From assembly GCF_026151205.1 (NCBI RefSeq), contig NC_087074.1, positions 19,957,240-20,021,239 on the forward strand: a stretch of DNA of 64,000 bases. Direction: 5' to 3'. The position numbers and the translations under genes were made by a program. The stretch is from Bolinopsis microptera (taxonomy: Eukaryota; Ctenophora; Tentaculata; Lobata; Bolinopsidae). Positions 1 through 64,000 of the stretch are shown here, in pieces. Numbering within the stretch: position 1 is the first letter of the stretch; each line of letters begins with the position of its first letter. A model generated the notes under the pieces. The model was not told where the DNA came from. It did not search any database and saw only the letters and a list, made by a program, of their open reading frames with translations.

Positions 1-1104
1 TAACCAGTGTTACAGTAGAATTAAGGTTTAAAGTTGAGATAAAGCTACTAACTATACTAACCAGTGTTACAGTAGAATTAAGGTTTAAAGTTGAGATAAA
101 GCTACTAACTATACTAACCAGTGTTACAGTAGAATTAAGGTTTAAAGTTGAGATAAAGCTACTAACTATACTAACCAGTGTTACAGTAGAATTAAGGTTT
201 AAAATTGAGATAAAGCTATTAACTATACTAACCAGTGTTACAGTAGAATTAAGGTTTAAAGTTGAGATAAAGCTACTAACTATACTAACCAGTGTTACAG
301 TAGAATTAAGGTTTAAAGTTGAGATAAAGCTACTAACTATACTAACCAGTGTTACAGTAGAATTAAGGTTTAAAATTGAGATAAAGCTATTAACTATACT
401 AACCAGTGTTACAGTAGAATTAAGGTTTAAAGTTGAGATAAAGCTACTAACTATACTAACCAGTGTTACAGTAGAATTAAGGTTTAAAGTTGAGATAAAG
501 CTACTAACTATACTAACCAGTGTTACAGTAGAATTAAGGTTTAAAGTTGAGATAAAGCTACTAACTATACTAACCAGTGTTACAGTAGAATTAAGGTTTA
601 AAGTTGAGATAAAGCTACTAACTATACTAACCAGTGTTACAGTAGAATTAAGGTTTAAAATTGAGATAAAGCTATTAACTATACTAACCAGTGTTACAGT
701 AGAATTAAGGTTTAAAGTTGAGATAAAGCTACTAACTATACTAACCAGTGTTACAGTAGAATTAAGGTTTAAAGTTGAGATAAAGCTACTAACTATACTA
801 ACCAGTGTTACAGTAGAATTAAGGTTTAAAATTGAGATAAAGCTATTAACTATACTAACCAGTGTTACAGTAGAATTAAGGTTTAAAGTTGAGATAAAGC
901 TACTAACTATACTAACCAGTGTTACAGTAGAATTAAGGTTTAAAATTGAGATAAAGCTATTAACTATACTAACCAGTGTTACAGTAGAATTAAGGTTTAA
1001 AATTGAGATAAAGCTACTAACTATACTTACCAGTGTTACAGTAGAATTAAGGTTTAAAATTGAGATAAAGCTATTAACTATACTAACCAGTGTTACAGTA
1101 GAAT
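1..1104. repeat. 57-bp tandem array rooted at the GTF3C5 exon 5 donor
   Basis: About 19 head-to-tail copies of a 57-bp unit, nearly identical (mainly G/A and C/T variants), running off the left edge. On the minus strand the unit reads ATTCTACTGTAACACTG followed by gttagtatag. The first 17 bases are the last bases of GTF3C5 exon 5 and the rest is the start of its intron. The array therefore multiplies an exon end plus splice donor, and occupies the intron directly downstream of the exon that ends at 1088. Confidence 0.95.
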
Positions 1105-4100
1105 GCGAAGTGGGGCAGGAGGGTAGTTCTTAAGGGCACTTCTCTAATCTCAATAATATTAGCAAACGATGACGTAGTCCAAATGGGTCTACTCCGGAAC
1201 ATTTCGTCTATTTTATCTCTAAACTCGTTTATGTAGTTTTGTTTGAATACGTTCAGTTCCAAATCCTGATAAAGGTAAAATTGCTACAAAGATTTGTTAC
1301 AGATTTAAAAAAGATTTAATCTACAGCTATATTGATGATGATTTTTAACCTGATATTAATTTACATTATTGTGCACCGTGGTGCTCCCAGTGCTACAACA
1401 ACAACAGTTGTTCTTGTTGCTGTTGTAGTTGTACAATGTACAATGTACATCCATGTATGTAATCAGGGTAATTTGAAGACATGATTTTTTAAATTTTAAA
1501 AGACTTACTCTACTCTTATAAGTGACTTAATCTAGAAAATGTGACATCATCTGAACCTGCCAAAGTCTAGATCCCGCAGAATTGAAAAGGGCACAAGAAA
1601 CCGCAAGAAACGGTTACATCATGCTTTTCATGGTGTAACCGTTTCTGTACGGCTAGTTAAACAGGGAATTGAAACTGTGGGGCTCCGTGCAGACCAACCT
1701 ACCTGTGGCTAAAGCTATAATATACAAAAACAATACATGGATAAACTTGTACCACTTACCCATGCTTTTAGTATTTCTACAATATGGTCTACGACTTTTA
1801 CACAGCATAATACCCCATGATGTCGTTTATTTTTAATTCTCTTTGCTGTATTGTATATGTACTATTTGTAAAAGTTTCAAATCAAATCAAATCAAGAAGT
1901 AAGTTTGAACTTGGGAAAGTTCTTCTTGAAATATATATAATATAAGTGATTACTTTCAAAACAGATGACATGTCCGCGACCTGCAAATTTGTATATTTTA
2001 TGCAAGCAAAAGTAAATGTAAATGACTATATCTAAATAAAAATCCCGCAGAATTTAAAAGCGGACCTGGTTGCATGACTGAAATTTAATTAAAGGAAGCC
2101 TGTACTTTAAATTTATCGAGCAAGTTTGGGAGCAGGAGTTAAAATTTGTAATTTAGCTTCGGTTTGATCAGCTGGTTTGATCAGCGAACTTATCACCGGC
2201 ATGACCTGGGAGGTAAACGGCCACACCCATACTTAGAGTATCACCACCAATACCATTTAGCAATCATAAATTGGGATTCATTAATCATGTTCGGCTCGAA
2301 GGGAAAGAGTACTCAAGTGACCACAAGAACTAATACAATGTTCACATGATTGCCAATACATAAATTGTAAAGTCTAATTAACTTGTATGCATCAGCACGC
2401 ACACGTACGATTAGACAAATATTCAAAATTCACAGGAGCATATTTCACGAATATCTAATACAGTTAAAATATCAGAGATAAAGGAAAAGTTTTAAGGGCT
2501 ACAATTCCTGCTTGCATGTTCTGATTGAATCTGCTGGGAGAACATAATAATTTAATCACTTATACATAATTTCATTTCTAAACCGCATTAAAATAACTTT
2601 TCAAACCTGCATGGGAGTGGAGGGGACTTCACTGTCAGTGCACTTCCAGTGTATCACTATAGATGGTCGAGCAGCTCGCACCTTCGTCTCACCCGTTCCT
2701 TTTGATGCTGAAATAAAGCAAATAATAAAGCAAACCCTAAGTTTGAGGGTTTGTAGGGAAAAAATCAGCAAAAAACGTGAAAAAATAGTGTAAAAGGGTG
2801 ATAAAAATATAAAGAAAAAATGCACAAACCTGTATCAGAATTCTGGTAAAAATAATCGAAAGGAGCGTCTCTAAGGGCGTGTGTTTGACAGTTGACTCGG
2901 ATAGAGTGCTTATCTCGGGTGATATAGTGAAAGTCTATGAGTGGGGAGACAATGCCTCTGTAGTTAGGGGTTGGCAGGGCTGGTGGGTACTGGAGCTGGA
3001 AGTCTGCCAACTTGTTGAACACTATCTCCTTCCGGACTACCCCTACCACACGGACAGCTTTTGTAATTTTGTTCACTCTAAAAAGGAAGTGTTTTAAATG
3101 AGCGTTTCTGCAGAAAGCATGTATCCAAGTAATGTAAGTTAATCTAATTTTTGGGAGGAGAAAAATTTCAAAAAGAATGTTCATTGTCCAACTATATTAC
3201 TGACAGTAACATAATAAACATTAAAATAGCTCACTTGAGGATGAGTTTGACAGCAGGCTGAACCTTTGTCTTAAGGGGGATACAGGAAGGGTTGGCCGGT
3301 CTGAGCTTCAGAGCAACATCTACAGTATCCTCTGTAATCTCAGAGGTGAGGAAAGTCAAAGCTTTCTCTGTGTTCACAACATTTCCAGGAAAAAGCAGGT
3401 CCAACCAAGTGCTGTTTTGTGGTACTGTTATTACTGGGGCACTCTGGGAAAAGGGAAATCAGGTGCTGTGGTACTGTTATTACTGGGGCACTCTGGGAAA
3501 AGGGAAATCAGGTGCTGTTTTGTGGTACTGTTATTACTGGGGCACTCTGGGAAAAGGGAAATCAGGTGCTGTTTTGTGGTACTGTTATTACTGGGGCACT
3601 CTGGGAAAAGGGAAATCAGGTGCTGTTTTGTGGTACTGTTATTACTGGGGCACTCTGGGAAAAGGGAAATCAGGTGCTGTTTTGTGGTACTGTTATTACT
3701 GGGGCACTCTGGGAAAAGGGAAATCAGGTGCTGTTTTGAGGTACTGTTATTACTGGGGCACTCTGGGAAAAGGGAAATCAGGTGCTGTTTTGTGGTACTG
3801 TTATTACTGGGGCACTCTGGGAAAAGGGAAATCAGGTGCTGTTTTGTGGTACTGTTATTACTGGGGCACTCTGGGAAAAGGGAAATCAGGTGCTGTTTTG
3901 TGGTACTGTTATTACTGGGGCGCTCTGGGAAAAGGGAAATCAGGTGCTGTTTTGTGGTACTGTTATTACTGGGGCACTCTGGGAAAAGGGAAATCAGGTG
4001 CTGTTTTGTGGTACTGTTATTACTGGGGCACTCTGGGAAAAGGGAAATCAGGTGCTGTTTTGTGGTACTGTTATTACTGGGGCACTCTGGGAAAAGGGAA

Positions 4101-4741
4101 ATCAGGTGCTGTTTTGTGGTACTGTTATTACTGGGGCACTCTGGGAAAAGGGAAATCAGGTGCTGTTTTGTGGTACTGTTATTACTGGGGCACTCTGGGA
4201 AAAGGGAAATCAGGTGCTGTTTTGTGGTACTGTTATTACTGGGGCACTCTGGAAAAAGGGATGTTTTTAAACTGTTAGCACCATTTTTATTATGTTCTAT
4301 TTTAAGGTTGGTATTTATTTAGGGTTGTGCTAGATCTCACATTTAATTACAGTGCACAGATGTTTCGGGAGTTTTAAATCTTGGAATGGGGTTTGTCAGA
4401 TGCACAATTCCAGTATAATTTAAATAAGGAAACTGCAGTGCCGGAATTTTCATAATATCAAACAAAATAAACTTTCTGCAACACTATAATGGTTTCTTTG
4501 AAGGGCTACCATCCAACAATAACAATTAATTACAAAGATACTGTCTAGCACAGGAACACTAAACCTTGCCTGATATTGGTAGTGTCACAATCTTCCTCTT
4601 ACTTTTTCGCTCTGATCTAGGGCTAAGTGGAGCATCTTTCTCCTCTAAATCAGATACCATAACCATATCTTCAAATGATTCTTCCTTAATCAAGGAGTTA
4701 CTGTCATCCAAATCCATAGCAATTGGATCATCATCTGCCAT
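1088..4741 (-). CDS. GTF3C5: General transcription factor 3C subunit 5 (TFIIIC63), 5' part, five exons
   Basis: Exons 4565-4741 (ATG at 4741), 3235-3443, 2830-3077, 2607-2707 and 1088-1265 join in phase at GT-AG sites to an open reading of about 304 residues; the C-terminal part lies beyond the left edge. GTF3C5 is a nuclear subunit of TFIIIC, the RNA polymerase III factor that recognises the internal promoter of tRNA genes. Family blocks appear in order: FPGNV and EKAL, then LRPANPSC (exon 2), APFDYFYQ (exon 3), ARPSIVIHW and EVPSTP (exon 4), SRPIW and LLPHFAFY (exon 5). Exon 1 is a divergent acidic stretch ending in a basic patch (SERKSKRK). Exon 1 is assigned by phase and position only, so it is less sure than exons 2-5. 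It lies 260 bp downstream of the TELO2 stop on the same strand. Introns 1 and 5 carry splice-site minisatellites. Confidence 0.88.
1266..2606 (-). other. GTF3C5 intron 4, no gene seen
   Basis: AT-rich intron between exons 4 and 5. It has a donor GTTTGA at its upstream end and acceptor TTATCAG at its downstream end. I see no coding exon in it; the 61-codon plus-strand ORF near 2164 has no recognisable similarity. Confidence 0.6.
3409..4261. repeat. 54-bp minisatellite carrying the GTF3C5 exon 2 acceptor
   Basis: About 16 near-perfect copies of a 54-bp unit; the second copy has a 6-bp deletion. On the minus strand each unit contains a pyrimidine tract and acceptor (gatttcccttttcccag) followed by 35 bases matching the start of GTF3C5 exon 2. 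The copy nearest the exon supplies the acceptor that keeps the frame (exon starts at 3443). The array is open in all three plus frames only because 54 is a multiple of three; I do not regard it as coding on that strand. Confidence 0.95.
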
Positions 4742-4759
4742 GACAGTATTTGCAGCTGT

Positions 4760-4776
4760 TCTATAAAAGATTTATA
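4760..4776 (-). promoter_or_regulatory. 3' splice acceptor just upstream of the GTF3C5 ATG
   Basis: On the minus strand aatcttttatag ends at 4761 and is followed by 18 bases and then the ATG at 4741. Either a 5' UTR intron ends here or a spliced leader is added here. The short gap to the TELO2 stop (5021) favours trans-splicing within an operon-like pair, but no leader gene is visible in the window. Confidence 0.45.
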
Positions 4777-5020
4777 GCCAATTTAATCAAGTTATCATCA
4801 AAATATGGGACTATGGACTTACGTTAATTAAGATGAAATCAATAGTGTAGTTTAATTGATAATTTCATATCATTAATTTTAGAAGTAAGAATTAGTAACT
4901 AATTATGTGGGGATAAAATCAAATATAGCATATTATAATAAAGTATAGAGATTAAGTTAAAATTAATATTATAGGTACCGTCAACAAACATCATTTTTCA
5001 AAACAGGAAAATATTTAATC

Positions 5021-7591
5021 TCACAAATCACTACTGCTAATCTCAGAAATCTTTGGATTAGTATTTATCACAGTGTCTTTCAAGCTCAAAGGGGCATATT
5101 CCTTAGAAAAACTATTCATATCAGAAGGGAAGAGTCCCCTGCCAATAACAGTGTCCATGATGTCCAGAGCATACACTGCTAGCTCAGTGGTGTCAGCAGA
5201 GATAGACTCAGTCAGCAACTCCTCAGCCCACAGCCTGATATCCATTAGTTGGGGGTATATTTCAGCTGTCATTACCGCTACTGGTGATATCTGAGCTACT
5301 ATGCTGGTTGAAAACAAGATAGCCTGTTTAACATACTCGTCCAGAACATAGATGTCAGTAAAGACTCTGACAAAGTCGAGAAGAGTTTTACCCATGTTGG
5401 GGGCAGCAGGAGCGTTGCTTGCACAGTGTAGTACAACACCCAGAGTGTAGATAAGACGACCCAGAACTAATGTGTCCTCTTCTGTAAGACTTAGAGTTCT
5501 CAGTTCTTTGTCGTACTGATTCATAAGGGCATAGAAGAAATTTCCGCACACAGAGTTGAATTTATTTTCCTTTCCGATGGGAATTTTAGTGGCAGAGTTG
5601 AATCTTTTAGTTTTCTTTTTCAGTCTTTCCAAAACTTCGATTTCCCAAGGCTTCATGTTCAGTTTCTTCAACTTCTCAATTTCATCCTCTTGAGGAATGA
5701 CCTCAATCCTGCTCAGTACCCTGGATGCCTCAACGATGACATTTAAAATGTCCAGCCTGTGTCCAATAGTATAGTTGTCTTCATAGAATTGATAGGACAA
5801 GTAGTCTGCAACCGTACGAGGAGCAGCTACAGTGCAATTAATCAGGATCTTCTTTCGCAACTCATTAAAGTCTTCCATGTAAAACTCACTCGACATGGAG
5901 AGAATAATCTGGGTTATTTCCAAGGCTAATTCATCTGCATTTCCTTTTGCTTCATCTAAAAGCTTGGGTAATGTCCTCAAAGTCACTGCAATCTTATCGA
6001 TGTCCTTGTCTGACTCCCGAGTCTCTGTCAAGATCTCAATACACTCTTTCAAGTAAACTGGAGGTTTAACAGAAGCCAAGTTTTTGTCTGATGAAGAGAA
6101 CGGTTTCAAGTCTTCATCGTCATCATCACTGTCCAGGTCAGCGAATTTATCTGGGACTTTGTTGTCGGACTCAACAATGAGTTGCACAGGGGGTTCCTTC
6201 ACTACGAAGTCCTGCTCGGTGTATCCTTCTAAGAGAGATTTCAATTTCCGTGTATCGTCAGTTTCATCATAATCAAACTTAAGTGGAGCCTCTGTGTTGA
6301 TCCCAAGGAACTGAGTTAATATCTCAGCTGTAACCATTCCAGCTCTTCTGAAATCAGAATGATTGGAATCTAGATGTACTGGCATGCCAGCAGCCAGTAA
6401 CAACATAATCTTTTCTTTTATAGCGACCCTCTCATCATTGTCCATGTAGTAAAAGCATATTATAATTGACTCACAAATTGCTAAGTGATGCTCATAAGGT
6501 TGAAGATCAACAGAGCTTTTGTTTCCCCAAACAGTCAGCAACTCAAAGAGAGTTTTTGTGAGCAAGTACCGTCGTTCTTCTCTTGTAGTTAATGGATAAA
6601 ACAGGAGATACTTAGGACGGACATCTTTAAAATATTTGATAAAAATAAGTCTGTGATAAATAAGAGTACAAAGTTTTCCAATGAGAACAATCTTTGGACC
6701 AAAGACAATATCAATGAACTGTTTCAGATCATGAAACGGTATATAATCACATGTAAAGAAAGGTAATGTCACAGCTTCAAGATGTTGAGAGGACACAAAT
6801 GTCAGAACTTCACTGACTTGCTCTCCGTTTTCATGTCCTCTGTTCACAAACTCTAACAAGCACTGCACAACCACATTCTTATCTCCAAGAATTGCTAATT
6901 TGCCAACAAGTTTCCCCACGAAGTCATACTTGACAGAAGACTGATGCTGTAATCGCTCCAGTGCTCCAAGGATATTTTGCATCAAAACTACAATATAATT
7001 GCTCTTCTCAAACATGTCATGGGTGTTCAATAAGTTCATTTTATTGTCAATACATTCAGGAATATTGCAGAGATGAGTAGCCAATGACTCTATTTCAACA
7101 TTAGATCTGGCAAGGGACTTTTCAACAATTAGTTGTTGCAATCTTCCAACACTAACAAATTGTTTTAGAACATCATAACATGCCTGTATGACTTTCAAAT
7201 GTTTACCTTGTTTTAGAGATGATAATATTGTTAGAAAACAATCCAATACTGGGCCATATATAAAATTAGAGTAATAAAGTTTCTTTTTCTCATTCTCACT
7301 TATCTGTGAAAGCCATTTTATAGCAACATCCTCCAAAAGAATCCTCAGATATCGGGAGAACTTTATAACAAAACTTGACTGCTGATCTGTAGAGGGCACA
7401 TTAAATATCAGTTCTTGCTGAATTCCAGTGGACTGACAAATAGTAAGTTTTTCTGCATCAGTAAGATTAGAAGTACTTGAAGAAACGACAAAGAATAGTG
7501 ATTGAAGCTCTTCAAGGCATTGCTTTAGTTCTTCAACTGAGCTACAATGCTTCAAACTGAGCTCAAGTTCGCCCCAATCTCTACATGACAT
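5021..7591 (-). CDS. TELO2: TELO2 (TEL2) telomere maintenance / PIKK maturation factor
   Basis: Intron-less ORF of 856 residues, complete from ATG (7591) to TGA (5021), close to the human length (about 837). TELO2 is the scaffold of the TTT complex with TTI1 and TTI2, which with HSP90 and the R2TP complex stabilises newly made PIK-related kinases (mTOR, ATM, ATR, DNA-PK). Most of the chain is helical, as expected for its alpha-solenoid. Diagnostic blocks are RRAGMVTAEIL (about 415-425), the acidic DSDDDD cluster at about 487-492, and DYLSYQFY with HRLDIL in the C-terminal half. The acidic cluster sits where CK2 phosphorylation of vertebrate TELO2 creates the PIH1D1 docking site. A strong acceptor lies 3 bases before the ATG. 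Neighbouring genes have introns, so the uninterrupted frame is notable. Confidence 0.93.
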   Translation of the reverse strand: MSCRDWGELELSLKHCSSVEELKQCLEELQSLFFVVSSSTSNLTDAEKLTICQSTGIQQELIFNVPSTDQQSSFVIKFSRYLRILLEDVAIKWLSQISENEKKKLYYSNFIYGPVLDCFLTILSSLKQGKHLKVIQACYDVLKQFVSVGRLQQLIVEKSLARSNVEIESLATHLCNIPECIDNKMNLLNTHDMFEKSNYIVVLMQNILGALERLQHQSSVKYDFVGKLVGKLAILGDKNVVVQCLLEFVNRGHENGEQVSEVLTFVSSQHLEAVTLPFFTCDYIPFHDLKQFIDIVFGPKIVLIGKLCTLIYHRLIFIKYFKDVRPKYLLFYPLTTREERRYLLTKTLFELLTVWGNKSSVDLQPYEHHLAICESIIICFYYMDNDERVAIKEKIMLLLAAGMPVHLDSNHSDFRRAGMVTAEILTQFLGINTEAPLKFDYDETDDTRKLKSLLEGYTEQDFVVKEPPVQLIVESDNKVPDKFADLDSDDDDEDLKPFSSSDKNLASVKPPVYLKECIEILTETRESDKDIDKIAVTLRTLPKLLDEAKGNADELALEITQIILSMSSEFYMEDFNELRKKILINCTVAAPRTVADYLSYQFYEDNYTIGHRLDILNVIVEASRVLSRIEVIPQEDEIEKLKKLNMKPWEIEVLERLKKKTKRFNSATKIPIGKENKFNSVCGNFFYALMNQYDKELRTLSLTEEDTLVLGRLIYTLGVVLHCASNAPAAPNMGKTLLDFVRVFTDIYVLDEYVKQAILFSTSIVAQISPVAVMTAEIYPQLMDIRLWAEELLTESISADTTELAVYALDIMDTVIGRGLFPSDMNSFSKEYAPLSLKDTVINTNPKISEISSSDL

Positions 7592-7593
7592 TT

Positions 7594-7612
7594 TCTGAAA
7601 AATTAATTACGT
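7594..7612 (-). promoter_or_regulatory. 3' splice acceptor 3 nt upstream of the TELO2 start
   Basis: On the minus strand gtaattaatttttcag is followed by AAA and then the TELO2 ATG. The match to the acceptor consensus is excellent and leaves essentially no 5' UTR in the exon, as seen for spliced-leader acceptors. A cis-spliced 5' UTR intron is the alternative. Confidence 0.5.
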
Positions 7613-8019
7613 ATCATAAAATTCATCACATATTCATCATCAAAATTGGTATTGAAATTGATGATTTAATTCGATTAGATTTGATTTATTGCGCAAGAGA
7701 AAAAAAAATGAATCACATATCACTTGAATATTTCCTTAAAAATTCACATCAGGACTCAGGAACTTAACATTTTAAACAAATTACAGCGTAAATAAAATGT
7801 TCAAATAGTTCATGATATCCTATGAGCTCAAGGTAAGCAATGTATTGACAGCCCCTTGATAATTGTCAGCCTTTCCATTGGGGGGGGGGGGGGGGGAAAT
7901 TTTGTTTTACTTAATGCACAGACCTAGCACAAAATTGTAAAATGACAGATATATATTCTAAATGCTGCCATTTTGAATGACCTAAAAACTGAACCCATAC
8001 CAAAATTTAACGGAGTACA
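7613..8019. other. Gene-free AT-rich spacer with a G17 tract
   Basis: Between the TELO2 acceptor and the LINE fragment. It contains a run of 17 G at 7880-7896. Plus-strand ORF 7585-7767 overlaps the TELO2 start and looks spurious. Confidence 0.5.
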
Positions 8020-8651
8020 CAGTACTGGTGAAATTGCAAATATAAATATCTTAAAATCATTACCCAAGCATATTCTATGAATTGTAGTGTTAATTTTGTG
8101 TACTCTATGAATGAAACGGCTATCGAATACACAGACATTGAAAAAGATCTTGGAGTACATATCAATAGTAAGTTAGAATGGTCACATCACTGTGATATGA
8201 TATACTCTAAGGCTAGTCAGAGGTTAGGCCTTCTAAAAAGAATATGTTACTTCACCAAGAACACTAAAAAACCTTGGGCCTTCTATCTATCTCAGGTTAG
8301 AAGTCATTTCGAACACTGCACAATGGTCTGGTGTCCTCATTCAGATACAAAAAAGAGGTATCAAGTGGATCTTTAATGATATTTACTTGAGCCTTGGGGA
8401 CAAAAAAAGGTATTTCATAGAGTGTAAGGAACTAAATATCCTTCCACTCTCGGTAAGGTTTGATTACAAGGATATATTATATTTTCATAATATTTTTTAT
8501 GACATATCAGTTGTGACATTTCCACCTTACTTACGACGTTTCATGGGAAGTAGGTTAAGGCGATCACATCTAGACGATCTCGGTATGATTAGTGACATTT
8601 CTCCTCAAGTTCCACAAAACCTTACGTCAAGCCAGACCAGATGTTCATGCA
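8020..8651 (+). mobile_element. LINE reverse-transcriptase 3' fragment, first half
   Basis: C-terminal part of a CR1/Jockey-type non-LTR reverse transcriptase. The plus strand encodes the motif EKDLGVHINSKLEWSHH followed by KASQRLGLLKR, typical of the region after the RT catalytic motifs; then IKWIFNDIYLS, CKELNILPLSVRFDYKDI and SRLRRSHLDDL. A one-base frameshift near 8350 separates two frames, so the copy is dead. The frame breaks at 8651 where a PHD-RT element is inserted, and resumes at 12167. Confidence 0.85.
8642..8651. repeat. Target-site duplication, left copy (10 bp)
   Basis: TGTTCATGCA, repeated exactly at 12167-12176 on the other side of the PHD-RT element. Removing one copy plus the element restores the LINE reading frame. 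Confidence 0.88.
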
Positions 8652-11600
8652 AAAACGGTTGCTGACACAGCATTTGGACTTATACCTAGTATGACCTCTT
8701 ATATATACAATAAATTAAATCAAGTGATGCAATTGGCAGAGCACAATCGTAAATCCTGAGCAATAGATATCATCTATCCCTCGTAGCTCTTCTCCTCAGG
8801 TATCAGGTTGAAGGAGACGTTGAATATAGGGGCGGTCCATGCCTTCTTTGCCTTTCCACGTACACCTCTAACTGCTACTAGCACACTCCTCATTATATCC
8901 ATGCTCAGGCGTGTCCTGATGTTACACATCACCTGGCTGTAGTCCTCCTTTGTCTTGGTGGCTATCAACACAGCAAGTCTCCTTATGAAACGCTTGGCCT
9001 CCGGTGCCATTCCTCCTGTAGTGGTAAATACAAGGGGGACGAATGACCCTTTCTCCAATTGTAGCACTCGGTTCATGTACTGGTTCTTTTTCTCATTCTC
9101 GTGCAGAGTGTAGAGCTGTGGCATGGTCTTTCCTTGATATGTAGGCGATTTAGGATTGAAAATGCGCACATCAAAGAAAGTCCTCTCAAATGTGCTCCAC
9201 ACTCCTCTTGCTGATATATCAAGCCTAGCCTTATCAGCATTGTTGCCCTTTTGTTGGAAGTTGGCCGATTCTATAGGTGTTAAAAGGGGCTCAATCCTCA
9301 CATCCTTGGTCACCAGCCTAAGGTATTCAGCAACGGAGTCTCTCACGTTGTTATGACGGTAGTTCACATACCCCCCTCTCTTACAGTTGAGGATATGATT
9401 GTGATCATTCTTGGCTCCACAATCGCAGAATCTTGGGGTGTTAGGGATGTCCCAACCATACCGGAGATGAACAGCATCTCTGAAGTCTTGCTTGCTGTAA
9501 GCATACCCTAGCTGTTGAATGGGAAGACATGTTAGCCAAGCTCCTGACCCATGCTCTTGTACCAGCTGCAATGACTCCCTGGTATTCTCATCCACTTCAC
9601 TCATTATCTCAGCAAGCTCCTTCTTCAAGCATAATTCTTTAACTAACTTGAGGCAATCTACTCTGCCCTTTATCTTAAATTTATCCAACTTCATCAGGGA
9701 TGTCTCCTGGTGATAGATAAGGTCAACCAGCTCCTCTGTTATCTTGAGTGACGTCTGGTATTCCTTCTCCGCGATCTCTACTGGATTAACAATACCAAGC
9801 CCCCCTAATCTTACAGGTAGCGCAAACATTCTCCTGTGCAGATCAGACACATTCCTACCAATAATTGCAGGGATGAACTTTTCTCTTATACACTTCTCCA
9901 ATGGGATGAAGAGGTCTTTAGTGTCTTGGATGGTACGCATCACAAAGGTCCACCGATGACATAGGGCTTTGGTATACCCTGATAGGGCTGCCTGAGGTTC
10001 ATCGAGGGCAATATCTGACAACTCTTCTACATCCTTCACCCATTTCTCTACTTTCTTTTTTACATATGTCTCTCTAGCCTCCTCTCCACCTATCACTGCT
10101 CCCAGATGACGCTCCCCATCACATGTGATCTCTATACCAGTCTCTCCAAATAAAAACGTGGCTGCTGGTAGTAGCGATTTTTCTTTTAGGATAAGAATAG
10201 TCTTCACTGCTTTAGGGAAGTAGCCTAACTTAGGACCGTTCACACTGAGTAAATCCCACCACAGCCGGAGTTTCTTCAGGGTACCTGCTGCTGCAGAGTC
10301 ATCTGCATACCACGCTTGCATCAATTCTCCTAATTTTTTCACGCTGGCCAGGATGTTGATAAGAGGACGAATACCGATAGCATACTCTGCCATTGCTGCC
10401 ACATCCCCTTGCGTTGCCCCTTCATCAGAGTAAATTATCTCACACGAATATGTGTCGTTGACAATGAGTTTGGCTGATTTCTGATAGGTGTTTTTCAGGT
10501 ATTGGTGAAACGGAGGACATAGCTGCCTGATGTTGTGAATAGCTGCTTTGCGATTAAGCCTGTTAAACGCATTATCAGCATCAACAAGAAGCACTGCCTC
10601 TGTCTTAGGATCTTCCCATGTCCTCTTAACTGCTCTGATGGATGCCTCAATGCCTGACTCTAGCCCAGCACATGACTGAAGAGGTCCTGCAGCCTCTTGT
10701 ATATCATCCTTAATTACCCCAATAACCACCTTGCCAACAATACGCCGAAGAACCTCTCCTACCCCCACCGGCCGTACACCAGGATTACCTCTCTTATCGT
10801 CACCCTTATTCAGTGGTACCAGTCTACAGGCCACAAACTCATTCAGACTCTCTGGGTTAACATCCTCTACACACAAACGCTTTGCAAATTCAGCTATTGC
10901 ACCGCAGAGTTGAAAAGGAAGTTTCCCATACGCTTTAGAGCACAAGATGTGCTTCCACCCATCTGCATCCAAATGGGTTGGGCCACCTGAGCCCTTAACA
11001 TGAAGTGCCGCTTTCTCAACTAGCTCTGCCGATATTTCAGCAAATACCACCGACTGTGCCTGAGGCGCTGTTATAGGTAGAAGGATATCAGCTGGAGGTG
11101 TCTCAGCTTTAGGATGTTTCTCTTGTAATAGACTCTTTATCTTTCTATTTAATGTGTGTACCCCAACAACTGAGTCTTCGTTGTTGATGAGCTTCATGGC
11201 CTGACATACTTTACCCACCATCATTAACCTACTAAAGCCTTTCATTTTCGATGGATCTTCAGACTTTTTCCTTCGTTTTAGCTTCTCCTGGATGACACGA
11301 GCTTCATCCATGAGGGAATTGAGGTCGCCATCCTTCCACTTTTCTAGTCTATCTACCAGGTACTTGGCATTGTCTCTAGCTTTTGACTTAGATGAAGGCT
11401 TCTGTAACATAATAGGGATAAATATATGGACTAGCTGCAATGAAAGACTCTCCCAAGCCGTTTTATTCACAAAAAGGTACAAAAGTCGTGTCAACTCTTT
11501 GATAAACTTCTCCCCACTCTTACCCCTTGGCACCATAAACAAATTCCTACACCACGTAATAATTTCATCATATATCCCCGTAAGTTCTGACCGTATACAC

Positions 11601-12166
11601 CCTTCCCCAACCATGGTACCCCACGTCAAATTATTTGATCTATTCAACTGGCAGCAGTCACAATACCATTCATCATCTTCACTGGTTTTATGATCCTCAT
11701 ACTCTTCATCACTCATACACAAGCAGGCCTTATGAATCCAAACCTTGCACTCCTCACACTGCAAAGCATCTACATGCCATTCAACTCTGGTTTTACATAT
11801 AGGACATATGTCATCTATCTTCTCCTTCTCATTTGGTCTACATTTTTTCTTCTTATCGACTCTTGTTTTATGATTGATGTTTACTTCTAGGACTTGAGGT
11901 CTATTTAACAAGGGTTTCTCTGTTCTGATGTGGCGCCGAAAGTCATATCTCGAAGAAGATGATGGAGGTTTGATAGAATTGGTTGAGTTTAATACTTTCT
12001 GATTATTAGGATTTGGGGAGGCCATATTGGGCGACATAGGTTCATTGGACATAGGTTCGTTAGTACTTTCTTCTTCAGCTTGTTCATTGGTCTCTACATG
12101 TTCTGTACTGGCTGGGGCACTCAATAAATGTAATAGATTTGTAGTGTTGTAATTAGTTTAAAAATG
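8652..12166 (-). mobile_element. Complete PHD-RT-endonuclease non-LTR retroelement
   Basis: A 3515-bp insertion bounded by the 10-bp target-site duplication. It holds one long minus-strand ORF, about 120 bp of 3' sequence and about 40-115 bp of 5' sequence depending on the start used. It has no terminal repeats and no poly(A) tail at its 3' end (low-coordinate side), so it is compatible with target-primed reverse transcription by an element lacking a poly(A) end. The intact ORF and perfect duplication indicate a recent insertion. It landed inside an already frameshifted LINE fragment. Confidence 0.88.
8774..12124 (-). CDS. PHD finger + reverse transcriptase + restriction-like endonuclease polyprotein
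   Basis: Open from 12157 to the stop at 8774; counting from a TTG codon at 12124 it has 1116 residues, but the first in-frame ATG is at 12052. Domain order, numbered from 12124: a PHD finger (C107, C110, C123, C126, H131, C134, C155, C158); a reverse transcriptase with motif A VDADNAF (511-520), motif B GATQGD (569-574) and motif C YADD (606-609); a CxC-H-C zinc motif (C900, C902, H910, C914) followed by RHN (923-925); and a PD-(D/E)XK-like block with D969 and FFDV (D985). The zinc motif plus RHN plus Asp pattern is that of the restriction-like endonuclease of R2-type non-LTR elements. The enzyme would copy its RNA at a nicked target. All catalytic residues are present and no frameshift is seen. 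The exact clade is not assigned. Confidence 0.85.
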   Translation of the reverse strand: MSAPASTEHVETNEQAEEESTNEPMSNEPMSPNMASPNPNNQKVLNSTNSIKPPSSSSRYDFRRHIRTEKPLLNRPQVLEVNINHKTRVDKKKKCRPNEKEKIDDICPICKTRVEWHVDALQCEECKVWIHKACLCMSDEEYEDHKTSEDDEWYCDCCQLNRSNNLTWGTMVGEGCIRSELTGIYDEIITWCRNLFMVPRGKSGEKFIKELTRLLYLFVNKTAWESLSLQLVHIFIPIMLQKPSSKSKARDNAKYLVDRLEKWKDGDLNSLMDEARVIQEKLKRRKKSEDPSKMKGFSRLMMVGKVCQAMKLINNEDSVVGVHTLNRKIKSLLQEKHPKAETPPADILLPITAPQAQSVVFAEISAELVEKAALHVKGSGGPTHLDADGWKHILCSKAYGKLPFQLCGAIAEFAKRLCVEDVNPESLNEFVACRLVPLNKGDDKRGNPGVRPVGVGEVLRRIVGKVVIGVIKDDIQEAAGPLQSCAGLESGIEASIRAVKRTWEDPKTEAVLLVDADNAFNRLNRKAAIHNIRQLCPPFHQYLKNTYQKSAKLIVNDTYSCEIIYSDEGATQGDVAAMAEYAIGIRPLINILASVKKLGELMQAWYADDSAAAGTLKKLRLWWDLLSVNGPKLGYFPKAVKTILILKEKSLLPAATFLFGETGIEITCDGERHLGAVIGGEEARETYVKKKVEKWVKDVEELSDIALDEPQAALSGYTKALCHRWTFVMRTIQDTKDLFIPLEKCIREKFIPAIIGRNVSDLHRRMFALPVRLGGLGIVNPVEIAEKEYQTSLKITEELVDLIYHQETSLMKLDKFKIKGRVDCLKLVKELCLKKELAEIMSEVDENTRESLQLVQEHGSGAWLTCLPIQQLGYAYSKQDFRDAVHLRYGWDIPNTPRFCDCGAKNDHNHILNCKRGGYVNYRHNNVRDSVAEYLRLVTKDVRIEPLLTPIESANFQQKGNNADKARLDISARGVWSTFERTFFDVRIFNPKSPTYQGKTMPQLYTLHENEKKNQYMNRVLQLEKGSFVPLVFTTTGGMAPEAKRFIRRLAVLIATKTKEDYSQVMCNIRTRLSMDIMRSVLVAVRGVRGKAKKAWTAPIFNVSFNLIPEEKSYEG

Positions 12167-12480
12167 TGTTCATGCACATCGAAGTCTTACTTTTACAGAG
12201 CACACATTCTGTGGAATAAACTCCCTTATGAATTAAGGGAAATCTCAAGCATACAAGGTAAATTACTTCGTTGTATATTACATTTTGACCAGACGTGGTT
12301 TATAGTCGTAAATAATTCAGCCGGGATTTCCATGTCGCCTAGCAGGATGATGGGCATAATTACTTAGTGCTTCTTTGTGCTCACAATTGAATAATAATTA
12401 TTTGCAAGACGAATGAATACTAAGCAGCAGTCAGGTTAGGAGATAGAGGTATAAATGCTGAAAACTTCCTTCCCTGACCT
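12167..12480 (+). mobile_element. LINE reverse-transcriptase 3' fragment, second half
   Basis: Continues the frame broken at 8651. Directly after the right copy of the target-site duplication the plus strand encodes the terminal RT motif YFYRAHILWNKLPYELRE, which in CR1/Jockey-type elements closes the ORF. The frame stops at 12365-12367; the following AT-rich bases are probably the 3' UTR. Confidence 0.82.
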
Positions 12481-13190
12481 AACCTCTAAGAATGATTGAA
12501 TCCAGTATAGTATGACTCGTGAGATCAAGCTATTACATCTTGTAACACATTAGAACCTTGTCATACGTTGTATGACCCGCCGCGCACGAAGTGCGCGGCT
12601 CCCCCGTATCGTCACCTAGTGAAACGACCGTGGGTGTCACAACGTGATACAATTAGAACCACCATTTTATAAATCTAGATTTTTGGAAAAATATTACATA
12701 TTAGTGTCGTGTTACACCTTTCGCTCATTCTATTAGTTGAATAAATGACAGAGGTGGGATTACCAATGATCATGTTCTATTTTCATAATCCTGGAGTCAA
12801 TCATTCACGATTTCATGAACTGCATGCAAATTATTCCATAATCAGGAATATTTATCAGTCGAAAAAATGAAACAACTCTACTAACGTAAAATGCCTTAAT
12901 ACTAAATGCAATTTCAAGCTTAGCTTGTAGTTCAATTTTTGACATCGCCATTGATTCATGATGAATGTTGATGTGTCAATTAAACATTGAACATTTAATT
13001 GACGATATTAACCCAATTTTTGCTTCTGAATCATAAATGCGCGCGGTGCGAGAAGCGACGACGTCTTCCAATTGGACACAAATTGTGATTGTGTTTATGT
13101 TTTAATACCATGGTATTCTGTATGATATTAATTTTTCGTTAAATTAAACGAAATAATACACAAATCAGCCGTTTTTTGAAAAATTAAAAC
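12481..13190. other. Spacer, no gene seen
   Basis: AT-rich with short CG-rich patches (CCGCGCGC near 12580 and 13040). I find no ORF with plausible coding features on either strand. Confidence 0.5.
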
Positions 13191-13194
13191 ATTC

Positions 13195-14010
13195 CAGCGC
13201 GATGCACTGTTGGGCCTTGTAGCGCGATGCACTACTGGGCCGCGCCACGCATCTTCTGGCAACCAGATCGGCGAGATGCGAAGGATTGACAATGTGAATC
13301 AATGTTGGGCCGCGCATCAAAAATGTTTATTGCGTTGCAACTTCATTGACAATATCAATTAGTTGTTTGTAGGTTTATAACCTATATTGTCTATTGTTAA
13401 TGGACTGACTCGGCGCGCGCTACTCCGTATCACGTACTTGCCTTGGGCCAACATTTCAAGAAGAAAGCGGCGCGCGCTACTTTTAAGAAATTTAGACTAG
13501 TAACATCCGTCAATAACCTACCAAGACGCGCGCTCACAGGGGGGGGGGGGGGCTAAAACCAGGTTTGGTTTTCGATCGTCGCCAAAAGCGATTAACTTCG
13601 TAACACAGAATTGCTTTCGTCCAATGAAATTGCTGCATTATGTAAGTGGTAAGCCAAGCTTTGTAGCGCGATGCGTTACTGTGCCGCGCCGCGCACTTAA
13701 TAAGGCTTCTCACAGATCGGCGAGATGCACTACTGTGCCGCGCCGAGCTGAATTAACATCGTCAATTGAAGCCAAGCTCTGCATACGAACATATGTAATT
13801 TAATTAGGGCATAATGACGATTTGCAATTTACGATGTCAATCCTTTGCAGCTCGACGTGGCACATGGTCATGCATCTCGTTTGACCATTGTTAATGATCT
13901 GGCCCGGCACGTGCTACTTCGTAGCACTTGCCATCGAGAAGAAAGCGGCGCGCGCTACTTCGAAGATATTTAGAAGAGTAACATCCGTCAATGTCAAGCA
14001 TTTCGTCGAT
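13195..14010. repeat. Duplicated CG-rich repeat block, two diverged copies
   Basis: Copy one at about 13195-13560 and copy two at about 13655-14010 share TGTAGCGCGATGC, CAGATCGGCGAGATGC and AAGAAAGCGGCGCGCGCTAC, in the same order. They stand out as CG-dinucleotide-rich against an AT-rich background. A G14 run lies at 13539-13552 between them. This is probably an ancient mobile repeat. No coding potential is seen; the 71-codon plus ORF at 13888 crosses the repeat and looks accidental. Confidence 0.65.
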
Positions 14011-15477
14011 CTCAGATCTACCGAGAGAAGCATTATATTTATTGGATTCGCGGCGTGGCCTATTATAGTACTAGTAATGTGCATCCGGCATCACACTACT
14101 TAACTACTATACAATGTATAAACAACATTAGACAAAAATGAAAAAGAAGACATGTTTTGATTCGGAGGACGTCGTCGCTTCGCGCATTGAATTACAAATT
14201 ACACGTTGTATATCTCGTTTAGACTGTGATAAGAGGTATACACTATACAACGTGTATCAGTTCGCAGACAATGGACAAGATTGCAGCAGAGCTACGTAAA
14301 GAGCTGGAATGGCTTGGCATCGTCAATCAAGTTTGAAGTTGAGCTTAGAAAATTGAAGATCTGTGATCTGGCCAGTTTATTACCACTTGGACAGCTCCAT
14401 AAGTATAACATGAGCCTCTCGCTTTACCATATCTTCGGTTGGTTTATGTTTTATTAACACAAAACACACAAGTATTGCATATTGGTAAGTTAAATGTTTA
14501 GGATTCAAAAAGTTTTATCCCGAAAACACGAATATTTGTCATTTCTATTCGTTTTACGGTATTGCCATTGGAAATTTTAAGATATTGGAGGAGACAATTT
14601 GAGACCAAAAATAGAAACGGTTTTTGTCGAAACAAAATTCAAATTTAAAATACATGGCATAGTAATAAGAACATCAGCAGAAGTTGGTATATTCTATTGC
14701 ATATACAATGTATTTAATGCTTCGGTAAAAATCTTGTACGTAATACCAAACAGGCCCACGTATGAATTGTGAATATCAGGCTGGTTGTGGATGAAAAGCA
14801 TCGTCTGTAAATCAATAGAAAGGTATATAAAATTTGAAGTTGATCTTATGCAATTTCATACCAAAAGATGTACTTTGTACTTGGAATTTTCAATATTTCC
14901 ATTTTGTAAGTTCAAAGTTCAGCATAATGTATATTCAATATTAAGTAAAATCAAATAATTTGCTTCAGTGTTCAGTTCAAAATACCCAAAATTCATCACC
15001 TAAGAGCGAATACCATCGCTACAACGCATCAAAATCCGCATGCGTTCAGACCATAATTTTTCGCTCCAGTGCAGTAAACAGTAAAATATAATATGGAATT
15101 GAAAGCTTTTACCAAGAAAATGTTTATAGTTCTTTCCAAACTAAACGGCTTTTTAGCTAGCAATCGTATCATCTCCCCATTAAATATTTACTATGTGCTA
15201 TGGTCAAATGAAAAATCCTCTGTTCACAATATTATGTTCACTCAAAATGTAATCAAAATCACGAAGCGACAAACACAACTAGAAAGAAGTATATTACTCA
15301 ATTATTTCTGACATAAATCGCAATTCTAGGCAGAACTTTCTATCCAAAAATCATCGGATAAATCGGTGTATGAGTGCGACTTCAACTTATCTTCCATCAC
15401 TAAAAACTTATGAATAAATACTGTTACCTCGACCACTTTAAAATAAAATATCAAAACAACTGTTAGCCGCACTGATA
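14011..15477. other. AT-rich spacer, no gene seen
   Basis: Lies between the CG-rich repeat and the 3' end of the lysine-rich gene. The only ORF over 60 codons (15093-15311, plus) has no recognisable similarity and no splice or initiation context. Confidence 0.5.
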
Positions 15478-16781
15478 TTACCTCCGTTGTCGTTTCTCTT
15501 TTTTCTTTTTGTCCTTATTACTTGCTCTACCCGGGCTGGCACTTCGTTTTCTCTGACGTCGTTTCTCTTTCTCCTTCTTTTCTCTTCTCTCTTCCCGCTC
15601 TAACTCTGCCTTAAGTAACTCTAACTTCCGAATATCTTCCTCAAGATCGCTATCATGAACTTTATCTTTCTTCTTCTTCTTCTTGTTTTTCTTTTTCTTA
15701 TCTTTCTTCGCTTTGCTGCTATGAGATAGTGATCTACTCCGACTCCCCTTCTCGGAACCTAAACTTTCTAATCGAACAAGTCCGGGTTTCTCCTGCTCGG
15801 ACTCTAACTCTCCTTCCTCCTTGCTCTCCTCAATAGATGTGGCTGCAGCAGTTGGTGACGCCAGTTTCTCCTCCAACAGACTATCTATAGGAGAGCCGGA
15901 GGGTGACCTTATTTCTGCCAACTTGGCTTCAATTTCCTTTTGAGACTCCCCGTCTTCCTGAGACGTCTCCATTCTCTCCGGCGTTTTTATTGTTTTGTTC
16001 TCCTCACCAGGTTCACTCTCCAAAGTCTTGTCCAGCTCCGGAGTTGCAGCCCTGTTAACCTCAGGCGTCGCAGCCTTGTTTAGCACGGATGTTGCAGCCT
16101 TGGTAACAACTTCCTCAGCATCCTGACTAGCCCATTCTAACAAGTCGTCGTCAACTTCAGCGTGTTTCGGAGTTTTCACTGGAGTAGGCGGCAGATTCTC
16201 CTCCTCATGAGCAGGACTCTCCTCCTTTGTTGGCTCTATAGGGTCGTCGTCCTTCTTTCTCTTCAGATAGGTCTGGAGATTAATAGCCTTCTTCTCCAAC
16301 TTCATAGGTGACTCCGCTAGAGTAGCTTCAGATTGAGAGCTCTCCTCAGGTTCCTCAACTGCACGACTGTAAGGGAGGGGTTCCTCAGCAACAGGACTAG
16401 TTACCTGCGGCGTCTCCTGGGGTATGTCTTTAGGGATGGATAGTGTAACTGGCGGTGACATGCCTGGGTAATAGTAATCCTCACCCTCCTCATTGTTCTC
16501 CGGCATAGGTAGCGCATAGTCCTTGGAGTTGAGAAGGTGGACTATACTGTCGTCGTCCCGTTTTACGCTAAGACTTTCCTGACTGACTGATCGCGGTATT
16601 GCTATGTCGTTAAGTTTGTCGAGTTTAGCGCTGACTTGCTCCTCTTGTTTCGTGATGTAGGCGTTCTCTTGCCCGTTACTCAAAAACTGCCCCAAGGGCG
16701 TATCTTTTGATGGGTTGTCACGAGTAGTCTCCTTCATCGATACCAGCAGCTTCTCCAGGATTGTCCCCGCACCTTCTGATT
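15478..16781 (-). CDS. Lysine/serine-rich nuclear-looking protein, or alternative last exon of SCAF4/8
   Basis: One exon open from an acceptor (ataaatttcag, ending at 16782) to TAA at 15478; 433 codons in the open frame, with a first ATG at 16737. I do not recognise the N-terminal two thirds. It is acidic and rich in Pro/Ser/Thr/Glu, with three similar short blocks (AATSVLN, AATPEVN, AATPELD). The C-terminal 110 residues are a highly basic KKKK/RRQRKRS region containing a charged probable coiled coil (LELLKAELEREERREKK). Three readings are possible: a separate gene with a spliced-leader acceptor 491 bp downstream of the SCAF stop; an alternative terminal exon of SCAF, because splicing from SCAF exon 15 (phase 1) joins in frame here; or a gene with unseen upstream exons. 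The TAA is embedded in AGgtaata, so a further exon cannot be excluded. Confidence 0.65.
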
Positions 16782-17272
16782 CTGAAATTTATGGTCAAGA
16801 ATTTTTTTGTCTAGCGTACAATACATTTTGGTCTGCGTATTTCCATCTAGTTTTTTTGTGTGATATTTATCGAAAAATATGGAAAACAACAAAAAGTCCT
16901 GATTCAATATCATAAGTTAAACTGATTTGAATAATTGTAACAATAACATGTAGCAATATATCACATTTGCATAGAAATAATAATAATAACAGATCGTTAC
17001 AAAATTATTCTCAAAACTATGAAATAGTTCACACGAAAGTCAATAAACACCCCTTAAGGCTATACTTAGAAATTTCAGCATTTTCAAGACCAGACTTACA
17101 TATGTATAGCTTATTCAACTCTCAAACCATGATATCTTTATATATAAGATGATCAAAATATGCCACAAAAAGGATCAAAGACGAATTCGTAAAGAAATTC
17201 GTTGGGCTGGATCTAATCAAACACTGTCATTGCATATAAATCTCAACAGAGCATATACTATGCTAATAATAG
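16782..17272. other. Short gap between SCAF stop and the lysine-rich ORF
   Basis: 491 bp with no coding exon seen. Its AT-rich sequence would hold the SCAF 3' UTR and the outron or intron ending at the acceptor at 16782-16783. Confidence 0.5.
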
Positions 17273-20200
17273 CTAGTGTCCGAAAGGAGGCCTATTGTTT
17301 CCGCGGGGTCTAAATGTCATTCTAAAAGGACCTCTCTGTCCCATGGGGCGGGGACCAGGTGGACCGTTGAAACGAGGACGTGCCGGACCATTACCTCTAG
17401 GAGCAGGACCTCGCATACCGCCAAATTGTGGGGGCGGAGGACGTCCGAATTGTGCGCGCGGGGCCCCTCCCCGATAGGTCCCGGGACGTGGCCCCGAGTT
17501 GGCATGGTCAGAGCTAAAGCGTGGTCCTGAGTTGGCATGGTCAGAGCTAAAAGCCATGTTCTCAAAGCGTGCCATGTTCTCTAGTGCTGCAAAATTCGGA
17601 CGATGCTGTACAGGGCCCCTCATTTCTTCTAGGGAAGGGCGGATTGAAGAACTGTTTCTGTCAGAATCGGGACCAGGGAAATTTTGTGGGTCTCCAGGAG
17701 GCCGAGGACGGACAGGTCTTTCACCGTTTTCTTCATCCAAAAATAAAGGTTTTGGATCGCTTAGAGAATACTGATTTTGGTTGTTGAACCTCGGAATCCC
17801 AGGAGAAGATGGTTGGGCATGTCGAGGTGGAACTGATCGCATAGAGTTGACATATCTAGGCTCTCCAGATCTTGGGTCGATTGGAGAGTACTGGTTTTGA
17901 TTATTAAACATGGGGATCCCTGGAGAGGATGGTTGGGTATGTTGTGGCGAAGCTGATCGCATAGAGTTGACAAATGTCGGCTCTCCAGGACTTGGATCAC
18001 TAGGAGAGTACTGGTTTTGATTATTAAACCTTGGAATCCCCGGAGAAGATGGTTGAGGACGTCGTGGAGAAGTTGCCCGCATCTGATTGACAAATGTGGG
18101 CTCTCCAGGCCTTGCTTTAGAAGGTGAAGGAACAGTTCTGGAGATCGGCACACTGCTATTAAAAGGAGGTAGACTCCCCGCATGAATTCGAGCGTTACTG
18201 GCAGACTCCATCGACGAAGGGCTGGAGCTGATCCCTCCAGTCAGATAAATGTTATTCTTAGGAGAGCTGGATTTACGGAATGGAGGTAGACCTCCAGGGT
18301 ACATTTCATTCCTCTTACTCCTGTTCGGTTCAGAGTCCGACTCGTTATCGGAGTCCATCATGTTTCGAGCTAATGTTCTAGGACTAGGAGGAGAGGGAGA
18401 TCTCCTGAACCTGAACAGCGGAGTAGGTTCGGAAACAGGGACCGGCTGTGCAGGTCCTAAAGTAGGTGCACCGAACCTGGGACCTGGCAGAGGCATCGGA
18501 CCGGGCAGGACAGGCATCTGTGGAGAAGGCAAAGGAATCTGGTTCAAGTTGGGCATGTTAGAAGGAGGGAGCATATTGGCCATGTTCGGAAGAGGAATAT
18601 GGTGAGGAGGAGGAGGTAAAGAGAAGGGAGGAGCCATGCCTTGGAACTGTCCAGGAGGAGCAGGACGTGGCGGCATCCAGCCAGGTACTCCGTGGGGAGC
18701 AAGTGGTGTCATGCCAGGCATTGGGAAAGGAACAGACCCGTCAGGAGCTGAATCTGGAACGGTGGGAACAGGCAAAATGGGGATGGGCGGGAAAACATCC
18801 ATCATCTCCTCGTCTGAGTTACTCTCGATCTCGGTTGGAATTTTGATGTTGGGATTCATAGAGAAAACGGCCATGCTAGGTGGTATACTGAGGGACATCA
18901 GCGGAGCATGTTGTTTTCTTTTAGCTTGGCGTTCTTCTTCCTCCTTCGCATCTGATGGATAGAGATTTAGATTGGAGGTGTACTTTGAGAGTTGGGGAAA
19001 TAATTTGTAGTCGAGACTCGACTTAAGTTGACTGGATGACATTTGTCAATCTTTAATTATAGGAATTCACTTTCAGATCACCGTCAAGCAGTGGATAAAA
19101 TGACAACAATCATTTCAAAATTTTACCGTCTTCAATTTCCACAAAGAATCGTAAAAATCAGTTATTTTTAACTGTTATCAAATGTTGTGTTGATAATATT
19201 GCATGTGCATTGTGCGTTAATCAAAAATTTCTTTTGAACACGAATTATAATATTTTAATGTCACAACGGGCCTTATCATTGGGATCATATTTTCATAGTA
19301 CCAGCACAATCGATAAATTGAAAATATATTTTGCACTGTCGTTGCGACCTATATAATGTAATCTAAAGACTTTCTGAATCCATGGTACGTACCTTAATTA
19401 TTATCCTAATTTTCGCAATAATGCATAAAATAATTACTCGTCCATCAGTCTTATCAGTCAAGTTATGATTTCATTGTCACAATTTCAGTTATTTACAAGT
19501 ACAAGCTATATTTGCAAGACTGCCCTTTCATCTCGTGGATAAAATAATAGCAAACAAATTAATATATTTTATTCGGAATAAATCTGTCGCAAACATTATA
19601 TGTTTTGCTGATTACAATGCAATACAAAACAGTACAGTACATGTCGTACAATACAATACAATACAAAATTGTGTAATGAATTGTAAATTGCAATACATAG
19701 GAATAATTTTAAAAACTCGAGGAATTGGCAGCTTCCGGACAAGTAGTCGATACTTGGATCAGCTTCAGTATTGATATTGTTTCTCTATACGATTCTCTGC
19801 AACATAGCTTGGTGATGTCAGCCTTAGATGATGCTATGGAGTCGTGTAGACCAGATTGGTCTGAGGAGTTCAGGACTTGGCTGAAGGGACTGATACAGCT
19901 TAGTTTTGATTCGGCAGTCTTGAAGAATGCAGACAACTGGTATGAGGTCGTTAACGGTGTACCCACTGGAGGTATCAATTCAGTGGATTGCGGTAACATT
20001 GCTTTGTTCTTTGTCCTAAAGAGTCTGGTTTACGACCCGGTTGTTAGACCAGAGGAGCTCAAGAACCTTGATCGGTTTGTGGATGATATTTCGGGCCAAG
20101 GTATGTGGAGAGGTTCTATGATTGGTTTTGAAGAATGGGTAGGGTCATTACGCAGTAAGATGGTTGATAACTATGGCTTAGATATTACATACGAAGTGAA

Positions 20201-23200
20201 ACCAATCACGGAGTTCACTCAGTTCCTGGACATTCAGTACAAGTTTGTTGGAGGGAGACTCACAACAGATCTGTTTAGGAAACCTACTGACGCCAACAGG
20301 TATCTAGAATTCTCAAGTTTCCATCCACGACATACCTTCCGGAGTATAGTCTTCTCACAGGCACTTCGATACAGAAGGATAATCAATGATGACGTCTTGC
20401 TGGATGAGAGATTGGCAGAGCTTCAGTTGTTTTTTGAACGGTCTTCATATCCTACTGATATGGTGAGAGAGGTCATCAGTGATGTCAGATCGATACCAAG
20501 AACTTTACAGTACAAGGCAAAGGATCAGGGTCCCCCTTCTTTCACACCATGGATTGTTACATTCGGTGCGGGCTATGAGGAAACCAAGGAAAAGGCTAAA
20601 GAGGCCAGTAACATCATCTCAAATAGCCGTACATGGAGCAGTGAGAACCCTGAGAGGATCCCTAAACTCCAAGTGGTGACCAGGCGAGCCCCTAACTTAA
20701 AGGACACTTTATTCAAGAGAAAGAAGCTTGCCTTAGGTTCAGAGTCAAGAACAACTGACCCATGCACCAAACCTGGTGAGAAGAAGAAAGGCAGACCCTG
20801 CCAAACTTGTCACCTTGTTAGTGGCAATTCCATGGTCTCCAATAATGGACACTCAGTCAGAACTCAAGGTGGTAACTGTAAGACACGCAACATTGTGTAC
20901 GGCGCGACATGCAAACTTTGTACTGTTAATAACGTATACGTGGGAAAAACAGTCACCAGCCTCAGCCAACGTGTGAATGGTCATCGCAGTAAATATTATG
21001 AGATTTTAGAGGCGAGTAGTAAGGGGAATGTTGAGAGCCACAGAGATTTTGATGACGAGAATGTTTTAGGGGCACATCTTTTTTCAGTTCATAATTTGAG
21101 GGAGAGATCTGTTTTCAATGAAAGTTTCCATTTTGATATTTTGTGTTCTACATCCCCAGATAATATTAGAAAGTCAGAACAGTTTTATATTAACAAATTG
21201 AAGACACTTTATCCGTTTGGCCTGAACAATGTGAATTCCGTTTCTGGAAGTTAATTTTTCATGGTGTCCCGAATTTTATTTTTAAATCGTCCATTTTTTG
21301 TTTATATATGCAGTCTATCAATTTTTGAATTGCGTCTTTTTGATTTAATGAACTACTGCAGACTCCACATTATTATAGTATATGCGATTAATTTTGTTCC
21401 GATTTTAAACTATTCCATTTTTACGAGATGATAAATTAATTTTTTGAGACTTTACTACATTTTTGATGAGAATTTTTGACATTTTCAAACTAACCATTGA
21501 TATTCTCAGATTATGTGACTGATTAAATGCTGAAGATAAAAGAAATATATTCATTTTGCTAAGATTATGTTTGCGTTTCATTGCTCAACAGCTGTTCGAA
21601 GGATCAAATATAAGAAAAGCAATACATAGGTATCTATAATTCTATAAAATCATAATCTTGTTGATAAAAAGTGGTTGATACAAATTTGTTAAACTTTATT
21701 GTGCTGAGATTTTGATTTAATTTTGAGATGGAAATACGCAGATTTGAAATGTTTAAATTTCTTGATAGTATAGTCCTAGTTAAATTAATCGAGGTCAATA
21801 AATACGACACATCATAACATTACTGTCAACCATAGCCATCTTCAATGTTTAAATATAACCATCGTCTGAATGCATTTTGAGAAGTCCAAGATCAATCGAT
21901 TAACCAAAATATAATATCTTTCGATATATGGTCGGTTTTAAAATATACACGAGGCGTTCTTAAGAACAGACATTTGTAAACAGAAGGCTATGGTTGACTA
22001 CACAAATAGGTAACATTTTTGAGCGTGAGGTTTCCTTCAAGATAATTACATAACAAGTTTCCCAGTGACAAAAAGACTTAAATAACATGCTTTTTTACTA
22101 TTCGAATAGCGATCAATTTATCAGAGTAACCTCGCGCTCAAATTTCATGCTAGTGAAATGTTACCATGTAAAATGTAATAAATAGTTATTACGACTGGTG
22201 GGTATATTAATTCAAATTGGGATAGTTCGTCGAAATAATTACAACAATTGTTTTCAAGGTCCTGTCCAGCCTACAAAATGTTCAAGAACGTTTTTCTTCA
22301 GAGCGGACATTTTGCAAAAACTTTAATCAAATGTGGAGAATTTAAGAAATGGAGAGAACATGATGAGAGTGCTGGACCGGACCGAAACCTTGGCGGATCC
22401 TCAATATCATTAGGCTTGGCACGGACAAACACACGAATGGATAACGCAAGGATGGCAAGGGCAAATAATGGATGGTTTTCTGTGGTCGTGCAATCTTGAT
22501 ACAGTGTTAGGAAATGCTGAAAATTTCTGCAGAGTTAAGACACAGTTAATAAACTGCGGAGTGACTAAAATGCTACAATGACGGAAGATCTTTTAACTCA
22601 TTGTTAACGAACACAGTTGTGGTGGGGGCCGGGATTACTACGAAATGAACGGAGCGTGCCTTGGATATTGCAATTCGTTACAAGTATTTACACGGTACTG
22701 TAAAACATCAATACGGGATCCATCTAGAATGTGAATCATTAATCAGCTTTGTTGGCGAGATTGAAAATCAAAATTTTTAATAATGCAAAAATTGCATTTT
22801 AATAATGAGTTTTTTCCCTGCGAAATTAAATCCCTGCGAAATTAAATCCCTGTTTCTAGTTTTATTTTGATTTGAGCGTGGAGCTTGAAGCAGGTCAATC
22901 TTCAAATTTCTTGCGGCATATATTAATTGTTGAGTGTTAATATCTATATTATAATTTTAGCATTTATCTATATAATTTTAAGATGGTTCCCGTACAAGAT
23001 GTTTCACAGCATCTGAAAACTTAGCAATAGAAAACAGAAGTAAGAATCAAAATTAAAATCTGTGTTAAAAATAGGCTCATGATTGTAGTTTTATTATTAA
23101 GGCTGGCCAAAAGATACTTCTGTTCGCTTACCAACCGTTTAATTCATTCTCCTGAGTCACAGGCTAATTATTCGGGTTAAAACGGTCCAAAATTTGCATT

Positions 23201-26200
23201 ATGTAGCTCCATTTAATCCGTCGTGTTTTCACATTCGTTACCAAAACGTGAAATTTTGTTGTCATTTCAGCAACTGCCTGATATTGAGGACCAGCACCAG
23301 GTCCCATATAGGTGGTACAAACCTTGAAGTTTGAAGCCCTGTGGTAGTGTAGTCTCCTCGATCACACCCCCATCCTCCAGCTCACTTATTTTCAACTTTT
23401 CAAAGTTTTTGTGGGGAATGAACGTCACTCCCTTTTCAATGTTCCAGTGTTCTTTGAACTCCTTGCAACCCTTACCAGGTGCCCACGCTACCTAAATAAT
23501 GGGATTTATGATTCTGAAGAATTGGGATAATGTTTAGCGATGAATTTAATAAAATTCCAGGACTATAAAACTAATACCAGATCATTTGATATTATTAGCC
23601 TGAAAATGCATCTTATGTTCCGTACTTTACAAAGTGCTCCGTGCAATTTCAGGTTTTCCTTCAAAAGCTCCTTCAGGACATTTTCTGCGACATCTCTATC
23701 ATTAACATTTATGTAGGAGCATCCTCGTGGCGGCACCATCTGACGGACCACAAGTTAGGATTTGCAAGGTAAAATTTCAATATAATCATCGAAAGTTTAA
23801 AATGTTAAAGTCATTAAAAAAAATAATAATATTAGATAGAAACATATTACTTGAGTGAGGCTGAAGAAAAATTGAATCGTTCAAAAAATAAACAAACTTA
23901 CATCAATACTGCAGGACTCAGTGTATTTCTTCATTAATGACGAAATATCTGATTTTGTGACCGTTTTTCTCAGGTTTCCAATCCAAATGGTCGTACTCAG
24001 CACCGATACGCAGTCGGGCTTCGAGTTTCTGTCCCTTTTCCGGGAGTAGTGGCCCGGACTGGTTGATCTGGATCTCTTACCGGATCTGCCCCCGGATTTG
24101 CTACTTCTCCGAGCCTCTGGAGAGCTTCTCCTTCGAGATGATTTGTCTCGAGATCGTTCCCGTGATCTTTCTCGAGACTTATCGCGCGATTTGTCTTGCG
24201 ACCTGCGGGTATGTTCGGATAATTAGAAAATCAACAGCGAGTACAACTGATTTGAAAATTGCCCAATTAAATCTAATTTGTATGTATGTACTATGTATAA
24301 TTTGTATGTATGTATAATGTTCAATAATAACCTGTCTCGGGGCCGTTCTGAGTGTGAATCTCGCTTCTCTGATTTGTGGGACTTCTTGTTTCTTTCCGGT
24401 GACTTGTGTTTCGACCTACAAGTAGATAAGAGATTTAAAGAGACATTAAAGATTATTTATAGCGTTTCCAGTGGGTTCAGTATCTAGAGAAGATCAATAA
24501 AAAAGTCGGCATTTTAATTGCGAACATGGGATCGAATAAATAGGATTTTAATGAGAGCTGGTAAAACACCAAAAGTTACGCACCTTTTTCCAGGTTTATC
24601 GATGGGGGAGGGTGTGTAGAGTTTCTCTAAATTTCTGGTGTCATATTTGTCGACTGGTTTAGAAGCTGAAAGCTCCTTGGGAGGAGGATCAGGTTGGTAT
24701 AAACTGGTATCGTGAGTTGTGGTCACTGGAGAGGGGGTCGAGAGGTTCTCTGTCTTCTGGAGATTAGTAGAGTTAAAAGGGTTGCAGATCTGATCTGTGT
24801 CATGATTGTGGAATCAATGGAATGTGAAGTATTGAACTTGTGTGTAGGTATGTACAGAGTGAAATGTGAAGTATTGAACTTGTGTGTAGGTATGTACAGA
24901 GTGAATATGTGAAGTATTGAACTTAATATGTGTGTAGTTACAGAGTGTGGACGTAGTTTGGGTGAGGATGAGGCCGGTGTCCAGGTTGCTACGAGATTGT
25001 GAGAACTTTCTTTGTGGCGTGACCTTTTCCTCTTGTCAGGATTTGAGCTTTTTGAGCGGTTCGATCCATTTGAGCGCGATCGGTAGAATTCATCAGGTTC
25101 CTAAAGCAATATTGCTACACTTCTGCGATCTCAATTCAACGGTATTGTAACTCATTGCACAGTAATTGTGAGCAATTGTATTGTTTAATGAATGAGTGAT
25201 ATATCCTCTGTTTGTTCACTTGGATTCAACAATTATTTGACTGCCACAATAATTATTTATCCATCATCAAGCCATTTATCATCTAACGATGTATTCATCA
25301 GACATTTTAAATACAATATACATTTATATATAAAGTATCATAAATATTCAAAAATTAATAGTAACCTTAGGTGTAGGGATAGAAGGAGGAGGAGTAGATT
25401 TGCTTTTAGGCGTTCCCTTCTTTCCTGGTTGTTTTATATCGTCCTCATCACTATAATCGAAATCGTCTAACAACGACTGAAGATACAGCTATCAAAGATT
25501 AGGTTTTTAAAACTGAGAAAATACGGAGTTCATCGAGTTTAAGAAAGCTGCAACATCACCTAAAAGAGAAAACTAAAAAACAGATAGTAGTGACTAAAAA
25601 TCAAATTGAGCAGTTAATGACATACCTTCACTTTGTTAGCTGTCTCACTAGCGCGGACGTTGTCATCTGGGACGGCGTTTTCTTTGGGTTGCTGTAAGCA
25701 AATTGGTGAATTAACTGGTTAGTTGACCAACTCATATTACATTTTCACTTTCAGGACCCAGATTTAATTCTTCGGAAATTCAATTTTCAGTTGATCGGTA
25801 AATTATCATAAAACATGCTTGTAAATGGAGTATTGGTTACAAAACTTACTCCAAAATGAAGTAGTTTCCCTAAAATCGGCGGTATTGACGACGAATTCTG
25901 TTTTAACAAAGCCTCTTGCTTCCGCTTCAACTGCGAACGAGATATATCAGTATTGAAATATCAGTATTGAAATATCAGTATTGAAATATATCAGTATAGA
26001 GACAATATAGGAAATCTAATTTACAATCCAAAGTCCATATTAAAATATTCCCTTTAATTCCTAAGAACCAAAGTTTACCCATCAGAACAGACTAAAAACA
26101 CAGAAGTTTAAAAAAAGAAAAAAAGAAATCTTACCTCCTCTTGCTGCTCCTTTATTTTGCGTCTCTGTTCTTCAAGTTCTTTTTGTTGTTTAACTATGTC

Positions 26201-27936
26201 TGGTGTAGCTACAGGCTTTATAGCCATCTTCGCTATTGATTTCTCTGCTAAACCTACTCCTTCTGTAAATTAATTTGTTAAAAAGATTAGAAAAAAAGGT
26301 TAACTTGTTTAAGGCTTTCATTTTGAAAATGTTCGGAGGTGATTTTAATTACAATAATCGAACTCAGCTAATAAGGAGTAATAGTTTTGAATGGTAATAG
26401 CATCACACACTATAGTCAAATATTGACCTATGAAAAATGCGACCCAAAAAAGTTTCAGGTGTACTTGCCTTTCCTAGCTTCAGGATTTGCGTTATTTAAA
26501 CATTTCTGGATGGAATGATACGAAAAGACTTTGTTAAGCTCCCACAGTTTAAATGTTCTGCAGATCTTGACCTGAAGATTTTATCAGTATCAATTTCGAT
26601 ATACGTTTAATGAGAGCATATATATCGTCAAAAACTGTTCAATGAAAGACTTTAAAAGACGATCAAATATTAACTCATAGGGACATTCATGTATTAGGGA
26701 GGGATTAGGGAGCCAATTTGTAAACCGCTCACCTGGTCGGTGCGGGAGCATTTGAAGAGATGTGTGGCGGTGATGTGAAGGTTAGACTCAAACCGGCCCG
26801 CGTACACGTCCTTCTCCTTGTTCTGGTGGCGGGACTGCCGGACTATCGCATCTATCACGTAAATCCCGGACAACTTGTACTCCGGCTTACACTGAGAGTG
26901 GGGACAGGAGATTTAATTTGGGGATACTGAAATCGTCACAAATATTGTAGAATTTGTTGGATTTTCTTGTTTTTCAATGGTATGGTAAATGGTAAAAATA
27001 ATTTTGGGTATTGTTTAGTTTTGTCACAAGAGGTGCTCCCCCGGCCCCCCAGTATAGAGGTGCCCCCGGCCCCGGCCCAGTATAGAGGTGCTCCCCCGGG
27101 CCCAGTATAGAGGTAACTCCTCCCGGCCCCCAGTATAGAGGTAACTCCCCCGGCCCCCCAGTATAGAGGTAACTCCCCCCGGCCCCTCAGTATAGAGGTG
27201 CTCCCCCGGGCCCCGGCCCAGTATAGAGGTAACTCCCCCCAGGCCCAGTATAGAGGTAACTCCTCCCGGCCCCCAGTATAGAGGTAACTCCTCCCCCGGC
27301 CCCCCAGTATAGAGGTAACTCCCCCCGGCCCCCCAGTATAGAGGTAACTCCCCCCGGCCCCCAGTATAGAGGTAACTCCTCCCCCGGCCCCCCAGTATAG
27401 AGGTAACTCCCCCCGGCCCCCCAGTATAGAGGTAACTCCCCCCCGGCCCCCCAGTATAGAGGTAACTCCCCCCCGGCCCCCCAGTATAGAGGTAATTCCC
27501 CCCGGCCCCCAGTATAGAGGTAACTCCTCCCCCGGCCCCCCCAGTATAGAGGTAACTCCCCCCGGCCCCCCAGTATAGAGGTAACTCCCCCCGGCCCCCC
27601 AGTATAGAGGTAACTCCAGCTCCCCCCCCCCGCCCCCCCCCCCCCAGTATAGAGGTAACTTACCTTCTGAACAAGTTTTTCTACTGACATCACTATGTGC
27701 TTGTAGTACTGAAATTGTGGGTTAATTGTGAAACCGGGAATGCTGCATAATTCTTATCAACATTCACAAACTGCGATAGAAAGAATAACGTTAATGTAAT
27801 GCAATTGAGCGTACAATATTGATTGAGCGATATCAATGCATGAATATCTAACCTTTTGAGCTTTCATAGCATTCCGAGTGATGTCTTTCATCTTGCTGCT
27901 CGAGACTGGCGGCTTCTGAGTGAGCATCTCCGCAAG
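17273..27936 (-). CDS. SCAF4/8: SCAF4/SCAF8-type SR-related CTD-associated factor
   Basis: Fifteen exons join in phase to 1151 residues: 27853-27936, 27664-27708, 26733-26891, 26469-26571, 26135-26262, 25850-25930, 25626-25691, 25366-25476, 24942-25100, 24584-24756, 24332-24415, 23902-24202, 23626-23739, 23323-23491, 17273-18951. A first exon for about 12 N-terminal residues is not located. The CID, which binds the phosphorylated RNA polymerase II tail, spans the first four exons (KPPVSSSKM, YYKHIV, KPEYKLSGIYVIDAIVRQSRHQ, FKLWELNKVF). Next come a charged KQQKELEEQRRKIKEQQ helix and LLDDFDYSDEDD (human SCAF8 has LMDRFDF), an RS-rich stretch, and an RRM (RNP2 TIWIGNL, RNP1 RGCSYINV) followed by the SCAF-specific block EKGVTFIPH and GGVIEETT. 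The last exon is Pro-rich with RG repeats. SCAF4/8 restrain early polyadenylation during elongation. Human SCAF4 is about 1147 residues. I numbered the missing exon as 1, so the listed exons are 2-16. The intron after exon 5 uses a GC donor. Confidence 0.92.
18952..19700 (-). other. 3' part of the last SCAF intron
   Basis: The last exon is placed at 18951 because an acceptor (ctctatccatcag) there matches the phase left by exon 15. An ATG at 19042 also opens the same frame, so an alternative start 30 codons upstream is possible. Otherwise AT-rich and non-coding. Confidence 0.5.
19700..21254 (+). mobile_element. Penelope-like element with RT and GIY-YIG endonuclease, 5'-truncated
   Basis: Plus-strand frame of 509 codons (from a TTG at 19725) ending at TAA 21254, antisense inside the last SCAF intron. 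RT motifs in order: SIDIVSLYDS (motif A, about 15-24), NGVPTGGINS (motif B, 77-86), RFVDDIS (motif C, 117-123), then FSSFHPRHTFRSIVFSQ, characteristic of Penelope-like elements. A Cys pair (CQTC, about 359-362) precedes the GIY-YIG nuclease (VYGATCKLC, YVGKTV, QRVNGHR; about 391-421). The N-terminal third including the early RT motifs is missing and no proper start is seen, so this copy is truncated at its 5' end. No internal stops, hence fairly young. Confidence 0.88.
21255..23322 (-). other. 5' part of the last SCAF intron, no gene seen
   Basis: AT-rich intronic sequence. It begins at the donor GTTTGT (23322). The plus ORF 22248-22499 has no supporting features. A short tandem CCCTGCGAAATTAAAT duplication lies near 22810-22850. 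Confidence 0.5.
24821..24947. repeat. 42-bp tandem repeat (3 copies) spanning the SCAF exon 10 donor
   Basis: Two identical 42-bp copies (24821-24862, 24863-24904) and a third, diverged copy that overlaps the true exon-intron junction at 24941-24942. In minus orientation each starts with CACTCT, the last six exon bases, followed by a donor-like GTAC or GTAA. The third copy holds the splice site that preserves the SCAF frame. Confidence 0.85.
25942..25999. repeat. 14-bp tandem repeat next to the SCAF exon 7 acceptor
   Basis: Three and a half copies of ATATCAGTATTGAA, starting about 11 bases into the intron from the acceptor at 25931-25932. Unlike the other arrays it does not include the splice site. 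Confidence 0.75.
26262..26469 (-). other. GC-AG intron in the SCAF gene
   Basis: Exon 5 ends AGGAAAG followed by gcaagtac. Only the GC donor leaves one base (phase 1), which pairs with the two bases that open exon 6 at 26262. The nearby GT (four bases on) would give the wrong phase. Confidence 0.7.
27030..27661. repeat. About 20-copy C/G-rich minisatellite at the SCAF exon 3 donor
   Basis: Irregular units of roughly 27-35 bp: AGTATAGAGGTAACTCC plus a variable run of C and CCGGCCCCC. The array abuts exon 3 (ends 27664). In minus orientation the intron begins gtaagttacctctatactgg, and every unit repeats agttacctctatactgg, so the array seems to have grown out of the first 20 intron bases. The transcribed strand has runs of 4-10 G in every unit, favourable for G-quadruplexes. 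ORF readings across it are artefacts. Confidence 0.93.
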
Positions 27937-28529
27937 CTGAAAAATATGAGCCCTCAAATACTGATTAAAATACATCCTATACTACGTAAATGTAAGTGGA
28001 AATATCAAGATAGGATTTAATATAACATTTGATATAACATTTGAAGCGTTATTTTTTAGTATGACTCCTATTTCAGACGAACCACCGTCAATCTCATAAG
28101 AAATTTTGTTGGAGGAAGACTAAAAGGACTTATCATCGTAAATATCACAGAAATTCCCGTTTCACAAAGGTGATTTAGTAAACATTTTGCATAAGAAACA
28201 GAATAGGAAATATATAATGTTATATAACTGTTAAATTTTAGATTGGCAAATTACCCGCCAGGAGATACATTGGCACTGGGTGTAAGAACTTCCCCTGAAG
28301 TTAGACTTTCGGTTTACACCCCATCCTAATTAAAATCTCTCAATCAATACTCAATATCTAACGGATAAATCCTTCTTGGTGATTGAAATAAGTTACCAAT
28401 TATTTTTCTTTTTGTGAAATATTATTTTACTGTTTAATTGTTTAATGTAATTTTCTACTTTGTTATTTTGGAACTAAATAAGTTCTAAATAAGTTTCTAA
28501 ATGAACCCAAGACAAAGAACTGTCGACCA
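27937..28529. other. Upstream of SCAF exon 2; first exon not found
   Basis: Exon 2 is preceded by acceptor catatttttcag at 27937. A short exon coding for about 12 residues (human SCAF4 starts with a helix here) should lie upstream, but I cannot identify it. Translation could start at the ATG inside exon 2 if a leader is spliced on, which would lose the first CID helix. Confidence 0.45.
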
Positions 28530-29202
28530 TTGGGAGGTGGTACAAATCCCGGTATTTTGAGCACAAGCAGAGAATCGGCGGAACGCTCCCAGGTCCTTGG
28601 CTACAAGACGAAGAGAAGGGAGTCGCTCTGTAAGCGAGGAGAGGATTTTGATGCCATCGTAAAAGCAAGGCATCAAATTGGGAGCAGCTCGGCCAGTGAG
28701 GATTCCACTGACATAACCAAAGTAGTAGACATAGCTGTAGAAACGGTAGGCCCTGCAACTGTGGGAGACGTTTACGCACCACTCTTATACCGGAACCACC
28801 CAGTGAACTGTGACGATATCTTAACGACGGACCAATGATGAAGTGAATATAGTCATATTCGCAGGAGGAAGCAGCAAGATCCCCCTACTACAAACAATCG
28901 TGAAAGGAGAGATACCCCACACGACCTATCTCGAAACAATTGACGCCCCACTTTTGTACCGAAACCAGCCCCTCCCAGTGAACTGTGACGATATCTACAC
29001 GACGGCCGCTGACTTTCAGGAGAAAGTCAGAATAGCTATACATGCTGGAGACAACCCCTGGGCATCCCAAAATGAGCCCCTGGGAGTATTCACCTTGGAC
29101 GTCACCCCAAGGCATAATGGGGAGGTAATCATCATTGTCAACTTCAGGATGGCCCGAGACGGCATACGTACTTACAGTCGTCTTGAAGAAGACTGGCCGT
29201 AA
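28530..29202 (+). pseudogene. Rearranged Hsp70-like fragment
   Basis: Two plus-strand frames resemble the junction of the nucleotide-binding and substrate-binding domains of canonical Hsp70. The first (to 28838) has VDIAVETVGP and LLYRNHPVN, like DVAPLSLGIETxGG and LIxRNTxIP. The second (from 28831, stop 29202) has IFAGGSSKIPLLQ, like the GGSTRIPKIQ motif, then LLYRNQPLPVN, DIYTTAADFQ, EPLGVFTLDV and NFRMARDGI, like NxLLGxFxLxGIP and VTFDIDANGI. The YRN segment occurs in both and the order is scrambled, so a local duplication has rearranged it. The ATPase domain is absent. Chaperone activity is not expected; this is a fragment, possibly carried by a mobile element. Confidence 0.65.
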
Positions 29203-30022
29203 TATCGGCGAATTGGAAATGGCAATTGCTAAGGCCATCCTCCAACAAGACCAGGAACAAGTGATAAGCCAGCTTATAGTTTAGCAGCTGTTGTAGTATT
29301 ATATTACATTGATTATTTATATGTACTAACCTATTGATTGTTCTATAATCTATAGGTCCCTTTACCTCAGAATACAACAAGAAACGACATATGAGAGTGG
29401 TACACAAATCACTGATCGAGCAGCTGCTCCTTGATATAGCATAGTATAGGATAGAAGAAATGTTATCGGTTATGCCACACGGCACACCTTCATATTAACT
29501 TATTGACTAAATTTATGATTTGATCTAGTTCTCAAGAAACGTCTACGTGTTTTATTACCTACACAAGCAATCATTACAGCAGCTTACCTTATAGACTCAC
29601 ATAACCTTTCTAATAGATCTTATTTTGATGGGAATTTCCACGCTTGTGAAAACGGAGGGAAGACGGGAATGGAACGGCAGAGAATGATGACGTAGGGTCT
29701 GGAGATAAGGTAAGAAGCAGCGGGACGATATCAAGAGGATTTAAACAGGATGGAAATTAAGAGATAGTTTTGTGGTTTTACCAATATCTGTAATTTATTA
29801 ATTTTACCAATTAATCATTATCAAGAGGAGAGAGGCCCTAATGCAATGGCAATAGACTCGGGACTAGATATATGTAGAATTGTTTGTTACTTTTATTATT
29901 CGCATTACGGTACGATTACTATCGGAATATTGTGGATTTTTATAGTAGTATCGTATTTTTACCATTGCATTTCGTAAACCTATTTAAACGAGTTATAAGT
30001 CTTCTAAACCACTAAGTCTCAG
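29203..30022. other. No gene seen; includes a repeated 90-bp segment
   Basis: The segment at 29930-30012 (GTGGATTTTTATAGTAG to CTTCTAAACC) is repeated at 30258-30342, bracketing the next exon. Nothing else recognisable. Confidence 0.5.
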
Positions 30023-30543
30023 TATCACCTACTGAGGGAAATACAGACAGATTGGTTGGACTTATTAAAGAAATGGTCATTCGCTACTCAGGCTAAAAAT
30101 CTCAGGATCAATGAGTTTGTGAACATGATCCACTTGATGAGGCAGGCGTTGGACCGGATGAGAATAGCAGAACTTGATGAACCAACACTCACAGAGCGCT
30201 ACAACTTCAAGCGGTTCTTGAAGTTATATGATGCGCTGGAAGTTAAATACCACATATTGTGGATTTTTATAGTACCGTAGTATCGTATTTTTACCATTGC
30301 ATTTCGTAAACCTATTTAAACGAGTTATAAGCCTTCTAAACCTTGGCTAAAAGACGAAGAGAAGGGAGTCGCTCTGTAAGCGAGGAGAGGATTTTGATGC
30401 CATCGTAAAAGCACTGCGATGGCATTAAGACATGTCCTGATATCATATCTGCATAATATTAATAGTGATATTATATGTTTCTACAGGTCCAGAAAATAAA
30501 AGCGATCCCGGCCGCTGAGAATGTAATGATAAGTGTCGGCTGA
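30023..30543 (+). CDS. Unknown protein, two 3' exons
   Basis: Exon 30023-30241 (73 codons, acceptor taagtctcag, donor GTTAAA) joins in phase 0 to a terminal exon 30487-30543 (18 codons plus TGA, acceptor tatgtttctacag). The predicted tail is helical and charged (WLDLLKKWSF, NEFVNMIHLMRQALDRMR, RYNFKRFLKLYDALE). I do not recognise the family. Upstream exons are not identified; the Hsp70-like frames 1 kb upstream cannot be linked in phase with confidence. Codon-like character and matching phase support it, but it may be an element-derived relic. Confidence 0.45.
30352..30425 (+). repeat. Copy of the 28598-28672 segment
   Basis: Sequence from GGCTA(C/A)AAGACGAAGAGAAGG to GCCATCGTAAAAGCA occurs at 28598-28672 and again here with two differences. 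In the first copy it is in frame with the Hsp70-like fragment; here it is not. Confidence 0.8.
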
Positions 30544-30836
30544 AAGAATTTAAATTCAGTCGTGACAACCTAATTAACAAGCTACTTCATAATATTATAA
30601 ATCTATATAATCTAACTTAATAATTTTACAAAATATTCACTGCGTACAGATTACCAGTATTTTATTGAAATATCTTTATGGTAAATATCTGCATTGGTTT
30701 AGACTTTTTATTTTATAAAATAAAACTATGGTGTGTCAAGGGGGCTGGGGTAACAGTCAAAATGATAAGTGTATCTTTCAATTGTGTTTAAATAGGAGCT
30801 CAGATTTCCGTTTCTTTAGTTCTCTGTGGATTCGAC

Positions 30837-31062
30837 CACTTTTGGTCACGTGATAAAATAACGCTGTCTCAATGGCGTACAGGTCACGTGACTAATCGTC
30901 ACGTGACTGATCGTGACCTACAGAAGGGCAGCTATAAAGGCTGTTAGTGGTCAAGGGGCAAGGGTCAGGAGATCAAATCCAAGCCAAACTCGCTATTATT
31001 AGGTGTTGTTGTTTACACGTGAAATTCACGTGATTAGTCATTTGTAAACCACGTGACAAGAG
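30837..31062 (+). promoter_or_regulatory. Cluster of CACGTG boxes with a TATA box
   Basis: Six CACGTG-core sites in 212 bp: TCACGTGA at 30846, GTCACGTGAC at 30883 and 30898, ACACGTGA at 31015, TCACGTGA at 31026 and CCACGTGAC at 31049. A TATAAA lies at 30933-30938. GTCACGTGAC is the palindrome bound by bHLH-ZIP factors of the USF/MITF/TFEB type. Density is far above chance for AT-rich DNA. No gene directly downstream is certain (see 31208). Confidence 0.5.
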
Positions 31063-31207
31063 TAGAGGTGCTGCAGAATTTAATTAACATTGAAATTTCT
31101 CCGACAGTACCACATGCTCGATGCCTGAGCCATACTCTTACCCCAACCAACGTTCAACACCCATATCTTCTAAATATGGACCTAAATAACTTACCTTATA
31201 TTTACTT

Positions 31208-31335
31208 TCAGTTACCATACCTTCCCGTCTAAGAAAGCCTTGGATGTTGCAGAACATCTGTACGCTGCATACAAAGTGATGAGAAACCGTGGCTATAATG
31301 AAGTTTTAACCGTGGCTATAATGAAGTTTTATTAA
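31208..31335 (+). CDS. Single exon of an unknown protein
   Basis: Acceptor tttactttcag followed by an open frame to TAA at 31333-31335: TFPSKKALDVAEHLYAAYK then VMRNRGYNE. A 23-bp tandem duplication (AACCGTGGCTATAATGAAGTTTT) at its end adds the last codons. Unrecognised; probably a relic exon. Confidence 0.3.
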
Positions 31336-31899
31336 TATACTAATATTGTGTTATACTTTGTTCTAGATTACCAGTATTTTATTGAAATATCTTTATGATC
31401 TTTATGGTAAATATATACATTGGTTTAGACTCTTTCTTTTATAAAATAAAACTATGCTGTGCCAAGGGGGCGGGGGTAACAATCAATGAATAAAATCATC
31501 GACAAAGATAATCGAAAGACAAAAGAAGCGAAGTCTGAAGGGGGAGAGAAACTTGTATATTAGAGTGAGTATAACCGAGGCCGAGGGGTGAATTTTTAAA
31601 TTTTACCGAGGCCGAGGGGTGCTTTTTTGGCCTCGGTCAAATGGTGAAAAATGGTGAAAAGTTGTGAACATTTTTTATGACCGTGAATTGGCAAAATAAA
31701 AGGAAAATTCACCATTTTTCACCATCGCCCCCCCCCCCCCCCCCCCCCCCCGTGAGTATACTGTAAGTAAATTAACATTAACTATTTTAATAGTAATTTT
31801 TAACTTTATTCTACATGATAATGAGTACTAATAATTACTAATGTCAATAGTCATCAATACATGTTTATAAAACAAGACAAAGAACTTACATATGAGTTG
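31336..31899. other. Repeat-rich, with a C run of about 25
   Basis: Holds ACCGAGGCCGAGGGGTG twice near 31575 and 31603, a C-run near 31726-31750, and a segment (GATTACCAGTATTTTATTGAAATATC and onward) shared with 30650-30750. No gene seen. Confidence 0.5.
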
Positions 31900-33000
31900 T
31901 AAATCTTAAATTTCCAGATACAAGAGTCGGCGAATGTCGCTTGCAGTCATGTACAAAGAGGAGGAATTCTGTAAGCGGAAGATTTACATCGCAAGCAAGG
32001 TTTTAATGGAAAGCAGGAGTCGATGTCCAACCGTTCAGAAATAGTAGATTACTTGGAGGTTGGCCTGAACTAGGGATGGTTTCACACTGTATGACCGAAC
32101 CCCAGTGAATTTGCGAATCTTAAGGGATATTGTATGAAGTTTAATTGTATATCCCCGAGGAGAGGGGCAGGCGACCCCCACTTTAAGCCGGAAGCATTGT
32201 AACCCAAGGACGAACACTCAAACAGATAAAGCCCCACTTGACGAAAGGAGCAGGATACCTGTTAGGTGACAATCTACACGACGGCCTGAGTTTCACAGAT
32301 TGCACAAGTGAAATAGCTATACCTTTTTAACCATAGGTCATCCAATCGTTCCTGGTCTTACACCTTGGACTCACCCCAACAAAGGGATAATTCCATCTGT
32401 TAAAACTTAGGACCCAGACGTTACATAGTACTTACATGTGTTTAAAGAAGAGCCGTAATTTCCGTTTCATTGAATGCATTGCTTGCCTCCTCAACATTAC
32501 CGGTAAACATGCATCAGCCATTAGCCGTGTTCGCTGTATTTAAATTATATGTTCTTTATAACTAAACATGTTGATCATATCTAGTCACTTTACCTCAATA
32601 AACAGGAACGTAATATGCAGAAGGGTCAAATCATGATCACCAGGCTCACCTTGAAACGTAACAAGTTAATCAGGATGAGAAGAAATGTACGGTTACGACA
32701 CGGACACTTCATATTAATTTTGTTACTAAATTAATAGGATACAGGAAGTTAACCTGTGTTTCTAGTACGAAGCATGTCGGATTTCCTTCTCTTTAATAAT
32801 AATACCTTTCTATCAATTAAAGGATTTCCAGTTGAAACGGAGGGAAGGGGAATGGAAGGCAAATATGATTTTCAAGAAATGGTTAGAATTTGAGAGTTTA
32901 CTTGAATGACATTAAACATGGTTTGAAATTAAACAGAAGATTTTGGATTCTAGCATTTTTAACTGTTTCAATCAATTATATTTAAGGGATTTGGCTATTA
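31900..33000 (+). repeat. Decayed second copy of the 28.9-29.7 kb block
   Basis: GTGACAATCTACACGACGGCC at 32267, ACACCTTGGACTCACCCCAA at 32361 and GAAACGGAGGGAAGGGGAATGG at 32838 align in order with 28987, 29090 and 29647. The Hsp70-like frame is destroyed by many indels. A further trace lies around 34.3 kb. Confidence 0.6.
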
Positions 33001-36000
33001 ATCATAGTAACTGGACCCGTTAATGTGAAGAAGTTCACACTGGTGCATAGACCAGCACCGTCGGGAATATGGTGTAACGTCTTAAGAGAGTACGATTGCC
33101 AGACCCTTAGAAACCATAAAGTTTTCAATTAGTATCTTCTTTAACCTTATTTTCATATTCACTTCTTTTTATAGTTCAGAATTGTTTTTTTTATTAAAAC
33201 TTTCTATTCTTCAGGTTAACAAATTTTCTTTTTTTAACTTTGTTAACTTGACTGAGGCAACCAGTTTGGAGACCAGGAGGTCGATTTGGGAACCAACTCT
33301 CGTAAGCTAACATTCAAGCCGGTCCTAAGTTCATAAATGTAGCTAAGTTAATCACATATTGGAGGATTATCATAGGTTACGTATATTACCATCTTTCGAA
33401 CCATTAAAACAGAGGAGCCTTCAAACTGCCTTAACAGAGTGAAGGGCTCTCGCACTGAACGATGCGAATTTTACCATGCTCCTAAAAAACAGGTGCATAA
33501 GATGGAGTGTCACAAATTTCCTTTCAAATCTATATATATTTTTCTTACAGTTCTTTTAACATTAAAACGTTCTTTTTTATAATTATAACTTTTCTTGTTC
33601 TGTCATAATTATACTTTTTTCTCGTGCACTCTCTCACTACTTCTCTTATTGACTTATCCGTGATCAATCGCCAGCAAATAATGATAATTAATTAAAATCT
33701 TTCATATCTATCATTCTGTTTTTTCGACAAATGTTTAGAAATTCTAGCTCCATGGAATTAGACTTTGTATAAGAAGTGAAGGTGTAGCGAGGGGGGTGGT
33801 ACCAATCAATGAATAAATCATTGAACAGGTAATGGACTAATTACGGCCGCAGCTTTTTAAGACAGAAACTTGCAATTATCTAGAGCTGCATTTTGACTAA
33901 ATTGTAAACTATTATCGGAATTTTGATTAATTATTTATAGATTCAAAAGTACATACAAAAAGCAAATTAGCAACAACTGAGATATAGTATACGTTGAGTA
34001 CACAACGTAGTAAAGCAAAATTTACTCAGACATCAGTAGTATTGTAATGTACAATATTAATCAGGTTACTAGCTTGGTTACGTTTATTTTTTGTTTGCCT
34101 ATAAGATAAAACTGGCCGACCATGGTATTCGGGCTCCATCTGTACGTACCACAAACCTGTAGCCAACAAGTATAGAATACATACATCTGAGTATCCGAGC
34201 TCAATTTTGCCTTTAGGTGAGTAGAAATATTCAAAGTAATGATCTGAATAAATTAAAAGATATCCAACCGTGAATCTTGATTTGGTAAACCTGTCCTGAT
34301 TAAGGGTGATTTACATGGCCGGGTTAGATTTTGCGGAGTTCCACTTGACGAGTAAACCTACTTGACCGCTTAATCCTGAGATTCTAGACTGTTACAGGAA
34401 CTCTAGGTGGAAGGCTTTTACTATGATGGCTGTAAACATGCATTGTGTATCTATACATCGTGAAGATGGTATATTCATGGTTGGTAGAAAGAGTAACTCT
34501 TTTGCGGAACGTGAATGGAGAATGTAAAATTTGCAAAGTGTGGTCGTCAAAAGAGCCCCACCGTACGATCGAACAGATGAGCAGGATAAGCGCATTACGA
34601 CAAATCGTTTAAGATGTTAAAACTTAAAGACTAGCAATGCAAGTGTACACGTAGTCCTTTCAAATTAGGAGTGTCTTTGATTTCTTTATCAAATCTTGCT
34701 TTTTATTAATTAAACTTTTATTTTTTTATAAATGAACCGTTATTTATGTAAAAATGACTGTTTCTTTTGTCGACATTATTGCTAAATTTTAACAAGTACT
34801 TTGTTCAATGCCACAAAGTCGGGTCTATTGAGAGAGGATTGATAAGACCTAATTGCTAAATCAATCACTCGAATACTGCCACAGTACAATATTGTAAAGT
34901 ACTGGTGATTAATGCTTTAATATAAAACTAATTTAAATAATTTCAAAAACTAGCTCTCGATTACCTGACAATGGTAATGAAGGCAGTGTAGTAAACTAAT
35001 TCAACATCTTGGATTTTCTTAACAATCTGCATGATGAAACAGTTTCCAGATAACTGAAAACGGTATTTAACCCTATAAAAAGAGAAGACTACGTTTGAGA
35101 AATCAGCCCTATCAAGATTACCAAATTTTTTCAAAATACTTCTGAAAAAAAATATTCCCATTTACAACTTGCTTTTTTACGATTATAGTAGAAAATTTAT
35201 AATATTCGAAAATGAGTAACTCGCAGGCAGCTGTAGTTTGGCTCAATGTCCGAAGAAGGGGATAATTAAATCCTGAAGTTTGGGAATATTCTATCGATCT
35301 CTAAACCTCTTGATACCTTCCCTTATGCATTTAAGAAATTAGTAACCCTACTTAGGAGATCGCACTAATGGTTTTACAGCATGTACTAATACACGTGAGA
35401 TGTAATTCATGGGTAAAGATAAGTCTCCCAGTTACTGTACCAAAAGATCCGGTTGGACCGATGCACGTTGAATATTGTGACGTCTAAATGTATACAAGCG
35501 AAAGTTGTACTATTTCAGATGACAACAAACATCATAATCACTGCTAGCTAGCAAACACCATACAAAGTAGCGGTAAATTCTTGACTCTGTGTAGACCAAT
35601 ATGTCATTAGTCTTAACTTGCCATACAGTTGAAAAAATTTGTTCAATTTACTATCGGCAAATTTTCCTAATGCCATGATAATACTGAAATGACTTAATCT
35701 ATAAATTATGGAATCTTTCAAAGTTTAATGGTCTTTTTTCTTTAAATGTTTTTATAGATTGACAAATGAGTTGGAATCATATCGATAATTAATTAGAAAT
35801 TAAAGCGGAGAATGTGGCCGTATTATATTGAATAATAAACGGTCTCCACCAGAAGTTACAAAAGATATCAACTCTTTAAATCTCATCTAGATAAACGTTA
35901 TACATTATGGGATTGGACAATTAAAGCTTTCGTTTCTTACAGATAGAAATTTGTTCTAATTTATTGGGGACTCCGTAAATTAAATTTAACACTACGATTA

Positions 36001-38219
36001 TTTATTGTTCACGTAAGAGGTCAATCAGCAGATATAAACAACAAGTCTTATGAGAATTCAGAACCCCCTATAGCCTCACAGGCTGAAACGTCTTATGTAC
36101 CCTAAATGCGCTGTGAAAACAAATAAGGCCACATTTCGCTTCCAAATACTTGGGCAAATTCCACTGCTTCAGTATCAACAAAACCGATTATCCAACTAAG
36201 GAACTAATGGGACAGTCGTAAAATCTCAATATGATGCTTACTGAACAATCGAATAAATGAACAGAACAGAACCAAAATTTAACCTGTCTATTTTAAGAGT
36301 CGATCAATGAACAACAGGACATTTGTAGGAGTACAACATCTCACATTGAACATATAAAGGGCAACTGAATTGCTTTTCTTGGAACAGTCAATGAAAGATG
36401 GAAAATGAGTTTACTCTAGGCTCAATTAATCCCAATTAAGTATTATCTATCATAACTCAAAAACCATTTTCACATAATGAGGTGTTACTTAAACTTAGGA
36501 ATTACAGAAAGAACATTTAATTTACATCCTTACGTGTTAAGCACCGTCACTGGTAGATATATAAAACCAAACTGACAAAATTCATTGAAAGTTAAATTTG
36601 TAAATGAATATGGCACATGGAAAATTCCATTCACAAACACACAACCCATTACAGAAGGTAACCAGGCAGTTCCGTCAATTTTAATCCGATTTGGATAATG
36701 TTACTTTGTTAGCTGCGATTTCGTCTTGTAGCAAAAAATGATTCAAGAAGGCAATAGTCAGAGCGACACAAACTTAACCCGAGCACTATTCGCGCTCTCT
36801 TCCCATCTGTTTGAAAAGGCATAATTTTGTCCTGGCAAAGGTTAAATTTACCTTGGAATAAGGCATCTGTTCAACCTTTTGCCGCATGATCCGGACACGG
36901 TTGAAGTGGAAGTGCATAATAAAGGATAACTCGGACTCAAGAGTTAATAATTCAAGCTTGATAATGTAATTGATCATGTGTCGTAAGCTTCAAATGTTTA
37001 GACCTTATTAAGTTATAAGAAATTATTATTATAATTTAGTATTATTAAAGGCAAATAAGTTAAACATCGTCTATTAAAATTAAATGGTTTTGAAAGGCAT
37101 TTTTAAAATTTTAGCCATTAGTTGAATGTTTAGTTTATGCAGCTTCAATTAAATATCCCATCAAGCATTTATACAAGTTTTTCATGGTTTAATAGGATCT
37201 TAAATAAAATTAATGTCAGACGATCTTCTCGTTCACCTCATTGAGCAACTGGTCATAACCGTTAACAGCGTCCTGGGACTTCCCCAACGAGCTAACGGAG
37301 TGGTTGGTAGAACCAATTTTAGCGTGAATTTATGGATAAAGCGCGCTGAGATAAGCAAACTGTTCATTTAATGAAATGAAACTAATTCAGTATAGTTAGA
37401 TATGTTGATTGGGAAAAATTAAGTTCGTTTTTTTCAAAAAATTGTCTTTTCAACCAGAGACTGATCTCAACCTTATCGAGCGCCAAGCAAAACCCTGCCC
37501 GAATAGTTCGGAGTTTTATTGCTGCACATTAGATTCGACGAGCTATTAACGTTTATCAAGTAATTCAAACGGTTAAAAAATTTCAATGTCACTATGGCGT
37601 ATTTCTTTCATTTAGTATTTTGTAATTAATTCTTTTAGGTTATTATCGTTCTATCAATTTTCATAATGCTTAATTTTTTTTGTAAGACTACTTTTATTTT
37701 CAATACAATTTAAACATATAACGTTAAACCAATGGTGTAGCAAAAAGTATTTTTAATGTTATCGTAGAGATCATCACTACGTTAACTTATATTTACGTTT
37801 GTTCCATATAGTTGATATAACATGAGTTTCAATTAATTGGTATAAGTTCTATTTAATCGACTGGTATAGATGATCCCTAATATAGTACAAACTAAGATCC
37901 ACATTACATCTACTGAACACTCAAGTTACGTAACCTGGACACCAACTAAGACGCTAACATTGAACCTAATCTTATGATACATTTAAACCGAAGCGGACAG
38001 AGATGTCATCCTAACTAGATGATCGGTTTCAAGGCCGCATACGAGCGCCTAATAAAGCCACTAAATTTAAAAATAATCTCATTAGACGCCTAGGATTTGA
38101 GACACAGATTGGACCTTATAATATGAATTCTTATAATGAATATGAATTAACATCTCGTAAATTAAACGTTAAAGACGCAACTAGGACGTCTAACTATGAC
38201 GAACTAGAGAGAACTTGAG
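33001..38219. other. AT-rich, heavily decayed sequence, no gene supported
   Basis: No ORF above 70 codons with plausible features on either strand. Short stretches recall segments at 30.7, 31.4, 42.5 and 46.9 kb, so this appears to be further degraded copies of neighbouring blocks. Low consensus quality is a possible alternative explanation. Confidence 0.45.
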
Positions 38220-39475
38220 GACACCAACTAGACGTCCCTTCTGAGGAAGTTCACAACCACAGCAAGCAGACATGCTAACTAAAGTCTGAAACTTAAATAG
38301 GGACCCTCTGTGAACTAATAGTCACTAAACGTAAATAGACCCACGAATAGAGTAGCCTAACTAGAGTATATCCGAAGAGAGACTATGCCTAATAGAGGGA
38401 CCAACAGAGGAACCCTTACAATAAAGACCTGCCAAAGTAGCCTAACTAGGCACTAACTAAGGTTCACCTAAAAGATGACACAAACAAGGAAACCTAACTA
38501 AGTTACGCAAACAAGGACCCTTCGAGGTACGCCAATAGAGGAATTAACACAATGGCACCTAATATGGAACTAATGAGAAGTTTATAAACTGAACATTTAC
38601 AAATCTCACTAGGTTCGCCCAGTAAAGGTTAAACATAATTATAATTTAAAATGTTATAGAAAACAGTTAAAGATTAAAAAAGGGAAATGATAATGTTATA
38701 ATATATTGGCTTCGCTTCATCAATAGCACGGTTCACCAAAAGAGTTAAACAGATATGTTCAATTGTAAAAAGATGATACTATTTAAGTTTAAAATTATAA
38801 AGAATGCAAACTGTTCGGAAAAATAATTGTAGTAATTATCAATAGCAGGGGGGGGGGGGGTGGGGGGGGAGGGATTGGGGGGGGATAAGTGCCAGGAGTA
38901 TACACTTTTCGTATGTCTATTTGGCGTAAAGTTTTGAGCTGACTTCGGTAGAAACATGGAACTTGGTAACGCACTATTCTGAACCCACCCCCTTATTGCA
39001 GTAAATAGATCATGTTATGGGTATATTGAAATCATCAAATGGCATACTGGAAGAACGTAAAGGAAAGCGGAAGAATACAGCAAGGGAAGGGAAGAAGCAG
39101 AAGAAGTGGGGCAAAAAGAATGAGAAAGTGCATTAAATCACCTTAACCCCCTTTCCTCTATATGATATTATATAAATGGGTACAGATTGTTTAACTGATC
39201 CATCAACTATCTCGGTGAGTTAGTTATAAGTAGTTAGGTAAACTTTTTTGATAAGTTTTTCTAATTGTCTCGTAATAGGTTATAGATATTAATAATGAAT
39301 TGTTTGCATTAAACTATTATATTGATTAGTGCTATTTATTGATATACATTATTTCAGCTTGTTTAGACATCAATGTTGTTTCATTGCTAAAGAGATCAAT
39401 TACATAGATAAACAAAAATGGAAGAAGAGGAAAAGAGGGTGAAAGCAGACAAAAAAAGGGGGAAATGAAGACAGG
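38220..39475. repeat. Degraded copy of the 43.2-45.3 kb block
   Basis: Collinear with 43220-45275: CTTCTGAGGAA at 38239, GAGCTGACTTCGGTAGAAA at 38936 and GGAAGAAGAGGAAAAGAGG at 39420 correspond to 43224, 43966 and 45223. Many indels and substitutions. It lacks the foldback element present in the other copy. A G-rich tract lies at 38848-38885. Confidence 0.7.
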
Positions 39476-39879
39476 AAGGGGGGTGTTGGAGTATGGAAAA
39501 GGTACGGACACTCACCCAGAGAGTGTAGGGAAGAAAAAGGTGCTACAATTGAAAGACCACAGGACATGAGGCGAGGGACTGTTAGGAAGGGTAAGGGGAA
39601 AGGGCAAATTAATTAGGCAAAAATGGAATCCCAATTTAACTGGAGGCCTTAGAATCCCGAGTCACCTTTGGGAGAACTTTGAGTTTGATGAACTCACAAA
39701 ATCACGGCAACATGGAGATGCTAACGAAAAATGGAGGGTATGCTTGGCAGGATTCGTATTGGCCGTCAGAGTCTAGAAGACATTAACATTCTGCAAGAGC
39801 GCTTATCCCAGTCAGACCATGCGAACTGCCAGCCAACACTTGGATCAAATCGTTAGTTACTACCTCAGTTTACAGAAAC

Positions 39880-40370
39880 ACATTCCATCAATCCCACCTT
39901 TCCTTTATATGAATATTATATGATAGTGCTGGGAGATAACAATAACTTAAAATAAATTATGATATAACAAGCGCAATGATTTAGTTGTTTACCTCTGGGT
40001 AGTTTATAACTTTATTTCTTTAGGTGGGAATTTGTTACATTCCATTAACCCCACCTTCCTGGATATTATATGATAATGGGATACAGATTGTAACCTGATC
40101 CATCAAACATCTGGTTGAAGTTAGTTAAACTTAGTTTGATATTTCTTAATTGTTCGTAATGGTAAATTATCTCTAATAATGTTAGAGTTATCTAATATTA
40201 TTATTTGATTGGCTATTATTATAATTGATTATGACTTATTTCATTGTTAGACATATTACTGTTTTTTAACAAACTTGTTTCTCAAGAGAAATCAAATTTA
40301 ATAGGATGAACAAAGGTGAAAGAAGAGGAAAAGAGGGAAAGGAAGAAAAGAAAGGGAGGATGGTATAGAA
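39880..40370. repeat. Third partial copy of the block, with an empty TTAA site
   Basis: TTACATTCCATTAACCCCACC at 40035 matches the two flanks of the foldback element at 44175-44187 and 44915-44925 with the element absent. The copy continues to the GAAGAGGAAAAGAGGG segment at 40323. Confidence 0.75.
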
Positions 40371-43219
40371 GAAAAATACGGGGACTTTAGAGGAGAATAT
40401 AACATATATCAAAAGATTGTCACTATATTATATAATCAACAATTTACCTATCATTTAAATTGCAATTTTTAAGTTGATCCTTTTAATATAATTCTTTTAA
40501 TGAATACTTTAATATGATATATATATAATTTAACTTTTAATATAATAGAATAATTTAAATGTTAATATGAGGGTAGAATACGAGGATAAGGGGGATCCCC
40601 CATGAAATGGGCAAGGGGCCACTAGATGGCACTTTTTAGTTTAGGATTAAAAGTTTTTCAACAATCTAGTCAAGATTGTTAAGTCGAATTTCAATAAAAT
40701 TTCAAGTTTTCGGACAGATTATTTATTCTGGGTGTACTACCCGAACTGTAAGCCAAAATTTTTTCGGTTTACGAAAGATACCGAATGGCTCCGTTACCTA
40801 ATTGAACTACTCGATACCCGCTATGGCAATACAAGCTGTGGCGGAGACCAGCTTTCAGACGTTTCCGTATAGAATTTTATGGACGAAAATTTTAGAAAAT
40901 CTTTAATACTTACTGACACCCTTTATAATGTTACATGATATACTACTATTCAGTGTGCAGAAATTATTTGTCGGTTTCAAGTTCCCCTTACATCAACGCA
41001 AAGGTTCCTTATCAATGCGATCGGAAAGAAGCCCCTTCGCATTAGCTCAAAAGATCAGCGTTACTGTTTAATTGTAGCTGAGTTATAACAACAGATCGAC
41101 CAAAACTTTAACCTGGAATTTTTAAAGTTATACTCAGGAGTAATATATTGGCAGGTTATATTATTACCTGATCATAATCGAAATGTTTATCGGATTTGAG
41201 TCGGCCCAAATTGATTGCCAAGAGATGGAATGTTCAGATCTCGAAAAACGCAGTTAATTTTATAACAATTTGTAAAATCCATGGAAGAGTTTTACAAGTG
41301 ATGTTAGGCTAATGGCGTTTTAAAACACTCTGTGATCAATTGTTATTTTATAGAATTGTAATCTTGATACGGAACTAGGCTGTTTAATTAAGTTAACATT
41401 TGTCTAATTTTAAAAAAAGCTTTTATGTTTTACTATATTACATCCTAGACCAAAAAAGATGTTAAATTAAAAAAGTATATAAATACTAAGGAAGGATACT
41501 GTTTAAATTAATTGATAATAAGCTCAAACAACTAAAAATCTAGAATGTACGTTTTAAAAATGTTTGGACTTTCAAGTTGCTTAAAAGTAACGTTATTTTT
41601 TAAGAGTCCATTCTGCTTAGGCTTTCACACTACCCCCCCCCCCCCCAAGATTTTTAATCCTGAGAAAGTTATTACTTTGTGACAAGGAGATTCCCTTTAA
41701 TATACTTAAAGTCGACTAGGAAACGGTCTCGCTTTCAAAGTAATCGGGAAATCGGTGTCGCTTCCCGTTCTTCAGAGGAATTAACAACTAGGACAAAAAT
41801 TTCGAAACGAAATTTCAGTTTTTTGGAAGTGACATTTTAATTTGAAATCTCCTACTTAGGCAGCAGAAAAATAAAATTATCTTTTTTTTCCCAGTATTTG
41901 ATCTAACCTACTTCCTAAATCATCGTCGCAAGAGCCAAAATTAGGCTGGGCCTGCAAGCCAAAAATTATTTAAATGCCACATAGATGAATCTTCTAACCC
42001 CTTTGACCATAAATTAGGAAAAGAAGAAATTATCCTATACGAGAGTTGGAATAACCAATTTATTAAGATTTTTTAAAGTTGTAAGGGCGGCTAAGCTCTC
42101 ATTCAAATTTTCATAGTTTAACATTATTCGCTTTTTTTTCGCTAAGATCTATAGTTAAATTTTACGTCAGATCCATCGCATGTTGTAAAGTTTTATTATA
42201 ATCTACTATTCGAAATTATTAGACGTCATTATCATATAATCAGCAGAAAAAATAATTTGTAGGTGAAATCAAGGGAAACAACTCCCTCTAAGCCTGACTT
42301 TGTAGACTGGTATGCTCTGTGTAACAATTCATTTATGGTGTAAAGTCTAGTTTGAGTACATCAGTTAGCATGTAAGTTGTAATTCTCATCACCAAGTAAC
42401 CTCACTAGTCAAGACATCCCTTTATGAAGTTTTATCGATAAACCATATATTTACAGCATTATCATTCAATGTAGTATAACAGTAGCAATTTGCGTCTATC
42501 CTGAAACATACTTAGGGATAAAACTCATACAATTGAAATGGTTCACTTTCTAAATTACATAACTCCATCTATACCAAATTTCGTGTTTGGTTTTACCATT
42601 TAAAACGTGATCACTTTCTTTTAAAAAAACAGTTGAATAACAAACATTGTAACTTGGTTAAAGTTAACTAACCTTCAACAGGAACGGGAGCTGATAAATG
42701 TTTACCAAAACAAAAAAATAACGTCTCTTTACTAAGGATTTTGCCGCGACTAATGATACTCACGCAACATTTGCTAAATGGAGCGCCGGAACGTATAACC
42801 ATTTTCAATGATCATAGTGGCAATAATCGTGAATCAAAGCGTTTATTCCGGTTATAACTTTTATTACAGGTTGATTATTTCTATAGTACAACCAAACCGG
42901 AGTTTCTCTTCCAACACCAAGTTATGATCCGTGACGACAGATAACAGATTAACATTATGATCTGAGATTTGAAATTAGCCACCTGCCGGAAAGAATGTCA
43001 CAACAGACTGCAGAATCGTTCAAAGCAAGGTTACAACGGCAAAAGCGATAAACTTTTAAGAAAAACTGTTGTCCTTGACTGGTGGTTGACCCACGAGAAC
43101 ATGTTTTTCAAACTTTAAAGATCTTTGTATAATATGGTATTATCATTCTCGTAATTTCTTTACGTTGCAAGACTAGTCATTCGGAAACCTCACGTTAAGA
43201 CGTTTATTCACTTACCGTT
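40371..43219. other. AT-rich, decayed, no gene supported
   Basis: Contains a C-run near 41633-41646 and a degraded counterpart (near 42740-42840) of the GC-rich ORF at 47.2 kb. No frame survives. Confidence 0.45.
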
Positions 43220-44183
43220 CTCTTCTGAGGAATGTTCAGAACCACGCAGTGAGCAGACAGGCTGAAATAAAGTCTTTCAAATCTAAAATAGTACCCCTCT
43301 GTGCAAATAACATGTCACTCAAGAGTGAAATCAAGACCCACGGAATTAATAGTGCTCTCAGTATTTATATTCCGAAGAGTGTATATCTTATGACGATTGG
43401 ACAAAAGAGGAAACTCGTGTACAATAAAAATCCTGCCAAATATGGTAGCTACGTGTACAAGTTCGAGTTAAAAATGAAAAAACAGAAACAAAATGTTAAA
43501 TCCTTAGTCTATTTGACGTACAAAGCCCTTCGGTTCGGAACAAACAAATTGTACCACAATTTGCTATTTTATGGGATTTACTAGAAAGATGCTAAATGAG
43601 CTTTGATAAGCTTCACTAGGCTTCGACCCAGTATCGTACTTAGCTATAATATATACTAGTATTTCAAGAAAACAGTTTGATAATAGAAGACGGTAACTTA
43701 ATAATTTAATAATTTACTATTTTACTTCGCTTTGACTCAGTATTGTACGCACTGTAAAACGAGTTAAACACAGAACTGTTAAATGTTTACAAAATGATAT
43801 TAAAAATAAGTTTAAAATAAAAGAAGGACAATGCAAACTGTTTCCATCAATATAATGGCAATATCAATTATCAATAGCCACAGCTGATTGTCACCCCTAG
43901 ATTATTCGCAGATAAGTGTCCAGAGTAATACAGAACTTTTCCTATTTCTAATTGGCTTAAAGTTTGAGCTGACTTCGGTAGAAAACATGAAATTTGTTAG
44001 TAACAACAGTCTATTTAGCAGACAACAAATTATTGATTATTGGAGTATATTGGATCTGTCTATTGCATACTTTCAAATATCGTAAGAGAAGGGAAGAAGA
44101 GTAACTACGTGAAAGCCGGGAAGAAGCAGCAAGGGAATGGGATAGGAAGAGAAAGATAGGGTGGCAAAAATTGTTACATTCCA
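43220..44183. repeat. Best-preserved copy of the block, left of the foldback
   Basis: Contains a plus-strand frame of 111 codons from a GTG at 43249 to TAG at 43584 (basic, KKQKQ and IKTHGINSALSIYIPKSVYL). It is open here but broken in the 38 kb copy. I do not recognise it and do not call it a gene. Confidence 0.5.
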
Positions 44184-44187
44184 TTAA

Positions 44188-44914
44188 GGGGGCCGGGGGG
44201 GGGGGGGGGGTCTTCATCAAAATTCTCTCGAAATCGAGTTTATAGTTGTTTCTGATAGAGGGGAGTAATATCTATCAGCTGCTTTTGGTCCCATGGAAAA
44301 ATATTGTTCCTAGCTGAAATTATCACCGGTCAAAGGTCAGCGCTTATGTGTAATTGTATTGCGCGAGCGATTTTCAATCGCGCGTTCTGAAAATCGAGTC
44401 TAAAAATCTATCTTCTCCTACATTTTTTGAGCAATCACCCTCAAACTTTCAGGATATGTTCTTAGGATCAGTTAGAAGAGAACTCTAGAGCCAGAATTTT
44501 GAGATAGGCCTTTAAAGATTTTAATTCGATTTTGAAAATCTTGGACCTCTAAAATTCAAGGTCCAAGATTTTCAAAATCGAATTAAAAATCTTTAAAGGC
44601 CTATCTTAAAATTCTGGCTCTAGAGTTCTCTTCTTACTGATCCTAAGAACATATCCTGAAAGTTTGAGGGTGATTGCTCAGAAAATGTAGGAGAAGATAG
44701 ATTTTTAGACTCGATTTTCAGAACGCGCGATTGAAAATCGCTCGCGCAATACAATTACACATAAGCGCTGACCTTTGACCGGTGATAATTTCGGCTAGGA
44801 ACAATATTTTTCCATGGGACCAAAAGCAGCTGATAGGTATCACTCCCCTCTATCAGAAACAACTATAAACTCGATTTCGAGAGAATTTTGATGAAGACCC
44901 CCCCCCCGACCCCC
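44188..44914. mobile_element. 727-bp foldback (inverted-repeat) element at TTAA
   Basis: Two arms of about 360 bp are inverted complements with only a few differences, separated by about 10 bp (44549-44558). The ends are TTAAGGGGG... and ...CCCCCTTAA, with TTAA at 44184-44187 and 44915-44918. An unoccupied site exists at 40035. It has no coding capacity, so it must be mobilised in trans. TTAA duplication is the hallmark of piggyBac-type transposases, though terminal sequences were not matched to a known family. Confidence 0.9.
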
Positions 44915-44918
44915 TTAA

Positions 44919-45275
44919 CCCCACCTTTCCTCTATATGAATATTATATGATAATGGGATACAGATTGTTAACCTGATCCATCAACTACATCTCGGTGAGT
45001 TTAGTTATAAGCTAGTAAAGTATAGCTTTGTTTGATAAGTTGTCTCTAATTGTCTCGTAATAGGCTAGAGATTGTCTAATAATGAATTGTTTGCATTGAA
45101 CTATTATATTGATTAGTGCTATTTATTGATATACATTATTTCAGCTTGTTTAGACATCAACTGTTGTTTCATTGCTAAGAGAGATCAACTTACATAGATA
45201 ACAAAAAGATAGGGTGGCAAAAATGGAAGAAGAGGAAAAGAGGATGAAAGCAGACAAAAGAAAGGAATATGGAAT
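44919..45275. repeat. Block copy, right of the foldback
   Basis: Collinear with 39142-39475 and 40049-40370. Includes a short plus frame starting MEEEEKRMKADKRK (45222) that stays open for only about 30 codons. Confidence 0.7.
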
Positions 45276-45525
45276 TTGCAATTTTTACTTTATCTTATTC
45301 AGAATATAATTTTGTTTACGGGTGAAGAATCACTTTAATATGAGATAGAATAGATGATATAAATGTTAGATTATCTCATATAATATAAAAGCAGGGATAG
45401 CAGTTGCTGCTAGTATAGTTAATGGTTATAGCTCCAAATAGGTTCATCACTTTCACCAAATCAGAGAGTGAGTGATAGATATTTGTTTACACTCCACATA
45501 TGTACTCGTTACGAGGGACAGAGTA

Positions 45526-45732
45526 ATGGCATATCTGAGGGATATCCAACCCGAAGCTGTAAGGGCCAGGATGCCCGCTTTCAAGGAAAAGAGACCTAAA
45601 AGGCCCTTTACGGCTAAAGGGCCAAACTAGCTATACTCCGCTGATGGGCACGATAAGCTATGCAGGTACCAGAACTCGGCCTTCCCACTTAAGATTTATG
45701 GGTATAACATTGTTAGAGATCTCTCTTTATAA
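45526..45732 (+). pseudogene. Integrase/transposase core-domain fragment with in-frame stop
   Basis: Plus frame MAYLRDIQPEAVRAR ... FTAKGPN, then TAG (45628-45630), then LYSADGHDKLCRY ... IYGYN, ending at TAA 45732. The pattern LRDxxPExVxxR ... GPN (aromatic) xWHxDGxDKLxxxGFxIxG is that of a multicopy animal protein family with an rve-type integrase core; the Asp in ADGHDK would be a catalytic residue. The stop replaces the residue before the DG motif, and only about 65 codons remain, so it is a dead fragment. Confidence 0.6.
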
Positions 45733-45785
45733 CTACATTACACCCTTTAATAAGTAGTAATAATAATAATCTGTACTATTTGCAG

Positions 45786-45866
45786 GGTGTTGAGTTTGAG
45801 GGTGCGGGTTACAACGATGTCCACCTTACAACCAACAATAAAAAAGTGATATACAATGCAGAGTAG
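45786..45866 (+). CDS. Possible terminal exon, unknown
   Basis: Acceptor ctgtactatttgcag followed by 26 codons and TAG: GVEFEGAGYNDVHLTTNN and onward. Well-formed but short and unlinked to any upstream exon. Confidence 0.25.
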   Translation, partial: GVEFEGAGYNDVHLTTNNKKVIYNAE

Positions 45867-46254
45867 GAAAAAAAGAAACTCTATTTCGCTGTAAAATATC
45901 AGCGTTACAGTTTTATTTTAGCTTAGTTATAACTAACAAGAGTATATAACTAAACCTGGAGTTTATTTATATACATATATATAATACTCTATATAATAAT
46001 ATACTCTATAAGCACTGCACAACGTAACTACAATACATGTGTCTTATGCAAATCACAGGTTACAATGTACATGAAAGTCGACTGAACGGTTCACTAGGGA
46101 GGTAATCTGGAAATATTTTCGGTGTCGGCTCATCTGATTTCTTCAACATGGAATTAACCAACCTAACTAGTAAAACGAAATGCAACAGAACAGCAGTCTG
46201 TGTTTGTGAAGCGACGAACATTTCAATTTGAAATCTCCATCTGCTAAACTTACA

Positions 46255-46690
46255 GAAGAAGAAACAATTATCCTAATGCTATTCAAGTTTGGATCTAAAC
46301 CAATTCCTTGGTATCATCGTAAAAACATTCCTGGCTGATGGACTCCATCCAAGTTACTCAGGAATTCAAGTTATGATGAATTCGTTAGTTGCGTTTCAAA
46401 AATTCGACCAATACTTACGGAAGAAGAAACAATTATACTAATGCTATCCAAGTTCGGATCTAAACCAATTCCTTGATATCATCGTAAAAACATTCCTGGC
46501 TGATGGACTCCATCCAAGTTACTCAGGAATTCAAGTTATGATGAATTCGTTAGTTGCGTTTCAAACATTCGACCAATACTTACGGAAGAAGAAACAATTA
46601 TCCTAATGCTATCCAAGTTCGGATCCAAACCAGGTTTTAGATATTGACGTAATAGAATAAAACAAATATATTCAGAAAAAAAAAAATAAA
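46255..46690. repeat. 165-bp tandem repeat, two full copies and a partial
   Basis: GAAGAAGAAACAATTAT starts at 46255, 46420 and 46585, exactly 165 bp apart. The unit encodes LTEEETIILMLSKFGSKPIP in the plus frame, which recurs in an open exon at 48.7 kb. Confidence 0.85.
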
Positions 46691-46739
46691 CAAAAAAAAA
46701 TAAACATTGTAAGGAGCGCAACTCTCTATTCATTTACAA

Positions 46740-47189
46740 TAGAGTTTAAACGGATTATACGGTTAGTAATTCTAATTTACAATAATAGTTAATTTTACGT
46801 CAGATCCATCCATCTTTAAAAGTTTTTTTAATCTACTATAACTAAATAACTACAGCATTATCATATCATAGTAGTATAATAATAAGCAAAATATTTTCGT
46901 CTATCCCGAAACAGATTAAGGGGATACAAAAGTCACTACACCAGTCGGAAAATGGTTTCATTACTGTCGTCAAAGACATAACTCAGAATCTATACAACAA
47001 ATTCTATTGTGTTTGAGTTTTACCTTGAATCAACTTGATACATATTTTCATTTTAACAAAAAACACTGTTTAATATACAAAGAATTGTAAACTTGGTTAA
47101 ACATAACCTTTCATTACAGATACGGGAGACTGAATATATGTTTGGTACCCAGAGGAACTAAAATTAAATATTAGGGTTGTACGAGGCGA
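46740..47189. other. AT-rich, no gene seen
   Basis: Similar to degraded stretches at 42.4-42.7 kb (GAAATGGTT..., AAACTTGGTTAAA...). No supported frame. Confidence 0.45.
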
Positions 47190-47532
47190 TTTTGGCCGCC
47201 ACTAAAGCAGTGCTCGACGCAACATTTGGCCAAATGGAGCGCCGAACGTTGGCCACGAACATGTGGTCCAGCTACGTGCAACAATCGTGATCAACGCGGC
47301 CCGCGCGGTCATCTACGACCCGAAGAAACGCCGGGAACCAATGAGGGCGCTGCTGACGATCGTCCAGAAGATACCTTTAATGAGTCTGGACAGGGTGGAA
47401 ATAGCCGCCCAGACCGAGCAAGAACGCCCGGACAACAGCGCGGACGCCGACAACGCAGAGGACAGCGCCAGCGACCGCAAAAGCGATTACCAGGAGGACG
47501 AGAACCTGGTCGTCCTTGACCACTGGTGGTAA
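47190..47532 (+). CDS. GC-rich ORF of unknown function, frameshifted
   Basis: A GC-rich island in AT-rich DNA. The first frame reads AATKAVLDATFGQMERR and onward, and stops near 47290; a second frame (47263-47532) continues with INAARAVIYDPKKRREPMRAL, then an acidic tail (EDSASDRKSDYQEDEN). The shift probably breaks one original protein. It ends TGGTGgtaagc, so a splice donor could remove the last bases. A degraded homologue lies near 42740. Base use unlike its surroundings suggests a foreign or mobile origin. Family not recognised. Confidence 0.4.
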
Positions 47533-47879
47533 GCACCCTCCACGAAACAGTGTTTTTCAACACTTAAACGTATCCTTTCGAACATATCCGCATATATCAT
47601 TTCATCATTTCTCTTCCGTGCAGGACTAGTCTTCGGGAAACCTGCACGTTAAACGTTGTCCTTCATTGCTTGCCTTCCGCTCCCTCACCTTTTATGAAAG
47701 AGAGGGGGAACATTTGTTTAAAGATCTGCTTATGCTATTTTCTCTTTAGCAAATAGCAGGATAGTGGCAGACACTGCCTCAGTTCGGCAGAAAAAAAGGA
47801 ACCAAAAACCCCAGCAGCTCCTCTCGTTGGAATTTTAATTCCGGTTTATCGGGTATTATAGTAATATAATAATGAGCAA

Positions 47880-48435
47880 AATATAGTGTCTAATATTCTC
47901 TGCGGCCACGGGTTATTATATATATTGATTAATCGGATACAACAATTCCGGAATTCGTGTTCGATAGCTACGATAGCCACAATCTGGGCCCTGGGGGGGC
48001 AAAAAGGAGCTGATGTCTTTCACCAGCTTGCTGAAATCATCGGCTCCGAAGGGCATGGAAAAGGCAAAGCCGAAGATGGGATCGTTGGGGGCCCCGCAAC
48101 TCACAGCCCCACAAACTACATCGGCATCCTTTTCTCCACCTCGCCGAGCAAGAGAGGTTTGGGGACCCCAACTAAGAACTATCCTGGCCCAAGTATAGGA
48201 ACCCCCTTCAGTTGTTCAGGTCACGAAAGAAGGAAGAGCCCTCTCCTAACAAAAACTCAAGTCTGGACATACCAGCATTCAGACTTGATAACGAGATTGA
48301 CATGACAGTTAAGATCGTCAACAAGAACGTGAAGAAACCGAAACCAGGTTTCACCCCGTTCTTTTGGAAGAACCGAACATATCCTTTTCCATGCAGAAAG
48401 TGGTCACCTTTACATGTGTGGAAAGTTTGAATAAG
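47880..48435 (+). pseudogene. GC-rich coding relic, several frames
   Basis: Frame shifts connect three partial frames: SSAPKGMEKAKPKMGSLGAP (48013-48198), then RSRKKEEPSPNKNSSLDIPA and MTVKIVNKNVKKPKPGF (48212-48430). Pro/Lys-rich, unrecognised. As with 47.2 kb, base composition is unlike the flanks. Probably the continuation of the same broken gene, but no splice path could be proven. Confidence 0.35.
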
Positions 48436-48487
48436 ATGTGTACATCATATATAATTAAGAAAAGTAATTTATGTCCCATCTTGCTCC

Positions 48488-49012
48488 TACTCAAACTTAC
48501 CCAAAAGCTCATACACTTTAAAGTATCTCTTAAACTGACGAGTTTTATCAGCTGATTTATAATTTCATTACATTATTATTGTTTATTTCTCCAGACATGG
48601 ACGTTTTAAATAGTGTAAAGAGGGGGAAAGAGCATGGAGGGAGACCAGCTGGAGCGAGAGCAGGAGCTTTGATGAAGCGGTGGTTAATCCTAGTGAGAAG
48701 AAAAGAACTGCTAAACTTACGGAAGAAGAAACAATTATCCTAATGCTATCCAAGTTTCGACATAAACCAATTCCTGGAGATAGACGTAATAAACATTGTA
48801 AGGGGCGCAACTCTCCAGTCAATTACAATACAGTTTAAACGGATTATACGGTTAGTAATTTTAATTTACAATAACAGTTAATTATTAATTAATTGCCCAA
48901 AAGCTGATACACTTTAATAAAGTGTCTCTTAAACTGACGAGTTTTATCAGCTGATTTATAATTTCATTACATTATTATTGTTTATTTCTCCAGACATGGA
49001 CGTTTTAAATGT
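48488..49012. repeat. Direct repeat of about 120 bp, 408 bp apart
   Basis: 48488-48612 and 48896-49012 share CCCAAAAGCT(C/G)ATACACTTTA ... AACTGACGAGTTTTATCAGC ... ATGGACGTTTTAAAT. They bracket the exon at 48.6-48.8 kb. Confidence 0.8.
48613..48836 (+). CDS. Possible terminal exon with LTEEETIILMLSKF motif
   Basis: Acceptor gttttaaatag followed by an open frame of about 74 codons to TAA 48836: basic, with SESRSFDEAVV, KLTEEETIILMLSKF and KPIPGDRRNK. The middle part is the same as the decayed 165-bp unit at 46.3 kb, so this is the least damaged copy. Unrecognised. Confidence 0.35.
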
Positions 49013-49382
49013 TAGCTCTACACTATGTAGGAAAAAGAAGTCATCGGAATCGAAAGATATTATACAAAGATAATCTATATAAATTAGTTCCCGCCGTTAT
49101 ATTTAACAGATTATTATTTCAAACGGTGAGTTGATGAAACAAGCCACGTTATAACACTGTTCAGTCTACGTTGTCAGACTTAATTACTTAGTATGTTCCA
49201 TAACTTCATGTAGTTTGTTGAAACACTTAATAAACACTCTTTTATAAATAATCATAAAAGGTTAGTATTATGAATACATCAAGAATTGTCCTTGAACCAG
49301 CATTTTTAATCGGTCTGCTGAGTTACCATCTGTAATATTATTCCATATTTGGGGGTTTAATAGACATAAGATATCCTTCACC

Positions 49383-49845
49383 TTATGGCGTGTAGATGAT
49401 CGTTACTGTTACTATTAGTTGTTACGTTTTCATAGTCATATCAACTACGTCTTGTTTACAGTTATCGAACTCATAGTATCTTTTTAGTAATAAGAGATAC
49501 CCATTTTCATAATGTATTTTCATTATAATTTCCTATAGTTATGTCTAAGTACTCGGTGTTTAATGGGAAGGTTTTGTTTGCCGAATCGGTAAAGAAATTC
49601 CTGCATGAGAAGATCGTCATGATCATGCAGCCAAGTAAAAGGAGGTTAATATAACTATGTGCTTTATACTTATGGCGTGTAGATCGTTACTGTTACTATT
49701 AGTTGTTACGTTTTCATAGTCATATCAACTACGTCTTGTTTACAGTTATCGAACTCATAGTATCTTCTTATCAGTAATAAGAGATACACATTTTCATAAT
49801 GTAGTTTCACGATTTCAATATTTTCATTGTAATTTCCTATAGTCA
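49383..49845. repeat. Duplicated intron-like segment, two copies
   Basis: About 160 bp from CTTATGGCGTGTAGAT to ATTTCCTATAG occurs at 49383-49537 and 49670-49845. Each copy ends in an acceptor followed within two bases by an ATG (49541 and 49845). Confidence 0.85.
49541..49654 (+). CDS. Small ORF or exon, 37 residues
   Basis: ATG two bases after acceptor ttcctatag; reads MSKYSVFNGKVLFAESVKKF and on to TAA. A donor-like GAGgttaat precedes the stop, so it may be a first exon. Unrecognised. Confidence 0.3.
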   Translation: MSKYSVFNGKVLFAESVKKFLHEKIVMIMQPSKRRLI

Positions 49846-49863
49846 TGTCCCTCTACACTTAAC

Positions 49864-50105
49864 TCAGAAAACTCAGCCAGGACGTACACGAAGAATAGGG
49901 TAGTCTCTCCATTGAACTGTATGATGGGACTGTTCCACATTCACGGAAAAGACAACTTAGACAGTAACGTCACCAGCAGGATTGCTTCTGAGCACTTCCA
50001 CGGAACATCAATATCTGTTTTCCAGTTCCAAACGCAAGGTAAGAAGTCTATCCGGGTTTTAAAGCCAAAATTCTTATATGATAACTGTAAATTAGGGCTT
50101 GACTG
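49864..50105 (+). pseudogene. Fragment of a multicopy family with a DNxD ... FHGTxIS motif
   Basis: Open plus frame LNCMMGLFHIHGKDNLDSN then SEHFHGTSISVFQF, with a donor CAAGgtaaga at 50039. The spacing DNxDxN ... FHGTxISxFQ matches an uncharacterised, high-copy protein family seen in many invertebrate genomes, where it is usually treated as transposon-related. Only this one block is present. Confidence 0.45.
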
Positions 50106-50173
50106 AAAATTGTCGAGTACAAGACTCCTATCAAACCAATAAATTTTGTCTCCTTGATTTTTGTTTTCTTTAG

Positions 50174-50275
50174 AATAATGGCAAGAGGTGTCCGGGCAAG
50201 AGGAGGAAGAGGAGGTAGAAATCCATCTAAGAAGATTTATGAGGACAACTCATTATATGAAATAAGTCAATATTA
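50174..50275 (+). CDS. Small Arg-Gly-rich ORF, 32-33 residues
   Basis: ATG four bases after a good acceptor (tttgttttctttag): MARGVRARGGRGGRNPSKK and on to TAG. RGG-type composition suggests RNA binding, but the length makes this weak. Confidence 0.25.
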
Positions 50276-51059
50276 GGCCTTTTCATTTTACCATATTTAG
50301 TTGTTCAAATAATTAGAGATCATATCTTATTAGTTCGAAATGAGATGAAAGTATTTCTGCTTTTACCTAGTCATCGCTGAAGCACTCTCATAAGCAGCCG
50401 CAGCAGAATGAAATAAAATATTCAATATTCATCATAGATGTTTTATTCAATTGGAATTGATTTTTATAGTAAAAAATAATTTAATTCAGCTCACTAAAAT
50501 GACTATAAACTCAATTAAGACGACCTTAATTAGGAGCTCCACAGCTCTGTTATATGTATTGTATCATATGCATCAAACTTTGTAATAGAATCCGCCAACG
50601 CGTATTATATTCACACAATTGATTTCAGGACATCGAGCCAGATCTAGAAGATTTCTATGAACAAAAAACCCTGACAACATTGTCAGGTTTATCATGTCTT
50701 ACCACTATCCAGACTATGTTCTTATAAACGAAGGCTTGAGCCAGTAAAATGTTTCATAGAATTTCAAATGATGGTTGTTCAAAATGCAATTTCATGGTTG
50801 ATATTAGTTACAAACGTAATGTGTAAATATAATATTAGATTTAGTACATTATATCATAGGAATCATAAAGTTGTTAGCTCTGCTAGCTACCAGCCAAGCT
50901 CTACCACCAGAGAAACTGGGGCCAATCCCGATCCGCAATCAGCCGAGTCGGCAACCGATATTGAACTGATCGTACACCACTAGACAGGGACGATAGATTC
51001 ATTATTCAGGCGATTGTCGCCGAAATAGCTCTTGTTCGAGTTAACAAGACTGAAGACAC

Positions 51060-51350
51060 ATATTCCCCGAGTCGGCGACCAACTCACAAGTCACTCAGAC
51101 TGGTTCCTCCCCCTCTAATTCTGCCCCTACACCCCGGAAGCGTAAACCCCGATTTCCTTCTAGTCAATTGCCTCAAAGACTGCAGCCAGACGCTCCTTTT
51201 ACTAAACAATTTTATCATCTTGTCGACACCCAGTGCAAAGGCCGCATTTTGTCAGATTCCTTTTGTTTGCTCCTACTCCATCAGCTCGAGTGTATTAACC
51301 CCGTATGGTTGACGTGGAATGTGTTCGCGTTCGGGAGAAGGTTCGTTTAG
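51060..51350 (+). CDS. Unrecognised ORF with a basic PRKRKPRF patch
   Basis: Open for about 96 codons to TAG at 51350 without a clear start: ESATNSQVTQTGSSPSN, then PRKRKPRF (nuclear-localisation-like), then APFTKQFYHLVDTQ and a hydrophobic segment. Possibly an internal or terminal exon of an element protein. Confidence 0.3.
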   Translation: MFPESATNSQVTQTGSSPSNSAPTPRKRKPRFPSSQLPQRLQPDAPFTKQFYHLVDTQCKGRILSDSFCLLLLHQLECINPVWLTWNVFAFGRRFV

Positions 51351-51578
51351 TCGAGTTAGTTTCAGGAAAGCACCTTGAGTGTCATGGTCAAAGTACCAAT
51401 ATCAATGTACGGGATGTAACAAGAAGAAAGCAATATAAACTTTACGTTTTTATTTTAATTGTAAAGTTTGTTTTTTATTTTATACCTTAATAGTGTATAA
51501 TATAGTTTTATTAACCCTGTAAGAGTACAACTCATTTTAATGTCACCTAGAAATTATAGAGTATCCTTTTTTACCCAT

Positions 51579-52345
51579 TATAATACCTGGTAGTGATGCT
51601 TACATGGAGAATGGATCTTGAATATTTTGATATACGGTATATTAAGATATTAACATCAACACTTCCATTTCAGCAAATATACATGGCTGAAGAACACAGC
51701 ATCATCCCTGTACCACCACCACCTGCACCACCAAGCAACAAGAAACGATTGAAATGTTCTCACAGCCTTGTTCATCACACTATGTACCCTCTAGGGTTGT
51801 ACACTCTACAGTACTTGGGATGATAGGACACTTACATTTGCACTTCGTTGAGTGCATATAATATAATCATTTAAATTGCTCACAATTGCTGTTTACGTAA
51901 CGCGCAAAACACTTAATGTAGCGCAACTTTTTATTGTTACAATCTTTGTCGATCACCGCCGGTTCAAAATTTGTTCACTTTGAGCAGCGCACGCGAGTTT
52001 TCACTTTAAATTATTAGCTTTCTGATTAAGGTGGAAGGGTGATGTATCTTGTTATATTCCTGTACTAATTGATTTTATTTATTAGGGGTTTATGTCTGGA
52101 AAGTAAGTGTCTCTCTTGTTCTAGTGTATACACAGCAATAATACCTGGTAGTGATGCTTACATGGAGATTGGAGAATGGATCTTGAATATTTTGATATAC
52201 GGTATATTAAGATATTAACATCAACACTTCCATTTCAGCAAATATACATGGCTGAAGAACACAGCATCATCCCTGTACCTGGTACCACCACCACCTGCAC
52301 CACCAAGCAACAAGGCCAAGGAACGATTGAAATGTTCTCACAGCC
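51579..52345 (+). repeat. Duplicated acceptor-plus-first-exon unit
   Basis: 51579-51780 and 52137-52345 share ATACCTGGTAGTGATGCTTACATGG, the acceptor CTTCCATTTCAG, and an ATG nine bases later. The first copy reads MAEEHSIIPVPPPPAPPSNK and on to 51823; the second is frameshifted by a CTGGTA insertion. It looks like a duplicated intron end plus exon. Confidence 0.8.
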
Positions 52346-52964
52346 TTGTTAATCGCACTCTGTACCAGGAGAAGATTACAAACCGGCAAGAGCAAATAAT
52401 TGCAGCTGTGGACTTCTGCTGGAGTAACAACTGCAGGGGTATCAAGGGCTAACTACAACCGGGGATGTGATATTTATTAATGTTATATTAATGTTATATT
52501 ATTCAGGTAGATTAATGACTATTGGAATCTTCTGTTTTACTTGGTATCCCTCAAATTAATCTACCTCAAGCTCTACAACAATGGATAAAATCCTGCAGCC
52601 AGCTAAGCTGAACCTAGATGTTAATCTTTCAGCAGACGGGGGTAATGGGACTCGTTTACATACTTCATAGTAATACCCTACCCGCAGTAAACTTTTACAA
52701 GAACGCTATAGAATCGCACAACGGTTTACCAGAAACTCACACAGGCTTAACCTGCTACAAACTAGGTGAAAAACTACCAGGTAATCGTATTTTCGGTAAG
52801 CTATACATGTCACATTGGGCCCATATCCACATAATTAAAAATTTCCTCCCAAACCCATTTTCAGACCCTTCTGTGGCCCGCTCGCTTCGCTCGCAGCGGC
52901 TAAGTTACTTTTCCAACAGGGGCGTGCGCAGGATTTTTAGAAGGGGTGGGCTCCGAGGCTACTG

Positions 52965-53450
52965 CGGCAGGGGCTCGGGGGCGCAGCCCCCGGAAAATTT
53001 TAACTGGATTATATGCTAAACCAATAGGATATCAATACAGAAGGTTCAAAACAGTTGATTAGACACTTGGTTATTAGTAATATTTTAAGGGGGCTCGGGG
53101 GCGCAGCACCCGGAAAATTTTAACTGGATTATATGCTAAACCAATAGGACATCAATACAGAAGGTTCAAAACAGTTTATTAGACACTTGGTTATTAGTAA
53201 TATTTTAAGGGGGCTCGTGGGCGCAGCCCCCGGAAAATTTTAACTGGATTATATGCTAAACCAATAGGATATCAATACAGAAGGTTCAAAACAGTTGATT
53301 AGACACTTGGTTATTAGTAATATTTTAAGAGGGCAGGGGGCGCAGCATCCGGAAAATTTTTAACTGGATTATATGATAGACCAATAGGATATCAATAGAG
53401 AAGGTTCAAAGTAGTTGATTAGACACTCGGTAATATTTTGGATTCAAAAC
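52965..53450. repeat. 120-bp tandem repeat, about four copies
   Basis: GGGGCTCG(G/T)GGGCGCAGC(A/C)CCCGG recurs at intervals of exactly 120 bp (52973, 53093, 53213, 53333). The unit has a short GC-rich inverted motif and an AT-rich remainder. The plus ORF 52618-53019 runs into it and is not credible as a gene. Confidence 0.9.
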
Positions 53451-53884
53451 ATTGGACAAATTAAAATTAAAGATGGCACGAATTTTAAGTCATTTAGAGA
53501 GGAAAAATTTCCTCTCGATACCCAATGATTGAACTGCTCTTTGCGGACTGCAATTGTCAGTCGCTAACCAAGAAATTTCCTCTCAGATGCCAAAAATTTC
53601 CTCATTCTTCCCAAATTTCCTCCCAGATATCTGGTGGGTTTGCCAACTTTGTGGATATGGGACATTGGGTGAATAGAGGATTTCCATTTCGAATTTGTGG
53701 CCGGCTCAACAGGTGCCGTTAAAAACAGTAAAGTAAGATATATATCGGGACGCTATATATAGCGTACCAGGATTAGTTTCCGATTAGGAAGGTTCAAAAA
53801 TATTCACCTTAGTCAGAAAAATGTTATCTATGTTGTATCTTACAGAGAGAGACAAGAAAATGTTTAAAAAAAATACTATTTCAG

Positions 53885-53956
53885 AACGGGGACTCAATCG
53901 AGGGGATCGCACCAAAAAACGGCAACATCACTACCAAAGAGCCCTTTGATACCTAA
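53885..53956 (+). CDS. Paralogous terminal exon, copy 1
   Basis: Acceptor atttcag then AACGGGGACTCAATCGAGGGG: NGDSIEGIAPKNGNITT and on to TAA. Homologous to exons at 57931 and 58101, with the same CTTAGTCAGAAAAATGTTAT about 70 bp upstream. Function unknown. Confidence 0.35.
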   Translation, partial: NGDSIEGIAPKNGNITTKEPFDT

Positions 53957-54412
53957 TATTCCCAATATATAAGTTATAAATTACAATATTGTTAAGAGTG
54001 GGAGTTTTCCTCCTCATACATTTTCTAAATTTCGTTATCAGGTTGTTACAGTAGTGTTCTATAAAGCTTAGGTTGCTGAATACCAATCCTACTGCGGTCA
54101 GAACAGCAAACTGTTGGTAAAAGATGAATGGAAACAATTAAGGACCGAGAAGTCTGACATGTTCTAGTATTGGTCCTGGACCTTTGTACGTTGTACGCAC
54201 TTCAGGTTTTGGCTACCCTCCGGAACATAAAGAGATTGATATATTAACTATTATAGTAACATTAATTACAATTAATTACAATTAAATCCTCGATGCTCAC
54301 TTTTTAGTTTGTTTCTTTATTCCTAAACATTCCTCTACTATATGTTGTAGCCAACCTACGAGCCAAGTTAAAAGAATGGACATCCAGTTGTCAATACTAC
54401 ATTATATAGGTT

Positions 54413-55015
54413 TCAGAAGGGGTCGGATAGGGTTAGTATGGATGGTCCACTAGCGAGGAGGACAGCAGAAGACAGGGTGAGGAGCGTGGTCGTAGTACCA
54501 CGCTCCTAGGAAAGAACGGTAAGAATGGCGTCACCACCCCCGGCCCAAGATCCAGATCCAGAACGCCGTCACCTCCCCCGCCCAGGTACTTTTCGAAGGA
54601 GGACACAAGGAGGGTAGAGAGGGGTGACTGGGGGCTCCAGGGTGCCGAAAGGAGGATCGGACTCTGGATGTGTTGAGATGTAGCTGAAAGAGATGGGACA
54701 ACCCTGGCGTTGGAGGATAGATGGAAGGGCTTCACGGATGATGTTTTGAAGAGGATGGAGGAGGCCAGGACCACGGAGGATGCTGTGGACATCTGGGGGG
54801 TAGTAGAAAAGGAAGCAGAGGACATTAAGGATGTGTTCATGGATTTGGAGGAGCTTAGGGATGCTGGCAAGCTGGAGACTAGCAGGAAGGCTGGGAGTTT
54901 TCAAACGCTAAAGGGGGGTTTCAAGTACCTGATTAAAGGGATGCTGGAGGATGTGATGCGGGGTGTTAGGGTTCAGAAGGGGTAGGATAGGGTTAGTATG
55001 GATGGTCCACTACGA
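54413..55015 (+). repeat. 40-bp direct repeat flanking a 91-codon ORF
   Basis: TTCAGAAGGGGT(C/A)GGATAGGGTTAGTATGGATGGTCCACTA lies at 54414-54455 and 54974-55015. Between them the plus frame 54710-54985 (RMEEARTTEDAVDIWG, EKEAEDIKDVFMDLEELRD) is acidic and helical; unrecognised. The ORF ends inside the right repeat, so the arrangement is a tandem-type duplication of a longer unit. Confidence 0.55.
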
Positions 55016-55227
55016 TGCTTGGGACTTGTAAGGAGGCTGGTGGACTTAAGAAAGAGGCGGGAGTGCTTAAGTGCTTCTTGTTTCAGACAGAGTGCCATCT
55101 ACTGCAGACAACAGAAAAGAATTTCTATAATTTGACCAGCATTGAAAATTTGGAATGATGAGATACAGATTAACCTTGTAGAGATTAAGAGTAATATGAT
55201 AATATCGATAGTTTAAAGTTAAGATAC

Positions 55228-55255
55228 CCCCGCCCCCCCCCCCCCCCACCTCCGG
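55228..55255. repeat. C-rich homopolymer tract
   Basis: A C run interrupted by single G or A bases, followed by CCTCCGGAGGTACCCCCGCCCC. Similar G/C runs occur at 7880, 13539, 31726, 38848, 41633 and 44194. Confidence 0.8.
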
Positions 55256-55775
55256 AGGTACCCCCGCCCCTCTTGACCACCCTATAGGCCCAGTTTTATA
55301 ACTACTAAAAACTTTTACCGAGATGAATAGGAGTGTTTAATTTGAAAATTATAGAGACAGTTGAAAGTAAAAATCCAGGCTCCATTAAACAAATACTTAA
55401 TAAGTTAATAAGAAATAATCAAGTATCAAGGCAAACCCTTAGATAACATCTGTATTGATCAAAGCAGATCTTAACTCTAAATTACAACCAGACTCCTGAC
55501 AGAAAATCAAATTAGTTTAAAATTAAGAAAGTATAAAGAAGAGCCTCGCTATTACTTTTGTTGGTCAACTTTCATTAAACTAATGTCTGCATTAAACTAA
55601 TGTCTGCATAATTCATTTCTGACATTAGAATATGCTCGGTGAAATACGTGTTGACAATAATTTCTACAAGTAAGGAGAAAGATGGTACGTGCGCGCGCAT
55701 AAGATGTGTAAAGGGAGGAACTTTTTACAGTGCATTGGACAATATCAGCTAGTTCGACTGGTTAGTTTTGTGTTC

Positions 55776-56143
55776 ATGGCCCAATTCAAAGCTGCAGGCG
55801 AAATAAAAGTTCAAAGGTGTAAGTAAGGGGAACATTTTGCGCTTAAGAAATAATGTATACGGTAAACTATACATAGTATACTAGAAACCTATATTCAGTA
55901 CACGGAGATTCTAAACAGTTGAAATTGCTCGACCAATGCTTATTGTCCCACAGTAACATTTACACGATGTAGCTCAGTGCAATGAGAGTTACGCAGTTCA
56001 CATAACCTCACGGCTCAATCAGTGAGGACAGGATGTCAGGAATGAGGACATTCTTGTATCCAGACGACCAGTTTCTCGGAGTAAGGAACTTTTTGAAGAA
56101 AGTTATAATAGGCTACACAGAGATGAGCGATGACAAGGAATGA
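55776..56143 (+). CDS. Two-exon micro-gene, 50 residues
   Basis: Exon 55776-55816 (ATG, donor AGgtgtaag, phase 2) joins exon 56032-56143 (acceptor tcagtgaggacag) in frame, giving MAQFKAAGEIKVQ, Arg, then MSGMRTFLYPDDQFLGVRNF and on to TGA. The second exon could also start translation by itself. No family recognised; phase agreement is the main support. Confidence 0.4.
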
Positions 56144-56408
56144 AGAGACATCAGCTGAGCTTGACTATCATTTCAAGTAGATCCCATTCCATAAGACCAA
56201 TGAATGGCTAATCATTTTAGCATTATGAATATGACTATTGCTACAAACAGAACAAAACTATTTTCTCCTCAATGTTATTGGTTTAAGACACTGGCTCATT
56301 AAGGAACATTGAGTGGATAAATAATCTGTCAGATCTAAAAACGATTATTAGAGAATGCTGTCAAATAGTATTCCCAGGACCCAGACGATCTTACGTCGTT
56401 AATTTTAG

Positions 56409-56657
56409 GTTTGGAGAAAGTGGATTTATAAGAGTGACAACAACGTTCACCCTAATCAGCGAGAAGCAGATCTCGACCTACTTCAAGATATCCTGTATGC
56501 CAAAGATTGGTTAGAAATACAAAGAAAGGCCGATGAGCTGAAGAATAAAGCATCACCACAAGTAAAGCGGTACTACATGTCAACCTACGATCTAAAGTTG
56601 CGATATAAACCAGACAATATTGAAGATTTAGATTTAAATATTGAGCCCTTTGGCTAG
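56409..56657 (+). CDS. Possible terminal exon, 82 residues
   Basis: Acceptor cgttaattttag followed by an open frame to TAG: VWRKWIYKSDNNVHP, EADLDLLQDILYAKDWL, then YKPDNIEDLDLNIEPFG. Charged and helical, with low frameshift content. Unrecognised; the upstream exon is not identified. Confidence 0.4.
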   Translation, partial: VWRKWIYKSDNNVHPNQREADLDLLQDILYAKDWLEIQRKADELKNKASPQVKRYYMSTYDLKLRYKPDNIEDLDLNIEPFG

Positions 56658-56751
56658 AGAATACTTTCTTGAATATTTTCGATAATTTCTAATATTGGTA
56701 ATGTTAATGAATTGTAATTGATTGATATGTAATATTTAGGCCCGTGGCCAG

Positions 56752-56985
56752 TTTTCAACCTACGATCTATCTGTGTAGAATGGGAGTAGGAGTATAGAAG
56801 ACTAAATCTTCCTTTTTCCTTGTTGTTAACTACGTTAACAAGCATGTGGAGTCTATTAATTTTAGGAAGATATTTAAATATCGTCTATTACTTGTTAAAG
56901 ACCTTGCGTGGTTTTATCTGTGTAGAATGGGAGTAGGAGTGAAGAAGACTAAATCTTCCTTTTTCCTTGTTGTTAACTACGTTAA
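56752..56985. repeat. 70-bp direct repeat
   Basis: ATCTGTGTAGAATGGGAGTAGGAGT ... CCTTGTTGTTAACTACGTTAAC occurs at 56766-56840 and 56918-56988. Confidence 0.8.
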
Positions 56986-57467
56986 CTATTTCAAATCATT
57001 ATCCTAGAACTATTAGATCGAGAGTATTAAATTATAAAGAGGCTTATGATGATTATTCTGACCCTAACACGATGTCATGTGATTGTTCGTCTAGTACCTT
57101 TAGGGGTAATCACTTTAAACATGTTATTACAGGAGACCTCAGTTTAATTAAAGATGATAAGTTAAGAACTGTTTTATCTAAAGGACTTTATAATTATCGT
57201 GATCAAGCACCCCCTTCTACTGATCTAGCTTTTAAAGCTGCTAAAAAAGCGATTAATGATTATTGTAGTAAAATGTCGGAGCGATATAAAAAACCTATAG
57301 AAATGTTTGCTGAAAGGAAAGCACTTATATTAGAACAAGTAAAGAGACAGTTAGAGAATTGTAAACCTTTTCCTTATAATACTACTCTTTCTGATGAGAA
57401 CGTGAAACACGAACTTGATATTTTGCATGATAAATATGTGTTAGTACCTACTGATCCGTTTGTCTAA
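56967..57467 (+). pseudogene. Penelope-like element, N-terminal fragment
   Basis: Plus frame with CDCSSSTF, HVITGDLSLIKDDKLRTVLSKG, NYRDQAP and, near its end, HELDILHDKYVLVPTDP. This is the conserved region before the RT core of Penelope-like elements (CxC ... HVxTGDL ... LRxLLxKGPxYR ... LHxKYVxVPxDKA). The frame ends just where the RT core should begin, so it is an N-terminal fragment complementary to the C-terminal copy at 19.7 kb. Confidence 0.75.
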
Positions 57468-57500
57468 CCTTCTATCCCTATTTTAGTTACTCTATTCATT

Positions 57501-57698
57501 ATGTCCTCGTCAAGAGATCTGCTCAAGGCGGTCTCCTCCCTTAGCAGTGCTTACACAGACGATCTGCGGGAGCTAGATGAGCTAAAGAAACGTTTAAGAC
57601 GAGCAGAAACATTTATTTTGTATTTGGTTTTTATTATTTTTATTATATTAAAGTGTTTTATTTGTACTCATTCGTGTGAAGTGGAAATGAGGATCTAA
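57501..57698 (+). CDS. Short coiled-coil protein, internally deleted copy
   Basis: ATG then MSSSRDLLKAVSSLSSAYT, DDLRELDELKKRLRRAE, then a hydrophobic stretch (FILYLVFIIFIILKCFI) to TAA 57698. The first half is homologous to the ORF at 61645. The hydrophobic half aligns with the 3' untranslated sequence of that copy, so a deletion has fused coding and non-coding sequence and created a membrane-like tail. Confidence 0.5.
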   Translation: MSSSRDLLKAVSSLSSAYTDDLRELDELKKRLRRAETFILYLVFIIFIILKCFICTHSCEVEMRI

Positions 57699-57868
57699 AA
57701 AGATTAAAAGAAAGGAGAAAGACGGGGAAGAAAGGAAAGTATTATAAAGAATGGTATTGGATTTTATATAATTATCCGGCAAAGTAATAGCGTTTCCATT
57801 GGAAGGATCTATCCTCTCACCCTCTCGTTAACTTCATCCTCGTGCAAAGGCAGGACATTATTATTATA

Positions 57869-58160
57869 AATCTTCATCTTAGTCAGAAAAATGTTATATA
57901 TGTTGTATCCTACTGAATAAAAAATTTCAGAACGGGGACCTAATTGAAGGCATTGCCGCCACTACGAATGGGTATGTAACCCTGAATATAAGATACTTTA
58001 ATGAATAAACAAATCTTCATCTTAGTCAGAAAAATGTTATCTATGTTGTATCCAACTGAGAGAAAAGAACAGGTTTTCTCATGAGTAAAAAAAATTTCAG
58101 AACGGGGACATGATCGAGGGTATCGCTGCCACAACAAACGGCTACGTAACTTTAAAAGTG
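57869..58160. repeat. Tandem duplication of about 150 bp carrying an exon
   Basis: ATCTTCATCTTAGTCAGAAAAATG ... CAGAACGGGGAC starts at 57867 and again at 58013. Each unit ends in an acceptor and an NGD(L/M)IEGIAATTNGYVTL exon. Confidence 0.88.
57931..58008 (+). CDS. Paralogous terminal exon, copy 2
   Basis: Acceptor aaaaatttcag, then NGDLIEGIAATTNGYVTL and a short tail to TAA. See copies at 53885 and 58101. Confidence 0.35.
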   Translation, partial: NGDLIEGIAATTNGYVTLNIRYFNE

Positions 58161-58389
58161 TACGAAAAGGAACCAGCTGCCCATGTCACTAGTGCCCCGG
58201 CTAAGAAAAAACGAGCACCCCGAGTACCCGCAGCAACCACTAGCAAGGGAAAGTCCCTTGTGAGTAACTAATTGTTTTCTTTCTAAACTAGTTTTTATCA
58301 TGACTTTCATTGTAACAATGCGCATATTTATATACACAAGTAATACTACTATATTGACTTTTATTCAGAATGAGTCGAGGTTATTATAA
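58101..58389 (+). CDS. Paralogous exon copy 3 plus last exon
   Basis: Exon 58101-58259 (53 codons, acceptor aaaatttcag, donor CTTgtgagt): NGDMIEGIAATTNGYVTL, then a basic tail with APAKKKRAPRVPAAT. It joins in phase 0 to exon 58369-58389 (NESRLL, stop) after acceptor ttttattcag. It would equally join in phase to 58447-58479 (DFNAFLDIDF, stop). This is the longest of three paralogous exons; the basic tail resembles a nuclear-targeting sequence. The upstream exon is not found. Confidence 0.42.
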
Positions 58390-58487
58390 GTCAACTATGG
58401 TATACCTATTTCAAATAATATTCTTAAACCCGGTTATATATTTCAGGATTTCAACGCCTTTCTGGACATTGATTTTTAGTTTAACCC

Positions 58488-58727
58488 CGCTGCCGTATCC
58501 CGCTGCCCGAAACAATCGTCTACAACCCTGTTGCCGAGTCGTATCCCGCTGCCCGAAACAATCGTCTACAACCCTGTTGCCGAGTTGTATCCTGCTGTCC
58601 CGAAACAACCTTCTACAACCCTGTTGCCGAAGTCGTATCCCGCTGTCCCGAAACAATCGTCTACAACCCTGTTGCCGAAGTCGTATCCCGCTGCCCGAAA
58701 CAACCTTCTACAACCCTGTTGTACAAC
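58488..58727. repeat. 46-bp tandem repeat, about five copies
   Basis: Units of CGTATCCCGCTG(T)CCCGAAACAA(T/C)C(G/T)TCTACAACCCTGTTGCCGA(A)GT with one-base length changes, so all frames shift between copies and ORFs across it are incidental. Confidence 0.88.
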
Positions 58728-59016
58728 TAGGTAATTGGTCTCAGCCAAGAAAATGTAAAGTCTTCCTCTGACATTAAACGTGTATTTAATAAATATGCTG
58801 AAAAGATTGCTGAAATACAAGCTGTTAATTTAAAAAATCTTGTTGTTGTATGTATGTCCGCTGCTACCCACTAAATGTATCCATTTGAATAAAAGAGTTA
58901 ACTGTAGAACCAATACCGCAGTCAAACTGGAACATCCCATAACCCCCGGGAATGGGAAGTTTAACTTGAACTGTAAAACCAAAATTATACTCCAATTACT
59001 ATCTCTAGATAGCAAC

Positions 59017-59091
59017 ATGACCGTGAAAAGGAAACAAGAGGACGATCAGGATGAAGATCCTTATGTGGTCTCAACGTCGCGTCATCAGGCA
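59017..59091 (+). CDS. Possible first exon, acidic-basic
   Basis: ATG at 59017: MTVKRKQEDDQDEDPYVV and on to CGTCATCAG, followed by gcaaga (GC-type donor). Read through, it stops at 59115. Not linkable in phase to the frame at 59310 by the acceptors I see. Confidence 0.25.
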
Positions 59092-59309
59092 AGAAAATGT
59101 AAACTCTCCCTCTGATATTAAACGTGTATTTAATAAATACGCTGAAAAGATTGCTGGTAATTAAAAAACTCATGTGTTTGTACATTGTACTATGTATGTG
59201 TATGTATGTCCGCTGCTGCCCACTAAATGTATCCATTTTAATAAAAGAGTTAACTTCAACTGTCAGAACCTCTTTTTTCTCGTCATAATTTGTATGTGGC
59301 TGGTAGTAA

Positions 59310-59705
59310 TCTTACACAACCTCATCAGCATATTCAATCAGCGCTCCAGAAAACAGTAGAATTGTCACCCCGCAGTCTAAAAGAGTAGGGGATAGTGCGG
59401 CCGAGGATATACCTTCCAGTTCCAGACGGAAGCTGTGTCTTCAAAAAGAAGAAAGTATCAGTGTTAGCCAGGTTTGCAATTATCTTATTCACACCCAGCT
59501 TCTCCCTGTCAATTTTGGTGTAACACTGGTCCAGGGATTTCCCGGCTTTGCTGACGAGAACGGGCTGCTAAGCCAGCACTTGTCAAGAAAGCTGACCAAA
59601 TTCATGAAACCCGACTACTTGCACCTAAATTGGAAGGGAGTTGCTAAGTTAGCAGCAGTTCTAAAGAATACTATCCTCTCAATGACATTGGGCAAGAAAA
59701 TGTAA
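59310..59705 (+). CDS. Unrecognised 131-codon open frame
   Basis: Open from after TAA at 59307 to TAA at 59705, with no early ATG, so probably an internal or last exon (acceptor caatcag at 59335-59341). Contains RIVTPQSKRVGDSAAED, KEESISVSQVCNYLIH, VQGFPGFADENGLLSQHL and KFMKPDYLHLNWKGVAK. Composition looks protein-like rather than random. The end overlaps a repeat also found at 60627. Confidence 0.4.
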   Translation, partial: SYTTSSAYSISAPENSRIVTPQSKRVGDSAAEDIPSSSRRKLCLQKEESISVSQVCNYLIHTQLLPVNFGVTLVQGFPGFADENGLLSQHLSRKLTKFMKPDYLHLNWKGVAKLAAVLKNTILSMTLGKKM

Positions 59706-60239
59706 AGTCTCCCACTGACATTAAACCTTTATTTAATAATATGATCTAACGACTACAATATTTTGGTTCCTATTTCAGTTGTCACTGAAGAGATCATGTT
59801 TTGATTGAAACATTTGTTTGACGTAACCCGTCGTTTCAATTTGTATTATATTTATATTGCTTATTATCAATAATAGTCAGTAAGAAAATTATCTTAAAAC
59901 AACAGAAAGTAGAAGTTAAATATTTCATATCTGATTATTTGTTTTCTTGGAATTGATAATTAAATTGAAGTATTAAAATAAACTTATAACGTTGAGACAT
60001 TTAATTCATTAATAAAGTTTATATCGTAGCGTATAATTTGCTGGCAGAAAGTAAGGAAAAAAAGCAAAAAAAGGAAAACTAAGCAATATTTACTACTAAG
60101 TTTCATTTCGGAAAGGACCCCCAGAAATGGAATAAAACAAATGATATTGGATTTTCAAACAGTTTATAGAATATGATGTTCAGACTTCTTATCAGGCTGA
60201 GGACGATCCAACCAAGAGCAAAATACTGATTCATCAGTC

Positions 60240-60735
60240 ATGTCTACATTTAATTTCTCCAATTGTAACGTGTCCATCCGTGGCGACCCTCCCAGACCAA
60301 GAAGCCAGACTGGCGGGTCTGGGAGGAGAAACCGGCCAAGACTCTGTTTTCGGTACGTTAAACTTTCGTTGTAACAACTAAAATGTAATTACTAAATACT
60401 AACTCCAGTCTTCTGTCATTTTCTCGATTTAATGTTTATATTCTACCATTGCAAGTTGAGGTGACTGGTGACCTATGCCAAGCCAGAATGTATACAAAAA
60501 ACAACTCAAAGATACAAATTTTATTATTTAGGCTAATGGAATAATTAATTTCAGCTGTCAGAGACCGGGACACCTCATCAGGGACTGTGTTGAACCCTAT
60601 CCCTCCCGCCAACCCGCCAACCGTCAAGTTAGCAGCAATTCTAAAGAATACTATCCTCTCAATGACATTAGACGTGTATTTAATAATATGATCAAACGAC
60701 TACAATATTTTGGTTCCTATTTCAATTGTCACTGA
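60240..60735 (+). CDS. Two-exon CCHC zinc-knuckle protein, 97 residues
   Basis: Exon 60240-60352 (ATG; donor TTTTCGgtacgt, phase 2) joins exon 60555-60735 (acceptor ttaatttcag; stop TGA). The junction codon becomes CGC and the product reads RLCFRCQRPGHLIRDCVEP, a perfect C-x2-C-x4-H-x4-C zinc knuckle whose first Cys is in exon 1 and the remaining three ligands in exon 2. The N-terminal part is Arg/Gly/Pro-rich (RGDPPRPRSQTGGSGRRNR). Zinc knuckles bind single-stranded nucleic acid, as in retroelement Gag and CNBP-type host proteins. The C-terminal 35 residues come from the duplicated segment. Function beyond nucleic-acid binding is not known. Confidence 0.6.
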
Positions 60736-61125
60736 AGAGATCATGTTTTGATTGAAACATTTGTTTGACGTAACCCGTCGTTTCAATTTGTATTATATTT
60801 ATATTGCTTATTATCAATAATAGTCAGTAAGAAAATTATCTTAAAACAACAGAAAATAGAAGCTAAATATTTCATATCTGATTATTTGTTTTCTTGGAAT
60901 TGATAATTAAATTGAAGTATTAAAATAAACTTATAACGTTGAAACATCTAATTTATTAATAAAGTTTATATCGTAGCGTATAAATTGCTGGCAGAAAGTA
61001 ATGGCGTATAGTAAAAAAGTGCTGGCGAAGGGTTAGTGAAAAAGTTTGTTAAAGAAGCAGTCAAAGATATAATCATCAAATTGTAAGAGAATAGAAGAGG
61101 CTCCGTTTCTCCTTTCAAGTTACAT

Positions 61126-61200
61126 GATGCAGCAGGTGACGTCATGTGACAGTAGGTAACGTCACGTGATGCAGCACGTGACGTCACGTGGCTCCGTGAC
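61126..61200. promoter_or_regulatory. Overlapping CACGTG and TGACGTCA sites
   Basis: GGTGACGTCATGTGAC, GTAACGTCACGTGATG and GCACGTGACGTCACGTGG occur within 70 bp, as tandem imperfect repeats of a CRE-like (TGACGTCA) plus E-box (CACGTG) motif. It lies about 450 bp upstream of the coiled-coil ORF at 61645. The cluster is similar in kind to the one at 30.85 kb. Confidence 0.4.
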
Positions 61201-61644
61201 TTCTCCGACTAATCAATCGTGTTAAAGTCTACTAATTAGCAAAAAATGAAAAATTGGAAGCAACTTAAGCAAAAAATAGCTCTTAAGTTGAAACTAAGCA
61301 AAAATCAAAGTAAAAACTTAGTTCAAAAATTTTGCTTGAAAATTTGCTAACTTTGTTAAGTTTAAGTTGGTTTTCGGAACGGATTTTAGCAAAAAAGGGA
61401 AAACTAAGCAATATTTATTACTAAGTTTCATTTCGGAAAGGACCCCAAGAAATGGAATAAAACAAATGATATTGGATTTTCAAACAGTTTATAGAATATG
61501 ATGTTCAGACTTCTTACCAGGCTGAGGACGATCCGACCAGGAGCAAAATAAAATTAAAGCTAAAGTTTTCGGGGAGTGGAATTTCGTACCCGCCTAAAGT
61601 AACGGTAAGTCATTATCAAATTTTCACGTGATGCAAGGGACCTG

Positions 61645-61872
61645 ATGAAGGCCGTTACTGCCATCAGCAGTGCGTATACCGACGACCTGAAAGAGTTAGA
61701 AGAACTCAAGAAACGCCTCAGGCGGGCAGAGAGAAGAACAAGAGACCTAACAGTGGAATTGGAGTACTTGGCGGATCAACAGGCGGCAAGAATGGACACC
61801 CAGCCGGCGCCCCCGCCCTATTTCCACAGCCCCACCTCGCCCAGCACAGAGCCATACAGCAGCCCTCATTAA
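61645..61872 (+). CDS. Short coiled-coil protein with Pro-rich tail, full copy
   Basis: From ATG 61645 (the frame is open upstream to SRDARDL): AVTAISSAYTDDLKELEEL, KKRLRRAERRTRDLTVELEYLA, then PAPPPYFHSPTSPS to TAA 61872. The heptad-like Leu/Glu pattern predicts a coiled coil. The 57.5 kb copy has lost the second half. Unrecognised; the PPPYF tail resembles a WW/late-domain-type PPxY motif (PPPY), which is only a pattern match. Confidence 0.5.
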   Translation: MKAVTAISSAYTDDLKELEELKKRLRRAERRTRDLTVELEYLADQQAARMDTQPAPPPYFHSPTSPSTEPYSSPH

Positions 61873-62613
61873 GCTCGGGAGGACGAGGTGTCTCGCACTG
61901 GCTGTTCTTATCATTCTTGTTTTTTATTTGTTTAATACATTTCATATTTTATATTTAAAGTGATTTACTTGTACTCATTCGTATGGAATGGAAATGAGGA
62001 TCTAAAATAAAGGTTTGAATGGAAGGAGGAAAGACGGAGAAATAGGTGAGTATTGTAAATTATGATATTGGATTTGGAATAGGGTTAGGCGTTTACTTTT
62101 AAGATTCTTTCAGCATTTTATTTTTAAGGCGCGCAGAGCCGTGCTAGGGAGTAGGGTTAAATTTAAATAGGTTGTGCAGCGTAAGGCTGTTGGCGAATTT
62201 TTAAAGGGTTTTAAATATTGGTGCCAGGGAGCACGGTTATTCTTCAGGATTACGGATACATACTCTTCAAAAAATTGGCCTTATATCATTAATAGTCATT
62301 AAAAAAATTATCTCAAAACAGTTAAACCTACATTGATAAAACTGTCGGACGAAAACGGACAAATCAGCAAATCAGCACTCCGGCAGCAGTAGCAGAAAAA
62401 ATTAATGATCACTTCTCAATTATCCCTCCAAACTTTTTGGTGGGACCCAGGGGACACTTCGCAGCCCTTCTCCAAACAGTATGAACTACATTAATATACA
62501 CACGATATCTAATCTTGTGTGAGTTTTTGACTTTTAATAGATAATTCTTACTATACCTTTGTGTCACTGTTTAGGCCCGCTCTCTCTTTTTCAACCTTTC
62601 TTGATTGATCACC
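61873..62613. other. No firm gene; possible LINE trace
   Basis: Near 62395-62480 the frame AEKINDHFSIIPPNFL resembles the linker before LINE RT domains, but it is too short to call. Confidence 0.3.
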
Positions 62614-62722
62614 CGGCGCGACCCGAGACAAAGAATGGACTGAGGCAGGCAGAAGCGGGAAACACCAGGCGCGACCCGAGACAAAGAATGGACTGAGGCA
62701 GGCAGAAGCGGGAAACACCAGG
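62614..62722. repeat. 53-bp tandem duplication
   Basis: GGCGCGACCCGAGACAAAGAATGGACTGAGGCAGGCAGAAGCGGGAAACACC occurs twice in immediate succession without mismatches. A short plus frame passes through it in two registers. Confidence 0.92.
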
Positions 62723-62914
62723 CGGCTAAGGATACAAGAAAGTCGAATGAGAGGTTATCGGTTGCAGGATCCAGCAAGGATAGGAGTGCAAGTAGGGCAA
62801 ACAGGGTTTCCTCTGGTCACGTTAATGTGATCAGAGGAACAGGCGGGAACTTGGTAATATATTTTTAAGTAAACATTGGCTGGTACATCGGGCGGGTCCC
62901 CAATAAAAAAGTTT

Positions 62915-63140
62915 TGACGAATCTGATGTACTTAATATTTCAACTATTCCAGAACTCAAAAACATTAACGAAAGAATCAGATAAACGGAAAGTAAAGTTG
63001 ACTTGAATTTTGAAGATGTAAAAACGGCCTTAGGGAATTTTTTAATTATTGACTATGTAACCCTATTTCTCGTTGCATTTTTACTCATATGTTTATTGAA
63101 TATTGGTTGTATCCATAAAATTATGGAAGTGATGCCTTAG
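62915..63140 (+). pseudogene. Membrane-anchored small protein relic with in-frame TAA
   Basis: Frame FDESDVLNISTIPELKNIN, then RIR, TAA (near 62981), then TESKVDLNFEDVKTALGNF and a single hydrophobic helix VTLFLVAFLLICLLNIG, ending at TAG 63139. The continuous sense across the stop suggests one former protein with a C-terminal membrane anchor. Confidence 0.35.
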
Positions 63141-63543
63141 AGATGAGCGTGATCTCGACTCCGATAATGTATGCTAATTTTTACAGATATTGATTTTCCT
63201 TGAGAACAATGCATGAATGTATTATGTATTTTTATAATATCTATTATTAGAATAATTTTATTATTACAAATTGTTTGGACCTCTCAGAACAATATAGAGG
63301 ATAATTTGCTCTAAAACAGAGCCACAGTGACGTCATGATATATAACGGCCGCTACAAGGTTATGAGAATGATTATTAGTAGTAAACTAGTAATTATTGCT
63401 TAATCACTCTCCGTTATTTTAAAATAGGTAGTTCTGAAGTTCGCTAGCATTTGGTCAGCTCTGTCATCTTCTGTTATCTTTTATTAACAAATAGTTTTAT
63501 ATTATTTTATATTTTAATCGATCATCTTCAAATAGCAAAAGAT

Positions 63544-63966
63544 ATGAGCACTGTCATAAAGCCGATAAAGATTAGACAAATCAGTATGAAAACGTCAAAG
63601 AAGAACACTGAATATTTGTAAGTATTCACAAGTTTTAAAAAATATGTTAATGTATGTCTTGTTGATTTTACGGTAACAGATTGAGACCATTAATAGAGAT
63701 CTAAAAGAGGTTTTATTAAATAAGATTTACCTTATCACAGGATCATCAAAACCGATAAGGATACATACATGTGCTTTCAAGGGAGAGTTATAGAAAGAAT
63801 CAAAAATCTCGTAAGGTAATCTATTAATAAATAATCTCATTGTATGTGTTATATTCTTATAAAGAATTGATATATTTGATTGCGTACGTTATTAGAATAT
63901 ATATTATATATATATAGATATATCTATATTTACTGTCTCTTTTACAGATCAAGGAAACTGAACTGA
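63544..63966 (+). CDS. Three-exon micro-gene, 55-residue basic protein
   Basis: Exons 63544-63617, 63741-63815 and 63948-63966 have canonical sites (TTTgtaagt; cttatcacag; AAGgtaat; tcttttacag) and agree in phase (2, 2). Product: MSTVIKPIKIRQISMKTSKK, then IIKTDKDTYMCFQGRVIERI, ending KLN. Lys/Arg-rich with a central TDKDTYMCF block. Introns are 123 and 132 bp. I do not recognise it. Three exons agreeing in phase within 423 bp are hard to get by chance, but the protein is short. Confidence 0.5.
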
Positions 63967-64000
63967 ACACCATTCAGTCAATGACGGTAAAATCTAACCA

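Follow-up and report, generated by a model that had tools for sequence, protein, structure and literature searches.

Minisatellite-like tandem repeats that span an exon-intron boundary are known in amphioxus as "mirages." According to passages of the papers that describe them, mirages occur in BflGb6, BflGb9, and Adh3 (PMC3087553, PMC3902484), with TnC and PGBD5 as further cases (PMC3902484). Their units measure 10–160 bp (PMC3087553), and they have been proposed as raw material for new introns. In these passages, the known cases so far amount to a handful of genes in one lineage. Among the matches listed in the open-licence PMC literature, the excerpts include no such arrays outside cephalochordates. 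Passages of the ctenophore genome papers (PMC11797021, PMC12221973, PMC8527503) report that 13% of the Hormiphora genome is marked by TRF and contain no mention of splice-site arrays. Here, we find that minisatellites in the genome of the lobate ctenophore Bolinopsis microptera in some cases extend over a splice site into the end of an exon, and that this arrangement recurs in independently sampled genes. The structure is real and known in kind, here in a ctenophore, where it is apparently not rare. A sequence-only reading of the locus had stated that such arrays have no standard description; the amphioxus mirages, as presented in the passages of the two papers (PMC3087553, PMC3902484), are of the same kind.

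The window, i.e., the whole stretch of 64,000 nucleotides analyzed, corresponds to positions 19,957,240–20,021,239 of B. microptera contig C3 (21,284,423 bp; genome 264.65 Mb). Gene models were built with an HMM gene finder, started from GTF3C5, TELO2, and SCAF, and were then curated by eye. The GTF3C5 model has eight exons with GT-AG borders at all introns, and its protein matches human GTF3C5 (8clk_E, E 5.4e-21) as well as a GTF3C5-like protein of Watersipora; a protein search found no GTF3C5 protein of B. microptera. The TELO2 protein of the window has 90% identity across 73% of its length with a Mnemiopsis leidyi protein. The relevant features are listed below, with coordinates given in the window and slashes marking exon-intron junctions.

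1–1104, minus strand: array 1, a 57-bp minisatellite of 23 copies; the whole array extends from -208 to 1104 (TRF)
1088–1265, minus strand: GTF3C5 exon with its donor, AACACTG/GTTAGT, inside array 1 (gene model, alignment)
3235–3443, minus strand: GTF3C5 exon 2, its first 35 bases within array 2 (gene model)
3409–4261, minus strand: array 2, a 54-bp minisatellite of 15.9 copies (TRF)
4565–4741, minus strand: first coding exon of GTF3C5 (gene model)
17752–18114, minus strand: array of 120 bp x 3.0 in a SCAF4-like coding exon, away from junctions (TRF, isoforms)
24274–24320, minus strand: array of 24 bp x 2.0, 11 bp from the donor of a 129-bp SCAF4-like intron (TRF)
24821–24947, minus strand: array 3, 42-bp units (TRF, 2.5 copies at 24821–24924, plus a looser copy)
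25944–25989, minus strand: array of 14 bp x 3.3, 13 bp from the acceptor of exon 25850–25930 (TRF)
27030–27661, minus strand: array 4, a GC-rich minisatellite of about 29 bp and about 20 copies (TRF, 28–29 bp at 27029–27631)
27664–27708, minus strand: SCAF4-like exon (YYKHIVMSVEKLVQK) with the donor bordering array 4 (RefSeq, gene finder)

TRF recovered all four arrays that the sequence-only reading had reported (57, 54, 42, and 28–29 bp), each of which was said to have one end exactly at an exon-intron boundary. For arrays 1 and 2, the junction lies inside the array instead, with the array end in the exon, and the accompanying claim that the unit holds the splice site together with exon bases is borne out (17 and 35 bp, respectively). 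Array 1 extends left of the window to about -208, overlaps 17 bp of the upstream exon, and makes up all of GTF3C5 intron 5 (1087 to -290, 1378 bp) except for about 82 bp at the acceptor end. Each of its 23 copies has ATTCTACTGTAACACTG, followed by GTTAGT in 22 copies and by GTAAGT in copy 2. The translation of the two joined exons, FYCNTG^PWRGMW, shows no gap at this junction in the alignment with human GTF3C5 (8clk_E). Array 2 spans the acceptor, CCCAG/AGTG, of intron 1 (3444–4564) and consists of 35 bp of exon 2, the acceptor, and 818 bp of the intron. This acceptor was placed by GT-AG borders, reading frame, and the gene finder, with homology starting further into the exon. The 15 acceptors matched by CCCAG score alike, and the farthest copy has TCCAG. 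In both arrays, copies match one another at 97–98%; the copies of array 1 have few variant sites, and those of array 2 are nearly identical.

The two SCAF4-like arrays differ from this arrangement. Array 4 abuts a donor, AAG/GTAAGT, which agrees with RefSeq isoforms X2 and X4 (VEKLVQK/CKPEYK). Judged by eye, its last unit-like stretch begins at about intron position +4, which is near the claimed exact end at the junction; the array is broken up by a run of C, which puts the TRF edges 32–46 bp from the donor. AGTTACC occurs both in the unit and around the donor, but the unit carries no exon bases; GTAAGT is absent from all units but the first, and a PDB search with a frame running through the array gave no match. 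For array 3, neither claim is supported: the putative exon is skipped by isoforms X2 and X4 and by the gene finder, its coding score is that of noncoding sequence, and its donor scores below every training donor, although isoforms other than X2 and X4 might include it. Specifically, the array sits in a SCAF4-like intron (24757–25365) of the two isoforms, in which IPTPK is joined straight to KTENLS. The putative exon, at 24942–25100, has a coding score of -6.1, and its donor scores -4.1; the lowest score of the 53 training donors is 1.6. Judged from the isoforms, the gene finder, and these scores, a junction at array 3 is not supported. Among the four arrays, two straddle a junction, one abuts a junction, and one lacks a supported junction.

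The generalization that every clear minisatellite in the host genes would lie at a junction, with a minor 14-bp exception, does not hold. An array of 20 bp x 13.1 in GTF3C5 intron 6, just outside the window, is mid-intron (298 and 478 bp from the junctions), and the SCAF coding sequence contains the 120 bp x 3.0 array as well as one of 33 bp x 2.0 (TRF). Both coding arrays and the 24 bp x 2.0 array had been missing from the earlier list.

The survey covered the window, 10 kb of its left flank, and 26 further 10-kb loci, none picked for repeats. Of these loci, 19 were taken at set positions, namely at 3, 9, and 15 Mb on contigs C1–C5 and at 3 and 9 Mb on C6–C7, and seven at kinesin Pfam matches. 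One gene was taken to be GSPT1 from its translations, and others are presumably HIRA and prefoldin, which is consistent with their Pfam matches. The modelled introns comprise 72 in ten models plus one each in loci L016, L034, and L035; a GT-AG check showed a boundary misplaced by 1–3 nt in two of the 72, which leaves the counts unaffected. TRF arrays with a period of at least 10 cover 9.0% of the 190 kb of set-position loci (82 arrays, 40 of which score at least 100).

Outside the window, four more arrays straddle junctions (two in L033, one each in L016 and L035), and two abut donors (both in L032). The joined motor domain of the L033 gene matches Pfam Kinesin (E 9e-70), and both of its straddled junctions have GT-AG borders and fall within conserved protein sequence. 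At its donor, AGTCTTCTAGGTCCCACGCG/GTAAGT, the intron start is duplicated together with 20 exon bp (38 bp x 2.0). At its acceptor, a 21-bp array, TTTTCAG/GAGGTAACAGTATG, runs through the start of exon GGNSMTLMIAC, including 14 exon bp; it has about 39 copies in two blocks, with an 858-bp insert between them. In L016, a set-position locus, an array of 48 bp x 6.1 lies at a donor. Six copies of ATCATAAGCAG are each followed by GTA; the first is the end of the predicted exon (11 exon bp), and this exon end is exact in all six. This junction comes from the gene finder, and the sole Pfam match of the protein, to DUF4139 (E 0.00086), falls below the threshold. In the kinesin gene of L035, the unit of an array of 205 bp x 2.4 contains an acceptor predicted by the gene finder and 6 exon bp, and the junction word is present in four copies; the upstream exon is unmodelled, which leaves no intron length. 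Donors are straddled by array 1, the L033 38-bp array, and the L016 array, and acceptors by array 2, the L033 21-bp array, and the L035 array. In L032, an array of 13 bp x 21.7 starts at donor +1 (distance 0), and one of 21 bp x 29.6 lies 5 bp from a donor. Mid-intron arrays were found in L032 (41 bp x 12.8), L035 (12 bp x 13.4), and L034 (31 bp x 4.5); the modelled introns of L034 contain one array scoring at least 100, mid-intron, and those of L029, L030, and L031 contain none with such a score.

Because arrays lengthen the introns in which they sit, distances in present-day introns mislead. In the null model, each array was therefore shrunk to one unit and placed randomly so as to overlap the intron, and the frequency of straddling or near-junction placement was recorded. 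For arrays 1, 2, and 4, the collapsed introns measure about 139, 357, and 178 bp, with random straddling probabilities of 0.57, 0.26, and 0.27, respectively. The test set comprised 15 arrays, including the four of the sequence-only reading, and a set of ten leaves out the window and flank. For these counts, the two 21-bp blocks of L033 were treated as one array, and TRF periods of 88 and 109 were reduced to the basic 29 and 21. Arrays with a TRF score below 100 were omitted, as were those of L027 (48 bp x 6.8; false intron in a mobile-element gene), L014 (48 bp x 2.3; a gene of 58 aa, not credible), and L035 (205 bp x 2.4; predicted acceptor, upstream exon unmodelled), one of L033 (28 bp x 7.3; 11–12 bp beyond the predicted gene end), those of L018 and L026 (within predicted coding sequence), and others outside modelled introns, e.g., L032 277–394 and 8785–8869, L030 6980–7151, and L034 9722–9803.

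Straddling was seen in five of the 15 arrays (2.89 expected, P 0.13) and in three of the ten outside the window and flank (1.60 expected, P 0.19). Eight of the 15 arrays lay at a junction or no more than 5 bp away from one (3.40 expected, P 0.004), as did five of the ten outside (1.92 expected, P 0.018), on a limit chosen after looking at the data and in a small sample. Seven of the ten lay within 30 bp (3.25 expected, P 0.006). At limits of 0, 3, 5, 10, 30, and 70 bp, the P values outside the window were 0.053, 0.073, 0.018, 0.032, 0.006, and 0.12, respectively. Adding the 205-bp array of L035 with an assumed intron gives 9 of 16 within 5 bp (3.73 expected, P 0.002), and taking array 4 at its TRF edge rather than at the by-eye extension gives 7 of 15 (3.40 expected, P 0.022). 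An excess of arrays at junctions is suggested by these counts but not established. Pure chance placement is nevertheless strained, because the counts within 5 and 30 bp exceed expectation.

Splice motifs in the units were also scored (arrays with a score of at least 100 and a period of 15–150). Donor motifs in 52 units, with a mean percentile of 0.61 (P 0.005; 0.60 and P 0.02 in a rerun), were considered as evidence of targeting and were rejected as such: the value falls to 0.565 (P 0.19, n 42) once the window units are left out, and values up to 0.585 come from control matrices with permuted columns. Acceptor motifs showed no enrichment in the units (mean percentile 0.50, P 0.84).

We consider it probable (about 0.6) that these arrays are mirages, i.e., ordinary minisatellites of short introns that are tolerated as long as the exon-proximal splice site still works. 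Their anatomy, the near identity of copies, and their recurrence in independent genes are observed directly. That the arrays grow by slippage or unequal exchange, that splicing uses the copy nearest the exon, and that the arrays are nearly neutral is what we infer. Such an array would start as a small tandem duplication straddling, or just beside, the splice junction of a short intron. The copy adjoining the exon would stay a working splice site and leave the protein intact, and the remaining copies would become intron, free to multiply and homogenize, with growth confined to the intron. The arrays would be tolerated because the exon-proximal copy works and the rest become intron; duplications wholly within exons would mostly be purged. 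Short ancestral introns in a repeat-rich genome could thus supply many seeds at or near junctions without targeting.

Alternatively, splice junctions may be hot spots at which duplications are seeded through transcription or splicing, e.g., by R-loops, breaks, or RNA-templated repair. A junction-seeding process of this type had been proposed in the sequence-only reading, and it gains from the excess over the collapsed-intron null, from the L032 arrays that start at donors (distances 0 and +5), and from the L016 case in a locus chosen by position. Against it, the excess shifts with the distance limit and comes from a small sample, straddling by itself does not exceed expectation significantly, and donor-like motifs are not significantly enriched outside the window. 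We regard this explanation as possible but rather unlikely. Slightly more doubtful is its broadest form, in which junctions of this ctenophore would be hot spots of minisatellite birth and a few percent of its introns would carry a mirage, continually furnishing new splice sites and new or shifted introns. Amphioxus would share this process, which would then shape introns across animals by a route so far unrecognised. Another explanation is selection, either for redundant splice sites, as the sequence-only reading had also proposed, or for repeat length as a regulator of splicing, and the uniform splice signals among the copies of arrays 1 and 2 might seem to favor it. This conservation is uninformative, because copies are also uniform across the rest of the unit. 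Moreover, using another copy would be harmful, which argues against redundancy: an in-frame stop would result in array 1 and a frameshift in array 2 (the next acceptor is 49 nt away, and further ones follow at intervals of 54 nt), and the 24 acceptors of L033, including the real one, are of mixed frames (11, 7, and 6). In array 4, the units past the first lack GTAAGT. Selection is accordingly improbable. Least credible is that errors in the gene models have put junctions at what are ordinary repeats in the middle of introns. This applies to array 3 and could extend to L016 and L035, with their junctions from the gene finder, but the junctions of array 1 and L033 have GT-AG borders and fall within conserved protein sequence, and that of array 4 agrees with RefSeq.

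Four of about 13 modelled ctenophore genes hold the six straddling arrays, which suggests repeated origin, and genomes rich in minisatellites may commonly have such arrays. B. microptera, for which there are RefSeq proteins and a chromosome-scale assembly, makes junction targeting measurable against tolerance.

Several described systems resemble these arrays in part, as far as the passages of the respective papers show. Where tandem duplication has led to gained or polymorphic introns (Cryptococcus CNN00420, PMC2395259; potato RdRp, PMC4974935), splice signals are likewise copied, but the copies are removed as additional introns, whereas the ctenophore copies stay within one intron. The dual-specific splice sites of UBC (PMC10809524) have a splice motif in each tandem unit, as does the L033 unit CAG/GAG/GTAACA; UBC repeats are coding and variably spliced. 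Direct repeats by splice borders (PMC11782384) are also near intron borders, but they are short (4–30 bp), lie around two borders, and are not multi-copy.

The amphioxus mirages are the closest match. Repeats spanning a boundary are found in arrays 1 and 2, both L033 arrays, the L016 array, and, at a predicted junction, the L035 array, but not in arrays 3 and 4. The splice signal and exon bases within the unit (17 and 35 in arrays 1 and 2, 20 and 14 in L033, 11 in L016, and 6 in L035; none in array 4), the occurrence at both 5' and 3' boundaries, and the homogenised copies (arrays 1, 2, and L016) likewise correspond. The description of mirages adds normal mRNA splicing and haplotype length instability, whereas the ctenophore arrays are known here from one assembly and, at array 4, a RefSeq protein. 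Copy number ranges from 2 to about 39 in the ctenophore, compared with 3 and 6 in the BflGb6 haplotypes of amphioxus, according to the passages on that gene. As far as those passages describe the amphioxus cases, units in both animals carry a donor or acceptor together with exon bases, occur at either boundary, and are homogenised within the cluster.

In L033, a kinesin locus sampled outside the window, the 21-bp mirage (a minisatellite straddling the exon-intron junction) is interrupted by an 858-bp insert (L033:6467-7324). The ends of this insert are inverted (AGGCCACAGGGG ... CCCCTGTGGCCT), which suggests that it is a DNA transposon. By eye, a stretch resembling it seems to lie within a predicted exon of L029, another of the sampled loci. 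At L032:5260-5470, part of a kinesin exon (GAGATATATCAGGAAGAGATACG) is present a second time within the intron that precedes this exon. This copy adjoins a 21-bp array, the unit of which is found again in the intron that follows the next exon.

L024 has a 33-bp array of 15.3 copies (L024:7020-7523) at a site without a gene model. The unit of this array combines a strong donor, CGG|GTAAGT, with the acceptor-like TTTCTTTAG. Other loci contain long minisatellites with periods divisible by three, some of them inside a predicted coding frame.

Long minisatellites with a period divisible by three
L021:2765-5509, 33 bp, 83 copies
L018:1-635, 39 bp, 16 copies, inside predicted coding frame
L026:7942-8146, 15 bp, 14 copies, inside predicted coding frame

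Within the window, isoforms X2 and X4 of the SCAF4-like gene have two alternative long terminal exons in the region 15478-19045.

Alternative terminal exons of the SCAF4-like gene (tblastn)
17276-18952, one alternative
15481-16788, the other alternative

An ORF between the host genes (8774-12157) has a weak match to RVT_1 (reverse transcriptase), which at 26.6 bits falls below the cut-off of 29.6 bits. Another ORF, in the SCAF4-like gene region (19713-21254), has no Pfam match and resembles a Penelope-like element.
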